From positions 186,001 to 250,000 of the forward strand of contig OZ005697.1 of NCBI GenBank assembly GCA_963930775.1: a DNA stretch of 64,000 bases, written 5' to 3'. Source of the DNA: Cliona cf. orientalis. Its lineage: Eukaryota > Porifera > Demospongiae > Clionaida > Clionaidae. The notes under the pieces were generated by a model. That model was not told the DNA's origin. It saw only the letters and a program-made list of their open reading frames with translations, and made no database searches. Shown piece after piece: positions 1-64,000 of the stretch (positions are counted from its first letter, which is position 1; each line of letters opens with the position of its first letter). The position numbers and the translations under genes are program-made.

Positions 1-1
1 G

Positions 2-3000
2 AGGCTAGTCAAGGTCCCCGAGGACATGGAGAAATGGCTCACTTGCCAGGTAAGCTGCCTGCGTGCACGCGAGCGATAAACCGCGGAAATATAAATTTGA
101 ATCTCTTTGCATGGAGAACTACATATTATGTAATAGTCGTTGACACTTTTCGGAGGAACGTAGTGTGTTTTTATGCGTCACCGTGCGTCTGAATGTGTAC
201 TGGGAAGCTTTCGAGCGTAGCCGCTTTTTATTTTCACAGTTCATTGGCTGGGGGCTTGTCAATTGCGTCATAGTGACGCCTAAACCCCTGTCTAGTCTTG
301 AAACCTTATAAACCCCTTTCCTCCTCCTCCTCATTGCCTTGGGTGGCCACCCCTGCCTTCAAACGTCATAAATCCAGCCTTCCAGAACCAGCAGCAGTGA
401 GGATGTTGATGCTGGAAGCTATGCCATGAGTGTATTTAGACTGGGATATTTGCCATAGCTGTGGTTTATTATTTTGACCTGGGATGTAAATCTATGACCA
501 GTTGAGGGTCACTCTGATCTGCTCTGTGGGCCATAATTGAAATAATGATGATTATTATGGAACTGGTTTGTTCCAGATTCATGATGACTCAGACTCTGAT
601 ATCGACTTCGACTGGTTCGTGGGTCAGTGTTTAGTTTCTAGTTAGATGCTGGCCTGATCCATGAAGGGCCAATGGACTGAATCATTGCCGATTTGCATGT
701 GTAATACATGTGTGTGTGTGTGTGTGTGCAATGGTGTGGGTGCATTTAAATATTGTGATATTATTTTTAATTGCATAGTTGTAGGCATTTCCCATGTTAC
801 CAATTTAATACTAATTAGCGTACAAAGTTAAGTGGGCATGGATGAGCTATAGTATGTAGTACTTTGTATAAATTGATCTGCATCCATATACACTGCAGAA
901 TATTATAGAGCACACATACCGTATAGCGGGAAATTTTTGAGGGAGAAAACTTTCGCGGATGGGTAGGAAAGGAGCATTTCGCGGAGAAAACTTTCACGAA
1001 ATGTTAAACTGGTTGCATAATGGGTGTGGCATGCCTAGAATTTCGTGGAGAAAACTTTCACAGATGGCGGAAAAATCGCGAAATTCATTAAAGTTTTCTC
1101 CCTCGAAAGTTTCCCGCTATACGGTACGCTAACCTAAGTGTTCAAGCCACACCCATCTGCCCCTCCCCCTTTCCCTGCAGGCCTATGTGGAGTTCATGGG
1201 ATTTGTGAACATCCTGAACGATGCCGTGAAGGGGAAAACCCTTTCCGATCCCGTTCCCGCCTCACCCATCATAGACAAGCTGGTGAAGCTGATCGAGAAG
1301 CTGTCAGTATGGATCGACGAAACACCAGCCATCGACCAGCCTCAGAGATTTGGAAATAAGGCGTTCAGAACTTGGTGGGAGAAAATAAAAGACGTAAGCT
1401 CATCATTAATTATACTGCCATGTGGACCTGTGGAGAAAAAAGACCAAGGTTCACGCCTAGCACAGCTGCATTGACTTCATAATTGGGAAGAATGAGAGGG
1501 ACTGCAAAAATTACCCAATTCACTGCTTTGTATATAACGACCATATACATGATGTACATGAGAGTCATAAGGCATTCCCATGTACATGTACATGTATGGT
1601 AGGAAACAATGTTAGTAATTTGGTAAGGGGTTGACATCATAGCCTGGGGGGTGTGTGGGGGAGGAAGTGGTTTAATGAGGTGAGGATGTGAGTCCAGATA
1701 GTTCTGGTGAATTGATGTCACCATGCATACTCTTGATGTCAACAGGGTCAAAGTGCAGGGAGGTTAGAAGCAAATCTCATTATTAATTCCATTTCCTTAT
1801 GTTCATTAACAGAATGTGGATGAGCTGATTGGTGACCTTCTGCCTGACTCGGCCAAGCCGGCCATCATCGAGCTAAAGTTCTACCTCAAACGTAAGGAAT
1901 ATGGCAGCTGTTAGCCATGCGGCCTTGTGCCCAGGCTTCCCAATCTTTCAATGCATGCTTTTCAGCGTGCAAAATTAAAAAGCGGGCAGTGGTATTATAC
2001 TGGAGATGAGGCTGTAATTATGTAATACCGTAAGCCGGAAAATTTGGCAGGGAATTAAATTTGGCGGTTTGGCGGTCTATATTACAACCACCAAATTAAA
2101 ATCCACAAAAATTTCCTACTCGCATATTATACGTATGGCGATCACGTACCGAACCACCAAAATTTAAATCCGCCAATATTCTTGCAATAGCGATTTTGGG
2201 CTCAACCGCCAAATTTATAGTTCCCGCCAATATTTCCGGCTATACGGTAATTACATACATTCCTTGCATGGTGATGTTGTGTTCTTTGCCCCCTGTATTT
2301 GCCCTCATCTCGTTTTCACCTTCAGCTGTTAATTAACTAGTGTTGATTATCAGCCATATGGGGCAGTTTAGTGTCGTTCCAAAACACTCAATGAAAGTGT
2401 TTGTAGCAGTAAAGGTAAGCAACAATATTCATTGCTTTAGTATATAGTATTCCAGTAACTCTGGTTGCTCCGAGGCTGTGGCAAGCGAAGTGAAATAGTG
2501 GACCTCCAACTGATCAATCAGATTCCTGGCCTACTTTACCCTACAATACCTTACAATACCTTACAATACCTACAATACCTACATTACCGTCTAGATGTAA
2601 CAAATACTGTGATCCGATTGGTCGCTCAGAGGCCCGAGGCTGTGGCAAGCGAAATGAAATAGTGGACCTCCAACTGACCAATCAGATTCCTGGCCTACTT
2701 TACCCTACAATACCTTACAATACCTACATTACCGTCTAGTTGTAACAAATACTGTGATCTGATTGGTCACTCAGAGGCCCGAGGCTGTAGCATCCTGAGC
2801 AAAGCAAAGTAAAATAGTGGACCTCCAACTGACCAATCAGATTCCTGACGTACATTACCCTACAATGCCTTATAATACTTTACAATACCTACAATACCTA
2901 CATTACCCTATAATTGTAACAAATACTGTAATCTGATTGGTCACTCAGAGGCCCGAGGCTGTAGCATCCTGAGCAAAGCAAAGTAAAATAGTGGACCTCC

Positions 3001-4961
3001 AACTGATCAATCAGATTCCTGACCTACATGTACATTACCCTATAATACCTTAAAATACCTTACAATACCTTATAATACCTACATTACCCTGTAGTTGTAA
3101 CAAATGCTGTGATCTGATTGGTCAGTTCGTGCTGCTGCAGCTGGCATGCGCACTGTACTACATACGTAATTTCAACAAGTGAAAAAAAATCTTTCAACAA
3201 GTGAAAAAAAAAATCTAAAAATAGTCCCAATCATCCCTCCCCCCGGGCCGAGGTGCCGCAGCTTCGGTGATCCGTTTGGGAGTGACCCTGCGGACATTAC
3301 CGCAGCTGGCATACTTCCAGGGATGGGGGGTATTCAAGGGAGGAACCTGGGCGACCCCTAAGCCATATATTATGCCCAGGACCATGTGCAGTTTTCAGCT
3401 GCAGGTGCCAGAGGGGGTACCCCTGACACCGTCTAGCCCCGTTATCGATAGTACCTCCCAGAAAATGGTATTTATTGAGCTGGGACAGGGGGTAGCAAAA
3501 CGCGTATGGGTTTCACGTTGGAATGTATGACGTAATTAATAGCTATGAATATCATTAATTCTGTACCGCGCGCGCGCCAAAGTGTATCTCAGCAACGAAA
3601 AGAGCTATGGAGCTGGAACAAAAACCAAAATGTAGCTCTTGAGCAGATGGAAGCAGCTATCATGGTCCTGGACATGTTAGACTATGCAATATACATACCA
3701 AGCTTTTTCAAAGACAAGCTTATATTATGTATGATTGTCACATTTATACTCAGACCAAAAAAGCGTATTTCGGTAATGGAATAAAGACCAAAATGTAGCT
3801 CATAATCCAACGAAAAATATTTTTCAGACAATCAGTGTCCTTACTTGGAGGGTATTACTGTGAATACCTCATGCACATTATCCCATCATTGTTACATCAA
3901 ACATACTATTATTATTATTATTAATTTTATAGACAATGGAGGCCAGAAGGCCCATTAGTCTGAAAAATTGCACAAAATTAATAGTAATAATTGATCAAGT
4001 GATAGTAATATTGTTTATAGGTGACAATAGCTAATCAATAATATGAACAGTAGACTTTCGTGTTTCCAGGGCTACGGCAACTTGTTAGTGATCATTCTTC
4101 TTTCTTCCCTTCAGAGAGTTTTGGCAACGCCACTCGTATTGACTACGGCACTGGTCATGAATTCAAGTTCTGTGTCTTCCTCTGCTGTTTGATGAAACTG
4201 GGCGTGGTCCCAATCACGGACGCCGCCGCTCTCGTACTAAAGGTCTTCGAAAAGTGAGTTACAAACAATTCTTCATTGGTTGCTGACTCAGCTAATATCA
4301 GCAGCAGCAAAATTAATCACTTGTCATTGATAATAATAATATACTGATAGTATACTGAGAGATTACAGAATTTACTGATCAATTTTTTATGTATTGCAGA
4401 TATCTGAAGCTTGTACGTAAACTACAGCTAGTGTATCGAATGGAGCCTGCTGGGAGTCATGGCGTCTGGGGGCTGGACGACTTCCAATTCCTCCCATTCA
4501 TATGGGGATCTGCTCAATTTATAGGTGAGGCCGTGCACTAGTTAATTACAGGGACATCCTCCCTTTGAGTGATGGGCGGTTTCAATTTCCTAGCATTGGC
4601 CAAGCATATGTATGTATTCTCCTTCATTAGTATGCATTGTACACTACTTTTGCTTGTTGTACACCTGGAAATCAAATTGAATAGAGACCAACTAATTACA
4701 GGGTTGTCCTCACATGGGGAATGCCTATTTAGCTATTAGGGTATTTGGTTCCAGGTGAGGCTTCCATGAGTGAGTATGTGAGGCCTTATCAGTGGAGAAG
4801 GCAGTCTTGTGGTTTTCATTGAAATCTGGCAATTTTATCTGGGAAGCCACAGCCCATCCTCCCACACATCTGCCCAGAGAGTGGGGGATTATGCAATTAT
4901 GGTCAACACATCATCTCCTGCATTCCTGAGAGACAGGTCATAGCCAGCAATGCTGGGCCAT

Positions 4962-4998
<37 letters not shown>

Positions 4999-6068
4999 TA
5001 ATATTATGTAACATTTACATATTAACTTTGTAATATAAAATTTAATGTACATGTATACCTATGTGAGAGAGAGAGAGAGAAAGAGAGAGAGAGGGAGAGG
5101 GCCAGGGGAGAGTAGTTAAGTCACATCCCTTAGAAATATAGAGTATTGGTATGTACAGTACTATCATAGTATGTGTATGTGTGTGCAGACACAGCCAATT
5201 TACCTCCTCAATTACCAGGGTCTTCTCAAACCTCCCCCTCATCTTAAAAAATCAATTCCTAGCTTCCACTTACAGTCTGAAAAGGAGGATGCATGGACTT
5301 GTCTAAAATTAATAACCCCTGCCTACAACATGACTCTGTGTGTAGTCTAGTACATAGCTTGGATAAGTGGTATGATAATACCATTGGAGCATAGGGCATG
5401 CAGCTATGATGTCACAGCTGCTAATGGCTTATCTAAGGCAGTGACCTTTGGCTGCATCCTGTGTTAGTGTGTAATGTCCATTCAAGGCCCCCCATGGCAT
5501 CATATTATATTATAGCCAACTATAATATAGCCAGTATACACATGTATACAGGTTTATGGCTATAGTTATAATCTGTAAACACATGAGATCACTGCCTGTT
5601 ACAAGTATACTTCTCATGTATCCCTTATGAATCAGCTTCCTTATACAGTAAATGTACACTGTCTCTAGCTGTCATGTAGGAAATATGTTCATGTACATTT
5701 AGCCATGTAGCAACTGTATAGAATTAAAGTACATGTGGTGGGCATTATTTAGAATTTTGCTGCGCTGGCAGGATGGTAGTGAAAGTCAATGAGGCTTGTT
5801 TACATGCCTGTGGTGTTAGTTCATCCTCCATTACTCCAATGGCCAGCCTGCAATGGCTTGGACAGGATGCCCTTTGAGGCCTCACCACATCACCTCTATG
5901 TTGGTCAATGTGGGGCAGGAGGCCCAGACTTTCTGTCTCCCTAGTTGCCCTAGTGATGTCTGGGCAATTTCCTGCCCAGCCTTTGATGGACATACATGTA
6001 CCTGTAACCTGGAGTAATTTACACTGCTGTGTGTACTATACTAGGGGTATTGGATAGGCTAATGTCAT

Positions 6069-6102
<34 letters not shown>

Positions 6103-9100
6103 GAATGGTGCTACTGAATGGATGCATGCTATGAATAGAGGGTGGATATTTCCTCCCCTTCTGATATAATCTTTCCCTTTACCATGACAACTTTTGTTTT
6201 TATTCAGCTGAATGAAACCCCTCTCTCCCTCTCTCTGTACTCCCTACCCCCTTCTCTCTTTCTCTCTCTCTTCCTCTCTGTGTACTTCCTACCCCCTTCT
6301 CTCTCTCTCCCTGTCTCTCCCCCTCCCTCCCTCCAGGCCATCCTAAACTAGAACCAAAGAGCTTGGCTGATGCTGGTGTTGTTGAGACCTGTGCTGATGA
6401 CTACATGTTCATGGGATGCATAAAGTACATCAATTCAGTGAGTTTTCCTAATCAACAGTACATATCCTCCAAAAATTTTCATGTTTACAATGATGTTCCA
6501 TAACATGCATCAAGTATAGTCAGGTACATGTGCGTGAGCCTGTATGGATTTATATATTTGGGAGAAATTTTCACAATACATCCTTCTTATGTACATGTAC
6601 ATGTACATACATGTACATGCATGTGCATAGGTGCTGAATTGTTTCGTACGTGGCTTCCTAGACCATAGGCATGACATGGTCTGTCCTTCCTATGCTTGTA
6701 GCCATCCATACATGTACATAAAGGACCTGGTATGCAGGTCCTGTCCCCATAGTCATAGTCCCATACACATGTAAATGCTACACTGCCATACATGAGTGCA
6801 TGGTATGATGGTTTCATTAGCTGGCCTGACTTTCCTGACCTGGTGATGTGACTATGTGGCTGAGGATTATCCACACTGCCTTGCCTCTGTGTGCATGATG
6901 TGTGATGTGTGATGTGTGTTTCTGGTCCACTGGAGACAATTAGTCTGACCTGGCAAAACACTGAGCTCCAGCTCTGCCATTCCTGGAGTGGATCAAATAT
7001 CACACCAATCATTTTATCATTGTCTCCTGTCACATCACCATTCAGTCCAGTCCATGATCCAGTCTGCATCTGGAGCCTGAGTGTACTCTGTGCATGTGGG
7101 ATAGTACATGGAGAATGCATGTATGTGTACATGTACATGTACATGTATAATGCTCTATGCATGCATTGTATTGTGATACTTATCATCAACAAAACACAGA
7201 ATTAATGTCCATGTAAAATTCATACATTTATACATGGAGATATGCCTGTGCGTAGGTACTAGGTATAGAGATACAGTACCATAGCTACCAACTTGGTCAA
7301 TAATAATACCAAGAATAATAAACTCTTGATAGTACCGTGCCGTGCCAACGCAGTACCGTCCGTTGATTAAATTGGGTCGGGTGTAGAGTTACAGCATCAC
7401 TACATATCATTATTATGTGTGTGTGTCTGTGTGTATGTGTGGGCGTGGTGGGTGGGGTCCCTTGCTTATTGTTTCCATTCACAGATCGATTTCCCAATCG
7501 TGTACACTTCGTGTCTGCGAGCATGCACTCTGTGTCGTCAATGTAGCCATGTACTGTATTGTAGTATCAGTCGTGCCAGTGTCTGGAATAGCTTCAAGAG
7601 AGATAGAGAGAGAGTGGGGGGGGGGGGGGGGGGGAGTCATAATTCTGGATCACGCATGGTCAAAAGATTGAATTTGAGAATCGCAACATTGAATTTCTAT
7701 CTAATACGGCAATACCATTATAAAAAGTATCATGTTGAGGTATCCATGACGATTTCAATTTGATACACTCTTTCCATCCCCCAGGCGGGCAGTCGGGCGG
7801 CGGGCACTCCCCCTCCTCTTGACTGAAGCGCTTGCTTGATTTTTAAGGTTCACAAATAAAAGTACAAAACACTGTGGGGAGAGGAGAGATCAAGAGAGGC
7901 ATGTTATGCATATGTACATGTATGATTGTGTATACCTAATGTGGTGTGTCCGGGGGTTCCCCACACATTAGCCAAATTAGCTATTTGCTGCTGTATATAT
8001 CCTCTACTAGTCCCTGCTGGATTGAGTAGCCAATTTTTGGCTTTTAAAGTCACCACTAATCAGTAATATCTTGGGGAAATGGCTATACATGATTTTGTAA
8101 GCTTCGGGAACCCCTGGCTGCGCGTCATATATCCCTGGCCTCAATGCATTCTGGAATTTGTGCTCATGTCCCTGTCAGCATCATATTGGCTTCAATTTTA
8201 TGTAACTTTAGTACGAGAACAATGCATAATGAGGCGGCGAGGCCCACCCATTAACTCATTTCCATGTCCCCAGCCGCTGTTCTTCTGTTCCCCGACAGTA
8301 CTATTACCCTTAGAGCAGTATAGAGTGGGCCAGGTCTGGGTGCAGTGGCTTGTGTTGAACTGTCTGGTGTGTACGCACCTCCAGCCGGAAGGGATTGTTT
8401 GTGAGTTTGCATAGCATATAGTGAGGGGTCCGAGTCCCGCCCCTAAACCTCACTTCCCTGTCCTCAGCCGCTGTTCTTCTGTTCCCCGACAGTAATTATC
8501 CTCAGAGCAGTCACCAAAACTTATGTAGGTCCTGCTCTTCATCAATGCAGAGATTCAATCATAGCACAGCAGTGATAACAAATGTATCACTGTATAGAAC
8601 TGCATCTAAGGATAGAGTAGGCCAGGTCTTGCGTGCACTGGACCGTGACTGGACTGTGACATGGATATCCCACCTGTGTTGAACTGAGTCTGTTGTGCGT
8701 GTGCTAGGTGTGCATGGGCCTCCAGCCTGGAGTGATTGCTCGTGAGTTTATATACCGGTAGTGAGGGAGCGTGAGACCCGCCCCTAAACCTCGCTTTGCT
8801 GTCCACAGCCCCTGTTCTCCCCATGTTGACAGTATTATTTATGTAGGTGTCACTGTGTATTCATGTCCTCTGTCTAGTGTCTGGTGGTGCTGTGGGGGAT
8901 TTCTCTATGTCCAGGAAACTCTTTCTCACGTTTGTGTATTTGTGCCCCATCAGCAAAGCAAAAGCTAGGGTGGATGGGCTTGTAGTATAATGCTGACTTC
9001 TTTGGGGTCAAAGGTCAATCTGCATGGCCAAATCTCACCAGGTGTTTAATTAGCTCTAGCTATCACACGCTCACTAACTACCGCTGTTATGTAACATGCA

Positions 9101-10646
9101 GACCTCAGCCGGCCAGCGAGCTCATCTGATTGGTCAGCACTAGCGCTCATTGTTTATAGTCGTACATGTATTATGCCGAGTGGTGTAATTGCGCAATCCC
9201 TTCGCTGGCAGTACATTGTATCCGTTGTACATTGTGTGTAGCACTATAGAGATCATTGAATGCACTCACTGATGCACACACACGCGCTATTCATCGTGAG
9301 CAGTGGTGCATGCTTCCTCGACAGTATGCAAGCAATCAAACTGACCACCACATCTGTAGCTGGCACTGTTTTCTCATGTAATCCACCGTAAACCTTCACC
9401 AGTGACACTACGACCAAGCTGAGTGTAGCTTATTTGTATGCACTCGAGCTATTGGGTGTTACTATGGGAAGCAACAAGTCACATGACCATTTAGACCACA
9501 CCCACTCTTTCCTCTATGTGTGTGAGGGGAGGGAGGGCAAGAGGGGGGTATTGGGGTGTATAAGGTACTTTCAGATTTCAACATGTTTTGGTTTAGCTAT
9601 ATAGCTGTGATCTGTTATCAGTGACTAGCAGCATACCACAGCTTTCCTGCCTGGATAATTAACCAGGATATTGGCAGCTTGGCCCTCTCAGCACTTTCTA
9701 TAGCTGACTAAATTACAGCAGCGTGTTGCTTAGCAACACACCCACACATCGTTAGACGGAGGCAGGGAGATTTTAATGGGATGGCATGCCATGATAATAG
9801 ATACTATACATACAAGTACACATACATGCATGTACATGTAATTAAAGGCTCAGGGGAGTTTCGTTGAGGAAGCTTAGCCCACCTACACACAAGCACTACA
9901 GTGATACATACACTCACATATGTACACTTGGCCGTAATATTAAATTAAATTATTATGATATATGCAGGTTTCTATATGTCTACTCATACACATGTGTACA
10001 CAGTCATGTGTGTGTGTGTGTGTGTTTATATACGTCACCGTTTACAGAGCGTTTGGTAATGCGCTGGCTGCCGTATAAGGCTCTGATATTGGTCAACTCT
10101 GTGAAAGAGAAAACAAAAGGCTCTTCCCTCTTTCCTTGTAAGAGATTGTGGTTTTTTGATGACATCATGGCAACTGGCCTGGCTTATTTGGCAGCTGGGG
10201 ACACACGGCTCACCTTGAAAGTTGCTTAAAGAGAGTGAAAACAAAAACTGTATCTGTTAGAAGTTAGAAAACTTTGACTTTCATACGTAACGTGTTATGT
10301 GTCAAGAGTGTATGAGGTACGGTGCACTGTATGTGGTGAGATAATGATCAATATTTATGGCGATAGGGAATCGTAAATTGTAAGCAACGACCGACTGTTG
10401 GATGAGTTCATGGCGTTTTCCTAATACTGATGAAACCATGGTCTACATGCCTTTCAAACTCTGCAATGCCACTGATGACCTAAAGGAATTTATGATCTAG
10501 TAAAAAAGAGGGAAGGGGGGAGAGAGAGAGGAGGGAGGGGGATATTGAAAATGACACATACATACATGTCTCTTATGGAACTGTAGTCATGAGTTTGGAG
10601 GTGGGAGGGCTCCATTAGAGAATTGAGTGTACATGTAGGTGTATGC

Positions 10647-10680
<34 letters not shown>

Positions 10681-11627
10681 CATGCATTAGCAGTGGCACA
10701 CTATCATGTTTCAGATCAGTTTCCATAGTAGCAGATGGTCCCAGTGGACCTCATCCACTTACACAATTACACTGCATATTCGGGCATACATTATGCCATC
10801 ATAGTTCAGCCTTGGCCTAATACAGACGGCCGGCCGGGAGTCCTCACATATACGACATCTATATGTACATACACACGCACATACATGCATGTTGTGTATT
10901 ACGCTATAGTAACTGTTGTATGTGTACAGGTAACAGTACATGAACAATATCTTACTCCAGCTATAGTATGGAAGAACTTATGGCTTCTATTCCGTTCTCT
11001 CTAGGGGGATATACATTACAAGGAATCACTTTGCTATGTAGATTAATGTGCTGCCATGGCGAGGCATAACTGTAAAGGTCAACTGATCAATTTCATATTG
11101 ATTCATCATCATCTAGTGTTTCTTCGTTTGATACCACATACATCTCTCATCATCTCCATGACACACCAAGCCTTACTATAACGTTCTGCACATGTACATG
11201 CATGTACGTGCATGTATAGAGCTATTACATGTGTCCATATGTAGGGTATGAGCTGTATATTGCCGTTACAGTGTATTTTGATTGAGATTAGATGATGTAT
11301 TTATAAACTGTGGCCCCACTACAACAAACCACATCTTGTGCAACTCTACACTCTCTTCTATAGATCTACATGTAGCTGTGGTGTTTTCTCCAATTAATGC
11401 TCACCAAAACAATGGCTTCAGTTACTCAAAATTAGGTCATAAAGGAAGCTGGCCGCCTGTTTTTAATTAGTAGGGGGCTACCCTGGGGCTTCCCTTTAGA
11501 TATGTGGTTGCAGCCATAGTGAGCGGACTGAGGAGGTTTCTATAATAGTGACAGCTAGCTGTGGCTTTCCATGTGAAGGATTTGTGGCCAAATTGTCTAC
11601 CCAAGATACCTTACTGGAACTCCTGTG

Positions 11628-11697
<70 letters not shown>

Positions 11698-11973
11698 AAT
11701 GATCTAGAACACACCTATTCAATGTTTGCTGACTTATTTTTCCTACACTATTGTGATTCATCTACACATGTATTACAACTAGGAAACAGCTCATGCAGTA
11801 TTAGTCCTATATGCCATATATAACCTACATGTTCATAGCTCATCCCTAGATCACATCCAGCTATGCAGATGAGCTGTCTGCTGTTTTTTCCTCCCAGTCT
11901 AAATAGGGTCTCTCCATGCATAACACACTATTGGCCAATATCCTGTGTACACTCATCTGCCTACACTTATTGT

Positions 11974-12016
<43 letters not shown>

Positions 12017-12662
12017 GCTGGTCAACCCAATAGACCAGTACACAGCTTAGTGATGTAGTTTGACAACAGTTGGACATTAGCTTGCATTTTTTGGTTGCCA
12101 AGCTCCAGTTACCTATTGTACCTCTGCTGGCCAGCATGTTGTGTCTATTGTTATCCTACAGCTAGCCTATACAGTAGGTACAGGCTTGTATTACGCAATG
12201 AGCTTTCATACATACCATTTCATGTAGAAATAAATGTACTATGTCGTGTATATGTAATGTGTATAATGGACTGTAGTATATTATTCTCTGTGTGTGTGTA
12301 TGTGTGTCTGTTTGCATTTTTGGAGTAGTTTCGTGAGTTATGTACTGTTAGATTGTTTGTTGTGAAACTATTTCAGTGTTGTGCGTGCGTGCATGACGCT
12401 TTTTGGCTTTTCGTTTGGACGCGGTTTGATGTTGAACATTCACTCCCACTGGTCTCGTGTTGTTGGTGGAAGTCATAATGAATTAGTCTGCGTATTTAGG
12501 CCGACTCTTTCTCTCTCCCCCCCCCCCCCCACCCCTTTCCCCCCTCCAGGTAAAAACAGGTCCATTTTCTGAGCACTCCAACCAGCTATGGAACATCAGC
12601 GCAGTGGCTGAGTGGTCTAAAGTAAACTCTGGACTCATCAAAATGTTTAAGGATGAGGTAAG

Positions 12663-12705
<43 letters not shown>

Positions 12706-14934
12706 GACGGCCGGGCAGCCAGGGACGGATGTACACCACACACAGACAGCCACACGCACTCACATTCACAACATATTATTATGCTATACCCCGTATAAAA
12801 ATTATATCATAATACTGAAGCATAGCTCGAATTAATGCATATGAGTGCACTTATGAGTAATAATAGGAATAATTGTAAGATTGTATACATGTACTCATGC
12901 ATGCATACATACGCACACACACACACATTACACACGCTGTTTTAATACATTGGAATCTACATACAAGTTTGTACTATTTACGGGAGGATACTTGTATGGT
13001 GTGTCATTATTATGAACACACACGCGTATTGTAGGCACGATATTCTACATGGCGTGTGCTCAGTGTACCTTCCTAGCATAGTGAAGGTTCACCAGGCTTC
13101 CTGCACTATTGGGAATATTCAAATATTTCATCCTCCCCCCTCCCCATACTTTTATAGACATAACCAGAGTCTACTGCGTGCGTGTGTGTGTGTGTGTGTC
13201 TGTATGTGTGTCGCTGTGTGAGGGGGAGGGGGTCTGGAATTGGTATGCATTATTGCCATACCCATCACTTTTCTCCAATTGTGTGTAACCACAAAACTCA
13301 ACTGTCCATCGCTTTGGCGCCAAAACTATCCACTCTCATTCTCAACTATTATGTACTACCAATGTATGTATGTGTATATACTCAGCTTCTCGGTTATGCA
13401 TACTCCCTACACGTATAGAGGGTACTGGGGACAGTTTGTAGTTGAGGGTAAGTCATATGTGTTCAAGTTACATCATTCCCAAGCGGCTCATTTGCTGAGC
13501 ACAGCTGCCAAGAGCCCTTTGAAGTCCCCGGACAATGCGGCTAATTGGAGTCTGATTCTGTAATAGGAGGCTAATGCTGGGTGGAATTCTTCCGCTAAGA
13601 CGGCCTGTTTGCATACATACGGCACTTATGTACAGTCAAGGCCTTACCTAACCATTAGAGCCCCACTCTACTGTACATTTATAGCTTTGTATCACATCCC
13701 AGTAAAGAAGTTGGAAGTGTCTAGTATGGGTGCTTGCCCCCTATGGGACTGTAAACAGAGTGCTAATGAGAGGAAAAAGCTTAAATGCTTAAGTTCCTAT
13801 ATCCACTGTATGTTTACATTCATCAGTACATGTACACTTCAGTGTTCTCTTGGTGCTGTGTATACTGTGCTGTGTGTTTGCCTGTTGCTATGGTGTACCC
13901 TGAGAACCACAAAAAAGCTAAAAAGCTAAGGATATTTATGACCACTAACTTCCCTCACTAGTGTGTGTTTTGGGGGACCCACATTCATTACCTGTATACC
14001 TTCCATGAATTACATTGTGTGGCCAGGTCCTTATAGAAGATAGCAACATCCTTTTGTGGGTCACTTAGTGGCTATGAATCATATCAGACCAACTCAATTC
14101 ATGAGCAGAGCTCCCCTCAGCAACTTTAGGGAGTGTATAGGCCCTTCCACCCACCTTCTACAACACAGCCATTTTCATAGTGGGCCCACCATGTGCCTGG
14201 TGATCAAAGGTGATGCTTTTCCTGCTGGCCTGGCTCTTTATTAGGCCAAATGCATTGTCATACATTGTTTGGGTGGTCTTATGAGCTCATTCAATTGACT
14301 TGGCCAGCATTACAAATATGACTGTCCCATTGTGGTGATGAATAGTGTACTTCCACACACTGCATGACTTGGTCATTTGGGGAAGCTGACTAAAGTTGAC
14401 ATGAGATAGGGCTGGACTGTCATAGTTGGGAAATGAAGCTTCATGTACCAAGGTAGCTAGCTAGGTAGCTGAACTCACACACCACTACTGGTCATCCTCA
14501 TTGTTGGCCATACAGACCTCACATGACCCCACTTGCTGTAGTAAAGAAGACCCTTTTATGTCTGAGTAACTGGGGATGAGATAATGGGGGATTGCATCAG
14601 CTATGGAGGGCTTCCTCCCTGGCAGCTCTGACCAGCTAGCTGGGCCAGCCAGGGAAGCATGGTGAGGAGCCTGACTGATATAGCTGGGGTAGATAAGGGA
14701 AATGTTGTTGGCTGATAAGACTGATGTGGTGGCTGTGATCTGGCAGGTGTGTGCACACATGGGGACCCAGGAACTCACTCCCCCACCTCTCTTTTTGAAT
14801 TCCTCACACTAGCTCTCTCTCTCTCTCTCTCCTTCCCTCTACACACACTCATACAGGTACTAGGTAAGTTTCCAGTTGTCCAGCACTTTCCATTTGGGAC
14901 TATACTCAGTTTTGATCAAGTTCAGAGCACCTAA
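2..14934 (+). CDS. PTPA: PTPA, serine/threonine phosphatase 2A activator (5' end missing)
   Basis: Eight exons read in one frame: <2-49, 1181-1393, 1813-1891, 4115-4253, 4400-4524, 6337-6437, 12550-12657 and 14857-14934 (TAA). All seven introns are GT-AG and the phases join correctly, giving the last 296 residues. Diagnostic blocks are [64 protein letters not shown] and [10 protein letters not shown]. These are hallmarks of the PTPA family, which binds the PP2A A-C dimer and helps load catalytic metal with ATP/Mg. The N-terminus (roughly the first 20-50 residues of the usual ~320-350) lies left of the window. The C-terminus matches the normal end of the family. The introns are unusually long (2.2, 1.8, 6.1 and 2.2 kb) and full of MITEs and microsatellites. 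The gene converges on the IER-like gene. Confidence 0.96.
917..1126. mobile_element. TA-target MITE in PTPA intron 1
   Basis: A 210-bp element with terminal inverted repeats: the left end begins TACCGTATAGCGGGAAA and the right end is its complement (TTTCCCGCTATACGGTA). Inside, GAGGGAGAAAACTTTCGCGG occurs near the left end and is echoed in inverted form near the right. Both ends finish in TA, as expected of mariner-like non-autonomous elements. No transposase is present. Open frames crossing it are accidental. Confidence 0.75.
2026..2249. mobile_element. TA-target MITE, CCGG/TTGGCGG family, in PTPA intron 3
   Basis: A 224-bp element with ends TACCGTAAGCCGGAAA and TTTCCGGCTATACGGTA, and internal inverted TTGGCGG/CCGCCAA blocks. 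A near-identical copy lies at 37031-37253, and a copy split by other insertions has its two halves at 34992-35110 and 36598-36697. It is flanked by TA. Confidence 0.75.
2466..3125. repeat. Minisatellite, four units of about 145-175 bp
   Basis: Four head-to-tail copies begin at about 2466, 2632, 2777 and 2951. Each starts with (C)CCGAGGCTGT and contains TAGTGGACCTCCAACTGA, then CCAATCAGATTCCTG, then runs of the pentamer-like CTTACAATAC, then CTGATTGGTCA. The CCAATCAGAT and ATCTGATTGG blocks form an inverted pair inside each unit, so the monomer looks like a small foldback element amplified in tandem. It lies in PTPA intron 3. I see no coding function. Confidence 0.75.
3126..4114 (+). other. 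Remainder of PTPA intron 3
   Basis: Short open stretches here have no recognisable protein content. The interval has AT-rich sequence, a short TTA run near 3907-3922, and the polypyrimidine tract and AG that define the acceptor at 4114. Nothing else is supported. Confidence 0.5.
4525..6336 (+). other. PTPA intron 5 with microsatellites
   Basis: This 1.8-kb intron carries (AC)n at 4965-4996, a GA-rich run at 5063-5099, (TG)n at about 6069-6101, and a long CT-rich tract at about 6205-6334 that runs straight into the acceptor. No gene is seen on either strand. Confidence 0.6.
8220..8850. repeat. Degenerate tandem repeat, about 3 copies
   Basis: Related blocks recur with the same order. CAGCCGCTGTTCTTCTGTTC followed by CCCGACAGTA appears near 8272 and 8465, and a diverged form (CAGCCCCTGTTCTCC) near 8806. 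The segment GGGCCAGGTCTGGGTGCAGT near 8328 resembles the one near 8630, followed by CTCCAGCC(T/G)GGA. The copies are diverged and partial. Confidence 0.55.
11631..11692. repeat. (AG)31 microsatellite
   Basis: An uninterrupted AG dinucleotide run of 62 bases in PTPA intron 6. It is expected to be length-polymorphic. Confidence 0.95.
12658..14856 (+). other. PTPA intron 7 with CA repeat abutting the donor
   Basis: The donor GTAAGATT is followed at once by (CA)n at 12665-12703. The rest of the 2.2-kb intron is unique-looking AT-rich sequence with scattered TG and CA runs (13181-13199, 12912-12926). It ends in a CT tract (14813-14840) before the acceptor at 14856. No gene is seen. Confidence 0.6.
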
Positions 14935-15540
14935 CACACTTACTAGTTTTGACTTTGAACATGTAAAATTTTCCAAATTCTTAGTTGTGTATTAATTTAT
15001 TTGTTGCTGTTTTTTTCTCTGTTCCAAAAAGCTCCTAGCACGATGTACACATGCATGACTGTCGATTTTCTCTACGCAATAGTTTACACAACTGACGTAC
15101 CGAAACTTCTAACATGTCGCAATTGCGATTGCGTTGTTTTTCTTCCCAAAGTTATTTTTGATTCATAGAATATTATTATACAGTCAGTCACACACACACA
15201 CACACATATATACACACAAGATAAACAGTGCAAAACAGTGTCTCATAACATTGTACAACGGAGGCTATTGCAGAGTGAAGTTTTTGTCACCTGTTAGTTA
15301 AATTAGAGAAATAAGTAGGAATAATAAGAATTGAACGAATGTTTTTTTTTACACAGCCCACAGAATAGTTAAGTCAAATAATAATGACAGGTCTAAAATC
15401 ATTAGGTGAGGAAAAAAACAAAAGGCGTAAAAAGAAAAAGGATAAGTATCATATTAGCGTTCAAAAGTGATTATGAATGAGATATAGACAGAATGAACAG
15501 TGATGATAGCTGTGCATAGCATAGAATAGTGAGGCGGCTT
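14935..15540. other. Convergent intergenic region (3' UTRs of PTPA and IER-like gene)
   Basis: The two stop codons face each other across about 600 bp. The region is AT-rich with a CA run at about 15188-15206. A TTTATT near 14996 would read AATAAA on the - strand and could serve the IER-like gene. I see no clear AATAAA for PTPA. No coding content. Confidence 0.5.
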
Positions 15541-16560
15541 TTAGAAAGCCATGATTGGGCTGAATTTGATAGGAGAGGTCTGGAGGGACGGAGAACTACT
15601 AGTAACCAAGTGATTTTCAGTATCGGTAGCGCCGTTGCTGTCTGCCAGCGACAGCTCCGGCCAGTCATCGCACAGCTGCTGCTGCTGCTGTTGCTGCGCA
15701 AAGGACGAATTACTGCCAAACATGTACGTCAGTAGAGGTGCCGAGTGCGAGTTTTGTGGTGAGAGGTAGCCACAAAAGCCGGGCAAGGACTCGAGCGGGC
15801 AGCCCTCGGGTGGACACGGTTTGAAGCGCTTTGTTTCTTCAAGGCCGCTGTCCCAGAAGATAGTGTTCTCTTGGTCGTAAGGGAAGGCGACTTTGTGCTC
15901 ACGCTTCCCGGGCGAGGCAGTCAAGCTTCGCTCTTCTCCGCTGTTCCATTGCCAGCAGTTTCTCAACTCGGTGTTTAGTTCAAATTGCCACGTACTACTC
16001 GACCAGTTGCACACTTCAGAGGTGTTAGAAACATCTAATAGTTTACTTCGCTTCGCGGCGCGTTCGCCATCTAGAACATCGCTCGCGAAGACATGGGCTT
16101 CTTGGCTTGGCGGCTCTTCACACGAGATAGCCGCGGGCGCCATCTCTATGTCGAGGATATCGCTTAAAACTGAGGACACGTTTTCGAAGTCCATCGATTC
16201 GTCGTCGTATTTCGGGCTGGCCAGCGCGGCCGAAGCGATAGGGCTTTGTTGTCTTGAAAGTCCTCTGGCTGGCCGAGCGGGCCCTGTCGGTAAACTCTCT
16301 TCTGAATCGCTCCTGTCTTGGCTGATACTAGCCAACAGTTTAGACGTACTTGTAGTAGAAACGCTTGAACTTCTGAGTATAGAAAAATGCGCTGATGTGG
16401 CCACGTCTTGAGCTTTGTTCAGCACTTTTGAAATAAGTAGTGTTTTTCTGAGCGGCAAGTCACCGCTCTTGTGGATACCGTTCAGCTTGGTGAGGGACAC
16501 CTCCATGACTCTGTTCGCTTCAAGAAAGCCGTCCATCTTCAAGTTCATACGTTTTACCAA
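15541..16560 (-). CDS. IER2/IER5-like immediate-early response protein
   Basis: A single-exon 339-residue protein. The N-terminal segment (residues ~14-50: EANRVMEVSLTKL, then SGDLPLRKTLLISKVLNKAQ) follows the pattern of the IER family N-box (A.R.M..S..K......GGL.LH..L..S.V...A). The last residues, SPIMAF, match the short hydrophobic -VAF end seen in vertebrate IER2 and IER5. A basic patch AAKRSKLLD sits where those proteins carry their nuclear signal. The middle is low-complexity, Ser-rich, with a Q run (residues ~280-286) and acidic stretches. IER proteins are nuclear regulators (IER2/IER5 connect to HSF1 and PP2A-B55) and are intronless, as here. The upstream region carries the SRF/AP-1/CRE set expected of an immediate-early gene. 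Assignment rests on the short N-box, C-terminus, gene structure and promoter together. A SERTA-domain protein is the main alternative. Confidence 0.7.
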   Translation of the reverse strand: MVKRMNLKMDGFLEANRVMEVSLTKLNGIHKSGDLPLRKTLLISKVLNKAQDVATSAHFSILRSSSVSTTSTSKLLASISQDRSDSEESLPTGPARPARGLSRQQSPIASAALASPKYDDESMDFENVSSVLSDILDIEMAPAAISCEEPPSQEAHVFASDVLDGERAAKRSKLLDVSNTSEVCNWSSSTWQFELNTELRNCWQWNSGEERSLTASPGKREHKVAFPYDQENTIFWDSGLEETKRFKPCPPEGCPLESLPGFCGYLSPQNSHSAPLLTYMFGSNSSFAQQQQQQQLCDDWPELSLADSNGATDTENHLVTSSSPSLQTSPIKFSPIMAF

Positions 16561-16685
16561 GCAGAAACAGTTTCAAAAGATCCGCCACACTGAGCAAAGA
16601 GGTAGAGAGTATTAGAGTAGCCGCACTGGCCCTGAACTGCTTTTATTAGCTTTGCCACCGCAAATGCCACAGAGTGACGTGTCCA

Positions 16686-16692
16686 TGACTCA
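16686..16692. promoter_or_regulatory. AP-1 site
   Basis: TGACTCA, the exact TRE consensus, between the CRE half-site and the CArG box upstream of the IER-like gene. Confidence 0.6.
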
Positions 16693-16707
16693 AAGACCAC
16701 AAGTTTA

Positions 16708-16717
16708 CCAAATATGG
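16708..16717. promoter_or_regulatory. CArG box (SRF site)
   Basis: CCAAATATGG fits CC(A/T)6GG exactly. It lies 148 bp upstream of the IER-like start codon and 16 bp from a perfect AP-1 site, the arrangement typical of serum-response promoters. Confidence 0.65.
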
Positions 16718-16960
16718 CACTTGTAAACAGGTCACGGCGGAAATTACCCGAGGCGCCCGCCAAATCTGACCCTTACGTCATAATGATATCATGCATAAGA
16801 GAATCAGGTGATTTGCCAAGCGCATGCGCAGGTTTTTGCGCTCTCCACTGTACTACGAAAGAATGTAGGCGGGGATCATTCCAGAGAGATTGTTTGTTGT
16901 TTGGCCAATAACTTTTGCTCAGTGATTTAGCATGCTTGGATCTGTGATCTAATAATTATT

Positions 16961-18845
16961 ATGTATCGATCGAGGGATCCGTCTGGTTACGAGTGTGGAA
17001 CGGGTCATCAGTGTAGATACAGAAAATGCCCGCTATACAAAGCTCCTCCATGCTTTTCCAGACGTCTAGGAGAGTTATTGAGTACTCGCAGTTGCTATGG
17101 AACGAACTATCCGGACTGGAAGCAGTTTACCCGTTATTTTGACATAGGAATACCCGTGAGTGAGGAGGGTGCTGTGACCTACTGGGTGTACGATCACAAG
17201 GACAAAGATCAGCACACTATCCAGTGTATTTTGGAGTTTGCAGAAACACAAGGCCACTCTCCACTGCTCAATCAGTTTGAAGAATTGATTAAAGGTATAA
17301 AATAATAAGTTTTCTGAATATTCCAATCCATCCATCAAAATATTTCATTCCTATAATGTAATTATTCTACCATGCATAGTTCATTTGCAAGAGGATCGAA
17401 GCCATGTGTGCTCCACCAATCCAGCTCACTGCTTCGTACAGTGTCCAAAGTGTAGGACTCGCTCCAAGTCAGAATCCGATATTATTAATAATAACCCTGT
17501 TATTACTGACCGTCCAATCAGATTCTCTCTGACTCAATCCTTGCCTACAAGTACACCCCTTGTGACCCACAGCGAAGAAGAATCGTTTGAGAACAGTGTG
17601 ACTGACAATCCTTCTCCTCCCAACGAACCTCCGCCTGTCAACCCTCCCTCTCCCTCTCCTTCTCCTCGGCCAGAATCTCTACCAGGTCCAGATGAGGTCA
17701 TCCATGTATTAGCTCCCTCCCTTTTAGTTGAGGAGTACCCCTATAAGCTATTTTTGGGGAATTTTTGGATTCTGGAGCCCGTCATTGTGCTGTTTCTAGC
17801 GTTTCAGACTGTCTCTTCCATTATCATCACGCTGTGTGAAAATGGAGGGGCCTACGCTGTCTTTCATGGTGGGCTAGATATCTCGGAATTCATCAACCGA
17901 ATAATTCTGCTCCTCCTGCGAATTCTTGTGCGCGTAGCGTCTCCGTTCGTCTTCTACCGACAGATATGCAGCATGGCTGAAGCTGAAAAGGCTCTGCAAA
18001 TCAGGATAAAGAAAGAAGATTACGCCTTACCTTCCCCGAAACCCGAACCAAACCACAAACATGTTACTCTTTGGTCGATCGTTTCACATGCAGTTCTTTT
18101 CTCCATCATTCTTCTCTACCTGGACGCTTTCTTGACTGCAGAAGATCGACTCAATGATAACAGCATTTGTATCAAAAAGCTATTCCAAGTCCAGATCCCT
18201 CTGATAGGGATGAGACTGTTTGTATTCTGTGACTATCTTTCGTGTTTCTTCATCCTAATGCTAGTAGGGTTGGTCAAAGACTGCTACTGCATTGAGAACA
18301 GGCTCTCCACAGCTAACGATAGATACTTTGATATCGTACGCCAGCGTTGGTACAGAATAGACTTCTTTTGTTACGCTATCCCTCTGCTTCTCACTCTATT
18401 TTCCATCGTCTCTCTGAGCTACAACCGATCGATATCCCCCGTGCCTGCTAAGCTCGACGCCAGTGGCCTTGAGATCTGGTGCTTTTGGCTGATTGTGCTC
18501 TCTCTTCTTCTATTCTTTGGCTCCTCCACAAACTGGACAGCTAGGGTCGTCACGGTTGTAGGCAACATCCTTGCCCTTTGCTGCGCCTTTTTCTTTACGG
18601 TAGTGCTGGGAGTGGAGAAGGTGATATTTCCTCCCGGCAGTGTGGTCATTTTAATCTTCTGCCACATATCAATGACGACCATTAATCTGCTGTACTGTTT
18701 GACCAAGGCTCATGGTCGTCATAAGAAGCATCGGTCGAGGCGGTTCTGGTTCAGTCTGGCATGTTTGATACTACTCACTGTCAGTATGTCTGCAATAGTC
18801 GTACGTGAAGTCATTAGTTTAGCAATTTCTATTGAGTGGATGTAA
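16961..18845 (+). CDS. Multi-pass membrane protein of unknown family
   Basis: Two exons, 16961-17294 and 17380-18845, joined in phase 1 (donor GTATAA, acceptor CATAG), give 599 residues. Residues 1-235 are soluble: a Cys-rich start (CGTGHQCRYRKCPLYKAPPC), a second Cys cluster (CFVQCPKC) and a Pro/Ser-rich linker. About nine hydrophobic segments follow, at roughly 240-265, 285-304, 342-363, 385-410, 440-460, 478-493, 501-523, 533-553 and 566-586. Conserved loops include LFQVQIPLIGM and VKDCYCIENRLST. I do not recognise the family; it is not an evident GPCR, channel or transporter. Two decayed relatives (23613-25074, 46700-48149) retain the membrane part but have a different N-terminus. This is the only intact copy here. 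It sits head to head with the IER-like gene. Confidence 0.8.
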
Positions 18846-19494
18846 TTAATTATACTATAGATCATGTACCAACCAGCCAGTATGAAGGTACGTATGTCAT
18901 TCTATCACATAATAATAATAATATTATCATAATTAAATTTTGTATTTTCTCTTAGTTCCATGAGCTACCTGAACTTTGATAAACAATAGATACCATCTCC
19001 ATACTTGGTAGGCCACTTAGCAATGATAAGTGTCACAGGACAGTTGGTTTTAATTTAATAGTGTGGGGATTTTTCTATTGTAGTATCACAATCCACAGGG
19101 TACAACCATCACCAAATATGACACTATCAGTGTATTCACAATAGTATGCAATGAATGAGCAATGTTTTTCAACGAGTGTCACATGTACTGGGATTCAAAG
19201 ATGACAATATTCAAAGCTGTTTACATGCAGATTTGTGCACAATATAACGATTATCTTGCATTGATGAGCATATTATACCAATCTATATAATTATTATTCC
19301 ACTCCACATGCACGTTACTGTAGTTCCCACCTTCTACAAACGAGCATCAATTGAAATTTAGTGAATCAATATAAAAGTTGGCACAAATTTCACACAAAAG
19401 GGTTACCTATGGTCGTAAAAATAATTGTTACTAGCTAATTGTGCATGTGACACACTTAAAATGTAATACAAATGGAAATGTAAGGATTACGTAA
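18846..19494. other. Left edge of the Death-domain array (unit-flanking block)
   Basis: From about 19150 to 19400 the sequence (GTCACATGTACTGGGATTCA, then TTTACATGCAGATTTGTGC) is a diverged copy of the spacer found at 31260-31450, 40215-40410 and 58975-59520. Elsewhere that spacer separates the 3' end of one array unit from the 5' end of its neighbour. Here the neighbour on the left is gone, so this marks the broken left boundary of the array. The first 300 bp are AT-rich, with nothing recognisable. Confidence 0.65.
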
Positions 19495-19722
19495 TCAATG
19501 AATGCGTTCAGGTGCAGGGGCTCTCCCCATGACTGGTCTGCGATGTCGTATCTTCAAGTACAAGCGATTGAGAAAAGGAGTTCCTTGTTTTGTTAGAGGC
19601 ATTATAAGTTCTGATATTACCCGCTCTTTAGCCATCTGAGTAGCCAACTCCTTTGCTCTTTCTCTGAACTAATTCCCTCCCATAGCTGTTCATTAACTGA
19701 CTTCACCCTCAGCCTGCTGCGG
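19495..19722 (-). pseudogene. Relic of the ankyrin-gene C-terminal exon
   Basis: Aligns by eye with the last exon of units 2, 3 and 5 (59679-59927 is the closest in layout). It keeps the acceptor TTCAG, the QQAEG start, the [12 protein letters not shown] end and the downstream TGA. A TAA arises a few codons in (GTCAGTTAATGA), and indels follow. The exon lies just downstream of the GTPase gene. This suggests that unit 0 once had the ankyrin arrangement, or that an ankyrin unit was truncated here. Confidence 0.75.
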
Positions 19723-20172
19723 CTGAAATAAGAAAGATCAGCTATAGAGATTCTGTGTTCACATACAATGCTATCACTTAGTCTTGGCTCTTATTGCATG
19801 CACGCGGATCTGGCCACACAAGACTAGGTGTCATGGGGGGGGGGGGGTGGGGGGTGGATTCACGTGCACCATCTATCCACCCATTGCACCACTGATTGCT
19901 GAATAACCACAGGTGTGGGCCCCAAAAAGGGCACAATCCTTGCCCACCAGTAGGCAGTGGTCTGTTTACGCATTGTATAATTATGTCTCGTGCGTGCATG
20001 ATACAGTAATAATAGCAATGACATACTGATACAGCATGCATGACCAATAGTAGAAGTAGTGATAATGTCACAAAATCATGATTAACGGTAACCTGTATAG
20101 CTACTATTGTATTGACAAATTGAGCTATAGTGGATAGGAGCACAATTATATCATTCATATCAAGATGATATA
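19723..20172. other. Spacer between exon relic and GTPase gene
   Basis: Contains a G-rich run (about 19836-19856) that also follows the last-exon homologue in unit 2 (31975-31995), so this too is derived from the array. No coding content is seen. Confidence 0.5.
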
Positions 20173-23100
20173 TCACCGTGAATGTGTAACATGTACAGTG
20201 AGCTTATGTTCAAAACTTTTACTAAGGTCATTAGCAGTGGCTGCAAGGCCAGCAATATTAAGACCATCTTTCAATGCTTCAAGCGTTGCGAAGCTAGTGC
20301 TTCCTCGATTGTCCCTTGGACCCCACTGGAACCACTTTGATATCATCTCACGAAGTGTACTAATTGGTGCATTAAAGTGCAGTCGTGGCATGTTTTCGAT
20401 ATTATCTAATTCATATTCTGTGAACTTCAATCCCGTACCTATTTCTCTCCACTGTGCCGCATGCTTCGTAAGGATTGACATTATATCACTCAAATCATCT
20501 TCTTTAAAATAGTATTCTGTAATGGATGCAGCTTGCCTTTGAGATTTAACATTGAACCACTTTTCATAGCCTTGTGGTAGTTCAAAACGTACTCTTGTCT
20601 TAGTACAACGAAGGCAATGGGGTTTGCCATCAAAATTTTTCATATCTGCTGGGTACCGGCTCAGGCATTTATCACATGGACAAAGGAATGTGAGTGAATG
20701 CTCAATTTCAGAATCGATAAAATCAATATCAAGTGCAACTTGCTTGATGCCAGCTTCAACTGTTTTTCTTACATTGATACATACCCTTTCTATACTACAA
20801 TCCCCACGATCTATAGGTTCGGAACTAGGGATGCAAGCAACAACTAAGTGACTTGATAAGATTTTCAGCACTACTGTATCAAGGGGACCAACTTCAAATG
20901 TGACTTGATCTCTGAATATGCAATCAGTTACAAGCTTCCACTCTAAGTCAGGATTTTCAATTGCCATTAGGTAGCTAATGAGGGCTCCTCCTAATCCCTT
21001 TGGACAATAACCACATTTGAATATAATCACAAATGGAGGTATTTCGGCAGATAATATCATAGTTTCAATCTGCTCCTTGGGTTTAGCAGCATGAGCAAGA
21101 ATACATGGTATAAAATATTTAGTCACTTTGTCACCATCCCTTTCAAAAGGAGCTGTGATACGAAGCTTTTCTAGAAGCTTGGCAAATTGAGGAGCTTTCA
21201 TACCTCTCTCACTACTCCTACAACCCTCATCACTCTTACGACAAATTCTCTCAAATTCAGCAACTGAAAAGATACCCTTTTCTTTGAATACATCTGCAGA
21301 ATGTTTACCAGCTTTATCAAAAGTGAAGGTCTTCATGATAAGCTCAGTGATCTTATCATACAATAATTGAGGTTTAACAACCACTATGTCTTTGATACAC
21401 TCATGAGGAGAATAGCGAATGAGCCCCATTTTAGTGTGAATGAAATGAAGGGCATCGTTGAGTTCTTTCTCATCAACTATACCACACTGCTTTGCCACTT
21501 CAAAGCATTTTTCATAACTCACTGTTTCTTGTTCAAATCTTCGCAGAGCAAAACTGAAAATGAGCCAATGGGATGGGCATACCATCTCAAACTCATGTCG
21601 CTCCACAGCACGGTCCACAGCTGAACGAATCTTTTGAAAGGCAGATTTGTCTTCTGAAAAGTTGTCCACAGCAAAAATCATTTGAGAGCTAGATGCAAAT
21701 TCTATTATATCAATAAACTGACTAGTGGACTCCTGCAAATACTTATCTTTCTCAGCAATGATACTTTCAGCTGAATTGATAGGTAATAAATCCCTATGTG
21801 TGCCAATGAAGAAGACCTTTGGCCGCAACTGCACTTTTCTCTTCTCATGCCCTCGATAGACAAAAATGCCCATGGCAGCAATGCTAGCGAGTGATTGTTG
21901 AATACCCTCAATAGTTGTGAGGGTAGACTTATATAACTCTAATTTTATACCATCTTTAAGTTCATACTCTATTGTGTAATGCTCATTGAGATCACGATCA
22001 AGACGAAAAGTATAAAAGAAAATACATGGTCCTGACACCAAAAGGGGTAGAATTACCTGAAACTCGATTTGCCCTCCCGTATTACTTAGGTAGAGTGACC
22101 ATGATGTTTCAAAATATTTTTGAAGGGCATCAATACCTTTGTTTTCAACAGCTTTTGTTAAAATTTCAAGTGGAGTACTGCTATCATGTATTCTGGGAGG
22201 ATTTGGAATAGATGGTCCAAAATCATGGACTGTGCCATCTTGTTGATTGTACTGTACATTTCTAGGATCACTATGCCTGCTAATTAGTCTAATAACTTCA
22301 TCGTTATCATCAATTCTCCACCACACCGATCCTTTGTCAACTGTAGCTGCTACAGTGGTCAAATTTTCTACCTGTACCTGAATGACAGCATCAGCAACTC
22401 CAGTACTTGGGCTCTTGAAGGGTGGAACATGACCCAAAAGATTCTCCATCAGGGAATTCTTACCAGATCGAGCAGGACCAACAAACACGCCATGGATTAC
22501 AGTATGACTTAGTGCTCCTTTCCTCTCTATGGCTTTAAGAGTGGCTTCAATATGCTTCCTCTTTTCAAAAACTGTTGTGTATGCACAGATTAAACAGGAA
22601 ACAATCAAACTATGTATGATTCTTAGTTTTATCACATGCAATAGTAAGTCCTATTCTCGTCCCCAGACCCCCAAAAGGAGGAAAAGGGTCTGCATGGTGA
22701 ACTTGGGCTGAATCCTCGGTTCTCGTTCTATGGCGCATGCGCATATGTGCCGACAAGGCCATGCAAAGCTTGGTTCTGATTGGTCGCTATGGCTGCATTT
22801 GCATGGGATCGCATGCCCGCAACCAGCAGTATGACTCTGATTGGTCGGCGAAATTGACTAGCTATACAGACGGTATAGCGATGTTGCATTCCTGCGGTAA
22901 GCTTGTCATATGACTGAGCCAAAGCTACGATCTCATTGGCGCGTGGAAATTCCTCAGCGCAGGCCCAAGGATTCTGCCCAAGTTCACCAGACCCTTTTCC
23001 TCCTCGAGGGTGGGGTCTGGGGATGAGACTAGAATTGTGGAAATACTAATTATGTGCACATAATAATTAAACTTCAGTCTACTATTTTAGTGCATATACG

Positions 23101-23430
23101 TTTCTTGGCTTTCTGCTCCGGGGACTGCGTGGGTGGGCCACTCACGATCATGAACTCTCGCCTGACGTTGGCAGCGATCGCGTTCTTTCCTATTTTGCTG
23201 AGAGCTGTTGCTAGCTTCTCCCAGCTCGCCTCGGGGTCGAACTGCAGCCACTCCGAGAGCATCATTCGCCGATGGCTTTCAATATCAGGGTGGGTGGCTA
23301 TCGAGGCTAATTTGGACTCGGGCAAGTCGAGGTGTAGCCCGAGATCGTGCCAGTTCACGATGTCCTTCACCGCGATCAACAAATCCTTTAGATCTGGCTT
23401 CTTCGGATCACTAGCAGGAGGCTCAGACAT
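20173..23430 (-). CDS. Unit 0: Death domain - Roc/COR-like GTPase - Death domain protein
   Basis: Two exons on the - strand: 23430-23100 (ATG at 23430-23428, donor AAAC/GTATAT) and 22571-20173, joined in phase 1, giving 909 residues. Order: N-terminal type-A Death domain (about 10-95; [25 protein letters not shown]); P-loop GPARSGKN (142-149); switch-like NTGGQ (274-278); GTHRD (367-371) in the position of the NKxD-type base motif; COR-like winged-helix region (about 445-610; DIVVVKPQLLYDKI, KYFIPCILAHA); a Cys motif CPCDKC...HCLRC (741-766), probably zinc-binding; and a C-terminal Death domain (about 803-890; WREIGTGLKFTEYELDNI). Family knowledge places such Roc-COR proteins with Death domains in apoptotic or innate signalling. 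The Walker A residue after GK is Asn, not Ser/Thr. The first exon is shared in sequence and phase with ankyrin unit 3. The join to exon 2 is inferred from phase and splice sites. Translation from within exon 2 is an alternative. Confidence 0.8.
22651..23032. mobile_element. MITE in the intron of the unit 0 GTPase gene
   Basis: Inverted ends of about 55 bp. The left begins CTATTCTCGTCCCCAGACCC and continues AGGAGGAAAAGGGTCTG; the right ends TCTGGGGATGAGACTAG after CAGACCCTTTTCCTCCTCG. It occupies most of the 528-bp intron between the Death-domain exon and the GTPase exon. No transposase. Confidence 0.75.
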
Positions 23431-23612
23431 GACGAAAACTGATCCTGTCGGTATTTTAGAGCAAAGATGACCAGCAATTGCAAGAGAGGTAAACAAAGCC
23501 ACAGGGTATCTCCCGAAATGGAATGAGATGCGCATGCTCGGCACACCCACGTTTCGCTAATTACAGCCCCACCCCCTTTTTAGAGACAAAGCCATCACCA
23601 ATGTAAGTCAAA
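23431..23612. promoter_or_regulatory. Divergent spacer between unit 0 and membrane pseudogene 1
   Basis: A spacer of 182 bp separates the unit 0 start codon (-) from the pseudogene start (+). The counterpart at 46505-46699 is clearly homologous (shared TGCGCATGCTCGGCACA and CACCCACGTTTCGCTAATTA). A bidirectional promoter role is inferred from position only. Confidence 0.5.
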
Positions 23613-25074
23613 ATGGCTGCACTGATCCCCAGAGATCCGCCTAAATCGAACAATAATAAGCAGGGAAAACAAAGAATAATTTTAAAAAGATCATCTTCTG
23701 ACTCTAACATAAAAGTGGATCAAAGAAATAGTGGCCCCCTGTTCGTTTGTCTGAATTATCACCAATTGAAGAAGGGGTGACTTCCACAACCTCACAAGAA
23801 CCAGAAAACAATCATTAAACACCTGGTAATGAATCCCTTGATCAGGAGAATAAATCATTGACAAAAGTAGAAACATCCCCACAGTACTACCAGAAGATGT
23901 AATTCATATATTGGCTCCATCACTATTTGAAAAGGAGTATCTTTACAAGCTTTTCAAGCGCAACTACAGGATCCTGGAGCCAATAATCGTGCTGTTTTTG
24001 GCCTTACAAGCAATTGCGTCCATTCTTATCACACTCTGTGAGAATGGAGGAGCACACGTATACAGTGTTCCAAGATGGCTTCAATCTTTCACAGTTTATC
24101 AATCGCATTATTAGTCTCATACTGCGGATGTTGGTTAGAGTTATAACGCCATTCCTCTTCTATATTATGCAGCTACGAAGAATGTCAAAAGCTGAGAAAA
24201 AGCGTGTAATATGAAGCAAAAAGGATGACTTCACCCCACCTCCACATATCGTGCCAATCAAACGCAAGCAATATGTCACTCTGTGGTCTATCATACCACA
24301 TGCAGTTATTTTCTCTGTCATCCTATTTTACTTAGGTGCCTTCTTGACAGCAGAAGATAGACTTAGGAGTAAGGGCATATGCATTAGAGAGCTGTTTCAA
24401 GTCCAAGTTCCCACGATAGGGATGCAGCTGTTTGTATTCTGTGACTGCCTAGACTGTTTCTTCATCTTGATGCTATAGTTGGTCTTATCAAAGATTGCTA
24501 CTGCATTGAAAACAGACTCTGTACCGAAGCACGGAGCAAGTACTTTGACCTTATCCGAAAACGATGGGAAGTAGTTGATACTTTATGCTACACTATATCA
24601 GTAACTACTATCCTCATCACCACTGTCTCTTTGAGTTATCCCACCATCTCAGTCGTACATAATCTTGAACCTGGGGACATAGAAATGTGGAATTTCTGGA
24701 CAATAACGCTCTAGATCTCTCTCCTCTTATTCTTTGGCTCTTCTTCCAATCTCACCGCTAAACTTATAGCCATATGCATCATAGGTAACATTGTTGTCCC
24801 ATGCTGCGCCCTTTTCTTCACTTTTGTCCTAGCTAGGGGTGCAAAGGACTACCTTCCCACCTGGAAGCTCACTCATTCTCATGTACGCTTATCTCTGTAT
24901 CACAATTCTTAATCTCCTTTATTGCTTGCTGGTCACCCACTACCGCCACAAGAAGCTTGTGTCCAATGCAAGCGTTTCTGGCTCAGCCTGACTTTATGGA
25001 TACTACTTGTTCTGTGTTTAATAGTGATAGCCATTAGTGAAGTCAGAAAACTGGCAAATTTTGTTGATTGGTAA
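23613..25074 (+). pseudogene. Membrane-protein pseudogene 1
   Basis: Homologous to the C-terminal two-thirds of the intact gene at 16961-18845 (VIHILAPSL, YKLFKRNYRILEPIIVLFL, LTAEDRL, LFQVQVPTIGMQLFVFCDCL). It has a different N-terminal stretch that begins MAALIPRDPP and is also present at 46700. Several frameshifts and stops break it: TAA near 23816, a shift near 24056, TGA near 24210, TAG near 24476 and TAG near 24713. The last segment, ending ANFVDW and TAA, is preserved. Confidence 0.85.
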
Positions 25075-25259
25075 GATTATATTCTTATTGCTTATTCGTC
25101 TATACCCAATACCATCATGTGTTCGATGAAAATATTATTCATTAAATTTTACACACAAAAAGTAAAATTTATAGTAATACCATTGTGACACAATATAAAA
25201 AAAATTTAAGGGGGAAAAATAATGCAGAGTTAGCAGTATGTGATGTACGAGTTACGTAA
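25075..25259. other. 3' spacer between unit 1 and membrane pseudogene 1
   Basis: AT-rich sequence shared with 48150-48356 (CCATGTGTTCGATGAAAA, CACACACAAAAAGT). This places the pair 'pseudogene + B-type unit' in the same arrangement twice. Confidence 0.6.
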
Positions 25260-28200
25260 TCAATAATAATTACCATGTTCAGGTGCAGGGGCTGTCCCCT
25301 CAACTGGTCTGCGACCTCGTCTTGGTGTCCTTTGGCGTCTCCTTGGGAAGAAGCTGAGCATTGATCTTCTTTGTTTTCTTGGAGCTATTATATACTCTGA
25401 TGCTGCCTGCTCTCTTCTCATTTGAGCCGCCTCTTCTTTCTTGACCAGCTCTCTCAGGAAGATCTTTTTGGCCTGCTCCCATATCCGCTCTCCAACCGAC
25501 CTCACCTCAGCCTTTTGAGCCTAAAAATGATTAACAAACAATGATGATGTTGTCACCTTGACCTAAAGGCTCCAAGTGATCGTGTAGAGGTACGCTCCTT
25601 ACCTCAGTGAGTTCAGGTTTTGTTTCTTGCTGTCGTCCATTTGTCTCTCCCTCTTTCTCTTTTTCACTCTCTCCCCTCTCTTTCTGAGTATCCTAAATTT
25701 AAAGGATTAGGACACCCTCTGAGCATGGCTCACACACTCAGCTAGCGGTGGCCTTACCTCTATCAAAAGTCTTTGTCCATCATCTGCTGCTTGAGATTTG
25801 ACCTTTGTGCTCACATCACTCTTTCTTTGCTCCTGCATGAATAAAAGTTAACATTCTATTAATATTCCTGTCTGTCACCTCCAGTTGTCCTCCAGGCTAA
25901 CCTCTGCTAGCTCAGTCTTCACTTCCTCTTCCTGCCTCGCTTCACTCACTTCCTGCTCTGGACTGATGACCTTTGAACCATCGTGTTGGGTGTACCGTAG
26001 CAGTATGTCACACACGTCTTGGTGGCCCCCCTCAGACTGAGCCATCCTCAGCGCTGTTAGACCACTCTGAAAGTGTGTATGAGTTTGTGTGGCGAATAAT
26101 AATTATATTATGCTGTATGGTCCATATACCACTCCCACACACAAATTAATAGTACATATACATCAAATCAACCACTCCTAATTAAACTCCACATCACATA
26201 ACATACATTGCTTTTAATGTCGACAGCTGCCCCATGCTCCAGTAGTAACTCCACAATTTCCAAATGTCCTTGATTCACAGCAAAATGCAGGGGGGTCCAT
26301 CCGTTCTATAAAATGGGAACATCAGTTGAGTAAGTCATGTGACCCTCAGTCCACAATAGGGAGCCCTGGAGTTGACATGTTGGCTACCTGGTCCTGTAGG
26401 TTGAGTTGCGGTGTCTTCTCTATCAACACCTTCAGGGTCTCAGTGTGCCCGCCCACACTAGCCAGGTGAACCGCTGACTGACCTTCCTGGAATGCCATCA
26501 CATCACCATGGAGACCAGCATGATACTACCATGACCACATGTTGGTATATACCTTATTTTGGTAGTCGAGAGTTGCCCTGTGGTCCAGTAGTACCTTCGC
26601 TGTCTCCGCTCGTCCGTTCTCACAAGCCACGCCCAAAAGAGTATTACCCTGCTCCTCCTGTAGTTAATTAAGGTGAAATTATTATTATTAGTTACATACA
26701 CAGGCAATCATCTCACATCAACTATGAGATTCACAGGAACTGCATACTCCAGCAGAACTGACACAACTTCACTAAATCCTTGTTCACTGGCACCATGGAG
26801 TAATTCTTTCCACACCTAATAATGATTACTTCAATATTTTTATTATCATGTCAGTTCTCCTCACTTTGTTTTCAAAGTCCATAGTTGCCCCGTTCTCCAA
26901 CAGGAACCTGGTGATATTAGCATATCCACGATCAACTGCATAAGCTAGAGCAGTCACATCATACTGCATGAAGGCATAAACATTAGACCACCAATCTCAC
27001 CTCTGTCAGGATCAACAACTCAATCACTTCAACTTTCACGTACAATTTAATAATACGATGTGTGGACATTCCACGGTTTTGCATCTTAGTGTACATCTCA
27101 CCTTATCAGCTAGATTCACTTGAGCTCTGTATTCCAGTAACACTGCCACTATCTCCTGGTGACCTTCAGCACTTGCTAACATAAGGGCTGACCACCTAGT
27201 CTATAAGAAGTGAGATAACAGCAAACTAGAGCTCTGTAGAGCACATACCCCATGCGCTCTGTAGCCTGGGTGCGAGGCTAAGTATTGCAACACTCTGCAG
27301 CAGTTTTATGACTTGACAACCCTTTCCAACATTGACCTTGAGCATGCGCAGTCACATCAGCATACTATTATGCTAAAAGAGTGGGTGTGGTCAATAAACC
27401 ACAGGCATGCTGAATAGAAAATGCACAATTTGTAGCACTAGTAAGCCTTTTTGAGCAATTCGAAACGCGTATAAACCAGTTTTTCACCGATATCTACTGA
27501 TTGGTTGTGCTTACAGCTCGCACAGATGCCTAGAATGCGAGATCTGGCAATTTTTGTGCCGACGACAATGACAACAACGACAGACAGACAGATTGCTGTA
27601 CCCCTTGCGCATGCGCGTGGGGTAATGATGATCATTCAAAGTGTATGTGCATGTTGAAGATCCCTCACCTCCTCACAGAGGTCAACATTAGCCCCATGTT
27701 CCAGTAGTACTCTAGCTATGGCAGTGGAGCCAAATTGACACGCATTCATCAGAGGGGTCCCCTCCTCCTGAGTCAAGATAATTTAATATTATTGTGTTAG
27801 TGCAATACAAAGATTACATTGACACAAAACAGTGGGTGTTCAATGCAGTCTGAGAGCCCTAAACCAGGTATGTACCAGCTAGCTTGGTAACAGACAGATC
27901 ACACACTCACATAAAACACCTACCGTAACGAGGGTTACACCAAGGGTTAATAATTAAGGCAGGGATTGATATCTTGACATAGTTCACATCTTTATGAACT
28001 CTTACATCATCCAATGTGTCAACTTGAGCTCCACATTTCAATAACACCAAAACAGTTGCTGTACTGCCATATTGACTTGCCATATGTAGAGCTGACCATC
28101 CATCCTATGAGAGACAATCACCCAATAATATGACAACACTACAACAGGGACCTCACTCATTATAAGTATTACTCACCTTCTTGTCTCGATAGTCAACATT

Positions 28201-28526
28201 AGCTTTGTGTTCCAACAGCAGCTTTGCAATGTCAGCCTGGTCAGTTATACTTGCTCCCATAAGGGGAGTGTGGCCCCAGTCATTCTGTAGTGATGTGTAA
28301 TTATGATACTTTGTGCATTAATTTCTACTGAACAATAATTTCACCAAGCCCGGCTACCTTTGTATTGCAGAAAATTTAATGTTAACTTTTTTAAAGTCAG
28401 TATGTAAATTAATCATTACTAAATTTGTGAACAATTTTTTTGTCAATGAGAGTGGGTGGCAAAATTGGTGAAAATTTTGAATTTCCAGCTGTATCCAGTT
28501 AGTACAGTATTTTCGTAGTGTACAAT

Positions 28527-28568
<42 letters not shown>

Positions 28569-31168
28569 TTTCTTCAATATAAAAATTTTATGCTCGAACT
28601 TTACCCAATTTTTGAATGCAATATTGGCACTACCTCAAACTGCACAGCACACTTAAAACATAAATTATTATGTATAAGTGTGACCAAGAATAAAATTTAA
28701 TAATAAAGAAGAGAAGAGTGTCGAATGCACTATATGCTCCGTGTACAATGTATGCGTCGAATAACGTGACTTCCCGCCTTGCGCACGTGACTAGCCCTAG
28801 GGGCTAATTACTTGATTTTTCTTAGGACTGTGGTGTTCTTTGTGAGTTTTATGTTAGATTCTTCGTAAACGCTCATTTTATATTGTTATCTGATAGTGTT
28901 TTCAGTCAAAATTATGCTCACCTTAGCTTAGACTTGAGGCCACGCCCACAAAGTGCCATTGAATCAAGCACTTTCACTGGTCAATTTTTGAATTCCTGGC
29001 ACATGACTTTCCACATACATCTTACACAGAGCATATAGCGCATTTGATAATATTCTCTTCTCTTCTTTACTATTAATTTTACTCTTGGTATGATAATCTT
29101 CAATGCTGAATATTGGAGTCAATTGTGCCAAATAATAATTATTAGAGGTGCCGAAGTTTTAGAAGAAGATTAATACAGGGCAGTTGAATCAGTACTTCAA
29201 AGTTATCAGTGGTTAATTTAGTGTCTAACTTACATCATTTGCCTCATTCACATTGGCTCCGCCCTCCAATAAATTTTTGACTTGATCAAGATTACCAGCA
29301 AAGCTAGCTCGGAACAGTGGAGTGGAGTCAGTCTGTGAGGGGGGCAGGTGGTATAAGGTCACTGGTGAGTTTATGTACACTTACCATCCACTTCTCACGA
29401 TAGAGGATGAGGCCAAAATTATCACCACCAACACGGTACAGGTCAATGCCGATTATGTTGTGCTGTTGAAAGAACTCGACTGATTTGAAATATGTTGCCC
29501 TGACCTTGTCAATGATGTGTGGTAGTATCAGCCATGTGATCCTTAAGCTTCCCTCCACAATCTTATCCATGACAGCTGTCAGTGGAGGCAGATGAAACTC
29601 CTTCATGAGTGCCCTCCAGAGCTCGTCCACAAACAGCAGTGTTAACTCTGACAGTACGTCTCTCTCTAGTTCTAGTTCTACCGTGAGCTTTTGATAATGG
29701 CTGTTGTACCTCTTTGGTGAAAACATACGGCCAGGTATCTCTTCATGATCCTCCAGCTCATTTAGCTTGACAAAGTCAATGATCCTGGTGGTAGCCTGGA
29801 AGCCAGTCAGTTGGCTCTTGTACTCTGTCACCTGCACTCTTGCTGGGTCATCTTCAGGTAGAAATTCTTTAGCCAATACTTCAAGGAGCTTGCAGTTATC
29901 ATAGCGCCAGAGCCGTGCCTCGGTTATGGCGTCAAAGACCGTGTCAAGATCATCGTCTTTTGGGATGGTGCAGTTGCTCTCACAGAATACAAGCACAAAG
30001 CGTCGCACTTTCTTCACTTGCACCTTGCGTTCTTCCATGGATGACTGTATGTCAAGCACCAAGTGAGAAAAACGATGTTTGATTTCTTTCAAAGCAGTCT
30101 CAGCCATTGCCTGACCTGTATGGAGGTAGATAGATATAAAGGTACACCACCAATGAGTAGTAGGAATATTATACTAGCGTTAATGTTAACACTGTACACA
30201 GTACTACAGTCTACCGGTACGTCAGACTAGGCAATCTACACAGTCACACAGTCGGCCATGGAATGCAGCTTGAGTGGCTGGTATGCATGGGCATAATTTT
30301 GTGTATGGTTTGTGGGAACACTAATATAGTGCATACGTTTCTTGGCTTCCTGCTCCGGGGACTGCGTGAGTGGACGTGGGCCACTCACGATCATGGACTC
30401 TTGCCTGACGTCGGCAGGGATCACGTTCTTTCCTATTGAGGAAGGGATAATGAATGTGATATTAAAGTTATCCCTACAAATCTTGTTCGTATAGTCTTTG
30501 GCACTCCATCCCTACTTTATCCTTCTATTTTATACTTGTTATTTGTTATACTTAGTGTGCAATTATTATGCTTCTCATTTATTTCTGAGGTACAATTCAC
30601 TAGTATCACAGGTCATGGTTGTGACTGGCCTAACGTCTAACCTGGAGTTTCGGACTCATATGTAACGACTGTTCCAGGCTGAGGGGGTGACTCATCAGTC
30701 ACATCAGCTCCTTCCTTCAAGATCTCTACAACGCTCTCAGCAAGGACCATTCTTCCAGCTTTGATGAAGACCTCCATCAGAGCTCTGTAGGTCGCTGCAC
30801 TGCCAAGACGAGACCTCCATTTGCTCAAAGCTTCCCTCCTGCTCGGTAATCAATAATAATTAGTATTAATGATTTGGGAGCTGATGAAATTTACATCAGT
30901 TCTTAGTATAGTCGTACCTCTGAAGCTCAGGATTCCGGGAATTTCTTCCCAAGATATCCTCTCTCTCTACTTCAGTCAGTCCTAGACTATCGCCTATCGT
31001 ACCCTCCCAGTTGATCATCTGTGCCGCGATCCTCCCGAGGTGCTGCGGTATCGTGCCGCCTTGAACATCTTTGTTTTCAAAATCGATCTCTCTGTCCACC
31101 TTCCATCGACTGCTCTCTGGTATCGATACAATTAGCTCTGCCACCTTTATTAAGCTTTGAACAGCCAT
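25260..31168 (-). CDS. Unit 1: Death domain - helical domain - 11 ankyrin repeats (intact)
   Basis: Eighteen exons, all GT-AG and in frame, 954 residues: 31168-30918, 30838-30642, 30432-30337, 30115-29385, 29332-29234, 28284-28177, 28104-28006, 27767-27669, 27200-27102, 26963-26865, 26815-26717, 26657-26559, 26486-26388, 26305-26207, 26066-25902, 25832-25758, 25692-25603, 25520-25260. Exons 1-2 give a type-B Death domain ([39 protein letters not shown]). Exon 4 (243 codons) is an unnamed domain ([40 protein letters not shown]). Exons 5-15 are ankyrin repeats, mostly 33 codons each. Exons 16-17 are charged linker. Exon 18 is a helical plus Arg-rich tail ([16 protein letters not shown]), a possible nuclear signal. 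It is likely a cytosolic or nuclear adaptor whose ankyrin face binds a ligand and whose Death domain recruits partners. No ligand can be named. Confidence 0.85.
27225..27625 (-). mobile_element. MITE copy a (CCCC-GCGC ended family)
   Basis: Inserted between ankyrin exons 8 and 9 of unit 1. Other units read straight from CAGCAAATGATCATTC here. Ends are ACTAGAGCTCTGTAGAGCAC plus ATACCCCATGCGC on one side and GCGCATGCGCGTGGGGTAA on the other. Related copies: 37490-38061, 50821-51310, 52691-53629 (inverted) and 54261-54887. Non-autonomous. Confidence 0.7.
28530..28567. repeat. 38-nt G homopolymer
   Basis: An uninterrupted G run on the + strand (C run in the transcript) in unit 1 intron 5. The flanking intron sequence aligns with unit 5 at 62940-63080, which lacks the run. 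Confidence 0.95.
28568..29233. other. Unit 1 intron 5 remainder
   Basis: AT-rich intron sequence shared with unit 2 (about 36890-37490, 38060-38218) and unit 5 (63110-63651), including TGACTTCCCGCCTTG and AGCCCTAGGGGCTA. No coding content. These parallels allow empty-site comparison for MITEs inserted in unit 2. Confidence 0.6.
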
Positions 31169-31599
31169 TGTAGTTTTACTCTACGCAGGGGGCGGGGCGG
31201 GGTGGACCACGAAATGTGGTGGGTGGGGCTACATATATAAGCAGAGTGTAATGTTTTTCAATGAGTGTCACATGTACTGGGATTCAAAGATGACAATATG
31301 TTCAAAGCTGTTTACATGCAAATTCTGTGCATGATGTATAGTAATGATTATCGATATCTTGCATTTGCTAACATAATCTGCTCCATAAGCACATCGATAT
31401 CACTGCAGTCCCTCCCCTTCTACGAACAAGTATTGAAAATTCAGTGAATCAAAAAAATAATAAAATTGTTATTATTCTTAGCAAAAGTTGGCACTAATTT
31501 CACACAAAAGCGGTAACTACCTACATTAATTTTATAGTCGTAATGTTGTGACTAGCTAATTGTGACACACTTAAACATAACACAAATGGGATTATGTAA
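31169..31599. promoter_or_regulatory. Spacer and 5' flank of unit 1
   Basis: Read on the - strand toward the unit 1 ATG: conserved spacer block (31260-31450), TATA-like TTATATATG (31232-31240), CCCCACCCACC, then CCCCGCCCCGCCCCC GC boxes ending about 20 bp from the ATG. The same arrangement precedes unit 2 (TATA-like at 40192-40200). Unit 4 has a weakened version (TTGTATATG at 58950-58958). Promoter role is inferred from conservation and position. Confidence 0.5.
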
Positions 31600-34500
31600 T
31601 CAATGAGTGTGTTCAGGTGCAGGGGCTCTCCCCACAACTGGTCTGCGACCTCGTCTGGGTCCAATCCTCGAGTACAAGCGATTGAGAAATGATCTTCCTT
31701 GTTTTGGTGGAGGCATTATAAGTTCTACTGTTCCCCGCTCTTTAGCCAGTTGAGCGGCCAACTCCTTCTTTGCTCTCTCTCTGAGTAACACTCTCTTAAT
31801 CCCCTCCCACAACTGCTCACGAACCGATTTCACCTCAGCCTGCTGGGCCTGCAACAAGACACAGCAATGAAGAATCAGCTATAAAGATTTGATGTTCACA
31901 TACAACAGTGTCACTCTTAGTCTTGGCTCTCATTGCGTGCAAGGATCTGGCCACATAAGACTATGTGTCATGGGTGGGGGGGGGGGGGGGGGGGGAGATT
32001 CGTCTATCCACCATTGCACCACTTTTAATTATTATTATTATCCATAGTGCATTATTAAATTTGTTGATTACGAGTAACCACAGGTGTGCTAGTACAGTAC
32101 ACTACAGTTACCCGGCAGTGAATGCATGCAATTTGTTTATAATAATATGCTGTATTGCAAACTTCCGTTATCTTCCCATGCACATGTAGATAAGTCACTG
32201 CACACAAGCAGTGCCTCTCACCTCAGTGAGCTGAGTGGTTGTTTCTTGCTGTTGTTTGTTTGTCTCTCCTTTCTCTTTCCCACTCTCTCTCCTCTCTTTC
32301 TGAGTATCCTAGAGGATTAGGACACCTCTGAGCACAGTCCACACACTCACAGCTAGCAGTTGCCTTACCTCTGCCAGAAGTCTTTGGCCATCGTCTGCCA
32401 CTTGAGACTCGACCTTTGCACTCACGTCACTCTTTCTTTGTTCCTGCATGAATAAGAGTTAACATTCTATTCCTATCTGTCACCTCCAGTTGTCCTCCAG
32501 GCCAACCTCGGCTAGCTCAGTCTTCACTTCCTCTTCCTGCCTGGCCTCACTCACTTCCTGCTCTGGACTGATGACCTTTGAACCATCGTGTTGGGTGTAC
32601 CGTAGCAGTATGTCACACACGTCTTGGTGGCCCCCCTCAGACTGAGCCATCTTCAGCGCTGTTAGACCAGTCTGAAAGTGTGTATGAGTTTGTGTGGCGA
32701 ATAATAATTATATTAATATTATGCTGTATGGTCCATATACCACTCCCACACACAAATTAATAGTACATGTACATTACAGTAGTTAATCGAATACAATGCA
32801 TGATCCAATTTAACGCAATAAATTAGCATTTTACGAATTCTCATGACGTGGAGCGATTGACGACCTTTACCAGAAAAACGCGCGTTTTTTAAAGATTGAA
32901 ATTATTTTTTTTCCATGTGTAGTATTAGATTAAGTACAGTAAATCAACCACTCCTAATTAAACTCCGCATCGCATAACATACGTTGCTTTTAATGTCGAC
33001 AGCTGCCCCATGCTCCAGAAGTAACTTGATAGTTTCCAAGTGACTTTGATTCACAGCGAAATGGAGCGGGGTCCATCCGTTCTATAAAAATGGAATATCA
33101 GTTGAGTAAGTCATGTGACCCTCGGTCCACAATAGGGAGCCCTGGAGTTGATATGTTAGCTACCTGGTCTTGCAGGTTGAGTTGCGGTGTCTTCTCTATC
33201 AACACCTTCAGGGTCTCAGTGTGCCCGCCCACACTAGCCAGGTGAACCGCTGACTGACCTTTCTGGAATGCCACCACATGTCACCATGGAGACCAGCATG
33301 ATACTACCATGACCACATGTTGGTATATACCTTATTTTGGTAGTCGAGAGTTGCCCTGTGGTCCAGTAATACCTTCGCTGTCTCCGCTCGTCCGTTCTCA
33401 CAAGCCACGCCCAAAAGAGTATTACCCTGCTCCTCCTGTAGTTAATTAAGGTGAAATTAGTTACATACACAGGCAATCATCTCACATCGACTATGAGATT
33501 CACAGGAGCTGCATACTCCAGCAGAACTAACACAACTTCACTAAAGCCTTCTTCACTGGCATCGTGAAGTGATTCTTTCCAAAACTAAACATTATTAAAA
33601 ATTTTAAGAACATAAGATTAACATTATTATTATCAGTTCTTCACACTTTGTCTTCAAAGTCCATAGTTGCCCCATTTTCCAACAGGAACCTGGTAACGTT
33701 AGCAAATCCCCACTGGACTGCCCAAGTTAGAGCAGTCCAATCATCCTGCATGAAGGCATAAACATTAGACCACCAATCTCACCTCTGTCAGGATCAACAA
33801 CTCAATCACTTCAACCTTCACTTATATTTATGATGTGTGGACATATCTCAGTTTTGCATCTTAGTGTACCTCTTACCTTACTAACTAGGTTCACTTGAGC
33901 TCTGTATTCCAGTAACACTGCCACTGTATCCTGGCGACCTCCAACACTTGCATACATAAGAGCTGACTGCCCACTCTATAAGGAGTGAGAGCACAGCAAA
34001 TGATCATTCAAAGTGTGTGTGCATGTTGAAGATCCCTCACATCATTACAGTGGTCAACACTAGCCCCATGTTCCAGTAGTACTCTGGCTGTGGCAGTGTA
34101 GCCAAGCATACATGCAGACATCAGAGGAGTCTCCTCAGCCTGAGTAAAGGTAATAATTAATACCGTAAATCGCGAATATTTCGATGTTAAAATATTTTCG
34201 GACAGCATGGTTTGTGCGAAATTAAACGCACGAATTACATGCGCAATACTAACGATAATGCGGTACAGGGTCGTTTGTCCAAAAATTATTTAACGCGAAA
34301 AATCATCGCATGAAATATTTTAGACATGAAATATTCGCAATTTACGGTATGTTGGCAATTCTTGTACCTGTTCTATCAAGGTTTTAATTCTCTAACCAAT
34401 CAGAAACACTTTGCAGTTATTACAAGCCATCTTAACCAAACAATGCTTTGTGATCTATGATCTATTAGTATTGTGTACTGGTAAGATGATATCTAGAATT

Positions 34501-37500
34501 TTGTTTGGGGGGGGGATGTATCCCGGGGCAACCCCCTCTAACTGGGCCACTGCCCTGTAGCCCCGCCCCCCTCCATCCTTCCTAAGGCCTGACTGCCAGG
34601 ACACACAATGCAGGGAAGACTGAGGCTGGAGTTGACATCTTAATTTAACACAGCTCAAATATCATCTTTATGAACTCTTACATCATTCAATATGTCAACT
34701 TGAGCTCTATATTCCAACAACACCAAAACAGTTGCTGTGCTGCTATACAGACTTGCCCAATGTAGAGCTGATTCTCCCTCCTATGAGAGACAACCATACA
34801 ATAATAATATGACAACACTACAACAACAGGGCTCTCACTCATGTTGTATGTATATAAAGTACTACTCACCTTCTTGTCTCGATAGTCAACATTAGCTTTG
34901 TGTTCCAACAGCAGCTTTGCAATGTCAGCCTGGTCAGTCATACTCGCTCCTATAAGGGGAGTGTAGCCCAAGGCATTCTGCAATGATAATATACCGTATA
35001 GCCAGAAATATTGGCGGGAATTAAATTTGGTGGTTGAGCCCAAAATTGCTATATATTGCAAGAATATTAGAATTGGCGGTTCGGTACGGGATCGCCATAC
35101 ATATAATATTATATACAAGTATAAAAATAACAATAAAATTGAAGAATGTAGTAGGGATGGCAGGATCAAAAAGTACACAAACAAGAGATAATCGTATCTA
35201 CTATACATCCCTATGCTTGCTTTTCTCGACTACCGTAGATCTGGAAATTTTCGTGTAAAGAAACTTTTGTATGATAAATTTTCGTGTTAAAAATTTTTCG
35301 TAGGAACGACCCCTTACCGCATTAGCGTTAATAGTGCATGCTAATTTTCATAGCCGCAATCGACTACGAAAATATTTTTACAACGAAAATTTCCAGATTT
35401 ACGGTATTATGCACCTATTAATGTCGACGTGTTTGTTGAGTGTGGTATGTGGGAGATATTCAGGTTGTTCCCTAGTTGTCAGTTTTGATTCAATCGCATT
35501 CTTACTGGTTATTTTTGTACCCCTCAAAAAACAAGCGTACGATTATCTCTTGTTTGTGTACTTTTTGATCCTGCCATCCCTACTTCATTCTTCAATTATT
35601 TTTATACTTGTATATAGATCAAGTTATGATCTGTACGTTACCGCTCCTCGAGCCTTATCGGAGCCTTCGTATGATAGTATGATATCTATCATCGATCCAG
35701 CGGAGCACTAGTGCTGCACGCGCTAGCGAATAGCTCGCCTCCTATGCCTAGCGCCGCTTCTCGAGCCTTGCACCTTCATATCCATGATTGATCCAGCGCG
35801 GCCAGACGCTGTCACATAACTTCACCATGACAACACATTTCAAGCATGCACATTATATCACAAAATGGCGTTATCAGACACACCCAATCGTTAATGCGCC
35901 GTACACACCCACTATTACGTAACTGTCAAGATAATGCCAAACTAGCGTGCTACTGCACTGCGCGCTACAAAATAGAGTGGATTTATATGAGAAGTAAGGT
36001 GAGAGGTCCAGACACTGTCACAGTCTTGAGTTAGCCCTGGAAATGAGAAAGAAAGAAAGAAAGAAAGAAGAAAGAATGAGAAATGGGCATTTTTTTGAAC
36101 ATCTGATTCTGGCATATACAATTAATTGATTTGATGAATTAATGATCTTGGTCTTGTTAGATAGATAATTTGTTGGAGATTCTGATTTTCACACTTAGAA
36201 ATTTCACAAAACTACTTATTTTGAGATATTAATTTTGGGTATTTGTAATGTATTACATATATGGCATATCCGGGCCATCCCTACTTATAGAGTCTACCGA
36301 CTATATAATATATATTAGTTAGACACTGTTTAGGAGGTTTCTATGTGATTTAGAAGACCGAAGGACTCTATATAGAATCCCGAGCAAAGCAAGGGTTCTA
36401 TGAGAGCCCTGAGGTCTTCTAAATCACATAGAAACCTCCTAAACAGTGTCACAAGTTTAGATCACATAGCTTTGTATCGCTAGAGCCAGAGGGCAAATCT
36501 TGTAGGTGACTATGAGAAACTTGTAGGTGACTATGAGATATAGATACCTGTCAGTAGCCAATCAAATTGCAGTATTTGTTATGATCTAAGATATTATGCG
36601 AGTAGGAAATTTTGGCGGATTTTAATTTGGCGGTTGTAATATAGACCACCAAACGGCCAAATTTAATTCCCCGCCAAATTTTCCGGCTATACGGTAAATA
36701 ATTATGATACATTGTGCATTAATTTTAACTAAACAATAATTTCATCAAGCCTGGCTACCCTTGTATTGCAGAAAATTTAATATTCATCATAAAAACTTAT
36801 GAACAATTATGCAATATTAAATTTTCTGCAATACAAGGGTAGCCAGGCTTGATGAAATTATTGTTTAGTTAAAATTAATGCACAATATAACATACATGTA
36901 TAAGTATGACCAAGAATAAAATTTAATAATAGAGAAGAGAAGAGTGTTGAATACACTATATGCTCCATGTAAAACGTATGCATCAAGTAACGTGACTTCC
37001 CGCCTTGTGCACGTGATTAGCCCTAGGGGGTACCGTCTAGCCGGAAAGTTTGGCAGGGAATTAAATTTGGCAGTTTGGCGGTCTATTATTACAACCGCCA
37101 AATTAAAATCTGCCAAAAATTTCCTACTCGCATATATACGTATGGCGATCCCGTACCGAACCGCCAAATTTAAATCCGCCAATATTCTTTTAATAGCGGT
37201 TTTGGGTTCAACCGCCAAATTTAATGCCCGCCAATATTTCCGGCTATACGGTATCTTAGGACTATGGCATTCTTCGTGAGTTTTATGCTACATTCTTCAT
37301 AAATGCTCATTATATATTAGTGCTTTCAGTCAAATTGCGCTCACCTTAGCTTAGACTCAAGGCCATGCCTGCAGAGTGACATAGAGTCAAGCACTCTCAT
37401 TGGTCAATTTTTGAATTCCTGGCATGTGACGTTCGGCATACATCTTACACAGAGAATATAGCGCATTTGACATTCTCTTCTCTTCTTTATTACCCCACAC

Positions 37501-40140
37501 GCATGTGCAAGGGATAAAGTAATGAGTCGGGTCGTTGTTGTTGTTGTCGTCGTGAGCACAAAAATCGCCATATCTCGAGATGTAGGCATCTAAGCGACTC
37601 GTAAGCACAATGAATCAATCAAATTCAGCGAAAAACTGGCTTCAGTGTGCGTCAAATCGATGGACACGGTCCACGGGCGTCACAAATAGTGACTTTTTGT
37701 TGGCTAACGTAGCCATGCCTATCGACAGTGCCTACTCAATGCATAATGCATGCCCAATGTGTTTTCTACTCATGCGCACAACTAAGTAGCCAAGAATAAT
37801 ATTGTGACTGGTAAAGATTGTCAAAATTAATAATGCTCGTAAAATCTATAGTCTATCCGCATCCGCTGACGGCCTAGTAGTCTAAATCTGGAGCGGAGAG
37901 AGTGCTTTTTGTCACCGGGATCTCTGGTAGCTACGTACAATTAAGCAGCATTTCCACTAATTTTCTGAAGTTCACAAAATTATAGTCATGCACATAAAAA
38001 ACAACTCTATATAGATTGTGCAATGTGCGCGCAGGGTATGTGCTCTACAGAGCTCTAGTTATTTACTCTTGGTGTGATAATCTTTCAGTACTGAATATTG
38101 GAGTCAATTGTGCCAAATAATAATTATTAGAGGTGCCAAAGTTTTAGAAGAAAATTAATACGAAGCAGTTGAATCAGCACTTCAAAGTTATCAGTGGTTA
38201 ACTGAGTGGCTAACTTACATCATTTGCCTCATTCACATTGGCTCCGCCCTCCAACAAGATTTTGACTTCATCAATGTTACCAGCAAAGCTAGCTCGGAAC
38301 AGTGGAGTGGAGCCAGTCTGTGAGGGGGGAGGGGGGGGGGTAGTATAAGGTCACTGGTGAGTTTATGTGCACTTACCATCCACTCCTCACTATAGAGGAT
38401 GAGGCCAACAGCATCACCACCATCACCATACAGCCTAATGTTGATTATGTTGTGCTGTTGAAAGAACTCGACTGATTTGAAATACGTTGCCCTGATCTTG
38501 TCAACGATATGTGGTAGTATCAGCCATGTGATCCTTAAGCTTCCCTCCACAATCTTATCCATCACAGCTGTCAGTGGCGGCAGATGAAACTCCTTCATGA
38601 GCGCCCTCCAGAGCTCGTCCACAAACAGCAGTGTTAACTCTGACAGCACGTCTCTCTCTAGTTCTAGTTCTACCGTGAGCTTTTGATAATAGCTGTTGTA
38701 CCTCTTTGGTGAGAATATACGGTAGGGTATCTCTTCATGATCCTCCAGCTCATTTAGCTTGACAAAGTCAATGATCCTGGTGGTAGCCTGGAAGCCAGTC
38801 AGTTGGCTCTTGTACTCTGTCACCTGCACTCTTGCTGGGTCATCTTCAGGTAGAAATTCTTCAGCCAATTCTTCAAGGAGCCCATAGTGGTCATAGCGCC
38901 AGAGCCGTGCCTCTTTTATGGCATCAAAGACTGTGTCAAGATTATCATCTTTTGGGATGCTACAGTTACCATCACAGAATTCGACCAGAAAGCGTCGAAC
39001 TTCCTTCACTTGCACCTTGCATTTTTCCATGGAAGACTGTGTGACACGCACCAAGTGGGAAAAACGGCGTATGATTTTTCTCAAAGTGATTTTAGCCATT
39101 GACTGACCTGGAGGTAGCCAATGAGTGCAATGTAGCGGGTAGCTACAAACAAGTGTATTAACACTGTACACTATAATAAGATACCAGACTAGGCTACACA
39201 TATATACAGGGCAGCTGTGTGATGTAACTTAAATGCTGAAAGAGATTGGTCTGGTCTTAATTTAGGGTACGATTTGTGGAAATATTATGTGCACATAATA
39301 AAAAATTTAAGTCTCGGTTTTAGTTAGTGCGTACGTTTCTTGGCTTCCTGCTCTGGGGACTGTGTGGGTGGACGTGGGCCACTCACGATCATGGACTCTT
39401 GCCTGACGTCGGCAGGGATCACGTTCCTTCCTATTGAGGAAGGGATGTCAATCGATAATAAATTGATTTTAAAGTTATCCCTACAAATCTTGTTCATGTA
39501 GTTTATGGCACTCTACATCCTTCTATTTTATACTTGATCCTCGTTTTTTATACTTGTTATTATGTGTAATATGCTTCCCATGTGTGTACAAGTAATGGTT
39601 GGTAGCTAGGTCAAACCTGGAGTTTCAGACTCGTGTGTAACGACTGTTCCAGGCTGAGGGGGTGACTCATCAGTCACCTCAGCTCCTTCCTTCAAGATCT
39701 CTACAATGCTCTCAGCAAGGACCATTCTTCCAGCTTTGACGAAGACCTCCATCAGAGCTCTGTAGGTCGCCGCACTTCCCTGACGCGACTTCCATTTGTT
39801 CAAAGCTTCCCTCCTGCACGGCAATCAATAATAATTAGCATTAATTTGGGAGCTGATGACATTTACATCAGTTCTTAGTATAGTCGTACCTCTGAAGCTC
39901 AGGTTTCTGGGGATATCTGTCCATGATATCTTTTTTATCTGCGCGAGTCAGTCCTAGATTATCGCCTATCGTACCCTCCCAGTCGATCATCTGTGCCGCG
40001 ATCCTCCCGAGGTGCTTATCTATCGTGCCGCCTTGAACACCTTTGTTTTCAAAATCGATCTCTCTGTCCACCTTCCATCGACTGCTCTCTGGTATCGAGA
40101 CAATTAGCTCTGCCACCTTTATTAAGCTTTGGACAGCCAT
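31600..40140 (-). CDS. Unit 2: Death domain - helical domain - 11 ankyrin repeats (intact)
   Basis: Eighteen in-frame exons, 949 residues: 40140-39890, 39813-39617, 39430-39335, 39107-38377, 38317-38219, 34977-34870, 34780-34682, 34139-34041, 33975-33877, 33745-33647, 33584-33486, 33435-33337, 33262-33164, 33081-32983, 32671-32507, 32443-32369, 32308-32222, 31848-31600. Architecture is as in unit 1: type-B Death domain, exon-4 domain, 11 repeats, charged linker. The tail is shorter ([25 protein letters not shown]). Middle repeats differ from unit 1 at binding-face positions, e.g. exon 7 [14 protein letters not shown] against [14 protein letters not shown]. Intron 5 has grown to 3.2 kb through nested transposons. 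No lesion seen. Confidence 0.85.
32772..32940. mobile_element. Small insertion shared by units 2 and 5
   Basis: About 160 bp between ankyrin exons 14 and 15 (TTACAGTAGTTAATCGAATA near the left, TACAGTAAATC at the right, with GACGACCTTTACCAGAAAAA inside). Present at the same site in unit 5 (about 60658-60822) but absent from units 1 and 3. It dates the common origin of units 2 and 5. Element class unclear. Confidence 0.65.
34161..34349. mobile_element. TA-target MITE in unit 2 intron 7
   Basis: Ends are TACCGTAAATCGCGAATATT and its complement AATATTCGCAATTTACGGTA with one mismatch in about 22 bp. 189 bp, flanked by TA, no coding content. Confidence 0.75.
34992..36697. mobile_element. Nested transposon complex in unit 2 intron 5
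   Basis: A CCGG/TTGGCGG MITE (as at 2026-2249) is split into 34992-35110 and 36598-36697 by later insertions. Within the gap lies a foldback element 35152-35582 with ends GTAGGGATGGCAGGATCAAA and its complement, which itself contains a TA-target MITE 35231-35406 (ends TACCGTAGATCTGGAAATTT). A relative of the outer insert lies in unit 4 at about 50460-52600, without the inner MITE. That comparison shows the order of insertion. Confidence 0.65.
36322..36450. repeat. Inverted repeat, 38-bp perfect arms
   Basis: Arms 36322-36359 and 36413-36450 are exact complements (GACACTGTTTAGGAGGTTTC on the left). The 53-nt loop contains CCCGAGCAAAGCAAGGG. Part of the insert in unit 2 intron 5. Confidence 0.85.
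36711..36886. repeat. Inverted duplication of intron sequence, 74-bp perfect arms
   Basis: Arms 36711-36784 and 36813-36886 are exact complements with a 28-nt spacer. The left arm is the normal intron 5 sequence (compare 28314-28380 and 62868-62931), so the right arm is a local inverted copy. Confidence 0.85.
37031..37253. mobile_element. TA-target MITE, CCGG/TTGGCGG family
   Basis: 223 bp with ends TACCGTCTAGCCGGAAAG and TTTCCGGCTATACGGTA. Unit 5 has the empty site at about 63253-63266 (GGGGCTATCTTAGG against GGGGGTA...GTATCTTAGG), which confirms insertion with TA duplication. Confidence 0.85.
37490..38061 (+). mobile_element. MITE copy b (CCCC-GCGC ended family)
   Basis: Left end TTACCCCACACGCATGTGC, right end GAGCTCTAGTTA after GTGCTCTACA. 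Inserted at a position where units 1 and 5 read directly CTTCTTTAC/CTTCTTTCTTGG. Its interior matches copies a, c and e (e.g. GCCATATCTCGAGATGTAGG, ACTGGCTTCAGTGTGCGTCA). Confidence 0.75.
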
Positions 40141-40376
40141 TGTATATAGTTTACTCTACGCAGGGGGCGGGAAATGTGGTGGGTGGGGCTACATATATAA
40201 GCAGAGTGTAATGTTTTTCAATGAGTGTCATATGTACTGGGATTCAAAGATGACAATATTCAGAGCTGTTTACATGCAGATTTGTGCACAATGTATAGTA
40301 ATGATTATCGATCTCTTGCATTCGCTAACATAATCTGTTCCACAAGCACATCGACATCACTGCAGTCCCTCCCCTT
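40141..40376. promoter_or_regulatory. 5' flank of unit 2
   Basis: Copy of the unit 1 promoter block: TATA-like at 40192-40200, CCCCACCCACC, and a shortened GC-rich stretch before the ATG. The unit 3 reading frame now extends from the other side into this spacer because of a frameshift. Confidence 0.5.
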
Positions 40377-43300
40377 CTACGAACAAGTATTGAAATTTAG
40401 TGAATCAAAAATATAATTCTTCATCAAAGTTGGCACTAATTTCACACAAAACGGGTAAATGCCTACATTACTTTTATAATTGTAAAAATTGTGACTAGCT
40501 AATTGTGACACACTCAAACAATAATACAAATGGAAAAATAATGTAAGGATTACGTAATCAGTAAATGTGTTCAGGTGCAGGGGCTCTCCCCACAACTGGT
40601 CTGCGACCTCGTCTGGGTCCAATCCTCGATTGACAAATGATCTTCCTTGTTTTGGTGGAGTCATAATAAGTTCTGATGTTCCCCGTTCTTTAGCCATCTG
40701 AGCCGCTAACTCCTTCTTTGCTCTTTCTCTGAGTAAGACTCTCTTAATCCCCTCCCACAACTGCTCACGAACCGACTTCACCTCAGCCTGCTGGGCCTGC
40801 AACAAGACACAGCCACTTTTAATGTTTTTACCCTTGTTATGCCGTTTGTTGATTACCGAGTAACCACAGGTGTGCTTGTACACTATACTGCATATACGTA
40901 TACTACAGCTACCCAGCAGTGAGTGTATGCATATTACACTTATTATGTACAGGGGAGGCGGAACAGGGGGGGCAGGGGGGGCAATCGCCCCCCCTCCCCC
41001 CCCCCCCCCCCCAAAGTTAAGATCAGTGGGCCTTGCCCCCCCAAACTGGATGGCTATAGTTAGGCCTACATTATTATTATGATGCATGTACACTGTATTT
41101 CTGGCAATTAACTCACCTACTATCATCAATTCAAGTTCGTTGAACCAAAATTCTAAAAATTATGCAACAGCCATGAAGGCGGACCTAACTAGCTAGCTAG
41201 CTACAAGCTCTGTTTACTGAACTGTACTAAATATATTATGACATTTGTTATAAAACTTTTGGGTGCCTGACTGCCCCCCCAAACTGACCTACCCTCAGCC
41301 GCCCCTGATGTAGACAAGTCACTGCACACATGCAAGCAGTACTCCTCACCTCAGTGAGTTGAGTGGTTGTTTCTTGCTGTTGTTCATTCGTCTCTCCCTC
41401 TTTCTCTTTCTCACTCTCTCTCCTCTCTTGCTGAGGATCCTAGAGGATTAGGACACCTTAGAGCAAACACTCACAACTAGTAGTTGCCTTACCTCTGCCA
41501 GAAGTCTTTGGCCATCGTCTGCCCCCTGAGATTCGACCTTTGCACTCACGTCACTCTTTCTTTGTTCCTGCATGAGTAAGAGTTAACATTCTATTCCTGT
41601 CTGTCACCTCCAGTTGTCCTCCAGGCCAACCTCTACCAGCTCAGTCTTCACTTCCTCTTCCTGCCTGGCCTCACTCACTTCCTGCTCTGGACTGATGACC
41701 TTTGAACCACCGTGTTGGGTGTACCGTAGCAGTATGTCACACACGTCTTGGTGGCCCCCCTCAGACTGAGCCATCTTCAGCGCTGTTAGACCACTCTGAA
41801 AGTGTGTGTATGAGTTTATGTGGTGAATAATATTATGCTGTATGGTCCATATTATACCACCCCCACACACACACAAATTAATAGTACATGTACATCAAAT
41901 CAACCATTCCTAATTAAACTCCACATTGAATAACATACATTGCTTTCAATGTCAACAGCTGCCCCATGCTCCAGTAGTAACTCAATAATTTCCAAATGTC
42001 CTTGATTCACAGTGAAATGCAGTGGGGTCCATCCGTTCTATAAAAAGGGAATATCAGTTGAGTAAGTCATGTGACCCTCGGTCCATAATATATAGGGAGC
42101 CCTGGAGTTGACATGTTAGCTACCTGGTCTTGTAGGTTGAGTTGCGGTGTCTTCTCTATCAACACCTTCAGGGTCTCAGTGTGCCCGCCCACACTAGCCA
42201 GGTGAACCGCTGACTGACCTTTCTGGAATGCCACCACATGTCACCATGGAGACCAGCATGATACTACCATGACCACATGTTGGTATATACCTTATTTTGG
42301 AAGTCGAGAGTTGCCCCGTGGTCCAGTAGTACCTTCGCTGTCTCCGCTCGTCCATTCTCACAAGCCACGCCCAAAAGAGTATTACCCTGCTTCTCCTGTA
42401 GTTAATTAAGGTGAAATTATTATTATTAGTTACATACACAGGCAATTATCTCACATCGACTATGAGATTCACAGGAGCTGCATACTCCAGCAGAACTGAC
42501 ACAACTTCACTAAAGCCTTCTTCACTGGCATGGCGAAGTAATCCTTTCCAAATCTAAAATTATGAATATTAATGATTACTTCTTATCATGTCAGTTCTTC
42601 TCACTTCGTCTTCAAAGTCCATAGTTGCCCCATTCTCCAACAGAGATCTAGCAACATTAGCAAATCCCAGTCCAACTGCATAAGCTAGAGCAGTCGCATC
42701 ATCCTACATGAAGGTATAAACATTAGACCACCAATCTCACCTCTGTATAATGTACTATGTGTGGACATACCACAGTTTTGCATCTTAGTAGTGTGCGTCT
42801 TACCTCATTAGCTAGGTTCACTTGAGCTCTGTATTCCAGTAACACTGCCACTGTCTCCTGATGACCTGCAGCACTCGCATACATAAGAGCTGAAACCCCC
42901 CTCTATAAGGAGTTAGACCACAGCAAATGATCATTCAAAGTGTGTGTGTATGTTGAAGATCTGTCACCGTTCTCTCACTGAGGTCAACACTAGCCCCATG
43001 TTCCAGTAGTACTCTGGCTGTGGCAGTGGAGCCAAATCGACATGCAGACATCAGAGGAGTCTGCTCATACTGAGTAAAGGTAATAATTACGTTAACAATT
43101 CTTGTACCTGTTCTACTTATACAGGTTTTAATTCTCTGACCAATCAGATTGCTTCAATATAACACAGAATCTGGGGGCATCCCCCCCCCCCCCCAAGAAA
43201 ATTAAATGCTCTGTGGTGTGTACTGGTAAGATGATATCTAAAATTTTGTTTGAGTGGGAGGTGTATCCCGGGGCAACCCCCTCTAACTGGATCACTGCCC

Positions 43301-46300
43301 TGTAGCCCCGTCCCTCTATCCTTCCTAAGGCCTGACTGCCAGGACACACAATGCAGGGGAGAATGATGACATCTTAATCAAACACATCTTTATGAACTCT
43401 TACATCACTCAATATGTCAACTTGAGCTCCATATTCCAATAAAACCAAAACAGTTGCTGTGCTGCCATACAGACTTGCTGCATGTAGAACTGATCCTCTC
43501 CTCTATGATAGACAACCACACAATAATAATATTATGACAACACTACAACACTGGCCTCACTCATGTTAAAGTACTAATTACCAGTTTGTCTGGATAGTCA
43601 ACATTAGCTTTGTGTTGCAACAGCAACTTTGCAATGTCAGCCTGGTCAGTTATACTTGCTCCTATCAGGGGAGTATAGCCCCGGGCATTCTGCAATGATG
43701 TAAACAATAGTAGTAATTATTATGCTACATTGTGTATTTAGCCGAAAAAGTTTGAGGGAGAATAATTTCCCCAAGCTCGGCTATCTCAGAAACATTAAAC
43801 CTGTGGCTAAGTCGCTACATAATTACACACAAGAGAAAAAGATTTACTGATAATTTTTTTGTTGAGAATGGATGATGAAATTGGAAAAATTTTCCTTCTG
43901 ATAGTACATAATGATGTTAGCTTTTAACATTCAAGCTATGCAGCATATTCTATTCCCATTCATAGGTGTAATGATCTTTCAATGCTGAATATTCATGCAT
44001 GGGCATAGGTTGTGGGAGCATAAGGTAAGGGTTGCACGCGTAGCACATGCAAAAATTTTGACCACGCCCACATTGCTTCCAAATCATGCCCATTTTTGCA
44101 TCATCAAGACTGTACTTTGAGCCTAGGCCAGAGTTTCTTGGCTGTAGCGATGAAGAAGCAAGCAGTAATATAAGCAGAACATACCTTGTAACTATACTGG
44201 ATGGTTCTTGCTCCCTCCCCTTTCCTATGCCTATGTATAGGAGACTATTTCCAAGGGTGTTGAATAATAATTAGAGGTACCAAAGTTTCAGGAGAAATAT
44301 GGTATCCATCTTAGGGCAGTTCAATCAGTTGCTTATCCACTTTATTAATTAAATAAGTGGCTAACTTACATCATTTTCCTCATTCACATTGGCTCCGCCC
44401 TCTAACAAGTTTTTGACTTCATCAATGTTACCAGCAAAGCTAGCTCGGAACAGTGGAGTGGAGCCAGTCTGTGAGGGGGGAGAGGGGGTAGTATCAGGTC
44501 ACTGGTGAGTTTATGTGTACTTACCATCCACTCCTCATAGTAGAGGGGGAGGCCAGGATCATCACCACCATCACTATACAGGTCAATGCCGATTATGTTG
44601 TGCTGTTGAAAGAACTTGACCGATTTGAAATACGTTGCCTTGATCTTGTCAACAATGTGTGGTAGTATCAGCCATGTGATCCTTAAGCTTCCCTCCACAA
44701 TCTTATCCATGACAGCTGTCAGTGGAGGCAGATGAAACTCCTTCATGAGTGCCCTCCAGAGTTCGTCCACAAACAGCAGTGTTAACTCTGACAGCACGTC
44801 TCTCTCTAGACTTAGTTCTACCGTGAGTTTTTGATAATGGCTGTTGTACCTCTTTGGTGAGAATATACGGTCAGGTATCTCTTCACGATCCTCCAGCTCA
44901 TTTAGCTTGACAAAGTCAATGATCCTGGTGGTAGCCTGGAAGCCAGTCAGTTGGCTCTTGTACTCTGTCACCTGCACTCTTGCTGGGTCATCTTCAGGTA
45001 AAAATTCTTCAGCCAATTCTTCAAGGAGCCCATAGTGATCATAGCACCAGAGCCGTGCCTCGGTTATGGCATCAAAGACTGTGTCAAGATCATTGTCTTT
45101 CGGGATGCTGCAGTTACCGTCACAAAATTCGAGCAGAAAGCGTCGCACTTTCTTCACTTGCACCTTTCGTTCTTCCATGGAAGACTGTATGTCAAGTACC
45201 AAGTGGGAAAACCGATGTTTAATTTTTCTCAAAGTAGTCTCAGCCATTGCCTGACCTGTAGGGAAATATAAAGGTACACCACCAATGATGTAGTAGTAGC
45301 ATTGATATTAGCTCTGCAAGGGGTGGTCACCGCAATGTGCCCTGTACTTCCATCTGTGACGGCGATCAAAGCGAAATCAAAGGATCAAGCACACTGGCAA
45401 GCGTCAATCAAAGGATCAACATAGAATTTAGGCCAAAAATACGATCAAAATCGGGAAATTTCATACCGCCTTGTATAGACTGGTACTACATCGAGCTACG
45501 TACAGCATACTACTGGTCTATATCTAATCTCGAGATCTTGAACCCAGCCCCCTTCATGCACGCGTGAGAAGGGGGGCTGGGCACTTTGCACAGCGTGCAT
45601 ATCACGGGTGCGTCTTAGCGCGAGCTTGACCACAAACGCATCATGCACATTAATTTTAGCTCTAATAAACGTTCCAACTGTCGAACTTCGAAAGCCAGGA
45701 TTACTAACACTGAATTTGGATGCAAGCTCTTTCATCGCTACTGTTCTACACTCGTACTAGTGCGTGTGCGTATTAGTAGGCATGGTTTTTAGTCATATGC
45801 AGATCTATAATTAAATTTTATGGCTGCACACGCGATGCGCATGGTGGGCGTAACCAATGGGTGTGATCACTCGCTCGATCAACAATCAAGCGTAAAATTT
45901 TGGTTGATCAAGAGATCAAGGGGTGCTTCAAAACAAGATCAAGCGATCAAGAGCAAAATTTGGCGATCAAAAATTTTGATCGCCGTCGCAGATGGAAGTA
46001 CAGGGTACATAGCGGTGACTACCCCTTGCTCTGTACACTATACTATATCAGCTATAGGCAATCTATACATACATACAGGGCAGCTGCGTGATACAGCTTT
46101 GAATGCTGAAAAGTAATAATTATGTGCATACTGTGTTGAATTTTAGTCTCGATTTGTGCGTACGTTTCTTGGCTTCCTGCTCCGGGGACTGCGTGGGTGG
46201 ACGAGGGCCACTCATGCACGATCACGAACTCTCGCCTGACGTTGGCAGCGATCGTGTTCTTTCCTATTTTGCTGAGAGCTGTTGCTAGCTTCTCCCAGCT

Positions 46301-46504
46301 CGCGTCGGGGTCGAACTGCAGCCATTCCGAGAGCATCATTCGCCGATGGCCTTCAATATCAGGGTGGGTGGCTATCGAGGCTAGTTTGGACTCGGGCAAG
46401 TCGAGGTGTAGCCCGAGATCGTGCCAGTTCACGATGTCCTTCACCGCGATCAACAAATCCTTTAGCTCTGGCTTCTTCGGATCACTAGTAGGAGGCTCAG
46501 ACAT
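40377..46504 (-). CDS. Unit 3: type-A Death domain - helical domain - 11 ankyrin repeats (frameshifted ends)
   Basis: Exons: 46504-46164, 45255-44525, 44468-44370, 43689-43582, 43502-43404, 43069-42968, 42902-42804, 42703-42605, 42553-42455, 42395-42297, 42222-42124, 42037-41939, 41795-41631, 41567-41493, 41439-41350, 40796-40377. The first exon is the single-exon type-A Death domain of unit 0 ([16 protein letters not shown]), not the two-exon type B. Relative to unit 0 this exon has a net 10-nt gain (TGCA near 46214 plus 6 nt), so its donor no longer joins the MAET exon in frame. Translation may begin at the MAET methionine (45247), or another splice may be used. In the last exon a deletion near 40625 shifts the frame, replaces the Arg-rich tail and adds about 60 residues to 40377. 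The 11 repeats are open. It is either a decaying copy or one with new ends. Confidence 0.7.
40950..41307. mobile_element. Non-autonomous DNA transposon, 5-bp target duplication
   Basis: Left end CAGGGGAGGCGGAAC, right end CAGCCGCCCCTG. Flanked by ATGTA at 40945-40949 and 41308-41312. Unit 5 has the empty site (TTATTATGTAGACAAG near 60068). The C homopolymer-rich left part is internal. Sits in unit 3 intron before the last exon. Confidence 0.8.
45317..46028. mobile_element. 712-bp non-autonomous transposon in unit 3
   Basis: Long inverted ends (about 54 bp, a few mismatches): CAAGGGGTGGTCACCGC at the left, complement of CAAGGGGTAGTCACCGC at the right, followed inwards by CCTGTACTTCCATCTG. Flanked by CTCTG at 45312-45316 and 46029-46033. 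It lies between the Death-domain exon and the MAET exon. An internal open stretch (45496-45735, -) is not recognisable as a transposase. Confidence 0.8.
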
Positions 46505-46699
46505 GACGAAACTGATCCTGTCGGTACTTCAGTGAAAAGATGAGGTAAACCATAGATGATATATATATCATCTATGGGTAAACAAAGCCACCCAAAATGG
46601 AACGGTATGCGCATGCTCGGCACATGCACCCACGTTTCGCTAATTATAGCCCCACCCCCTTTTTGGAGACAAAGCCATCGCCAACATAAGTAAAAAAAA
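46505..46699. promoter_or_regulatory. Divergent spacer of unit 3 with palindrome insertion
   Basis: Homologous to 23431-23612, but with an added perfect palindrome at 46550-46577 (CCATAGATGATATA and its complement) between repeats of GTAAAC. This adds an ATATATATAT core near the start of unit 3. Confidence 0.5.
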
Positions 46700-48149
46700 A
46701 TTGCTGCACTGATCCCCAGAGATCCGCCTACATCGAATAAATAATAATAAGCAGGGAAAACAAAGAATAATTTAAAAAGATCATCTTCTGATTCTAACAT
46801 AAAAGAGGATCAAACTTCAAAGAAAATTAATAGTGGGCCCCCTACTCGTTGGCATGAATTATCACCAGTTGAAGAAGAGGTGACTTCCACAACCTCAAAA
46901 GAATCGGAAAACAGTCATTCAACACCTGGTAATGAATCTCTTGATCAGGAGAATAAATCGACAAAAGTAGTAGAAATACCCCCACAGGAATCTCGACTAT
47001 TAGCTGCTACCAGAAGATGTTATTCATATTATATTGGTTCCATCACTGTTTGAAAAGGAGTATCCTTACAAACATTTCAAGCGCAACTACATGCAGGATC
47101 CTGGAGCCAATAATCGTGCTGTTTCTGGCCTTTCAAGCAATTGCGTCCATTCTTATCATACTCTATAAGAATGGAGGAGCACATGTAGTGTTCCAAGATG
47201 GCTTCAATCTTTCACGGTTTATCAGTGTCATACTGCGGATGTTGGTTAGAGTTATAACACCATTCCTCTTCTATATGCAGCTTCGAAGAATGTCAAAAGC
47301 TGAGTAATACAAAGAAAAAAGGATGACTTCACCCCACCTCCACATATCGTGCCAATCAAACGCAAGCAATATATTACTCTGTGGTCATCATACCACACGC
47401 AGTTATTTTCTCTGTTCCCCTATTTTACTTAGGTGCCTTCTTGACAGCAGAAGATAGACTTAGGGGTAGGGGCATTTGCATTAGAGAGCTGTTTCAAGTC
47501 CAAGTTCCCATGATAGGGATGCAGCTGTTTGACTGCCTAGCCTGTTTCTTCATCTTGATGCTAGTTGGTCTTATCAAAGATTGCTACTGCATTGAAAACA
47601 GACTCTCTACTGAAGCACGGAGCAAGTACTTTGATCTTATCCGAAAACGATGGGAAGTAGTTGATACTTTATGCTACACCATAATATTATCAGTAACTAC
47701 TGTCCTCATCACCACTGTTTCTTTGAGTTATCCCACCATCCCGGTTGGACATAATCTTGAACCTGGGGACATAGAAATGTGGAGTTTCTGGACAATAACT
47801 CTCTCTCTCCTCTTGTTCTTTGGCTCTTCTTCCAATCTCACCGCTAAACTTGTAACCATCATCGGTAACATTGTTGTTCCATGCTGTGCCCTTTTCTTCA
47901 CTTTTGTCCTGGGGGTGCAAAGGACTACCTTCCCGCCTGGATCGAAGCTCACTCATTCTCATGTACGCTTATCTCTGTATCACGATTCTTAATCTTCTTT
48001 ATCACTTGCTGATCATCAACTACCGCCACAAGAAGCTTGCATCCAAACGTTTCTGGCTCAGCCTGACTTTATGGATGCTACTTGTTCTGTGTTTAATAGC
48101 GATAGCCATTAGTGAAGTCAGAAAACTAGCAAATTTTATTGATTGGTAA
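46700..48149 (+). pseudogene. Membrane-protein pseudogene 2
   Basis: A copy of pseudogene 1 and diverged relative of the gene at 16961-18845. The initial Met codon is TTG here. Residues such as ELSPVEEEVTSTTSKES, ILEPIIVLFLAFQAIAS, LTAEDRLRGRGICIRELFQV and LIKDCYCIENRLSTEARS are clear. There are frameshifts near 46998-47030, 47090, 47235-47310 (TAA after MSKAE), 47388 and 47940. A 203-codon open stretch (47381-47992) survives, so a truncated product cannot be excluded. Ends FIDW, TAA. Confidence 0.8.
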
Positions 48150-48356
48150 GATTATATTATTGCTTATTCGTCTATACACAATACCACCCCACCATGTGTT
48201 CGATGAAAAATTTAATATTAAAATTGATATATTCATTAAATTTCACACACAAAAAGTCAAATTTATAGTGATACCATTGTGACACAATATAAAAAATTAA
48301 AGGGGAAAAATAATGCAGAGTTAGTAGTATGTGATATAATATTATGAGTCATGTAA
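48150..48356. other. 3' spacer between unit 4 and membrane pseudogene 2
   Basis: AT-rich; homologous to 25075-25259. Nothing else seen. Confidence 0.6.
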
Positions 48357-51300
48357 TCAATAATAATAATTACTGTGTTCAGATGCGGGGGCTGTCCCCT
48401 CAACTGGTCTACGACCTCGTCTTGGTGTCCTTTGGCGTCTCCTTGGGAAGAAGCTGAGCATGGACCTTCTTTGTTTTCTTGGAGCTATTATATACTCTGA
48501 TGCTGCCTGCTCTCTTCTCATTTGAGCCGCCTCTTCTTTCTTGACCAGCTCTCTCAGGAAGATTTTTTTGGCCTGCTCCAATATCCAGTCTCCAACTGAC
48601 CTCACCTCAGCCTTTTGAGCCTAAAAATGATTAAACCAATGATGATGTTGTCATGTTGACCTAATTAAAGGCTCCAAGTGATCATGTAGGTACGCTACTT
48701 ACCTCAGTGAGTTCAGGTTTTGTTTCTTGCTGTCGTCCATTTGTCTCTCCCTCTTTCTCTTTCTCACTCTCTCCCCTCTCTTTCTGAGTATCCTATAATA
48801 TTTAAAGGATTAGGACACTCTCTGAGCACAGTTCACACACTCAGCTAGCAGTTGCCTTACCTCTGCCAAAAGTGTTTGGCCATCATCTGCTGCTTGAGAT
48901 TCGACCTTTGTACTCACATCACTCTTTCTTTGCTCCTGTATGAATAAGAGTTAACATTCTATTCCTGTCTGCCATCTCCAGTTGTCCTCTAGGCCAACCT
49001 CGGCTAGCTCTGTCTTCACTTCCTGCTCTGGACTGATGACCTTTGAACCAACGTGTCGTAGCAGTATGTCACACACGTCTTGATGGCCCCCCTCAGATTG
49101 AGCCATCTTCAGCGCTGTTAGACCAGTCTGGAAGTGTGTATGAGTTTGTGTGGTGAATAATGTGTTGTACAGTCCACATATCCTGCCTCACATACATAAA
49201 ATTAATGTCATGCCAAAATTAGCCATTTCTAATTAAAATTCCACATCACACAACATACGTTGCTTTCAATGTCAACAGCTGCCCCATGCTCCAGTAGTAT
49301 CTCAACAATTTCCAAATGGTCTTGATTCACAGCAAAATGCAGGGGGGTCCATCCGTTCTATAATATTATACAATTATAAAACATCAGTTGAGGAAGTCAT
49401 GTGACCCTCAATCCACAATAGGGAGCCCTGGACTTAGGACCTGGAGTTGACATGTTAGGTACCTGGTCTTGCAGGTTGAGTTGCGGTGTCTTCTCTATCA
49501 ACACCTTCAGGGTCTCAGTGTGCCCGCCCACACTAGCCAGGTGAACCGCTGACTGACCTTTCTGGAATGCCACCACATGTCACCATGGAGACCAGCATGA
49601 TACTACCATGACCACATGTTGGTATATACCTTATTTTGGTAGTCGAGAGTTGCCCCGTGGTCCAGTAGTACCTTCGCTGTCTCCGCTCGTCCATTCTCAC
49701 AAGCCACGCCCAAAAGAGTATTATCACGTTCCTCCTGTAGTTAATTATTATGAGGTGAAAATTATTAGTTACATACACAGGCAATCATCTCACATCGACT
49801 ATGAGATTCACAGGAGCTGCATACTCCAGCAGAACCGAAACAACTTCACTAAAGCCTTGTTCAATGGCACGGTCAAGTGCTGCTTTACAAGCCTAAACAA
49901 TATGGAAATTTTAAAAGTGTTCAGATAGTCGTCATATCAGTTCTCCTCACTTTGTCTTCAAAGTCCATAGTTGTCCTGTTCTCCAACAGAAACCTGGCGA
50001 CGTTCGCATATCCCTGTGCAACTGCCCAAGCTAGAGCAGACACACCATTCTGCATGAAAGCATAAACATTAGACCACCAATCTCACCTCTGTCAGGATCA
50101 ACACTTCAACCTTCACTTATAATTTACGATGTGTGGACATACCACGATTTTGCATAATATTAGTGTACATCTAAGTTACTAACTAGGTTCACTTGAGCTC
50201 TGTATTCCAGTAACACTGCCACTATCTTCTGATGACCATTAGCACTTGCATACATAAGAGCTGACCACCCATCCTATACCACAGCAAATGATCATTCAAA
50301 GTGTGTGTGCATGTTGAAGATCCCTCACCTCATCACAGCGGTCAACACTAGCCCCATGTTCCAGTAGTACTCTGACTGTGGCAGTGCAGCCAAATAGACA
50401 TGCATCCATCAGAGGAGTCACCTCGTCCTAATAATATAGAACAAGTATAAAAACAATTGAATATAATGAAGGATGAAGTAGGGATGGCGGGATCAAAAAG
50501 TACATAAACAAGATTTGTAAGGGATAATCGCATCTACTATACATCCCTACGCTTGCTTAACTTGATTAATACGCACCTATTAATGTTGACGTATTTGTCG
50601 AATCTGGTATGTGGGAGATATTCAGGTTGTTCCCTAGTTGTCGCGATGGTGGGATGGTCAGTTTTGATTCAGTTGCATTATTTAATTTACTGGTTATTTT
50701 TGCACCCCTCAAAAAGCAAGTGTAGGGATGTATAGTAGATGCGATTATCCCTTATAAATCTTGGTTATGTACTTTTTGATCCCGCCATCCCTACTTCATC
50801 CTTCAATTTTATTCAATTGTTACCCCGCGTGCATGCGCAAGGGGTAAAGTAATCGGTTGTGTCATTGTTGTTGTTGTCGTCGTGAGCACAAAAATCGCCA
50901 TATCTTGAGATGTAGACGTCTAAGCGACTCGTAAGCACAATGAATCAATCGAATTCGGTGAAAAACTGGCTTCAGTGTGCGTCAAATCGATGGACACGGT
51001 CCACGGGCGTCACAAATAGTGCCTTTTTGTTGGCTAACGTAGCCACGCCTATCGACAGTGCCTACCAATGCATAATGCATGCCCATTGTGTTGTCTGCTC
51101 ATGCACACAGCTAAGTAGCCAAGAATAATATTATGACTGGTAAAGATCGTCGAAATTAATAATGTTCTTGAAATCATTCTATACTCCATCCGAATCTGCT
51201 GACGGAGCTGAAATCTGCAGCCCTATGGAACCAAAACATAATATAAGTCGGCTATACTATTACAACAGACATATCTCTTAGTAGTCTAGATCTAGTGCAG

Positions 51301-54300
51301 AGAAAGTGTCATGAAGCAGGCTGACAAAGAAGGCTGCTTTAGGCGGCCCAAGTAGCTAGTGATGAGACTCTTCCGTTTAGGGAGAAAACCAAGTTCTAAA
51401 TTTTATTGTTGACAGCAGCTACCTGGGATAATTTTATGATCTGTACGTTACTGCGCTGACCGCTCCTTGAGCCTTAACCTTGCGCCTTCGTATGTCAGAT
51501 ATCTATGATCGATCCAGCGGAGCACTAGACTAAGTGCTGCACACGCTAGCGAGTAGCTTGCCTATGTCTAGCGCCTTACCACTCCTCGAGCCTTGCGCCT
51601 TCATATCCATGATCGATCCATTATATCACAAAATGGCGTATCAGACACACCCAGTTGTCAATGCGCCATACACACCCATTATTACGTAACTGTCGAGATA
51701 ATGCCAAACTAGCGTGCCACTGCATTGCGCGTACAAAATAGAGTGGATTTATATGAGAAGTAAGGTGAGCGGTCCAGACAGTTTTGAGTTAGCCCTGGAT
51801 ATGAGAAAGAAAGAAAGATTGACAATTTGCACTTTTTTCCAAAAAACAAAAAGAGCTGGTTCAGCCGTACCTGATTGTTTCCATGGATGTTTTGGGGCGT
51901 GATAGATAGGTAATCTGGTGCAGATTATGAATATAAAAGTTAAATTAAAATCTTAGAAATTTATTTGCTTTGAGATATTTGATGTTTTATAATGAACCCT
52001 TGACCATCTCCCCAGTAGCTGCATAGTGTAATGGTGCATGTGGTAAAAGGTCGTCAATAGAATGCGTACACATCGATCGATGCTCGCCCCAGAAATCATG
52101 GAGATGGCGTCTAAGATCGACTCTCAGCCTTGACAGCGACAAGTTTCGATGCTTCAATCACAGAGACGAACTCGACAGTACAGTATTCCTTCCGAACTTC
52201 AGGTTGGTCACGCTGCTGCAGTCGCGCGCAGGACAGCCCCTTATGACAATGATGCGTGCTATATATAGCGCAAGGCTAGCTTTATTTATCCACGGCATTA
52301 CGTGAGCCAAGAAAACACGTGAAGTTCAACCAACAGTACTTCTCAGAGAAAGTAGCGCTCAGCTTGTAATGTATTCGCTGGATACACGCGTAAGATACTC
52401 TACATATTTACTGATTTTCAAGTCCCAGAAAGGCTCCAGCGAGGCCCTGAATTTTCTCATAATTACCTCATAGATTACACCATAGGTTTCATCATAATTA
52501 CACCATAATTACCTCATAACCACAGAAAAGTAAATTGCTACTGGGGAGATAATGTATTACATATATGGCATATCCTGGTCATCCCTACTTATAGAGTCTA
52601 CCGACTCGATGATTATTATGCTAATAATTCTTGTACCTGTTCTACTTGTACCAAAGTTATAACATTCTGATCAATCAGATTGCTACGATAAAGCAGAGCT
52701 CTGTAGAGCACATACCTCACACGCACATTGCGTAATCTATAGGTGAATTTTATGTGTATTGCTAAAATTTTGTGAATTAATGGAAATTCTGGTGGGTTGC
52801 AAAGATCTCAGTGATCCGTGGTCAGCCAAAATCAGTGGCAGATCCAGGATTTCTAGAAGGGGGGTTCTGAAATACTATTGTGCGCAAAGTGCGCGCAAAT
52901 TTTTATAAGCCACGCCCACTTTTGAGCCAACCCACGCCCATTTCGCTCGTTCTTGAGATAAACTACGAGCCCTACCTGTCCAATGGATCTGTTTTCGAAC
53001 GAATTTCTTCTAAAGCATGCATTCTAAGGTGAGCCATAGCAGCAGTTTTCTTAGTTCTGTACCATTCCATTTAGCCTAATATCAGTATACTTTAGTGCTA
53101 GGTGCAGCCCAAAGGGGGGTTCCTGTGCACCCTGGATTCCCCTCTGGATCCGCCACTGAAAATACCACTGATTCTCTCTCTGCACCAGATCTAGACTAGG
53201 AAGGTATGGACTGCTACTACCTACATTTATTTATAGCTATCTTACATCGGCTCCATATGGCTTCACATTTCAGTCTGCAGATAGCTACATGTAGCAGCCA
53301 AACAGTATGTCATGAGCATTATTTAGAACATTTCAACGATCTTTTTACCAGTTCATTCTCGGTACTTAGTTGTGCACATGAGCAGGAAGTATAATATGGC
53401 ACTGTTGATAGGCGTGGCTATAATGGCCAACAAAAAGGCACTATTTGTGACACTCGTGGATCGTGTCCCTCGATTTGAAACACACTGAAGCCAGTTTTTG
53501 CCAAATTTGACTGATTCGTTGTGCTTACGAGTCGCTCAGATGCCTGGGTCTCGAGATAAGGTGATTTTTGTGCTCACAACGACAACGATACTACTGATTA
53601 CTTTACCCCCTTGCGCATGCGCGCGGGGTAAAAATATACTATACCATCAGATCTATGAGGAGGAGACTGCACTGAAGACATAACGACTTTATCAAAATTA
53701 TCAGAGCAATTTGTGACTAATTTTATTTAGCATTGTGCAAGCCCATGATAATATTAGTTTCAAGTTTTATAATTTTGGTAGGTTGTATCCCAGGGCACCC
53801 CCCCCCCTGTAAATGGATCACTGCCCTGTAGCCACCCTCTCAACCCTCCTAAGGGCTGACTGCCGAAATAAATAATGCAGGGAGAATAATTAAACTGCAA
53901 AGTAGAGGTTTTACATCTTAATTTAACACTTAACTCTTACATCATCCAATATGTCAATTTGACCTCCATATTCCAGTAACACCAAAACAGTTGCTTTGCT
54001 GCCACGTACACTTGCCCGATGTAGGGCTGACCGTCCATCCTATGAGAGACAACCACCCAATAATTATGATAATACTGCAACACTGGGCTCACTTGTGTTA
54101 TAATATATGTATGTATGTATGTAAAGTACTACTCACCTCTTTATCTCGATAGTCAACATTAGCTTTGTGTTCCAACAGCAGCTTTGCAATGACAGCCTGG
54201 CCAGTCAAACTTGCTCCCAACAGGGGAGTGTAGCCAAAGGCATTCTGCAGTGATGTTTAATTACCCCTTGCGCGCATGCGCAAGGGGTAAAGTAATCGGT

Positions 54301-57300
54301 CGTGTCGTTATTGTTGTGAGCACAAACATCGCCATATCTCGAGATGTAGGCATCTAAGTGACTCGTAAGCACAACGAATCAATCGAATTCGGCGAAAAAC
54401 TGGCTTCAGTGTGCATCAAATTGAGGGATACGGTCCACGAGCGTCACAAATAGTGCCTTTTTGTTGGCTAACGTAGCCCCGCCTATCGACAGTGCCTACT
54501 CAATGCATAATGCATGCCCATTGTGTTTTCTACTCATGCACAACTGAGTAGCCAAGAATATGAGTGGTAAAGATCGTTGAAATTAATAATGCTCATGACA
54601 TCTATAGTCTATCCGCATCCGCTGACGGGGCTGAAATCTGCAGCCCTATGGAACCAAATCATAATGTAAAACAGCTATACTATTGGAAGTTATCAGTTCA
54701 TATCTCCTAGTAGTCTAGATCTGGTACAGAAAGAGTGCTTTTTGTCACCGGGACCTCCAATAGTACATTTAAGCAGCATTTCCACTAACTTTCTGAAGTT
54801 GATAAAATTATAGCCATGCACACAAAACCAACCCTATAGATTGCGCAATGTGCGCATGGGGTATGTGCTCCACAGAGCTCTAGTTACACTATGTTGTATG
54901 GCTGAAAATTTTGTCAGATACTTTAGCACAGTCCAATCAGTTATCTATTGACATTAGACTTACATCATTTATCTCGTTCACATTGGCTCCGCCCTCCAAC
55001 AAGTTCTTGACTTCATCAATGTTACCAGCAAAGCTAGCTCGGAACAGTGGAGTGGAGCCAGTCTGTGAGGGGGGAGAGGGGGGAGGGGGGTAGTATAAGG
55101 TCACTGGTGAGTTTATGTATAGGTTACATCACGAGGTGGAGGTCTCTACGGGATTTATATACCAAGGGCCAGAGGTCCGAGGCTGTGTAAATCACGTAGA
55201 GACCAAACCGAGTGATGTAACCGACTTGTACCATGGGCTACGTGGTCCTGACAATGTATCTACGGCCTAGCAACAACAGCGCCGGCCATAAAAGGCTTGA
55301 GCGCGTACTTAGCAACAGTTCAAACCATCGTCGTCGATCGAGTCGACGCTGGACATCGATGCATAGTGAGCCGACGCCGTTTTCTGTCCAACTCGAGCTT
55401 CTTCCTTGACATTCAGAACCACAATACTATCGTCGCTGCATACAAAACACCGGTCATGTCATCGCTGACTTGATTTCAACTCGAGGCAGTCAGAGTGCAG
55501 CTCAGTTTTTACTACTGCTGACTTGGCAAATCATTCGCTCCACCCATTCAATTAACGCAGTAAGACCTGCCCACCAATCATCTGCATACAGTACTCTGCA
55601 TAGCACTAGAGCTCTGTACTTTATCTCTTTCACTAACAAAAGATACTGTAACTACCCTAGCAGGCATGATCATGTAAAATTTCATAGCCTCAGAGGTAGG
55701 TGTCTATCTAGATAGACACCTCCTAGGAGGTGTCTATTTTATTTAGACACCTATAAATCAATCTGATTGGTCAGAATGTTACAACCATGGTACAAGTGCA
55801 CTTACCATCCACTCCTCATCATAGAGGCCGAGGCCAGGATCATCATCACCACCATCACCATACAGGTCAATCCTGATTATGTTGTGCTGTTGAAAGAACT
55901 CGACTGATTTGAAATAGGTTGCCCTGATCTTGTCAATGATGTGTGGTAGTATCAGCCATGTGATCCTTAAGCTTCCCTCCACAATCTTATCCATGACAGC
56001 TGTCAGTGGAGGCAGATGAAACTCCTTCATGAGTGCCCTCCATAGCTCGTCCACAAACAGCAGTGTTAACTCTGACAGCACGTCTCTCTCTAGTTCTAGT
56101 TCTACCATGAGCTTTTGATAATGGCTGTTGTACCTCTTTGGTGAGAAATAACAATCGGGTATCTCTTCACGATCCTCCAGCTCATTTAGCTTGACAAAGT
56201 CAATGATCCTGGTGGTAGCCTGGAAGCCAGTCAGTTGGCTCTTGTATTCAGTCACCTCCACTCTTGCTGGGTCATCTTCAGGTAGAAATTCTTCAGCCAA
56301 TTCTTCAAGGATCCCATAGTGGTCATAGCGCCAGAGCCGTGCCTTTTTTATGGCATCAAAGACTGTGTCAAGATCATTGTCTTTTGGGATGCTGCAGTTA
56401 TCGTCACAGAATTCAACCAGAAAGCGTCGGACTTTCTTTACTTGCACCTTTCGTTCTTCCATGGATGACTGTATATCAAGCACCAAGTGGGAAAAACGGT
56501 GTTTGATTTTTCTCAGAGCAGTCTCAGCCATTGCCTGACCTGTATGGAGGTAGATAGATATAAAGGTACATCACCAATGAGGAATAACACAGTGGCCGAG
56601 AGGGACAATGCCGCAGCGGCCCAAGCCGCTATGGGCCACTCAAAAGCTGCCGTTCGGCTGCGGCTGACCACTGTGGTTCAGCCACGCCCCGCCAAAATTT
56701 TTAAAATCGGTATTTAGTTTGTGGCTCAGCTGCGCCCACCAATTTTTTAAAATCATACTCCAGTTTTCGAGTGGTTAACTAGACGGTACGGTATCATTAC
56801 CCCATGCGCATACGTTTGTCAGTCTATCTCTGTCATTGTCCACACGATATGCATAGGCATCTGGGCACAGTGGGTTATAACGGAGATCAACATAGCAAAG
56901 AAACAGACTTGGTCTTATTTGGATTCGAACGACACTGGCTACTGTACAGGGATGCTAGTCACACATATTAACCGCGTGCTTTCTTCCCATGCACACGCAA
57001 TACCAACTTACTAGACCACGCCCACCGCAGTGTAATACGAACTCTTTCGATCTCTGCTGAGCACAAGAATGATCACCACTGAAAAAGAAAGGGGGGGATA
57101 TGTCATATAAACGTTTGTCCTCTAAAATTAATTTTAATAGCTAAATAGTAGTATGAATGTAGAAACACTGTGTGTTGGCTTATATTTAGGCTAAGCAACA
57201 AGATGCCGGGTGACTTCAACTGTATATTTGATCAAAGCTTTTCATCATAAGTGATGTGACTCATCAGGATAAGAAAATAGAGAAATCACAAAAGCTTAAA

Positions 57301-58887
57301 TAAAAGGCACAAGGGCTCAAAAAAATGAGGGCTCGAAAAATGAGACGAAAGTCTCAATGAAATGAGACAAAAAACAAACAGCAGCAGAAAACAGACTGGG
57401 CTACCTAGTTAATTAAATTAATTTTAATAGCTAGTAGTCTTCTAGTCTCAATACTCCCATTGCAGCGTTTAGATAAACACATGGAGGGCTGAATCCAGAG
57501 AGAACTCTACGATCTAACTCTAAGACCACACCCAACGTTGTCCAGTTAACCATTCGTAAGAGGCCAGCTGCAGCCGAACAGCAGCCCACGGCAGCTTGGA
57601 CCGCCACAGCAGTGTCCCTCTCGGCCACCGTATGTTAATGTTAACACTGTACACAGTACTACAGTCTACTGGTATGTCAAACTAGGCAATCTACACCTAC
57701 ACAGTCATACACAGTCACACAGGGCAGCTGTGGGATGCAGCTTGAGTGGCTGGCATGGTCATAATTTCAGGTATGGTTTGTGGGAACACTGATCATTATT
57801 AATATTATATATAGCATTATGGTGATTATAGTGCGTACGTTTCTTGGCTTCCTGCTCCGGGGACTGCGTGGGTGGACGTGGGCCACTCACGATCATGGAC
57901 TCTTGCCTGACGTTGGCAGGGATCACGTTCTTTCCTATTGAGGAAGGGCTAATGAATGTGATATTAAAGTTATCCCTACAAATCTTGTTCATGTAGTTTT
58001 TGGCACTCCATCCTTACTTTATCCTTCTACTTTATTTTTATACTTACTATTTGTTATACTTAGTGTGCAATTATTATGCTTCTCATATGTTTCTGAGGTA
58101 CGATTCACTAGTATCACAGGTCATGGTTGTGACTGGTCTAACATCTAACCTGGAGTTTCGGACTCGTGCATAACGACTGTTCCAGGCTGAGGGGGTGACT
58201 CATCAGTCACCTCAGCTCCTTCCTTCAAGATCTCTACAACGCTCTCAGCAAGTTCCATTCTTCCAGCTTTGACGAAGACCTCCATCAGAGCTCTGTAGGT
58301 CGCCGCACTGCCCTGATCCGACTTCCATTTAATCAAAGCTTCCCTCCTGCACGGCAATCAATAATTAGCATTAGTTACTGCTCTCAGCGCTCTTTTGAGG
58401 GTATACATTATTAGATTCGTATAAACTTTTGCCCTTCCTCCTCAATTTACAAAACAATGGCAACACAACGTTTCGCCCTTTGGGCTTCTTTACACCTGAA
58501 GAAGCCCAAAGGGCGAAACGTTGTGTTGCCATTGTTTTGTAAATTGAGGAGGAAGGGCAAAAGTTTATACGAATCTAATAATTAGCAAAAATTTGGGAGC
58601 TGATGACATTTACATCAGTTCTTAGTATAGTCGTACCTCTGAAGCTCAGGTTTCTGGGGATATCTGTCCATGATATCTTTTTTATCTGCGCGAGTCAGTC
58701 CTAGATTATCGCCTATCGTACCCTCCCAGTCGATCATCTGTGCCGCGATCCTCCCGAGGTGCTTATCTATCGTGCCACCTAGAACACCTTTGTTTTCAAA
58801 ATCGATCTCTCTATCCACCTTCCATCGACTGCTCTCTGGTATCGAGACAATTAACTCTGCCACTTTTATTAAGCTTTGAACAGCCAT
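48357..58887 (-). CDS. Unit 4: Death domain - helical domain - 11 ankyrin repeats (one lost splice donor)
   Basis: Exons: 58887-58637, 58346-58150, 57934-57839, 56539-55806, 55062-54964, 54244-54137, 54039-53941, 50427-50329, 50273-50184 (see below), 50049-49951, 49892-49794, 49734-49636, 49561-49463, 49357-49259, 49127-48999, 48935-48861, 48792-48703, 48620-48357; about 941 residues. Type-B Death domain and tail like unit 1 ([18 protein letters not shown]). Exon 4 has one extra Asp codon (DDDPG). At the end of exon 9 the donor AAG/GTAAGA seen in units 1-3 has become AACTTAGATG. A GTTAGT donor 6 nt upstream keeps the frame but drops two residues, and I used it for the model. Exon 15 is shortened by 36 nt, losing part of the acidic linker. 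Introns 3, 4, 5 and 7 are swollen by transposons. Confidence 0.75.
50460..50820. mobile_element. Foldback element in unit 4 intron 7
   Basis: Ends AATGAAGGATGAAGTAGGGA and its complement (TCCCTACTTCATCCTTCAAT), with GGATCAAAAAGTACATAAAC next inside each arm. Relative of 35152-35582 but without the inner MITE, so it shows the pre-insertion state. It is followed directly by a MITE of the CCCC-GCGC family. Confidence 0.7.
50821..51310 (+). mobile_element. MITE copy c (CCCC-GCGC ended family), truncated
   Basis: Starts TTACCCCGCGTGCATGCGC and follows copies b and e through ACTGGCTTCAGTGTGCGTCA and GCTGACGGAGCTGAAATCTG. The GTGCTCTACAGAGCTC end is missing. Confidence 0.6.
51311..52690. other. Transposon-derived filler in unit 4 intron 7
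   Basis: About 51430-52006 parallels 35620-36260 of unit 2 (GATCTGTACGTTAC, TATGAGAAGTAAGGTGAG). This is interrupted by a 543-bp insert, 52007-52549, with ends TCTCCCCAGTAGC and GCTACTGGGGAGA; unit 2 lacks it. No gene seen. Confidence 0.55.
52691..53629 (-). mobile_element. MITE copy d (inverted), hosting a nested element
   Basis: GAGCTCTGTAGAGCACATAC at the left and GCGCATGCGCGCGGGGTAA at the right mark an inverted member of the CCCC-GCGC family. It contains a 326-bp second transposon (52833-53158). Confidence 0.6.
52833..53158. mobile_element. hAT-like MITE with 5-bp flanking repeat
   Basis: Ends CAGTGGCAGATCCAG and its complement CTGGATCCGCCACTG (one mismatch), flanked by AAAAT on both sides. 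326 bp, GC-rich ends, no coding capacity. Confidence 0.75.
54261..54887 (+). mobile_element. MITE copy e (full-length, CCCC-GCGC family)
   Basis: The most complete copy: TTACCCCTTGCGCGCATGCG (a short hairpin) to GTGCTCCACAGAGCTCTAG plus TTA, 627 bp, in unit 4 intron 5. Interior similar to copies b and c. Confidence 0.75.
55125..55797. repeat. Inverted-repeat-rich insert in unit 4 intron 4
   Basis: GGTCTCTACG and CGTAGAGACC form one inverted pair (55141-55205). ACTTGTACCATGG (55228) and CCATGGTACAAGT (55785) form an outer one. A cluster of short palindromes, AGGTGTCTA/TAGACACCT, occurs at 55698-55752. No gene. Probably one or more foldback elements; exact ends uncertain. Confidence 0.55.
56590..57630. 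mobile_element. 1.04-kb non-autonomous transposon in unit 4 intron 3
   Basis: Ends CAGTGGCCGAGAGGGACA and the complement TGTCCCTCTCGGCCACCG, with inverted similarity continuing about 60 bp inwards (GCCGTTCGGCTGCGGCTG and CAGCTGCAGCCGAACAGC). The interior is AT-rich, without transposase. Confidence 0.7.
58407..58582. repeat. Perfect foldback, 84-bp arms
   Basis: Arms 58407-58490 and 58499-58582 are exact complements around the 8-nt loop TACACCTG. It lies in unit 4 intron 1. Units 1 and 2 lack it, so it is an insertion specific to this copy. Confidence 0.9.
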
Positions 58888-59014
58888 CGTAGTTTTACTC
58901 TACGCAGGGGGCGGGGGGCTGGCCCACGAAATGTGGTGGGTGGGGCTACATATACAAGCAGAGTGTAATGTTTTTCAATGAGTGTCACATGTACTGGGAT
59001 TCAAAGATGACAAT
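58888..59014. promoter_or_regulatory. 5' flank of unit 4
   Basis: Same block as before units 1 and 2 (GC-rich stretch, CCCCACCCACC), with a degraded TATA-like TTGTATATG at 58950-58958 (- strand). A foldback transposon now separates it from the rest of the conserved spacer. Confidence 0.5.
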
Positions 59015-59378
59015 CAGAGGAGGTAGGACACGCTTGACCTTTGGCTAATAGTTCACTAATTAAATCGCTAGTATAGGCTTTCGTGAAGATTTTTAGAGGA
59101 TATCGTTGCGATTTTCAAACTCAGCGCTATTGATTTAGTCGGGGAGCCCCTCTTAGTTAGCACTGTAGAGCAATTTTTAGGTCTTTGGAATGTTAATCGA
59201 CATTCCAAAGACCTAAAAATTGCTCTACAGTGCTAACTAAGAGGGGCTCCCCGACTAAATCAATAGCGCTGAGTTTGAAAATTGCAACGATATCCTCTAA
59301 AAATCTTCACGAAAGCCTATACTAGCGATTCAATTAGTGAACTATTAGCCAAAGGTCAAGCGTGTCCTACCTCCTCTG
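59015..59378. mobile_element. Mutator-like foldback element, 9-bp target duplication
   Basis: Two 179-bp arms (59015-59193, 59200-59378) with only two mismatches around a 6-nt loop, starting CAGAGGAGGTAGGACACGC. Flanked by GATGACAAT on both sides. The other spacers have the empty site (CAAAGATGACAATATTC). A 9-bp duplication with long arms is typical of Mutator-like elements. Very recent by arm identity. Confidence 0.85.
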
Positions 59379-59678
59379 GATGACAATATTCAAAGCTGTT
59401 TACATGCAGATTAATTCTGTGCACAATGTATCTCACATTCACTAACATAATCTCCACAAGCACATCGATATCACTGCAGTCCCTCCCCTTCTACCAACAA
59501 GTATGTATTGAAATTTAGTGAACCAAAAATTATTCTTAGTAAAAGTTGGCACTATTAATAATTTCACACAAAAGGGGTAAATGCCTACATTAATTTTATA
59601 GTCGTAATGTTGTGACTAGCTAATTGTGACACACTAAAACAATAATACAAATGGAAAATTAATGTAAGGATTACGTAA
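59379..59678. other. Spacer 3' of unit 5
   Basis: Remainder of the conserved inter-unit spacer (CTGTTTACATGCAG, CATCGATATCACTGCAGTCC). Nothing else recognised. Confidence 0.6.
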
Positions 59679-62600
59679 TCAATGAATGCGTTCAGGTGCA
59701 GGGGCTCTCCCCACAACTGGTCTGCGACCTCGTCTGGGTCCAATCCTCGAGTACAAGCGATTGAGAAAAGAAATTCCTTGTTTTGGTGGAGTCATTATAA
59801 GTTCTGATGTTCCATGTTCTTTAGCCAGTTGAGCGGCCAACTCCTTCTTTGCTCTTTCTCTAAGGAACACTCTCTTAATCCCCTCCCACAGCTGCTCACG
59901 AACCGACTTCACCTCAGCCTGCTGGGCCTGCAACAAGACGCAGCAATTTTTAATGTTTTTACCCTTAAGTTGTTATATTGTTTGTTGATTACCGAGTAAC
60001 CACAGGTGTGCTTGTACACTACACTGCATATACTACAGCTACCCGGCAGTGAATGTATGCATACGCTTATTATGTAGACAAGTCACTACACACAAGCAGT
60101 GCCTCTCACCTCAGTGAGCTGAGTGTTTGTTTCTTGCTGTTGTTTGTTCGTCTCTTTCTCTTTCTCACTCTCTCTCCTCTCTTGCTGAGTATCCTAGAGG
60201 ATTAGGACACCTCTGAGCACGGTCCACACACTCAGCTAGTGGTTGATTTACCTCTGCCAGAAGTCTTTGGCCATCATCTGCTGCTGCTTGAGATTCGACC
60301 TTTGCACTCACGTCACTCTTTCTTTGCTCCTGCATGAATAAGAGTTAACATTCTATTCCTGTCTGTCACCTCCAGTTGTCCTCCAGGCCAACCTCTGCTA
60401 GCTCAGTCTTTACTTCCTCTTCCTGCCTGGCCTCACTCACTTCCTGCTCTGGACTGATGACCTTTGAACCATCGTGTTGGGTGTACCGTAGCAGTATGTC
60501 ACACACATCTTGATGGCCCCCCTCAGACTGAGCCATCCTCAGCGCTGTTAGACCAGTCTGAAAGTGTGTATGAGTTTGTGTGGCGAATAATAATTATATT
60601 AATATTATGCTTTATGGTCCATATACCACCCCCACACACAAATTAATAGTACATGTACATTACAGTAGTTAATCGAATACAACGCATGATCCAATTTAAT
60701 GCAATAAATTAGCATTTTATGAATTCTCATAACGTTTATATATGGAGCGATTGACGACCTTTACCAGAAAAACGCGCGTTTTTTAAGATTGAAATTATTT
60801 TTTCCATGCGTAGTATTACATAAATCAACCACTCCTAATTAAACTCCGCATCGCATAACATACGTTGCTTTTAATGTCAACAGCTGCCCCATGCTCCAGT
60901 AGTAACTTGATAGTTTCCAAGTGACTTTGATTCACAGCGAAATGGAGCGGGGTCCATCCGTTCTATAAAAATATGGAATATCAGTTGAGTAAGTCATGTG
61001 ACCCTCGGTCCACAATAGGTAGCCCTGGAGTTGACATGTTAGCTACCTGGTCTTGTAGGTTGAGTTGCGGTGTCTTCTCTATCAACACCTTCAGGGTCTC
61101 AGTGTGCCCGCCCACACTAGCCAGGTGAACCGCTGACTGACCTTTCTGGAATGCCACCATATGTCACCATGGAGACCAGCATGATACTACCATGACCACA
61201 TGTTGGTATATACCTTATTTTGGTAGTCGAGAGTTGCCCCATGGTCCAGTAGTACCTTCGCTGTTTCCGCTCGTCCGTTCTCACAAGCCACGCCCAAAAG
61301 AGTATTACCCTGCTCCTCCTGTAGTTAATTAAGGTGAAATTATTTAATATAGTTACATACACAGGCAATCATCTCACATCAACTATGAGATTCACAGGAG
61401 CTGCATACTCCAGCAGAACTGACACAACTTCACTACAGGCTTGTTCACTGGCAATGTGAAGTGATTCTTTCCAAACCTAGAAAATTTAAAGCATTCATAT
61501 TATTACGATTGTTATCATGTCAGTTCTCCTCACTTCGTCTTCAAAGTCCATAGTTGCCCCGTTCTCCAACAGGAACCTTGCGACGTTCGCATATCCACAA
61601 TCAACTGCCCAAGCTAGAGCAGTCATATCATCCTGCATGAAGGCATAAACATTAGACCACCAATCTCACCTCTGTCAGGATCAACAACTCAATCACTTCA
61701 ACCTTCACTTAACTATGTGTGGACATATCACAGTTCTGCATCTTAGTGTACCTCATACCTTATTAACTAGGTTCACTTGAGCTCTGTATTCCAGTAACAC
61801 TGCCACTATCTCCTGGCGACCATCACCGCTCAGGGTTTCATCTAGCGACAAAAATTTGGGGTGGAAGCACGATAAATGAGTGGGCGTATTTAGCACGCCA
61901 AATTCTTGGGACCTATTTATAGGAGAATTTCTTTATTTCCTCCAGATGGTTTTGGGTAGTTTTTGATCAAAAACAAATGCTAGTGGTTCGATTTGGTGAC
62001 TTATTGTGATATTTTGATGCTTAATTTAATTAAAGTCAAATTCTTAGGGGGGGAAGCTAGGGAGTTTGGGGGGGAAGCTTCCCCCCTGTCCCCCCCACTG
62101 GATGAAACCCTGCCGCTTGCATACATAAGAGCTGACCACCCATTCTATAAGGAGTGAGAGCACAGCAAATGATCATTCAAAGTGTGTGTGAATGTTGAAG
62201 ATCCCTCACCTTTGTACAGCGGTCAACATTAGCCCCATGTTCCAGTAGTGCTCTGACTGTAGCAGTGCAGCCAAATGAACACGCATTCATCAGAGGGGTC
62301 CCCTCAGTCTGAGTCAAGGTAATTTAATATTACTATGCTAGCGCAATACAAAGATCACATTTACACAAAACAGTGGTTGTTCAATGCAGTCTGAGAGCCC
62401 TAAGCCAGGAGGTATGTAGCAGCTAGCTTGGTAACAGTCAGATCACACACTCACATAAAACAACTACCGTAACCCTCATGCATGCACCAAGGGTTAATAA
62501 GGCAGGGGTTGACATCTTAATATAGTTCACATCTTTATGAACACTTACATCATCCGATATATCAACTTGAGCTCCATATTCCAACAACACCAAAACAGTT

Positions 62601-64000
62601 GCTCTGCTGTCACGTGCACTTGCCCAGTGTAGAGCTGATTCTCCACTCTATGAGAGACAACCACACAATAATGATAACAGTACAATAGGGGCATCATTCG
62701 TGTTATGTAAACTACTAATTACCAGTTTATCTCGATAGTCAACATTAGCTTTGTGTTCCAACAGCAGCTTTGCAATGTCAGCCTGGTCAGTCATACTTGC
62801 TCCAATCAGGGGAGTGTAGCCCCAGTCATTCTGCAATGGTGTAATAATTATGATACATTATGCGTTAATTTTATTTTAACTGAGCAATAATTTCACCAAG
62901 CCCGGCTACCTTTGTATTGCAGAAAATTTAATACTAAACTTTTCAAAGGTCAATATGTAATCATTAATAAATTTGTGAACAATTTTTTTGTCAATGAGAG
63001 TGGGTGGCAAAAATCGGTGAAAATTTCAAATTTCCAGCTGTATCCAGTTAGTGTGGCATTTTGGTATAGAGTAGTGTACTCGAACTTTACCCAATTTTTG
63101 GATGCAATACTCAAGCACATTCTATTCCCACTTATAACATGTATAAGTGTGACCAAGAATAATAAAGAAGAGAAGAGTGTTGAATGCACTATATGCTCCG
63201 TGTAAGATGTATGCGTCGAGTATGACTTCCTGCCTTGGGCACGTGACTAGCCCTAGGGGCTATCTTAGGACTGTGACGTTCTTCGTAAGATTTATATGCT
63301 AGATTCTTCATAAACGCTCATTTTATATTAGTGCTTTCAGTCAAAATTGCGCTCACCTTAGCTTAGACTCAAGGCCACGCCCGCAAAGTGCCATTGAATC
63401 GAGCACTCTCATTGGTCAATTTTTGAATTCCTGGCGTATGACTTTCCGCATACATCTTACACGGAGCATATAGCGCATTTGACATTCTCTTCTCTTCTTT
63501 CTTGGTGTGACAATCTTTCAGTGATGAATATTGGAGTCAATTGTGCCAAATAATAATTATTAGAGGTGCCAAAGTTTTAGAAGAAACTTAATATGGAGCA
63601 GTTGAATCAGTACTTCAAAGTTATCAGTGGTTAACTGAGTGGCTAACTTACATCATTTGCCTCATTCACATTGGCTCCACCCTCCAACAAGGTTTTGACT
63701 TGATCAATGTTACCAGCAAAGCTAGCTCGGAACAGTGGAGTGAAGCCAGTCTGTGAGGGGGGAGGGGGGGGTAGTATAAGGTCACTGGTGAGTTTGTGTA
63801 CACTTACCATCCACTCCTCATAATAGAGGTTGAGGCCAGGAGCATCATCACCATCATTATACAGGTCAATGCTGATTATGTTGTGCTGTCGAAAGAACTC
63901 GACTGATTTGAAATACGTTGCCATGATCTTGTCAATGATGTGTGGTAGTATCAGCCATGTGATCCTTAAGCTTCCCTCCACAATCTTATCCATGACAGCT
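59679..64000 (-). CDS. Unit 5: ankyrin/Death-type gene, partial, transposon inside one ankyrin exon
   Basis: The N-terminal exons lie right of the window. Visible exons: >64000-63808 (end of the exon-4 domain), 63750-63652, 62830-62723, 62647-62549, 62308-62210, 62144-61759 (interrupted), 61632-61534, 61476-61378, 61318-61220, 61145-61047, 60962-60864, 60557-60393, 60329-60252, 60193-60110, 59927-59679. All are homologous to units 1-4 and closest to unit 2 (same short tail, same intron 14 insert). The exon encoding [13 protein letters not shown] is split by a 282-bp transposon at 61831-62112, which would end the frame if retained. Removing this phase-0 99-nt repeat by exon skipping would leave the rest in frame with ten repeats. 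Functional status unclear. Confidence 0.75.
61831..62112. mobile_element. MITE inserted in an ankyrin exon of unit 5
   Basis: Ends CAGGGTTTCATCTAG and CTGGATGAAACCCTG (one mismatch), flanked by CCGCT at 61826-61830 and 62113-62117. The rejoined target matches the ankyrin exon of units 2 and 4. 282 bp, no coding capacity. Confidence 0.9.

Follow-up and report, generated by a model that had tools for sequence, protein, structure and literature searches.

The window, a stretch of 64,000 nucleotides of the genome of Cliona cf. orientalis, carries five tandem genes on its minus strand (Table 1). The fifth gene (U5) runs off the window edge. Each gene runs from a Death domain through a central domain of about 240 amino acids and 11 ankyrin exons (A5-A15) to a coiled coil. 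Most ankyrin exons are phase 0 cassettes of a single 33-codon repeat and, with few exceptions, they are preceded by AG and followed by GT. In the A6 exons and in A8 of U3 the GT donor lies one codon farther on, A7 of the copy U6 starts one codon later, A9 of U4 is without the usual GT donor, and A9 of U5 is split by an insertion. A further copy, U8 (C2), is broken. A15 was trimmed at 24 codons by choice of the analysis and not by a splice site. A 680-base stretch after the central exon of U4 was considered as a disruption and rejected; it sits inside the short intron before A5. The exon 7 and exon 8 strings and the exon 10 residue pairs quoted in a preliminary description of this DNA are found as written, on the minus strand.

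Table 1. Features of the tandem genes U1 to U5 (window coordinates, except where C9 is named).
Gene	Feature	Coordinates	Strand	Remark
U1	Death domain, two exons (31168-30918, 30838-30642)	30642..31168	-	spliced frame open into next exon
U1	linker exon after Death domain	30432-30337	-	
U1	TRADD-N-like exon	29385..30115	-	ends EKWM, followed by gtaagt; uS motif present
U1	variable ankyrin exons A6-A11	26717..28284 (A5 29332-29234)	-	
U1	near-constant ankyrin exons A12-A15	25878..26657	-	
U1	coiled-coil and C-terminal exons	25277..25832	-	tblastn
U2	Death domain, two exons	39615..40140	-	tblastn, 81 and 90 % to U1; Pfam Death E 5.7e-07
U2	TRADD-N-like exon	38377..39099	-	
U2	variable ankyrin exons A6-A11	33486..34977 (A5 38317-38219)	-	
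U2	near-constant ankyrin exons A12-A15	32483..33435	-	
U2	coiled-coil and C-terminal exons	31608..32443	-	tblastn
U3	Death domain, second type	46217..46510	-	Pfam Death E 3.6e-07
U3	TRADD-N-like exon	44525..45247	-	end set by aligning with other units
U3	variable ankyrin exons A6-A11	42455..43689 (A5 44468-44370)	-	
U3	near-constant ankyrin exons A12-A15	41607..42395	-	
U3	coiled-coil and C-terminal exons	40560..41567	-	tblastn
U4	Death domain, two exons	58148..58887	-	tblastn
U4	TRADD-N-like exon	55806..56531	-	
U4	variable ankyrin exons A6-A11	49794..54244 (A5 55062-54964)	-	
U4	near-constant ankyrin exons A12-A15	48975..49734	-	
U4	coiled-coil and C-terminal exons	48374..48935	-	tblastn
U5	Death domain, beyond window	C9:251665-251137		
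U5	TRADD-N-like exon, truncated at window edge	63808..64000	-	
U5	variable ankyrin exons A6-A11	61378..62830 (A5 63750-63652)	-	
U5	near-constant ankyrin exons A12-A15	60369..61318	-	
U5	coiled-coil and C-terminal exons	59684..60329	-	tblastn

The coupling of these ankyrin repeats to a Death domain, proposed in the preliminary description, is borne out. A Death domain match lies upstream in 22 of the 23 genes examined, one of them (in C9d) spread over two frames. The sole exception is a gene of C10 (L040), with no Death match in the 1.5 kb fetched upstream; in C9b, a plus-strand match 34 residues long was left out of the gene count. The Death domain of U1 falls narrowly below the Pfam cut-off (E 0.0003, 21.3 bits against 22.6), and that of U3 is 94 % identical to the Death domain upstream of a ROCO gene. 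Matches to Death domains and ankyrin repeats are very abundant genome-wide. The same genome also encodes a silicatein (L039) reading ...GQCGASYAFSAMGALEGA, in which Ser replaces the catalytic Cys of cathepsin. We take this replacement to be the mark of silicatein, and hence of a demosponge.

The central domain resembles TRADD-N. TRADD-N domains of the NCOA6 clade carry a "uS" motif between strands beta2 and beta3, comprising a tiny residue and Ser, at times Cys (PMC8195603). The central domain has 108 matches in the genome, fragments included, and 41 of these, none with stops and with U5 and U8 left out, were taken as members for comparison. The motif reads GS in 39 members, GC in one and KC in one, its placement between strands being made by eye from the hydrophobic pattern. 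The N-terminal Death-like domain, the C-terminal ankyrin repeats and the large expansion expected of TRADD-N proteins are likewise present. The NCOA6_TRADD-N profile (PF13820) gave a single sub-threshold match in the genome, located elsewhere (E 5.55), and it is absent among the 25 of 26 Pfam families listed for these 41 sequences with E no higher than 1. Pfam matches of these members are scattered, the commonest being Transposase_21 (12 members, best E 0.00072), and none was credited. Two structure-profile matches at E up to 10, to a lectin (E 9.7e-6 over 28 residues) and to a TLR1/VLR chimera (E 0.15), were taken as chance. TRADD-N domains of this clade have an RRM-like two-layer alpha/beta fold; the AlphaFold model of the central domain, built from four near-identical window copies only, was all-helical with a pLDDT of 39 and not usable.

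Codon models were fitted to eight copies, the five of the window and three from elsewhere in the genome, over 358 codons; the A9 codons of U5 from the insertion onward and the first A7 codon of U6 were set to gaps. Codons were assigned to concave (90 of the 358), convex, basal and core classes known from solved structures (PMC8415598, Table 1). Comparison of the site models M1a and M2a (2dl 202) identified 20 positively selected codons (posterior > 0.95), 19 of which are concave (P = 1.4e-11). Within A6-A11 omega is 4.19 for concave codons, 0.63 for convex, 0.42 for basal and 0.69 for core. Values for A5 and A12-A15 are 0.26-0.39. A partition model assigned an omega of 4.18 to the DARPin set, 0.81 to the remaining A6-A11 codons and 0.32 to the other exons. 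Omega = 1 was rejected (2dl 117), and none of 2000 random 37-codon sets drawn from A6-A11 reached the omega of the DARPin set. The signal persists in the five-copy subset alone (omega 4.72). These results agree with the earlier proposal of a frozen scaffold with a few variable positions that form the ligand face: dN/dS at the face is well above 1, variation is not spread over helix 2, and the outer surface is conserved.

The selected codons lie at repeat positions 3, 5, 10, 13 and 14, with single codons at positions 1 and 16, both in A8. Positions 2 and 17, which the preliminary description had also listed, have no codon with posterior > 0.95 in the site model of eight copies. Positions 3, 5, 13 and 14 are among those randomised in DARPins. 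These randomised positions are located on the concave surface (DARPin papers). The genes thus share with DARPins variable positions 3, 5, 13 and 14 on a constant frame. They differ in being natural, in having a highly variable position 10 as well, and in having no selected codon at 2 or 33. The near-invariance described for exons 5 and 12-14 holds, but around A11-A13 it partly reflects low divergence of the entire stretch, introns included (JC 0.027-0.094). A14 is under true constraint because its dS is 0.356 and yet its face has not changed at all.

The same pattern is present in separate arrays. In hold-out arrays at C9:753-1004 kb, 101 exons were found and 85 were used, 11 being without type and 5 off-length. 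The face signal reached p < 0.05 (uncorrected) in seven of eight exon types (summed 2dl 164.9, 8 df), type T1 alone not being significant, and simulation at omega 1 returned estimates of 0.74-1.35. In type T2 omega is 3.60 outside the face as well, and plain pairwise counts for the concave class gave a dN of 0.330 against a dS of 0.269 only. The pattern is also found in another ankyrin family: 48 distinct C7 tandem repeats, chosen by their helix-2 pattern, have a face dN of 0.585, an outer dN of 0.048 and an all-site dS of 0.370. A variable face is therefore no proof of a Death-domain receptor role.

Each copy may instead have become an adaptor for a different endogenous protein, such as a client of Death signalling, with no foreign or non-self ligand involved. 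Selection on a binding face reveals that partners change and not who the partners are, and the abundance of Death-domain and ankyrin matches in this genome suits such adaptors. The recurrence of the face pattern across several arrays leans slightly the other way. So does the near-equal mutual divergence of the window-type copies (dS 0.13-0.24 over A5-A11), which favours turnover somewhat over a one-off division of labour. We consider adaptor specialisation unlikely, though a serious alternative.

It is far less probable that positions 3, 5, 10, 13 and 14 simply drift for want of structural constraint on an otherwise preserved scaffold. Ankyrin repeats in general have some of their greatest diversity at concave positions (PMC8415598), but an omega of 4.2 goes beyond neutral drift and already contradicts this explanation, since it lies above 1. 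In A7-A10 the face dN is near 1.0 and exceeds the dS of 0.11-0.30 at the other codons of those exons, whereas convex positions remain below 1. Moreover, six C-terminal repeats of C7, compared in three of the four fetched copies, have a similar dS without a face excess (face dN 0.070, overall dS 0.161).

The relations between copies are mosaic: nearest neighbours switch from exon to exon, A13 is identical in some pairs, and some 3' introns are homogenised. Gene conversion breaks the single-tree assumption, and exchange of exons among these copies and unseen paralogues could in principle mimic positive selection. Against this, the signal peaks at the most divergent exons (A7-A10), it tracks structural class and not exon, and other arrays repeat it. 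Per-exon trees also retain it (summed 2dl 80.8 on 6 df), although A11 on its own tree is not significant. A recombination artefact is accordingly very improbable. The dS of face codons in the window family is raised (0.323, compared with 0.175 for the remaining codons of A6-A11), which may reflect multiple hits or local exchange. This elevation, with two- or three-base differences in 345 of 826 face-codon pairs compared with 150 of 4613 elsewhere in A6-A11, would also suit somatic or germline hypermutation targeted to the face, but adjacent scaffold codons of the same exons change little and no adenine bias of the diversity-generating-retroelement kind was found in face codons, which use all four bases at first and second positions, making this scarcely credible.

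Among the closest known proteins are those of another sponge. Proteins with Death-like, TRADD-N and ankyrin regions were reported in Amphimedon within an expansion of 357 proteins, and recognition of invaders via TRADD-N-linked repeats was suggested there (PMC8195603). Because of this report and of the TRADD-N-like central domain, the claim of an undescribed family is only partly right. Both sponges have the order Death-like, uS-motif domain and ankyrin in a large lineage-specific expansion, and a fast-evolving C-terminus was noted in Amphimedon. They differ in that the Pfam NCOA6 TRADD-N profile fails to match the domain here, and in that site selection on the face is resolved here and does not appear in the parts of PMC8195603 examined. 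Concave-face selection on ankyrins is already known from fungal NLRs with ANK, TPR or WD repeats, such as Podospora Pa_3_8560, in which, with one exception, positive selection falls on the concave surface, and for whose repeats concerted evolution was suggested (PMC4986451). The conserved ankyrin frame with positively selected concave sites is common to both. Allelic repeat variation and a non-self response are further marks of the fungal kind. The fungal proteins have NACHT or NB-ARC domains and vary their repeats within one gene, whereas the sponge genes place each repeat on its own exon and include a Death domain, and no NACHT or NB-ARC match was found in their central domain, Death exons or ankyrin exons as modelled. 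Ankyrin repeats and a Death domain also meet in NF-kB p105/p100 (PMC8260672), which carry Rel, ankyrin and Death domains; the Death domain is N-terminal here, and no Rel homology domain is among the Pfam matches of the tested exons.

We think it probable that the genes encode demosponge intracellular recognition proteins, in which a constant signalling half formed by the Death and TRADD-N-like domains would be joined to an ankyrin solenoid as the binding half. A6-A11 would then be the variable paratope and A12-A15 a near-constant segment. The fast-changing face looks like an evolving recognition system. Its concave surface may bind a range of ligands, such as molecules of microbial, parasite or non-self origin, and binding could cluster the Death domains and trigger a cell-death or NF-kB-like response. 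Duplication and interlocus exchange of repeat exons would supply new combinations. More tentatively, the family might be a germline repertoire of natural DARPin-like receptors for self/non-self or microbe recognition, each with a variable and a constant half, its cassettes reshuffled by duplication and interlocus exchange under strong diversifying selection. Residues for binding would come from the first half of each variable exon and the frame from the second, and the cassettes would feed signalling of the Death/TRADD-N type.

What is apparently new is that diversification of the concave face is resolved to single sites in an animal family, and on cassettes with one repeat per exon. Among the titles and opening lines of abstracts searched, with most subscription papers outside the search, no site-specific selection on animal ankyrin faces was found. 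The genes add an animal case to a concave-face ankyrin diversification that, in the papers found, is documented in fungal NLRs. The likely contact residues are named and the constant parts serve as internal controls, which allows binding, expression and population tests to be aimed. These genes offer a concrete candidate repertoire by which sponges may recognize non-self within cells and police their symbionts.

The window (contig C9:186001-250000) belongs to a 217-Mb genome, and its minus strand carries five tandem genes, U1 to U5, of which U5 is cut by the window edge. The genome encodes a silicatein with a serine active-site motif, a demosponge sign, which makes a demosponge source almost certain. 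Each unit comprises a Death domain, a large exon of ~240 residues (the central domain) that belongs to no Pfam family, eleven ankyrin exons (A5-A15), and further exons for the coiled coil and the C-terminus. In U1 the spliced frame starts at the ATG of the Death domain and stays open for 425 codons through the central exon, which joins A5 in phase 0. Most ankyrin exons are a single 33-codon repeat with AG/GT borders, starting at repeat position 3 in DARPin numbering; A6 and A12 exceed the usual length by two or three codons and A15 extends beyond its repeat. There are two Death-domain types, one in U3 and a two-exon type in the other units. The U1 domain scores just under the Pfam Death cut-off, those of U2 and U3 score above it, and those of U4 and U5 are assigned by tblastn match only. 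Exon A9 of U5 contains a ~282-base insertion whose ends are inverted (CAGGGTTTCATC / GATGAAACCCTG) and which may have an AGCGG target duplication; judged by its sequence, it is a MITE-like element within a coding exon. Two long open frames beside or among the units are alike by eye, each with several hydrophobic stretches and without a Pfam match.

Locations of gene copies, arrays and neighbouring features
Feature	Location	Strand	Remark
U6 and U7	C9:151 kb and 157 kb	plus	
U8	C2:3.99 Mb		broken upstream
Three hold-out arrays	C9:753-773, 870-930, 984-1004 kb		
Ankyrin clusters L029-L032	C7:2.91-3.22 Mb		
Ankyrin clusters L002, L006	C2:14.4-14.6 Mb		
Insertion in U5 exon A9	window 61831-62112		
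Two long open frames	window 17301-18845 and 47327-47992	plus	
ROCO-type frame	window 20173-23436	minus	with COR-A

Exons A5-A15 were aligned for eight copies, U1-U5 and the outlying U6, U7, and U8. By pairwise counting, positions 3, 5, 10, 13, and 14 of A6-A11 have a dN of 0.674 and a dS of 0.323; omega is 0.49 for the rest of A6-A11 and 0.30 for the outer surface. A maximum-likelihood partition codon model (own code) gave omega of 4.18 at the DARPin face set, which we take to be positions 2, 3, 5, 13, 14, and 33, with 0.81 for the remainder of A6-A11 and 0.32 for the other exons. A face omega of 1 was rejected (2dl 117). The comparison of site models M1a and M2a, in which no positions are specified in advance, gave 2dl 202; of the 358 codons, 20 had a posterior above 0.95, and 18 of these are at positions 3, 5, 10, 13, and 14. 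Surface classes followed a published classification based on solved structures (PMC8415598, Table 1; its position n is n+2 here). The concave class holds 19 of the 20 selected codons, compared with 90 of 358 codons overall (P = 1.4e-11). Within A6-A11, concave positions have omega of 4.19, against 0.63 for convex, 0.42 for basal, and 0.69 for core positions. In line with the preliminary description, dN/dS exceeds 1 at the predicted ligand face and variation is not spread evenly over the repeat; from its list of positions (2, 3, 5, 10, 13, 14, and 17), the selected codons bear out 3, 5, 10, 13, and 14.

Face omega was 4.72 when the analysis was limited to U1, U2, U3, U6, and U7. Per-exon trees gave a summed 2dl of 80.8 (6 df), and A11 by itself was non-significant on its own tree. 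Simulations that kept the same tree, with 30 runs per value, returned 0.74-1.35 for omega of 1 and 3.67-4.48 for omega of 4.2. Three other C9 arrays, with a central domain about 43-48 % identical, served as hold-out; 101 exons were found and 85 used, in 8 types. Concave omega was above 1 in seven of the eight types (p < 0.05, uncorrected; summed 2dl 164.9, 8 df), and in type T1 it was not above 1 at p < 0.05. Type T2 has omega of 3.60 outside the face too, with a very low dS (0.038). Pairwise counting gave a weaker hold-out signal (concave dN 0.330, dS 0.269; dN 0.120 convex, 0.080 core, 0.036 basal). As a control, six C-terminal repeats in three copies of a C7 ankyrin family (dS 0.161) have a face dN of 0.070 and no face excess. 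The tandem repeats of this family are face-variable (dN 0.585 vs. 0.048 on the outer surface; dS 0.370 over all sites, 0.546 at the face), which counts against uniqueness of the window pattern. In the C7 ankyrin clusters the helix-2 halves of the repeats are almost the same while the first halves vary at the face, and the C2 clusters look similar, from a few repeats only.

Exons A5 and A12-A15 have omega of 0.26-0.39 across all surface classes, and the A14 face is constrained although dS is 0.356. Intron divergence (JC), in a comparison that took in U8 on another contig, is 0.348 after A10, 0.089 after A11, 0.027 after A12, 0.094 after A13, and 0.400 after A14, and the nearest copy differs from one exon to the next. 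We read the low intron divergence after A11-A13 and the shifting nearest copy as interlocus exchange. On this reading the 'frozen' part reflects constraint in part and homogenisation in part; A5 and A12-A14 do hardly vary. Between copies, and across contigs too, the short introns after A11-A13 resemble one another much more closely than do the introns that follow A10 and A14. The U3 Death domain is 94 % identical to the Death domain upstream of the neighbouring ROCO gene, which suggests, at the sequence level, that a Death exon was swapped between different gene families. The ROCO-type frame has a weak C-terminal Death match, under cut-off.

The central domain has 108 genome matches, fragments included. 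A same-strand upstream Death match was found for 22 of 22 central-domain genes within the stretches searched; among these, one C9d Death match lies in two frames and the U8 central exon is in two pieces. A 23rd gene (L040, C10) has no Death match in 1.5 kb upstream by tblastn, or by Pfam on the sole long frame. An upstream Death match, in line with the proposed Death-domain coupling, was thus found for 22 of 23 genes examined. Death domains are very numerous in this genome, with at least 150 matches; all 150 scored, from 1292 candidates, are above the Pfam cut-off. Among 41 aligned central-domain members, 39 have a GS motif, one GC, and one KC. A 'uS' motif is conserved in TRADD-N at the turn between beta2 and beta3, with cysteine sometimes replacing serine (PMC8195603), and the central-domain motif fits it. 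By eye, a beta-alpha-beta-beta-alpha-beta order can be read from the hydrophobic pattern. Because the Pfam NCOA6 TRADD-N profile did not match and fold prediction gave no usable model, we label the domain TRADD-N-like, not a proven member.

Death/TRADD-N/ankyrin expansions are already known from a sponge, Amphimedon (PMC8195603), so 'undescribed', as first supposed of the family, is not supported. A Podospora NLR has likewise been shown to be under positive selection at the concave face of its ankyrin repeats (PMC4986451). In the literature searched, no report was found of site-resolved face diversification in an animal family, or of its exon-per-repeat cassettes.

The family thus combines a constant signalling half with a variable binding face under positive selection and traces of inter-copy exchange. 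The chief rival to a recognition role is that the copies are specialised for endogenous partners, and the results are compatible with either. In two other sponges, ankyrin and Death-domain genes, which may differ from those of the window, respond to microbial molecules (PMC6208332), and it has been proposed that repeats linked to TRADD-N may recognise invaders (PMC8195603). In a recognition role, the concave groove of A6-A11 would bind ligand, binding would bring Death domains together, and the gathered Death domains would set off death or an NF-kB-type response.
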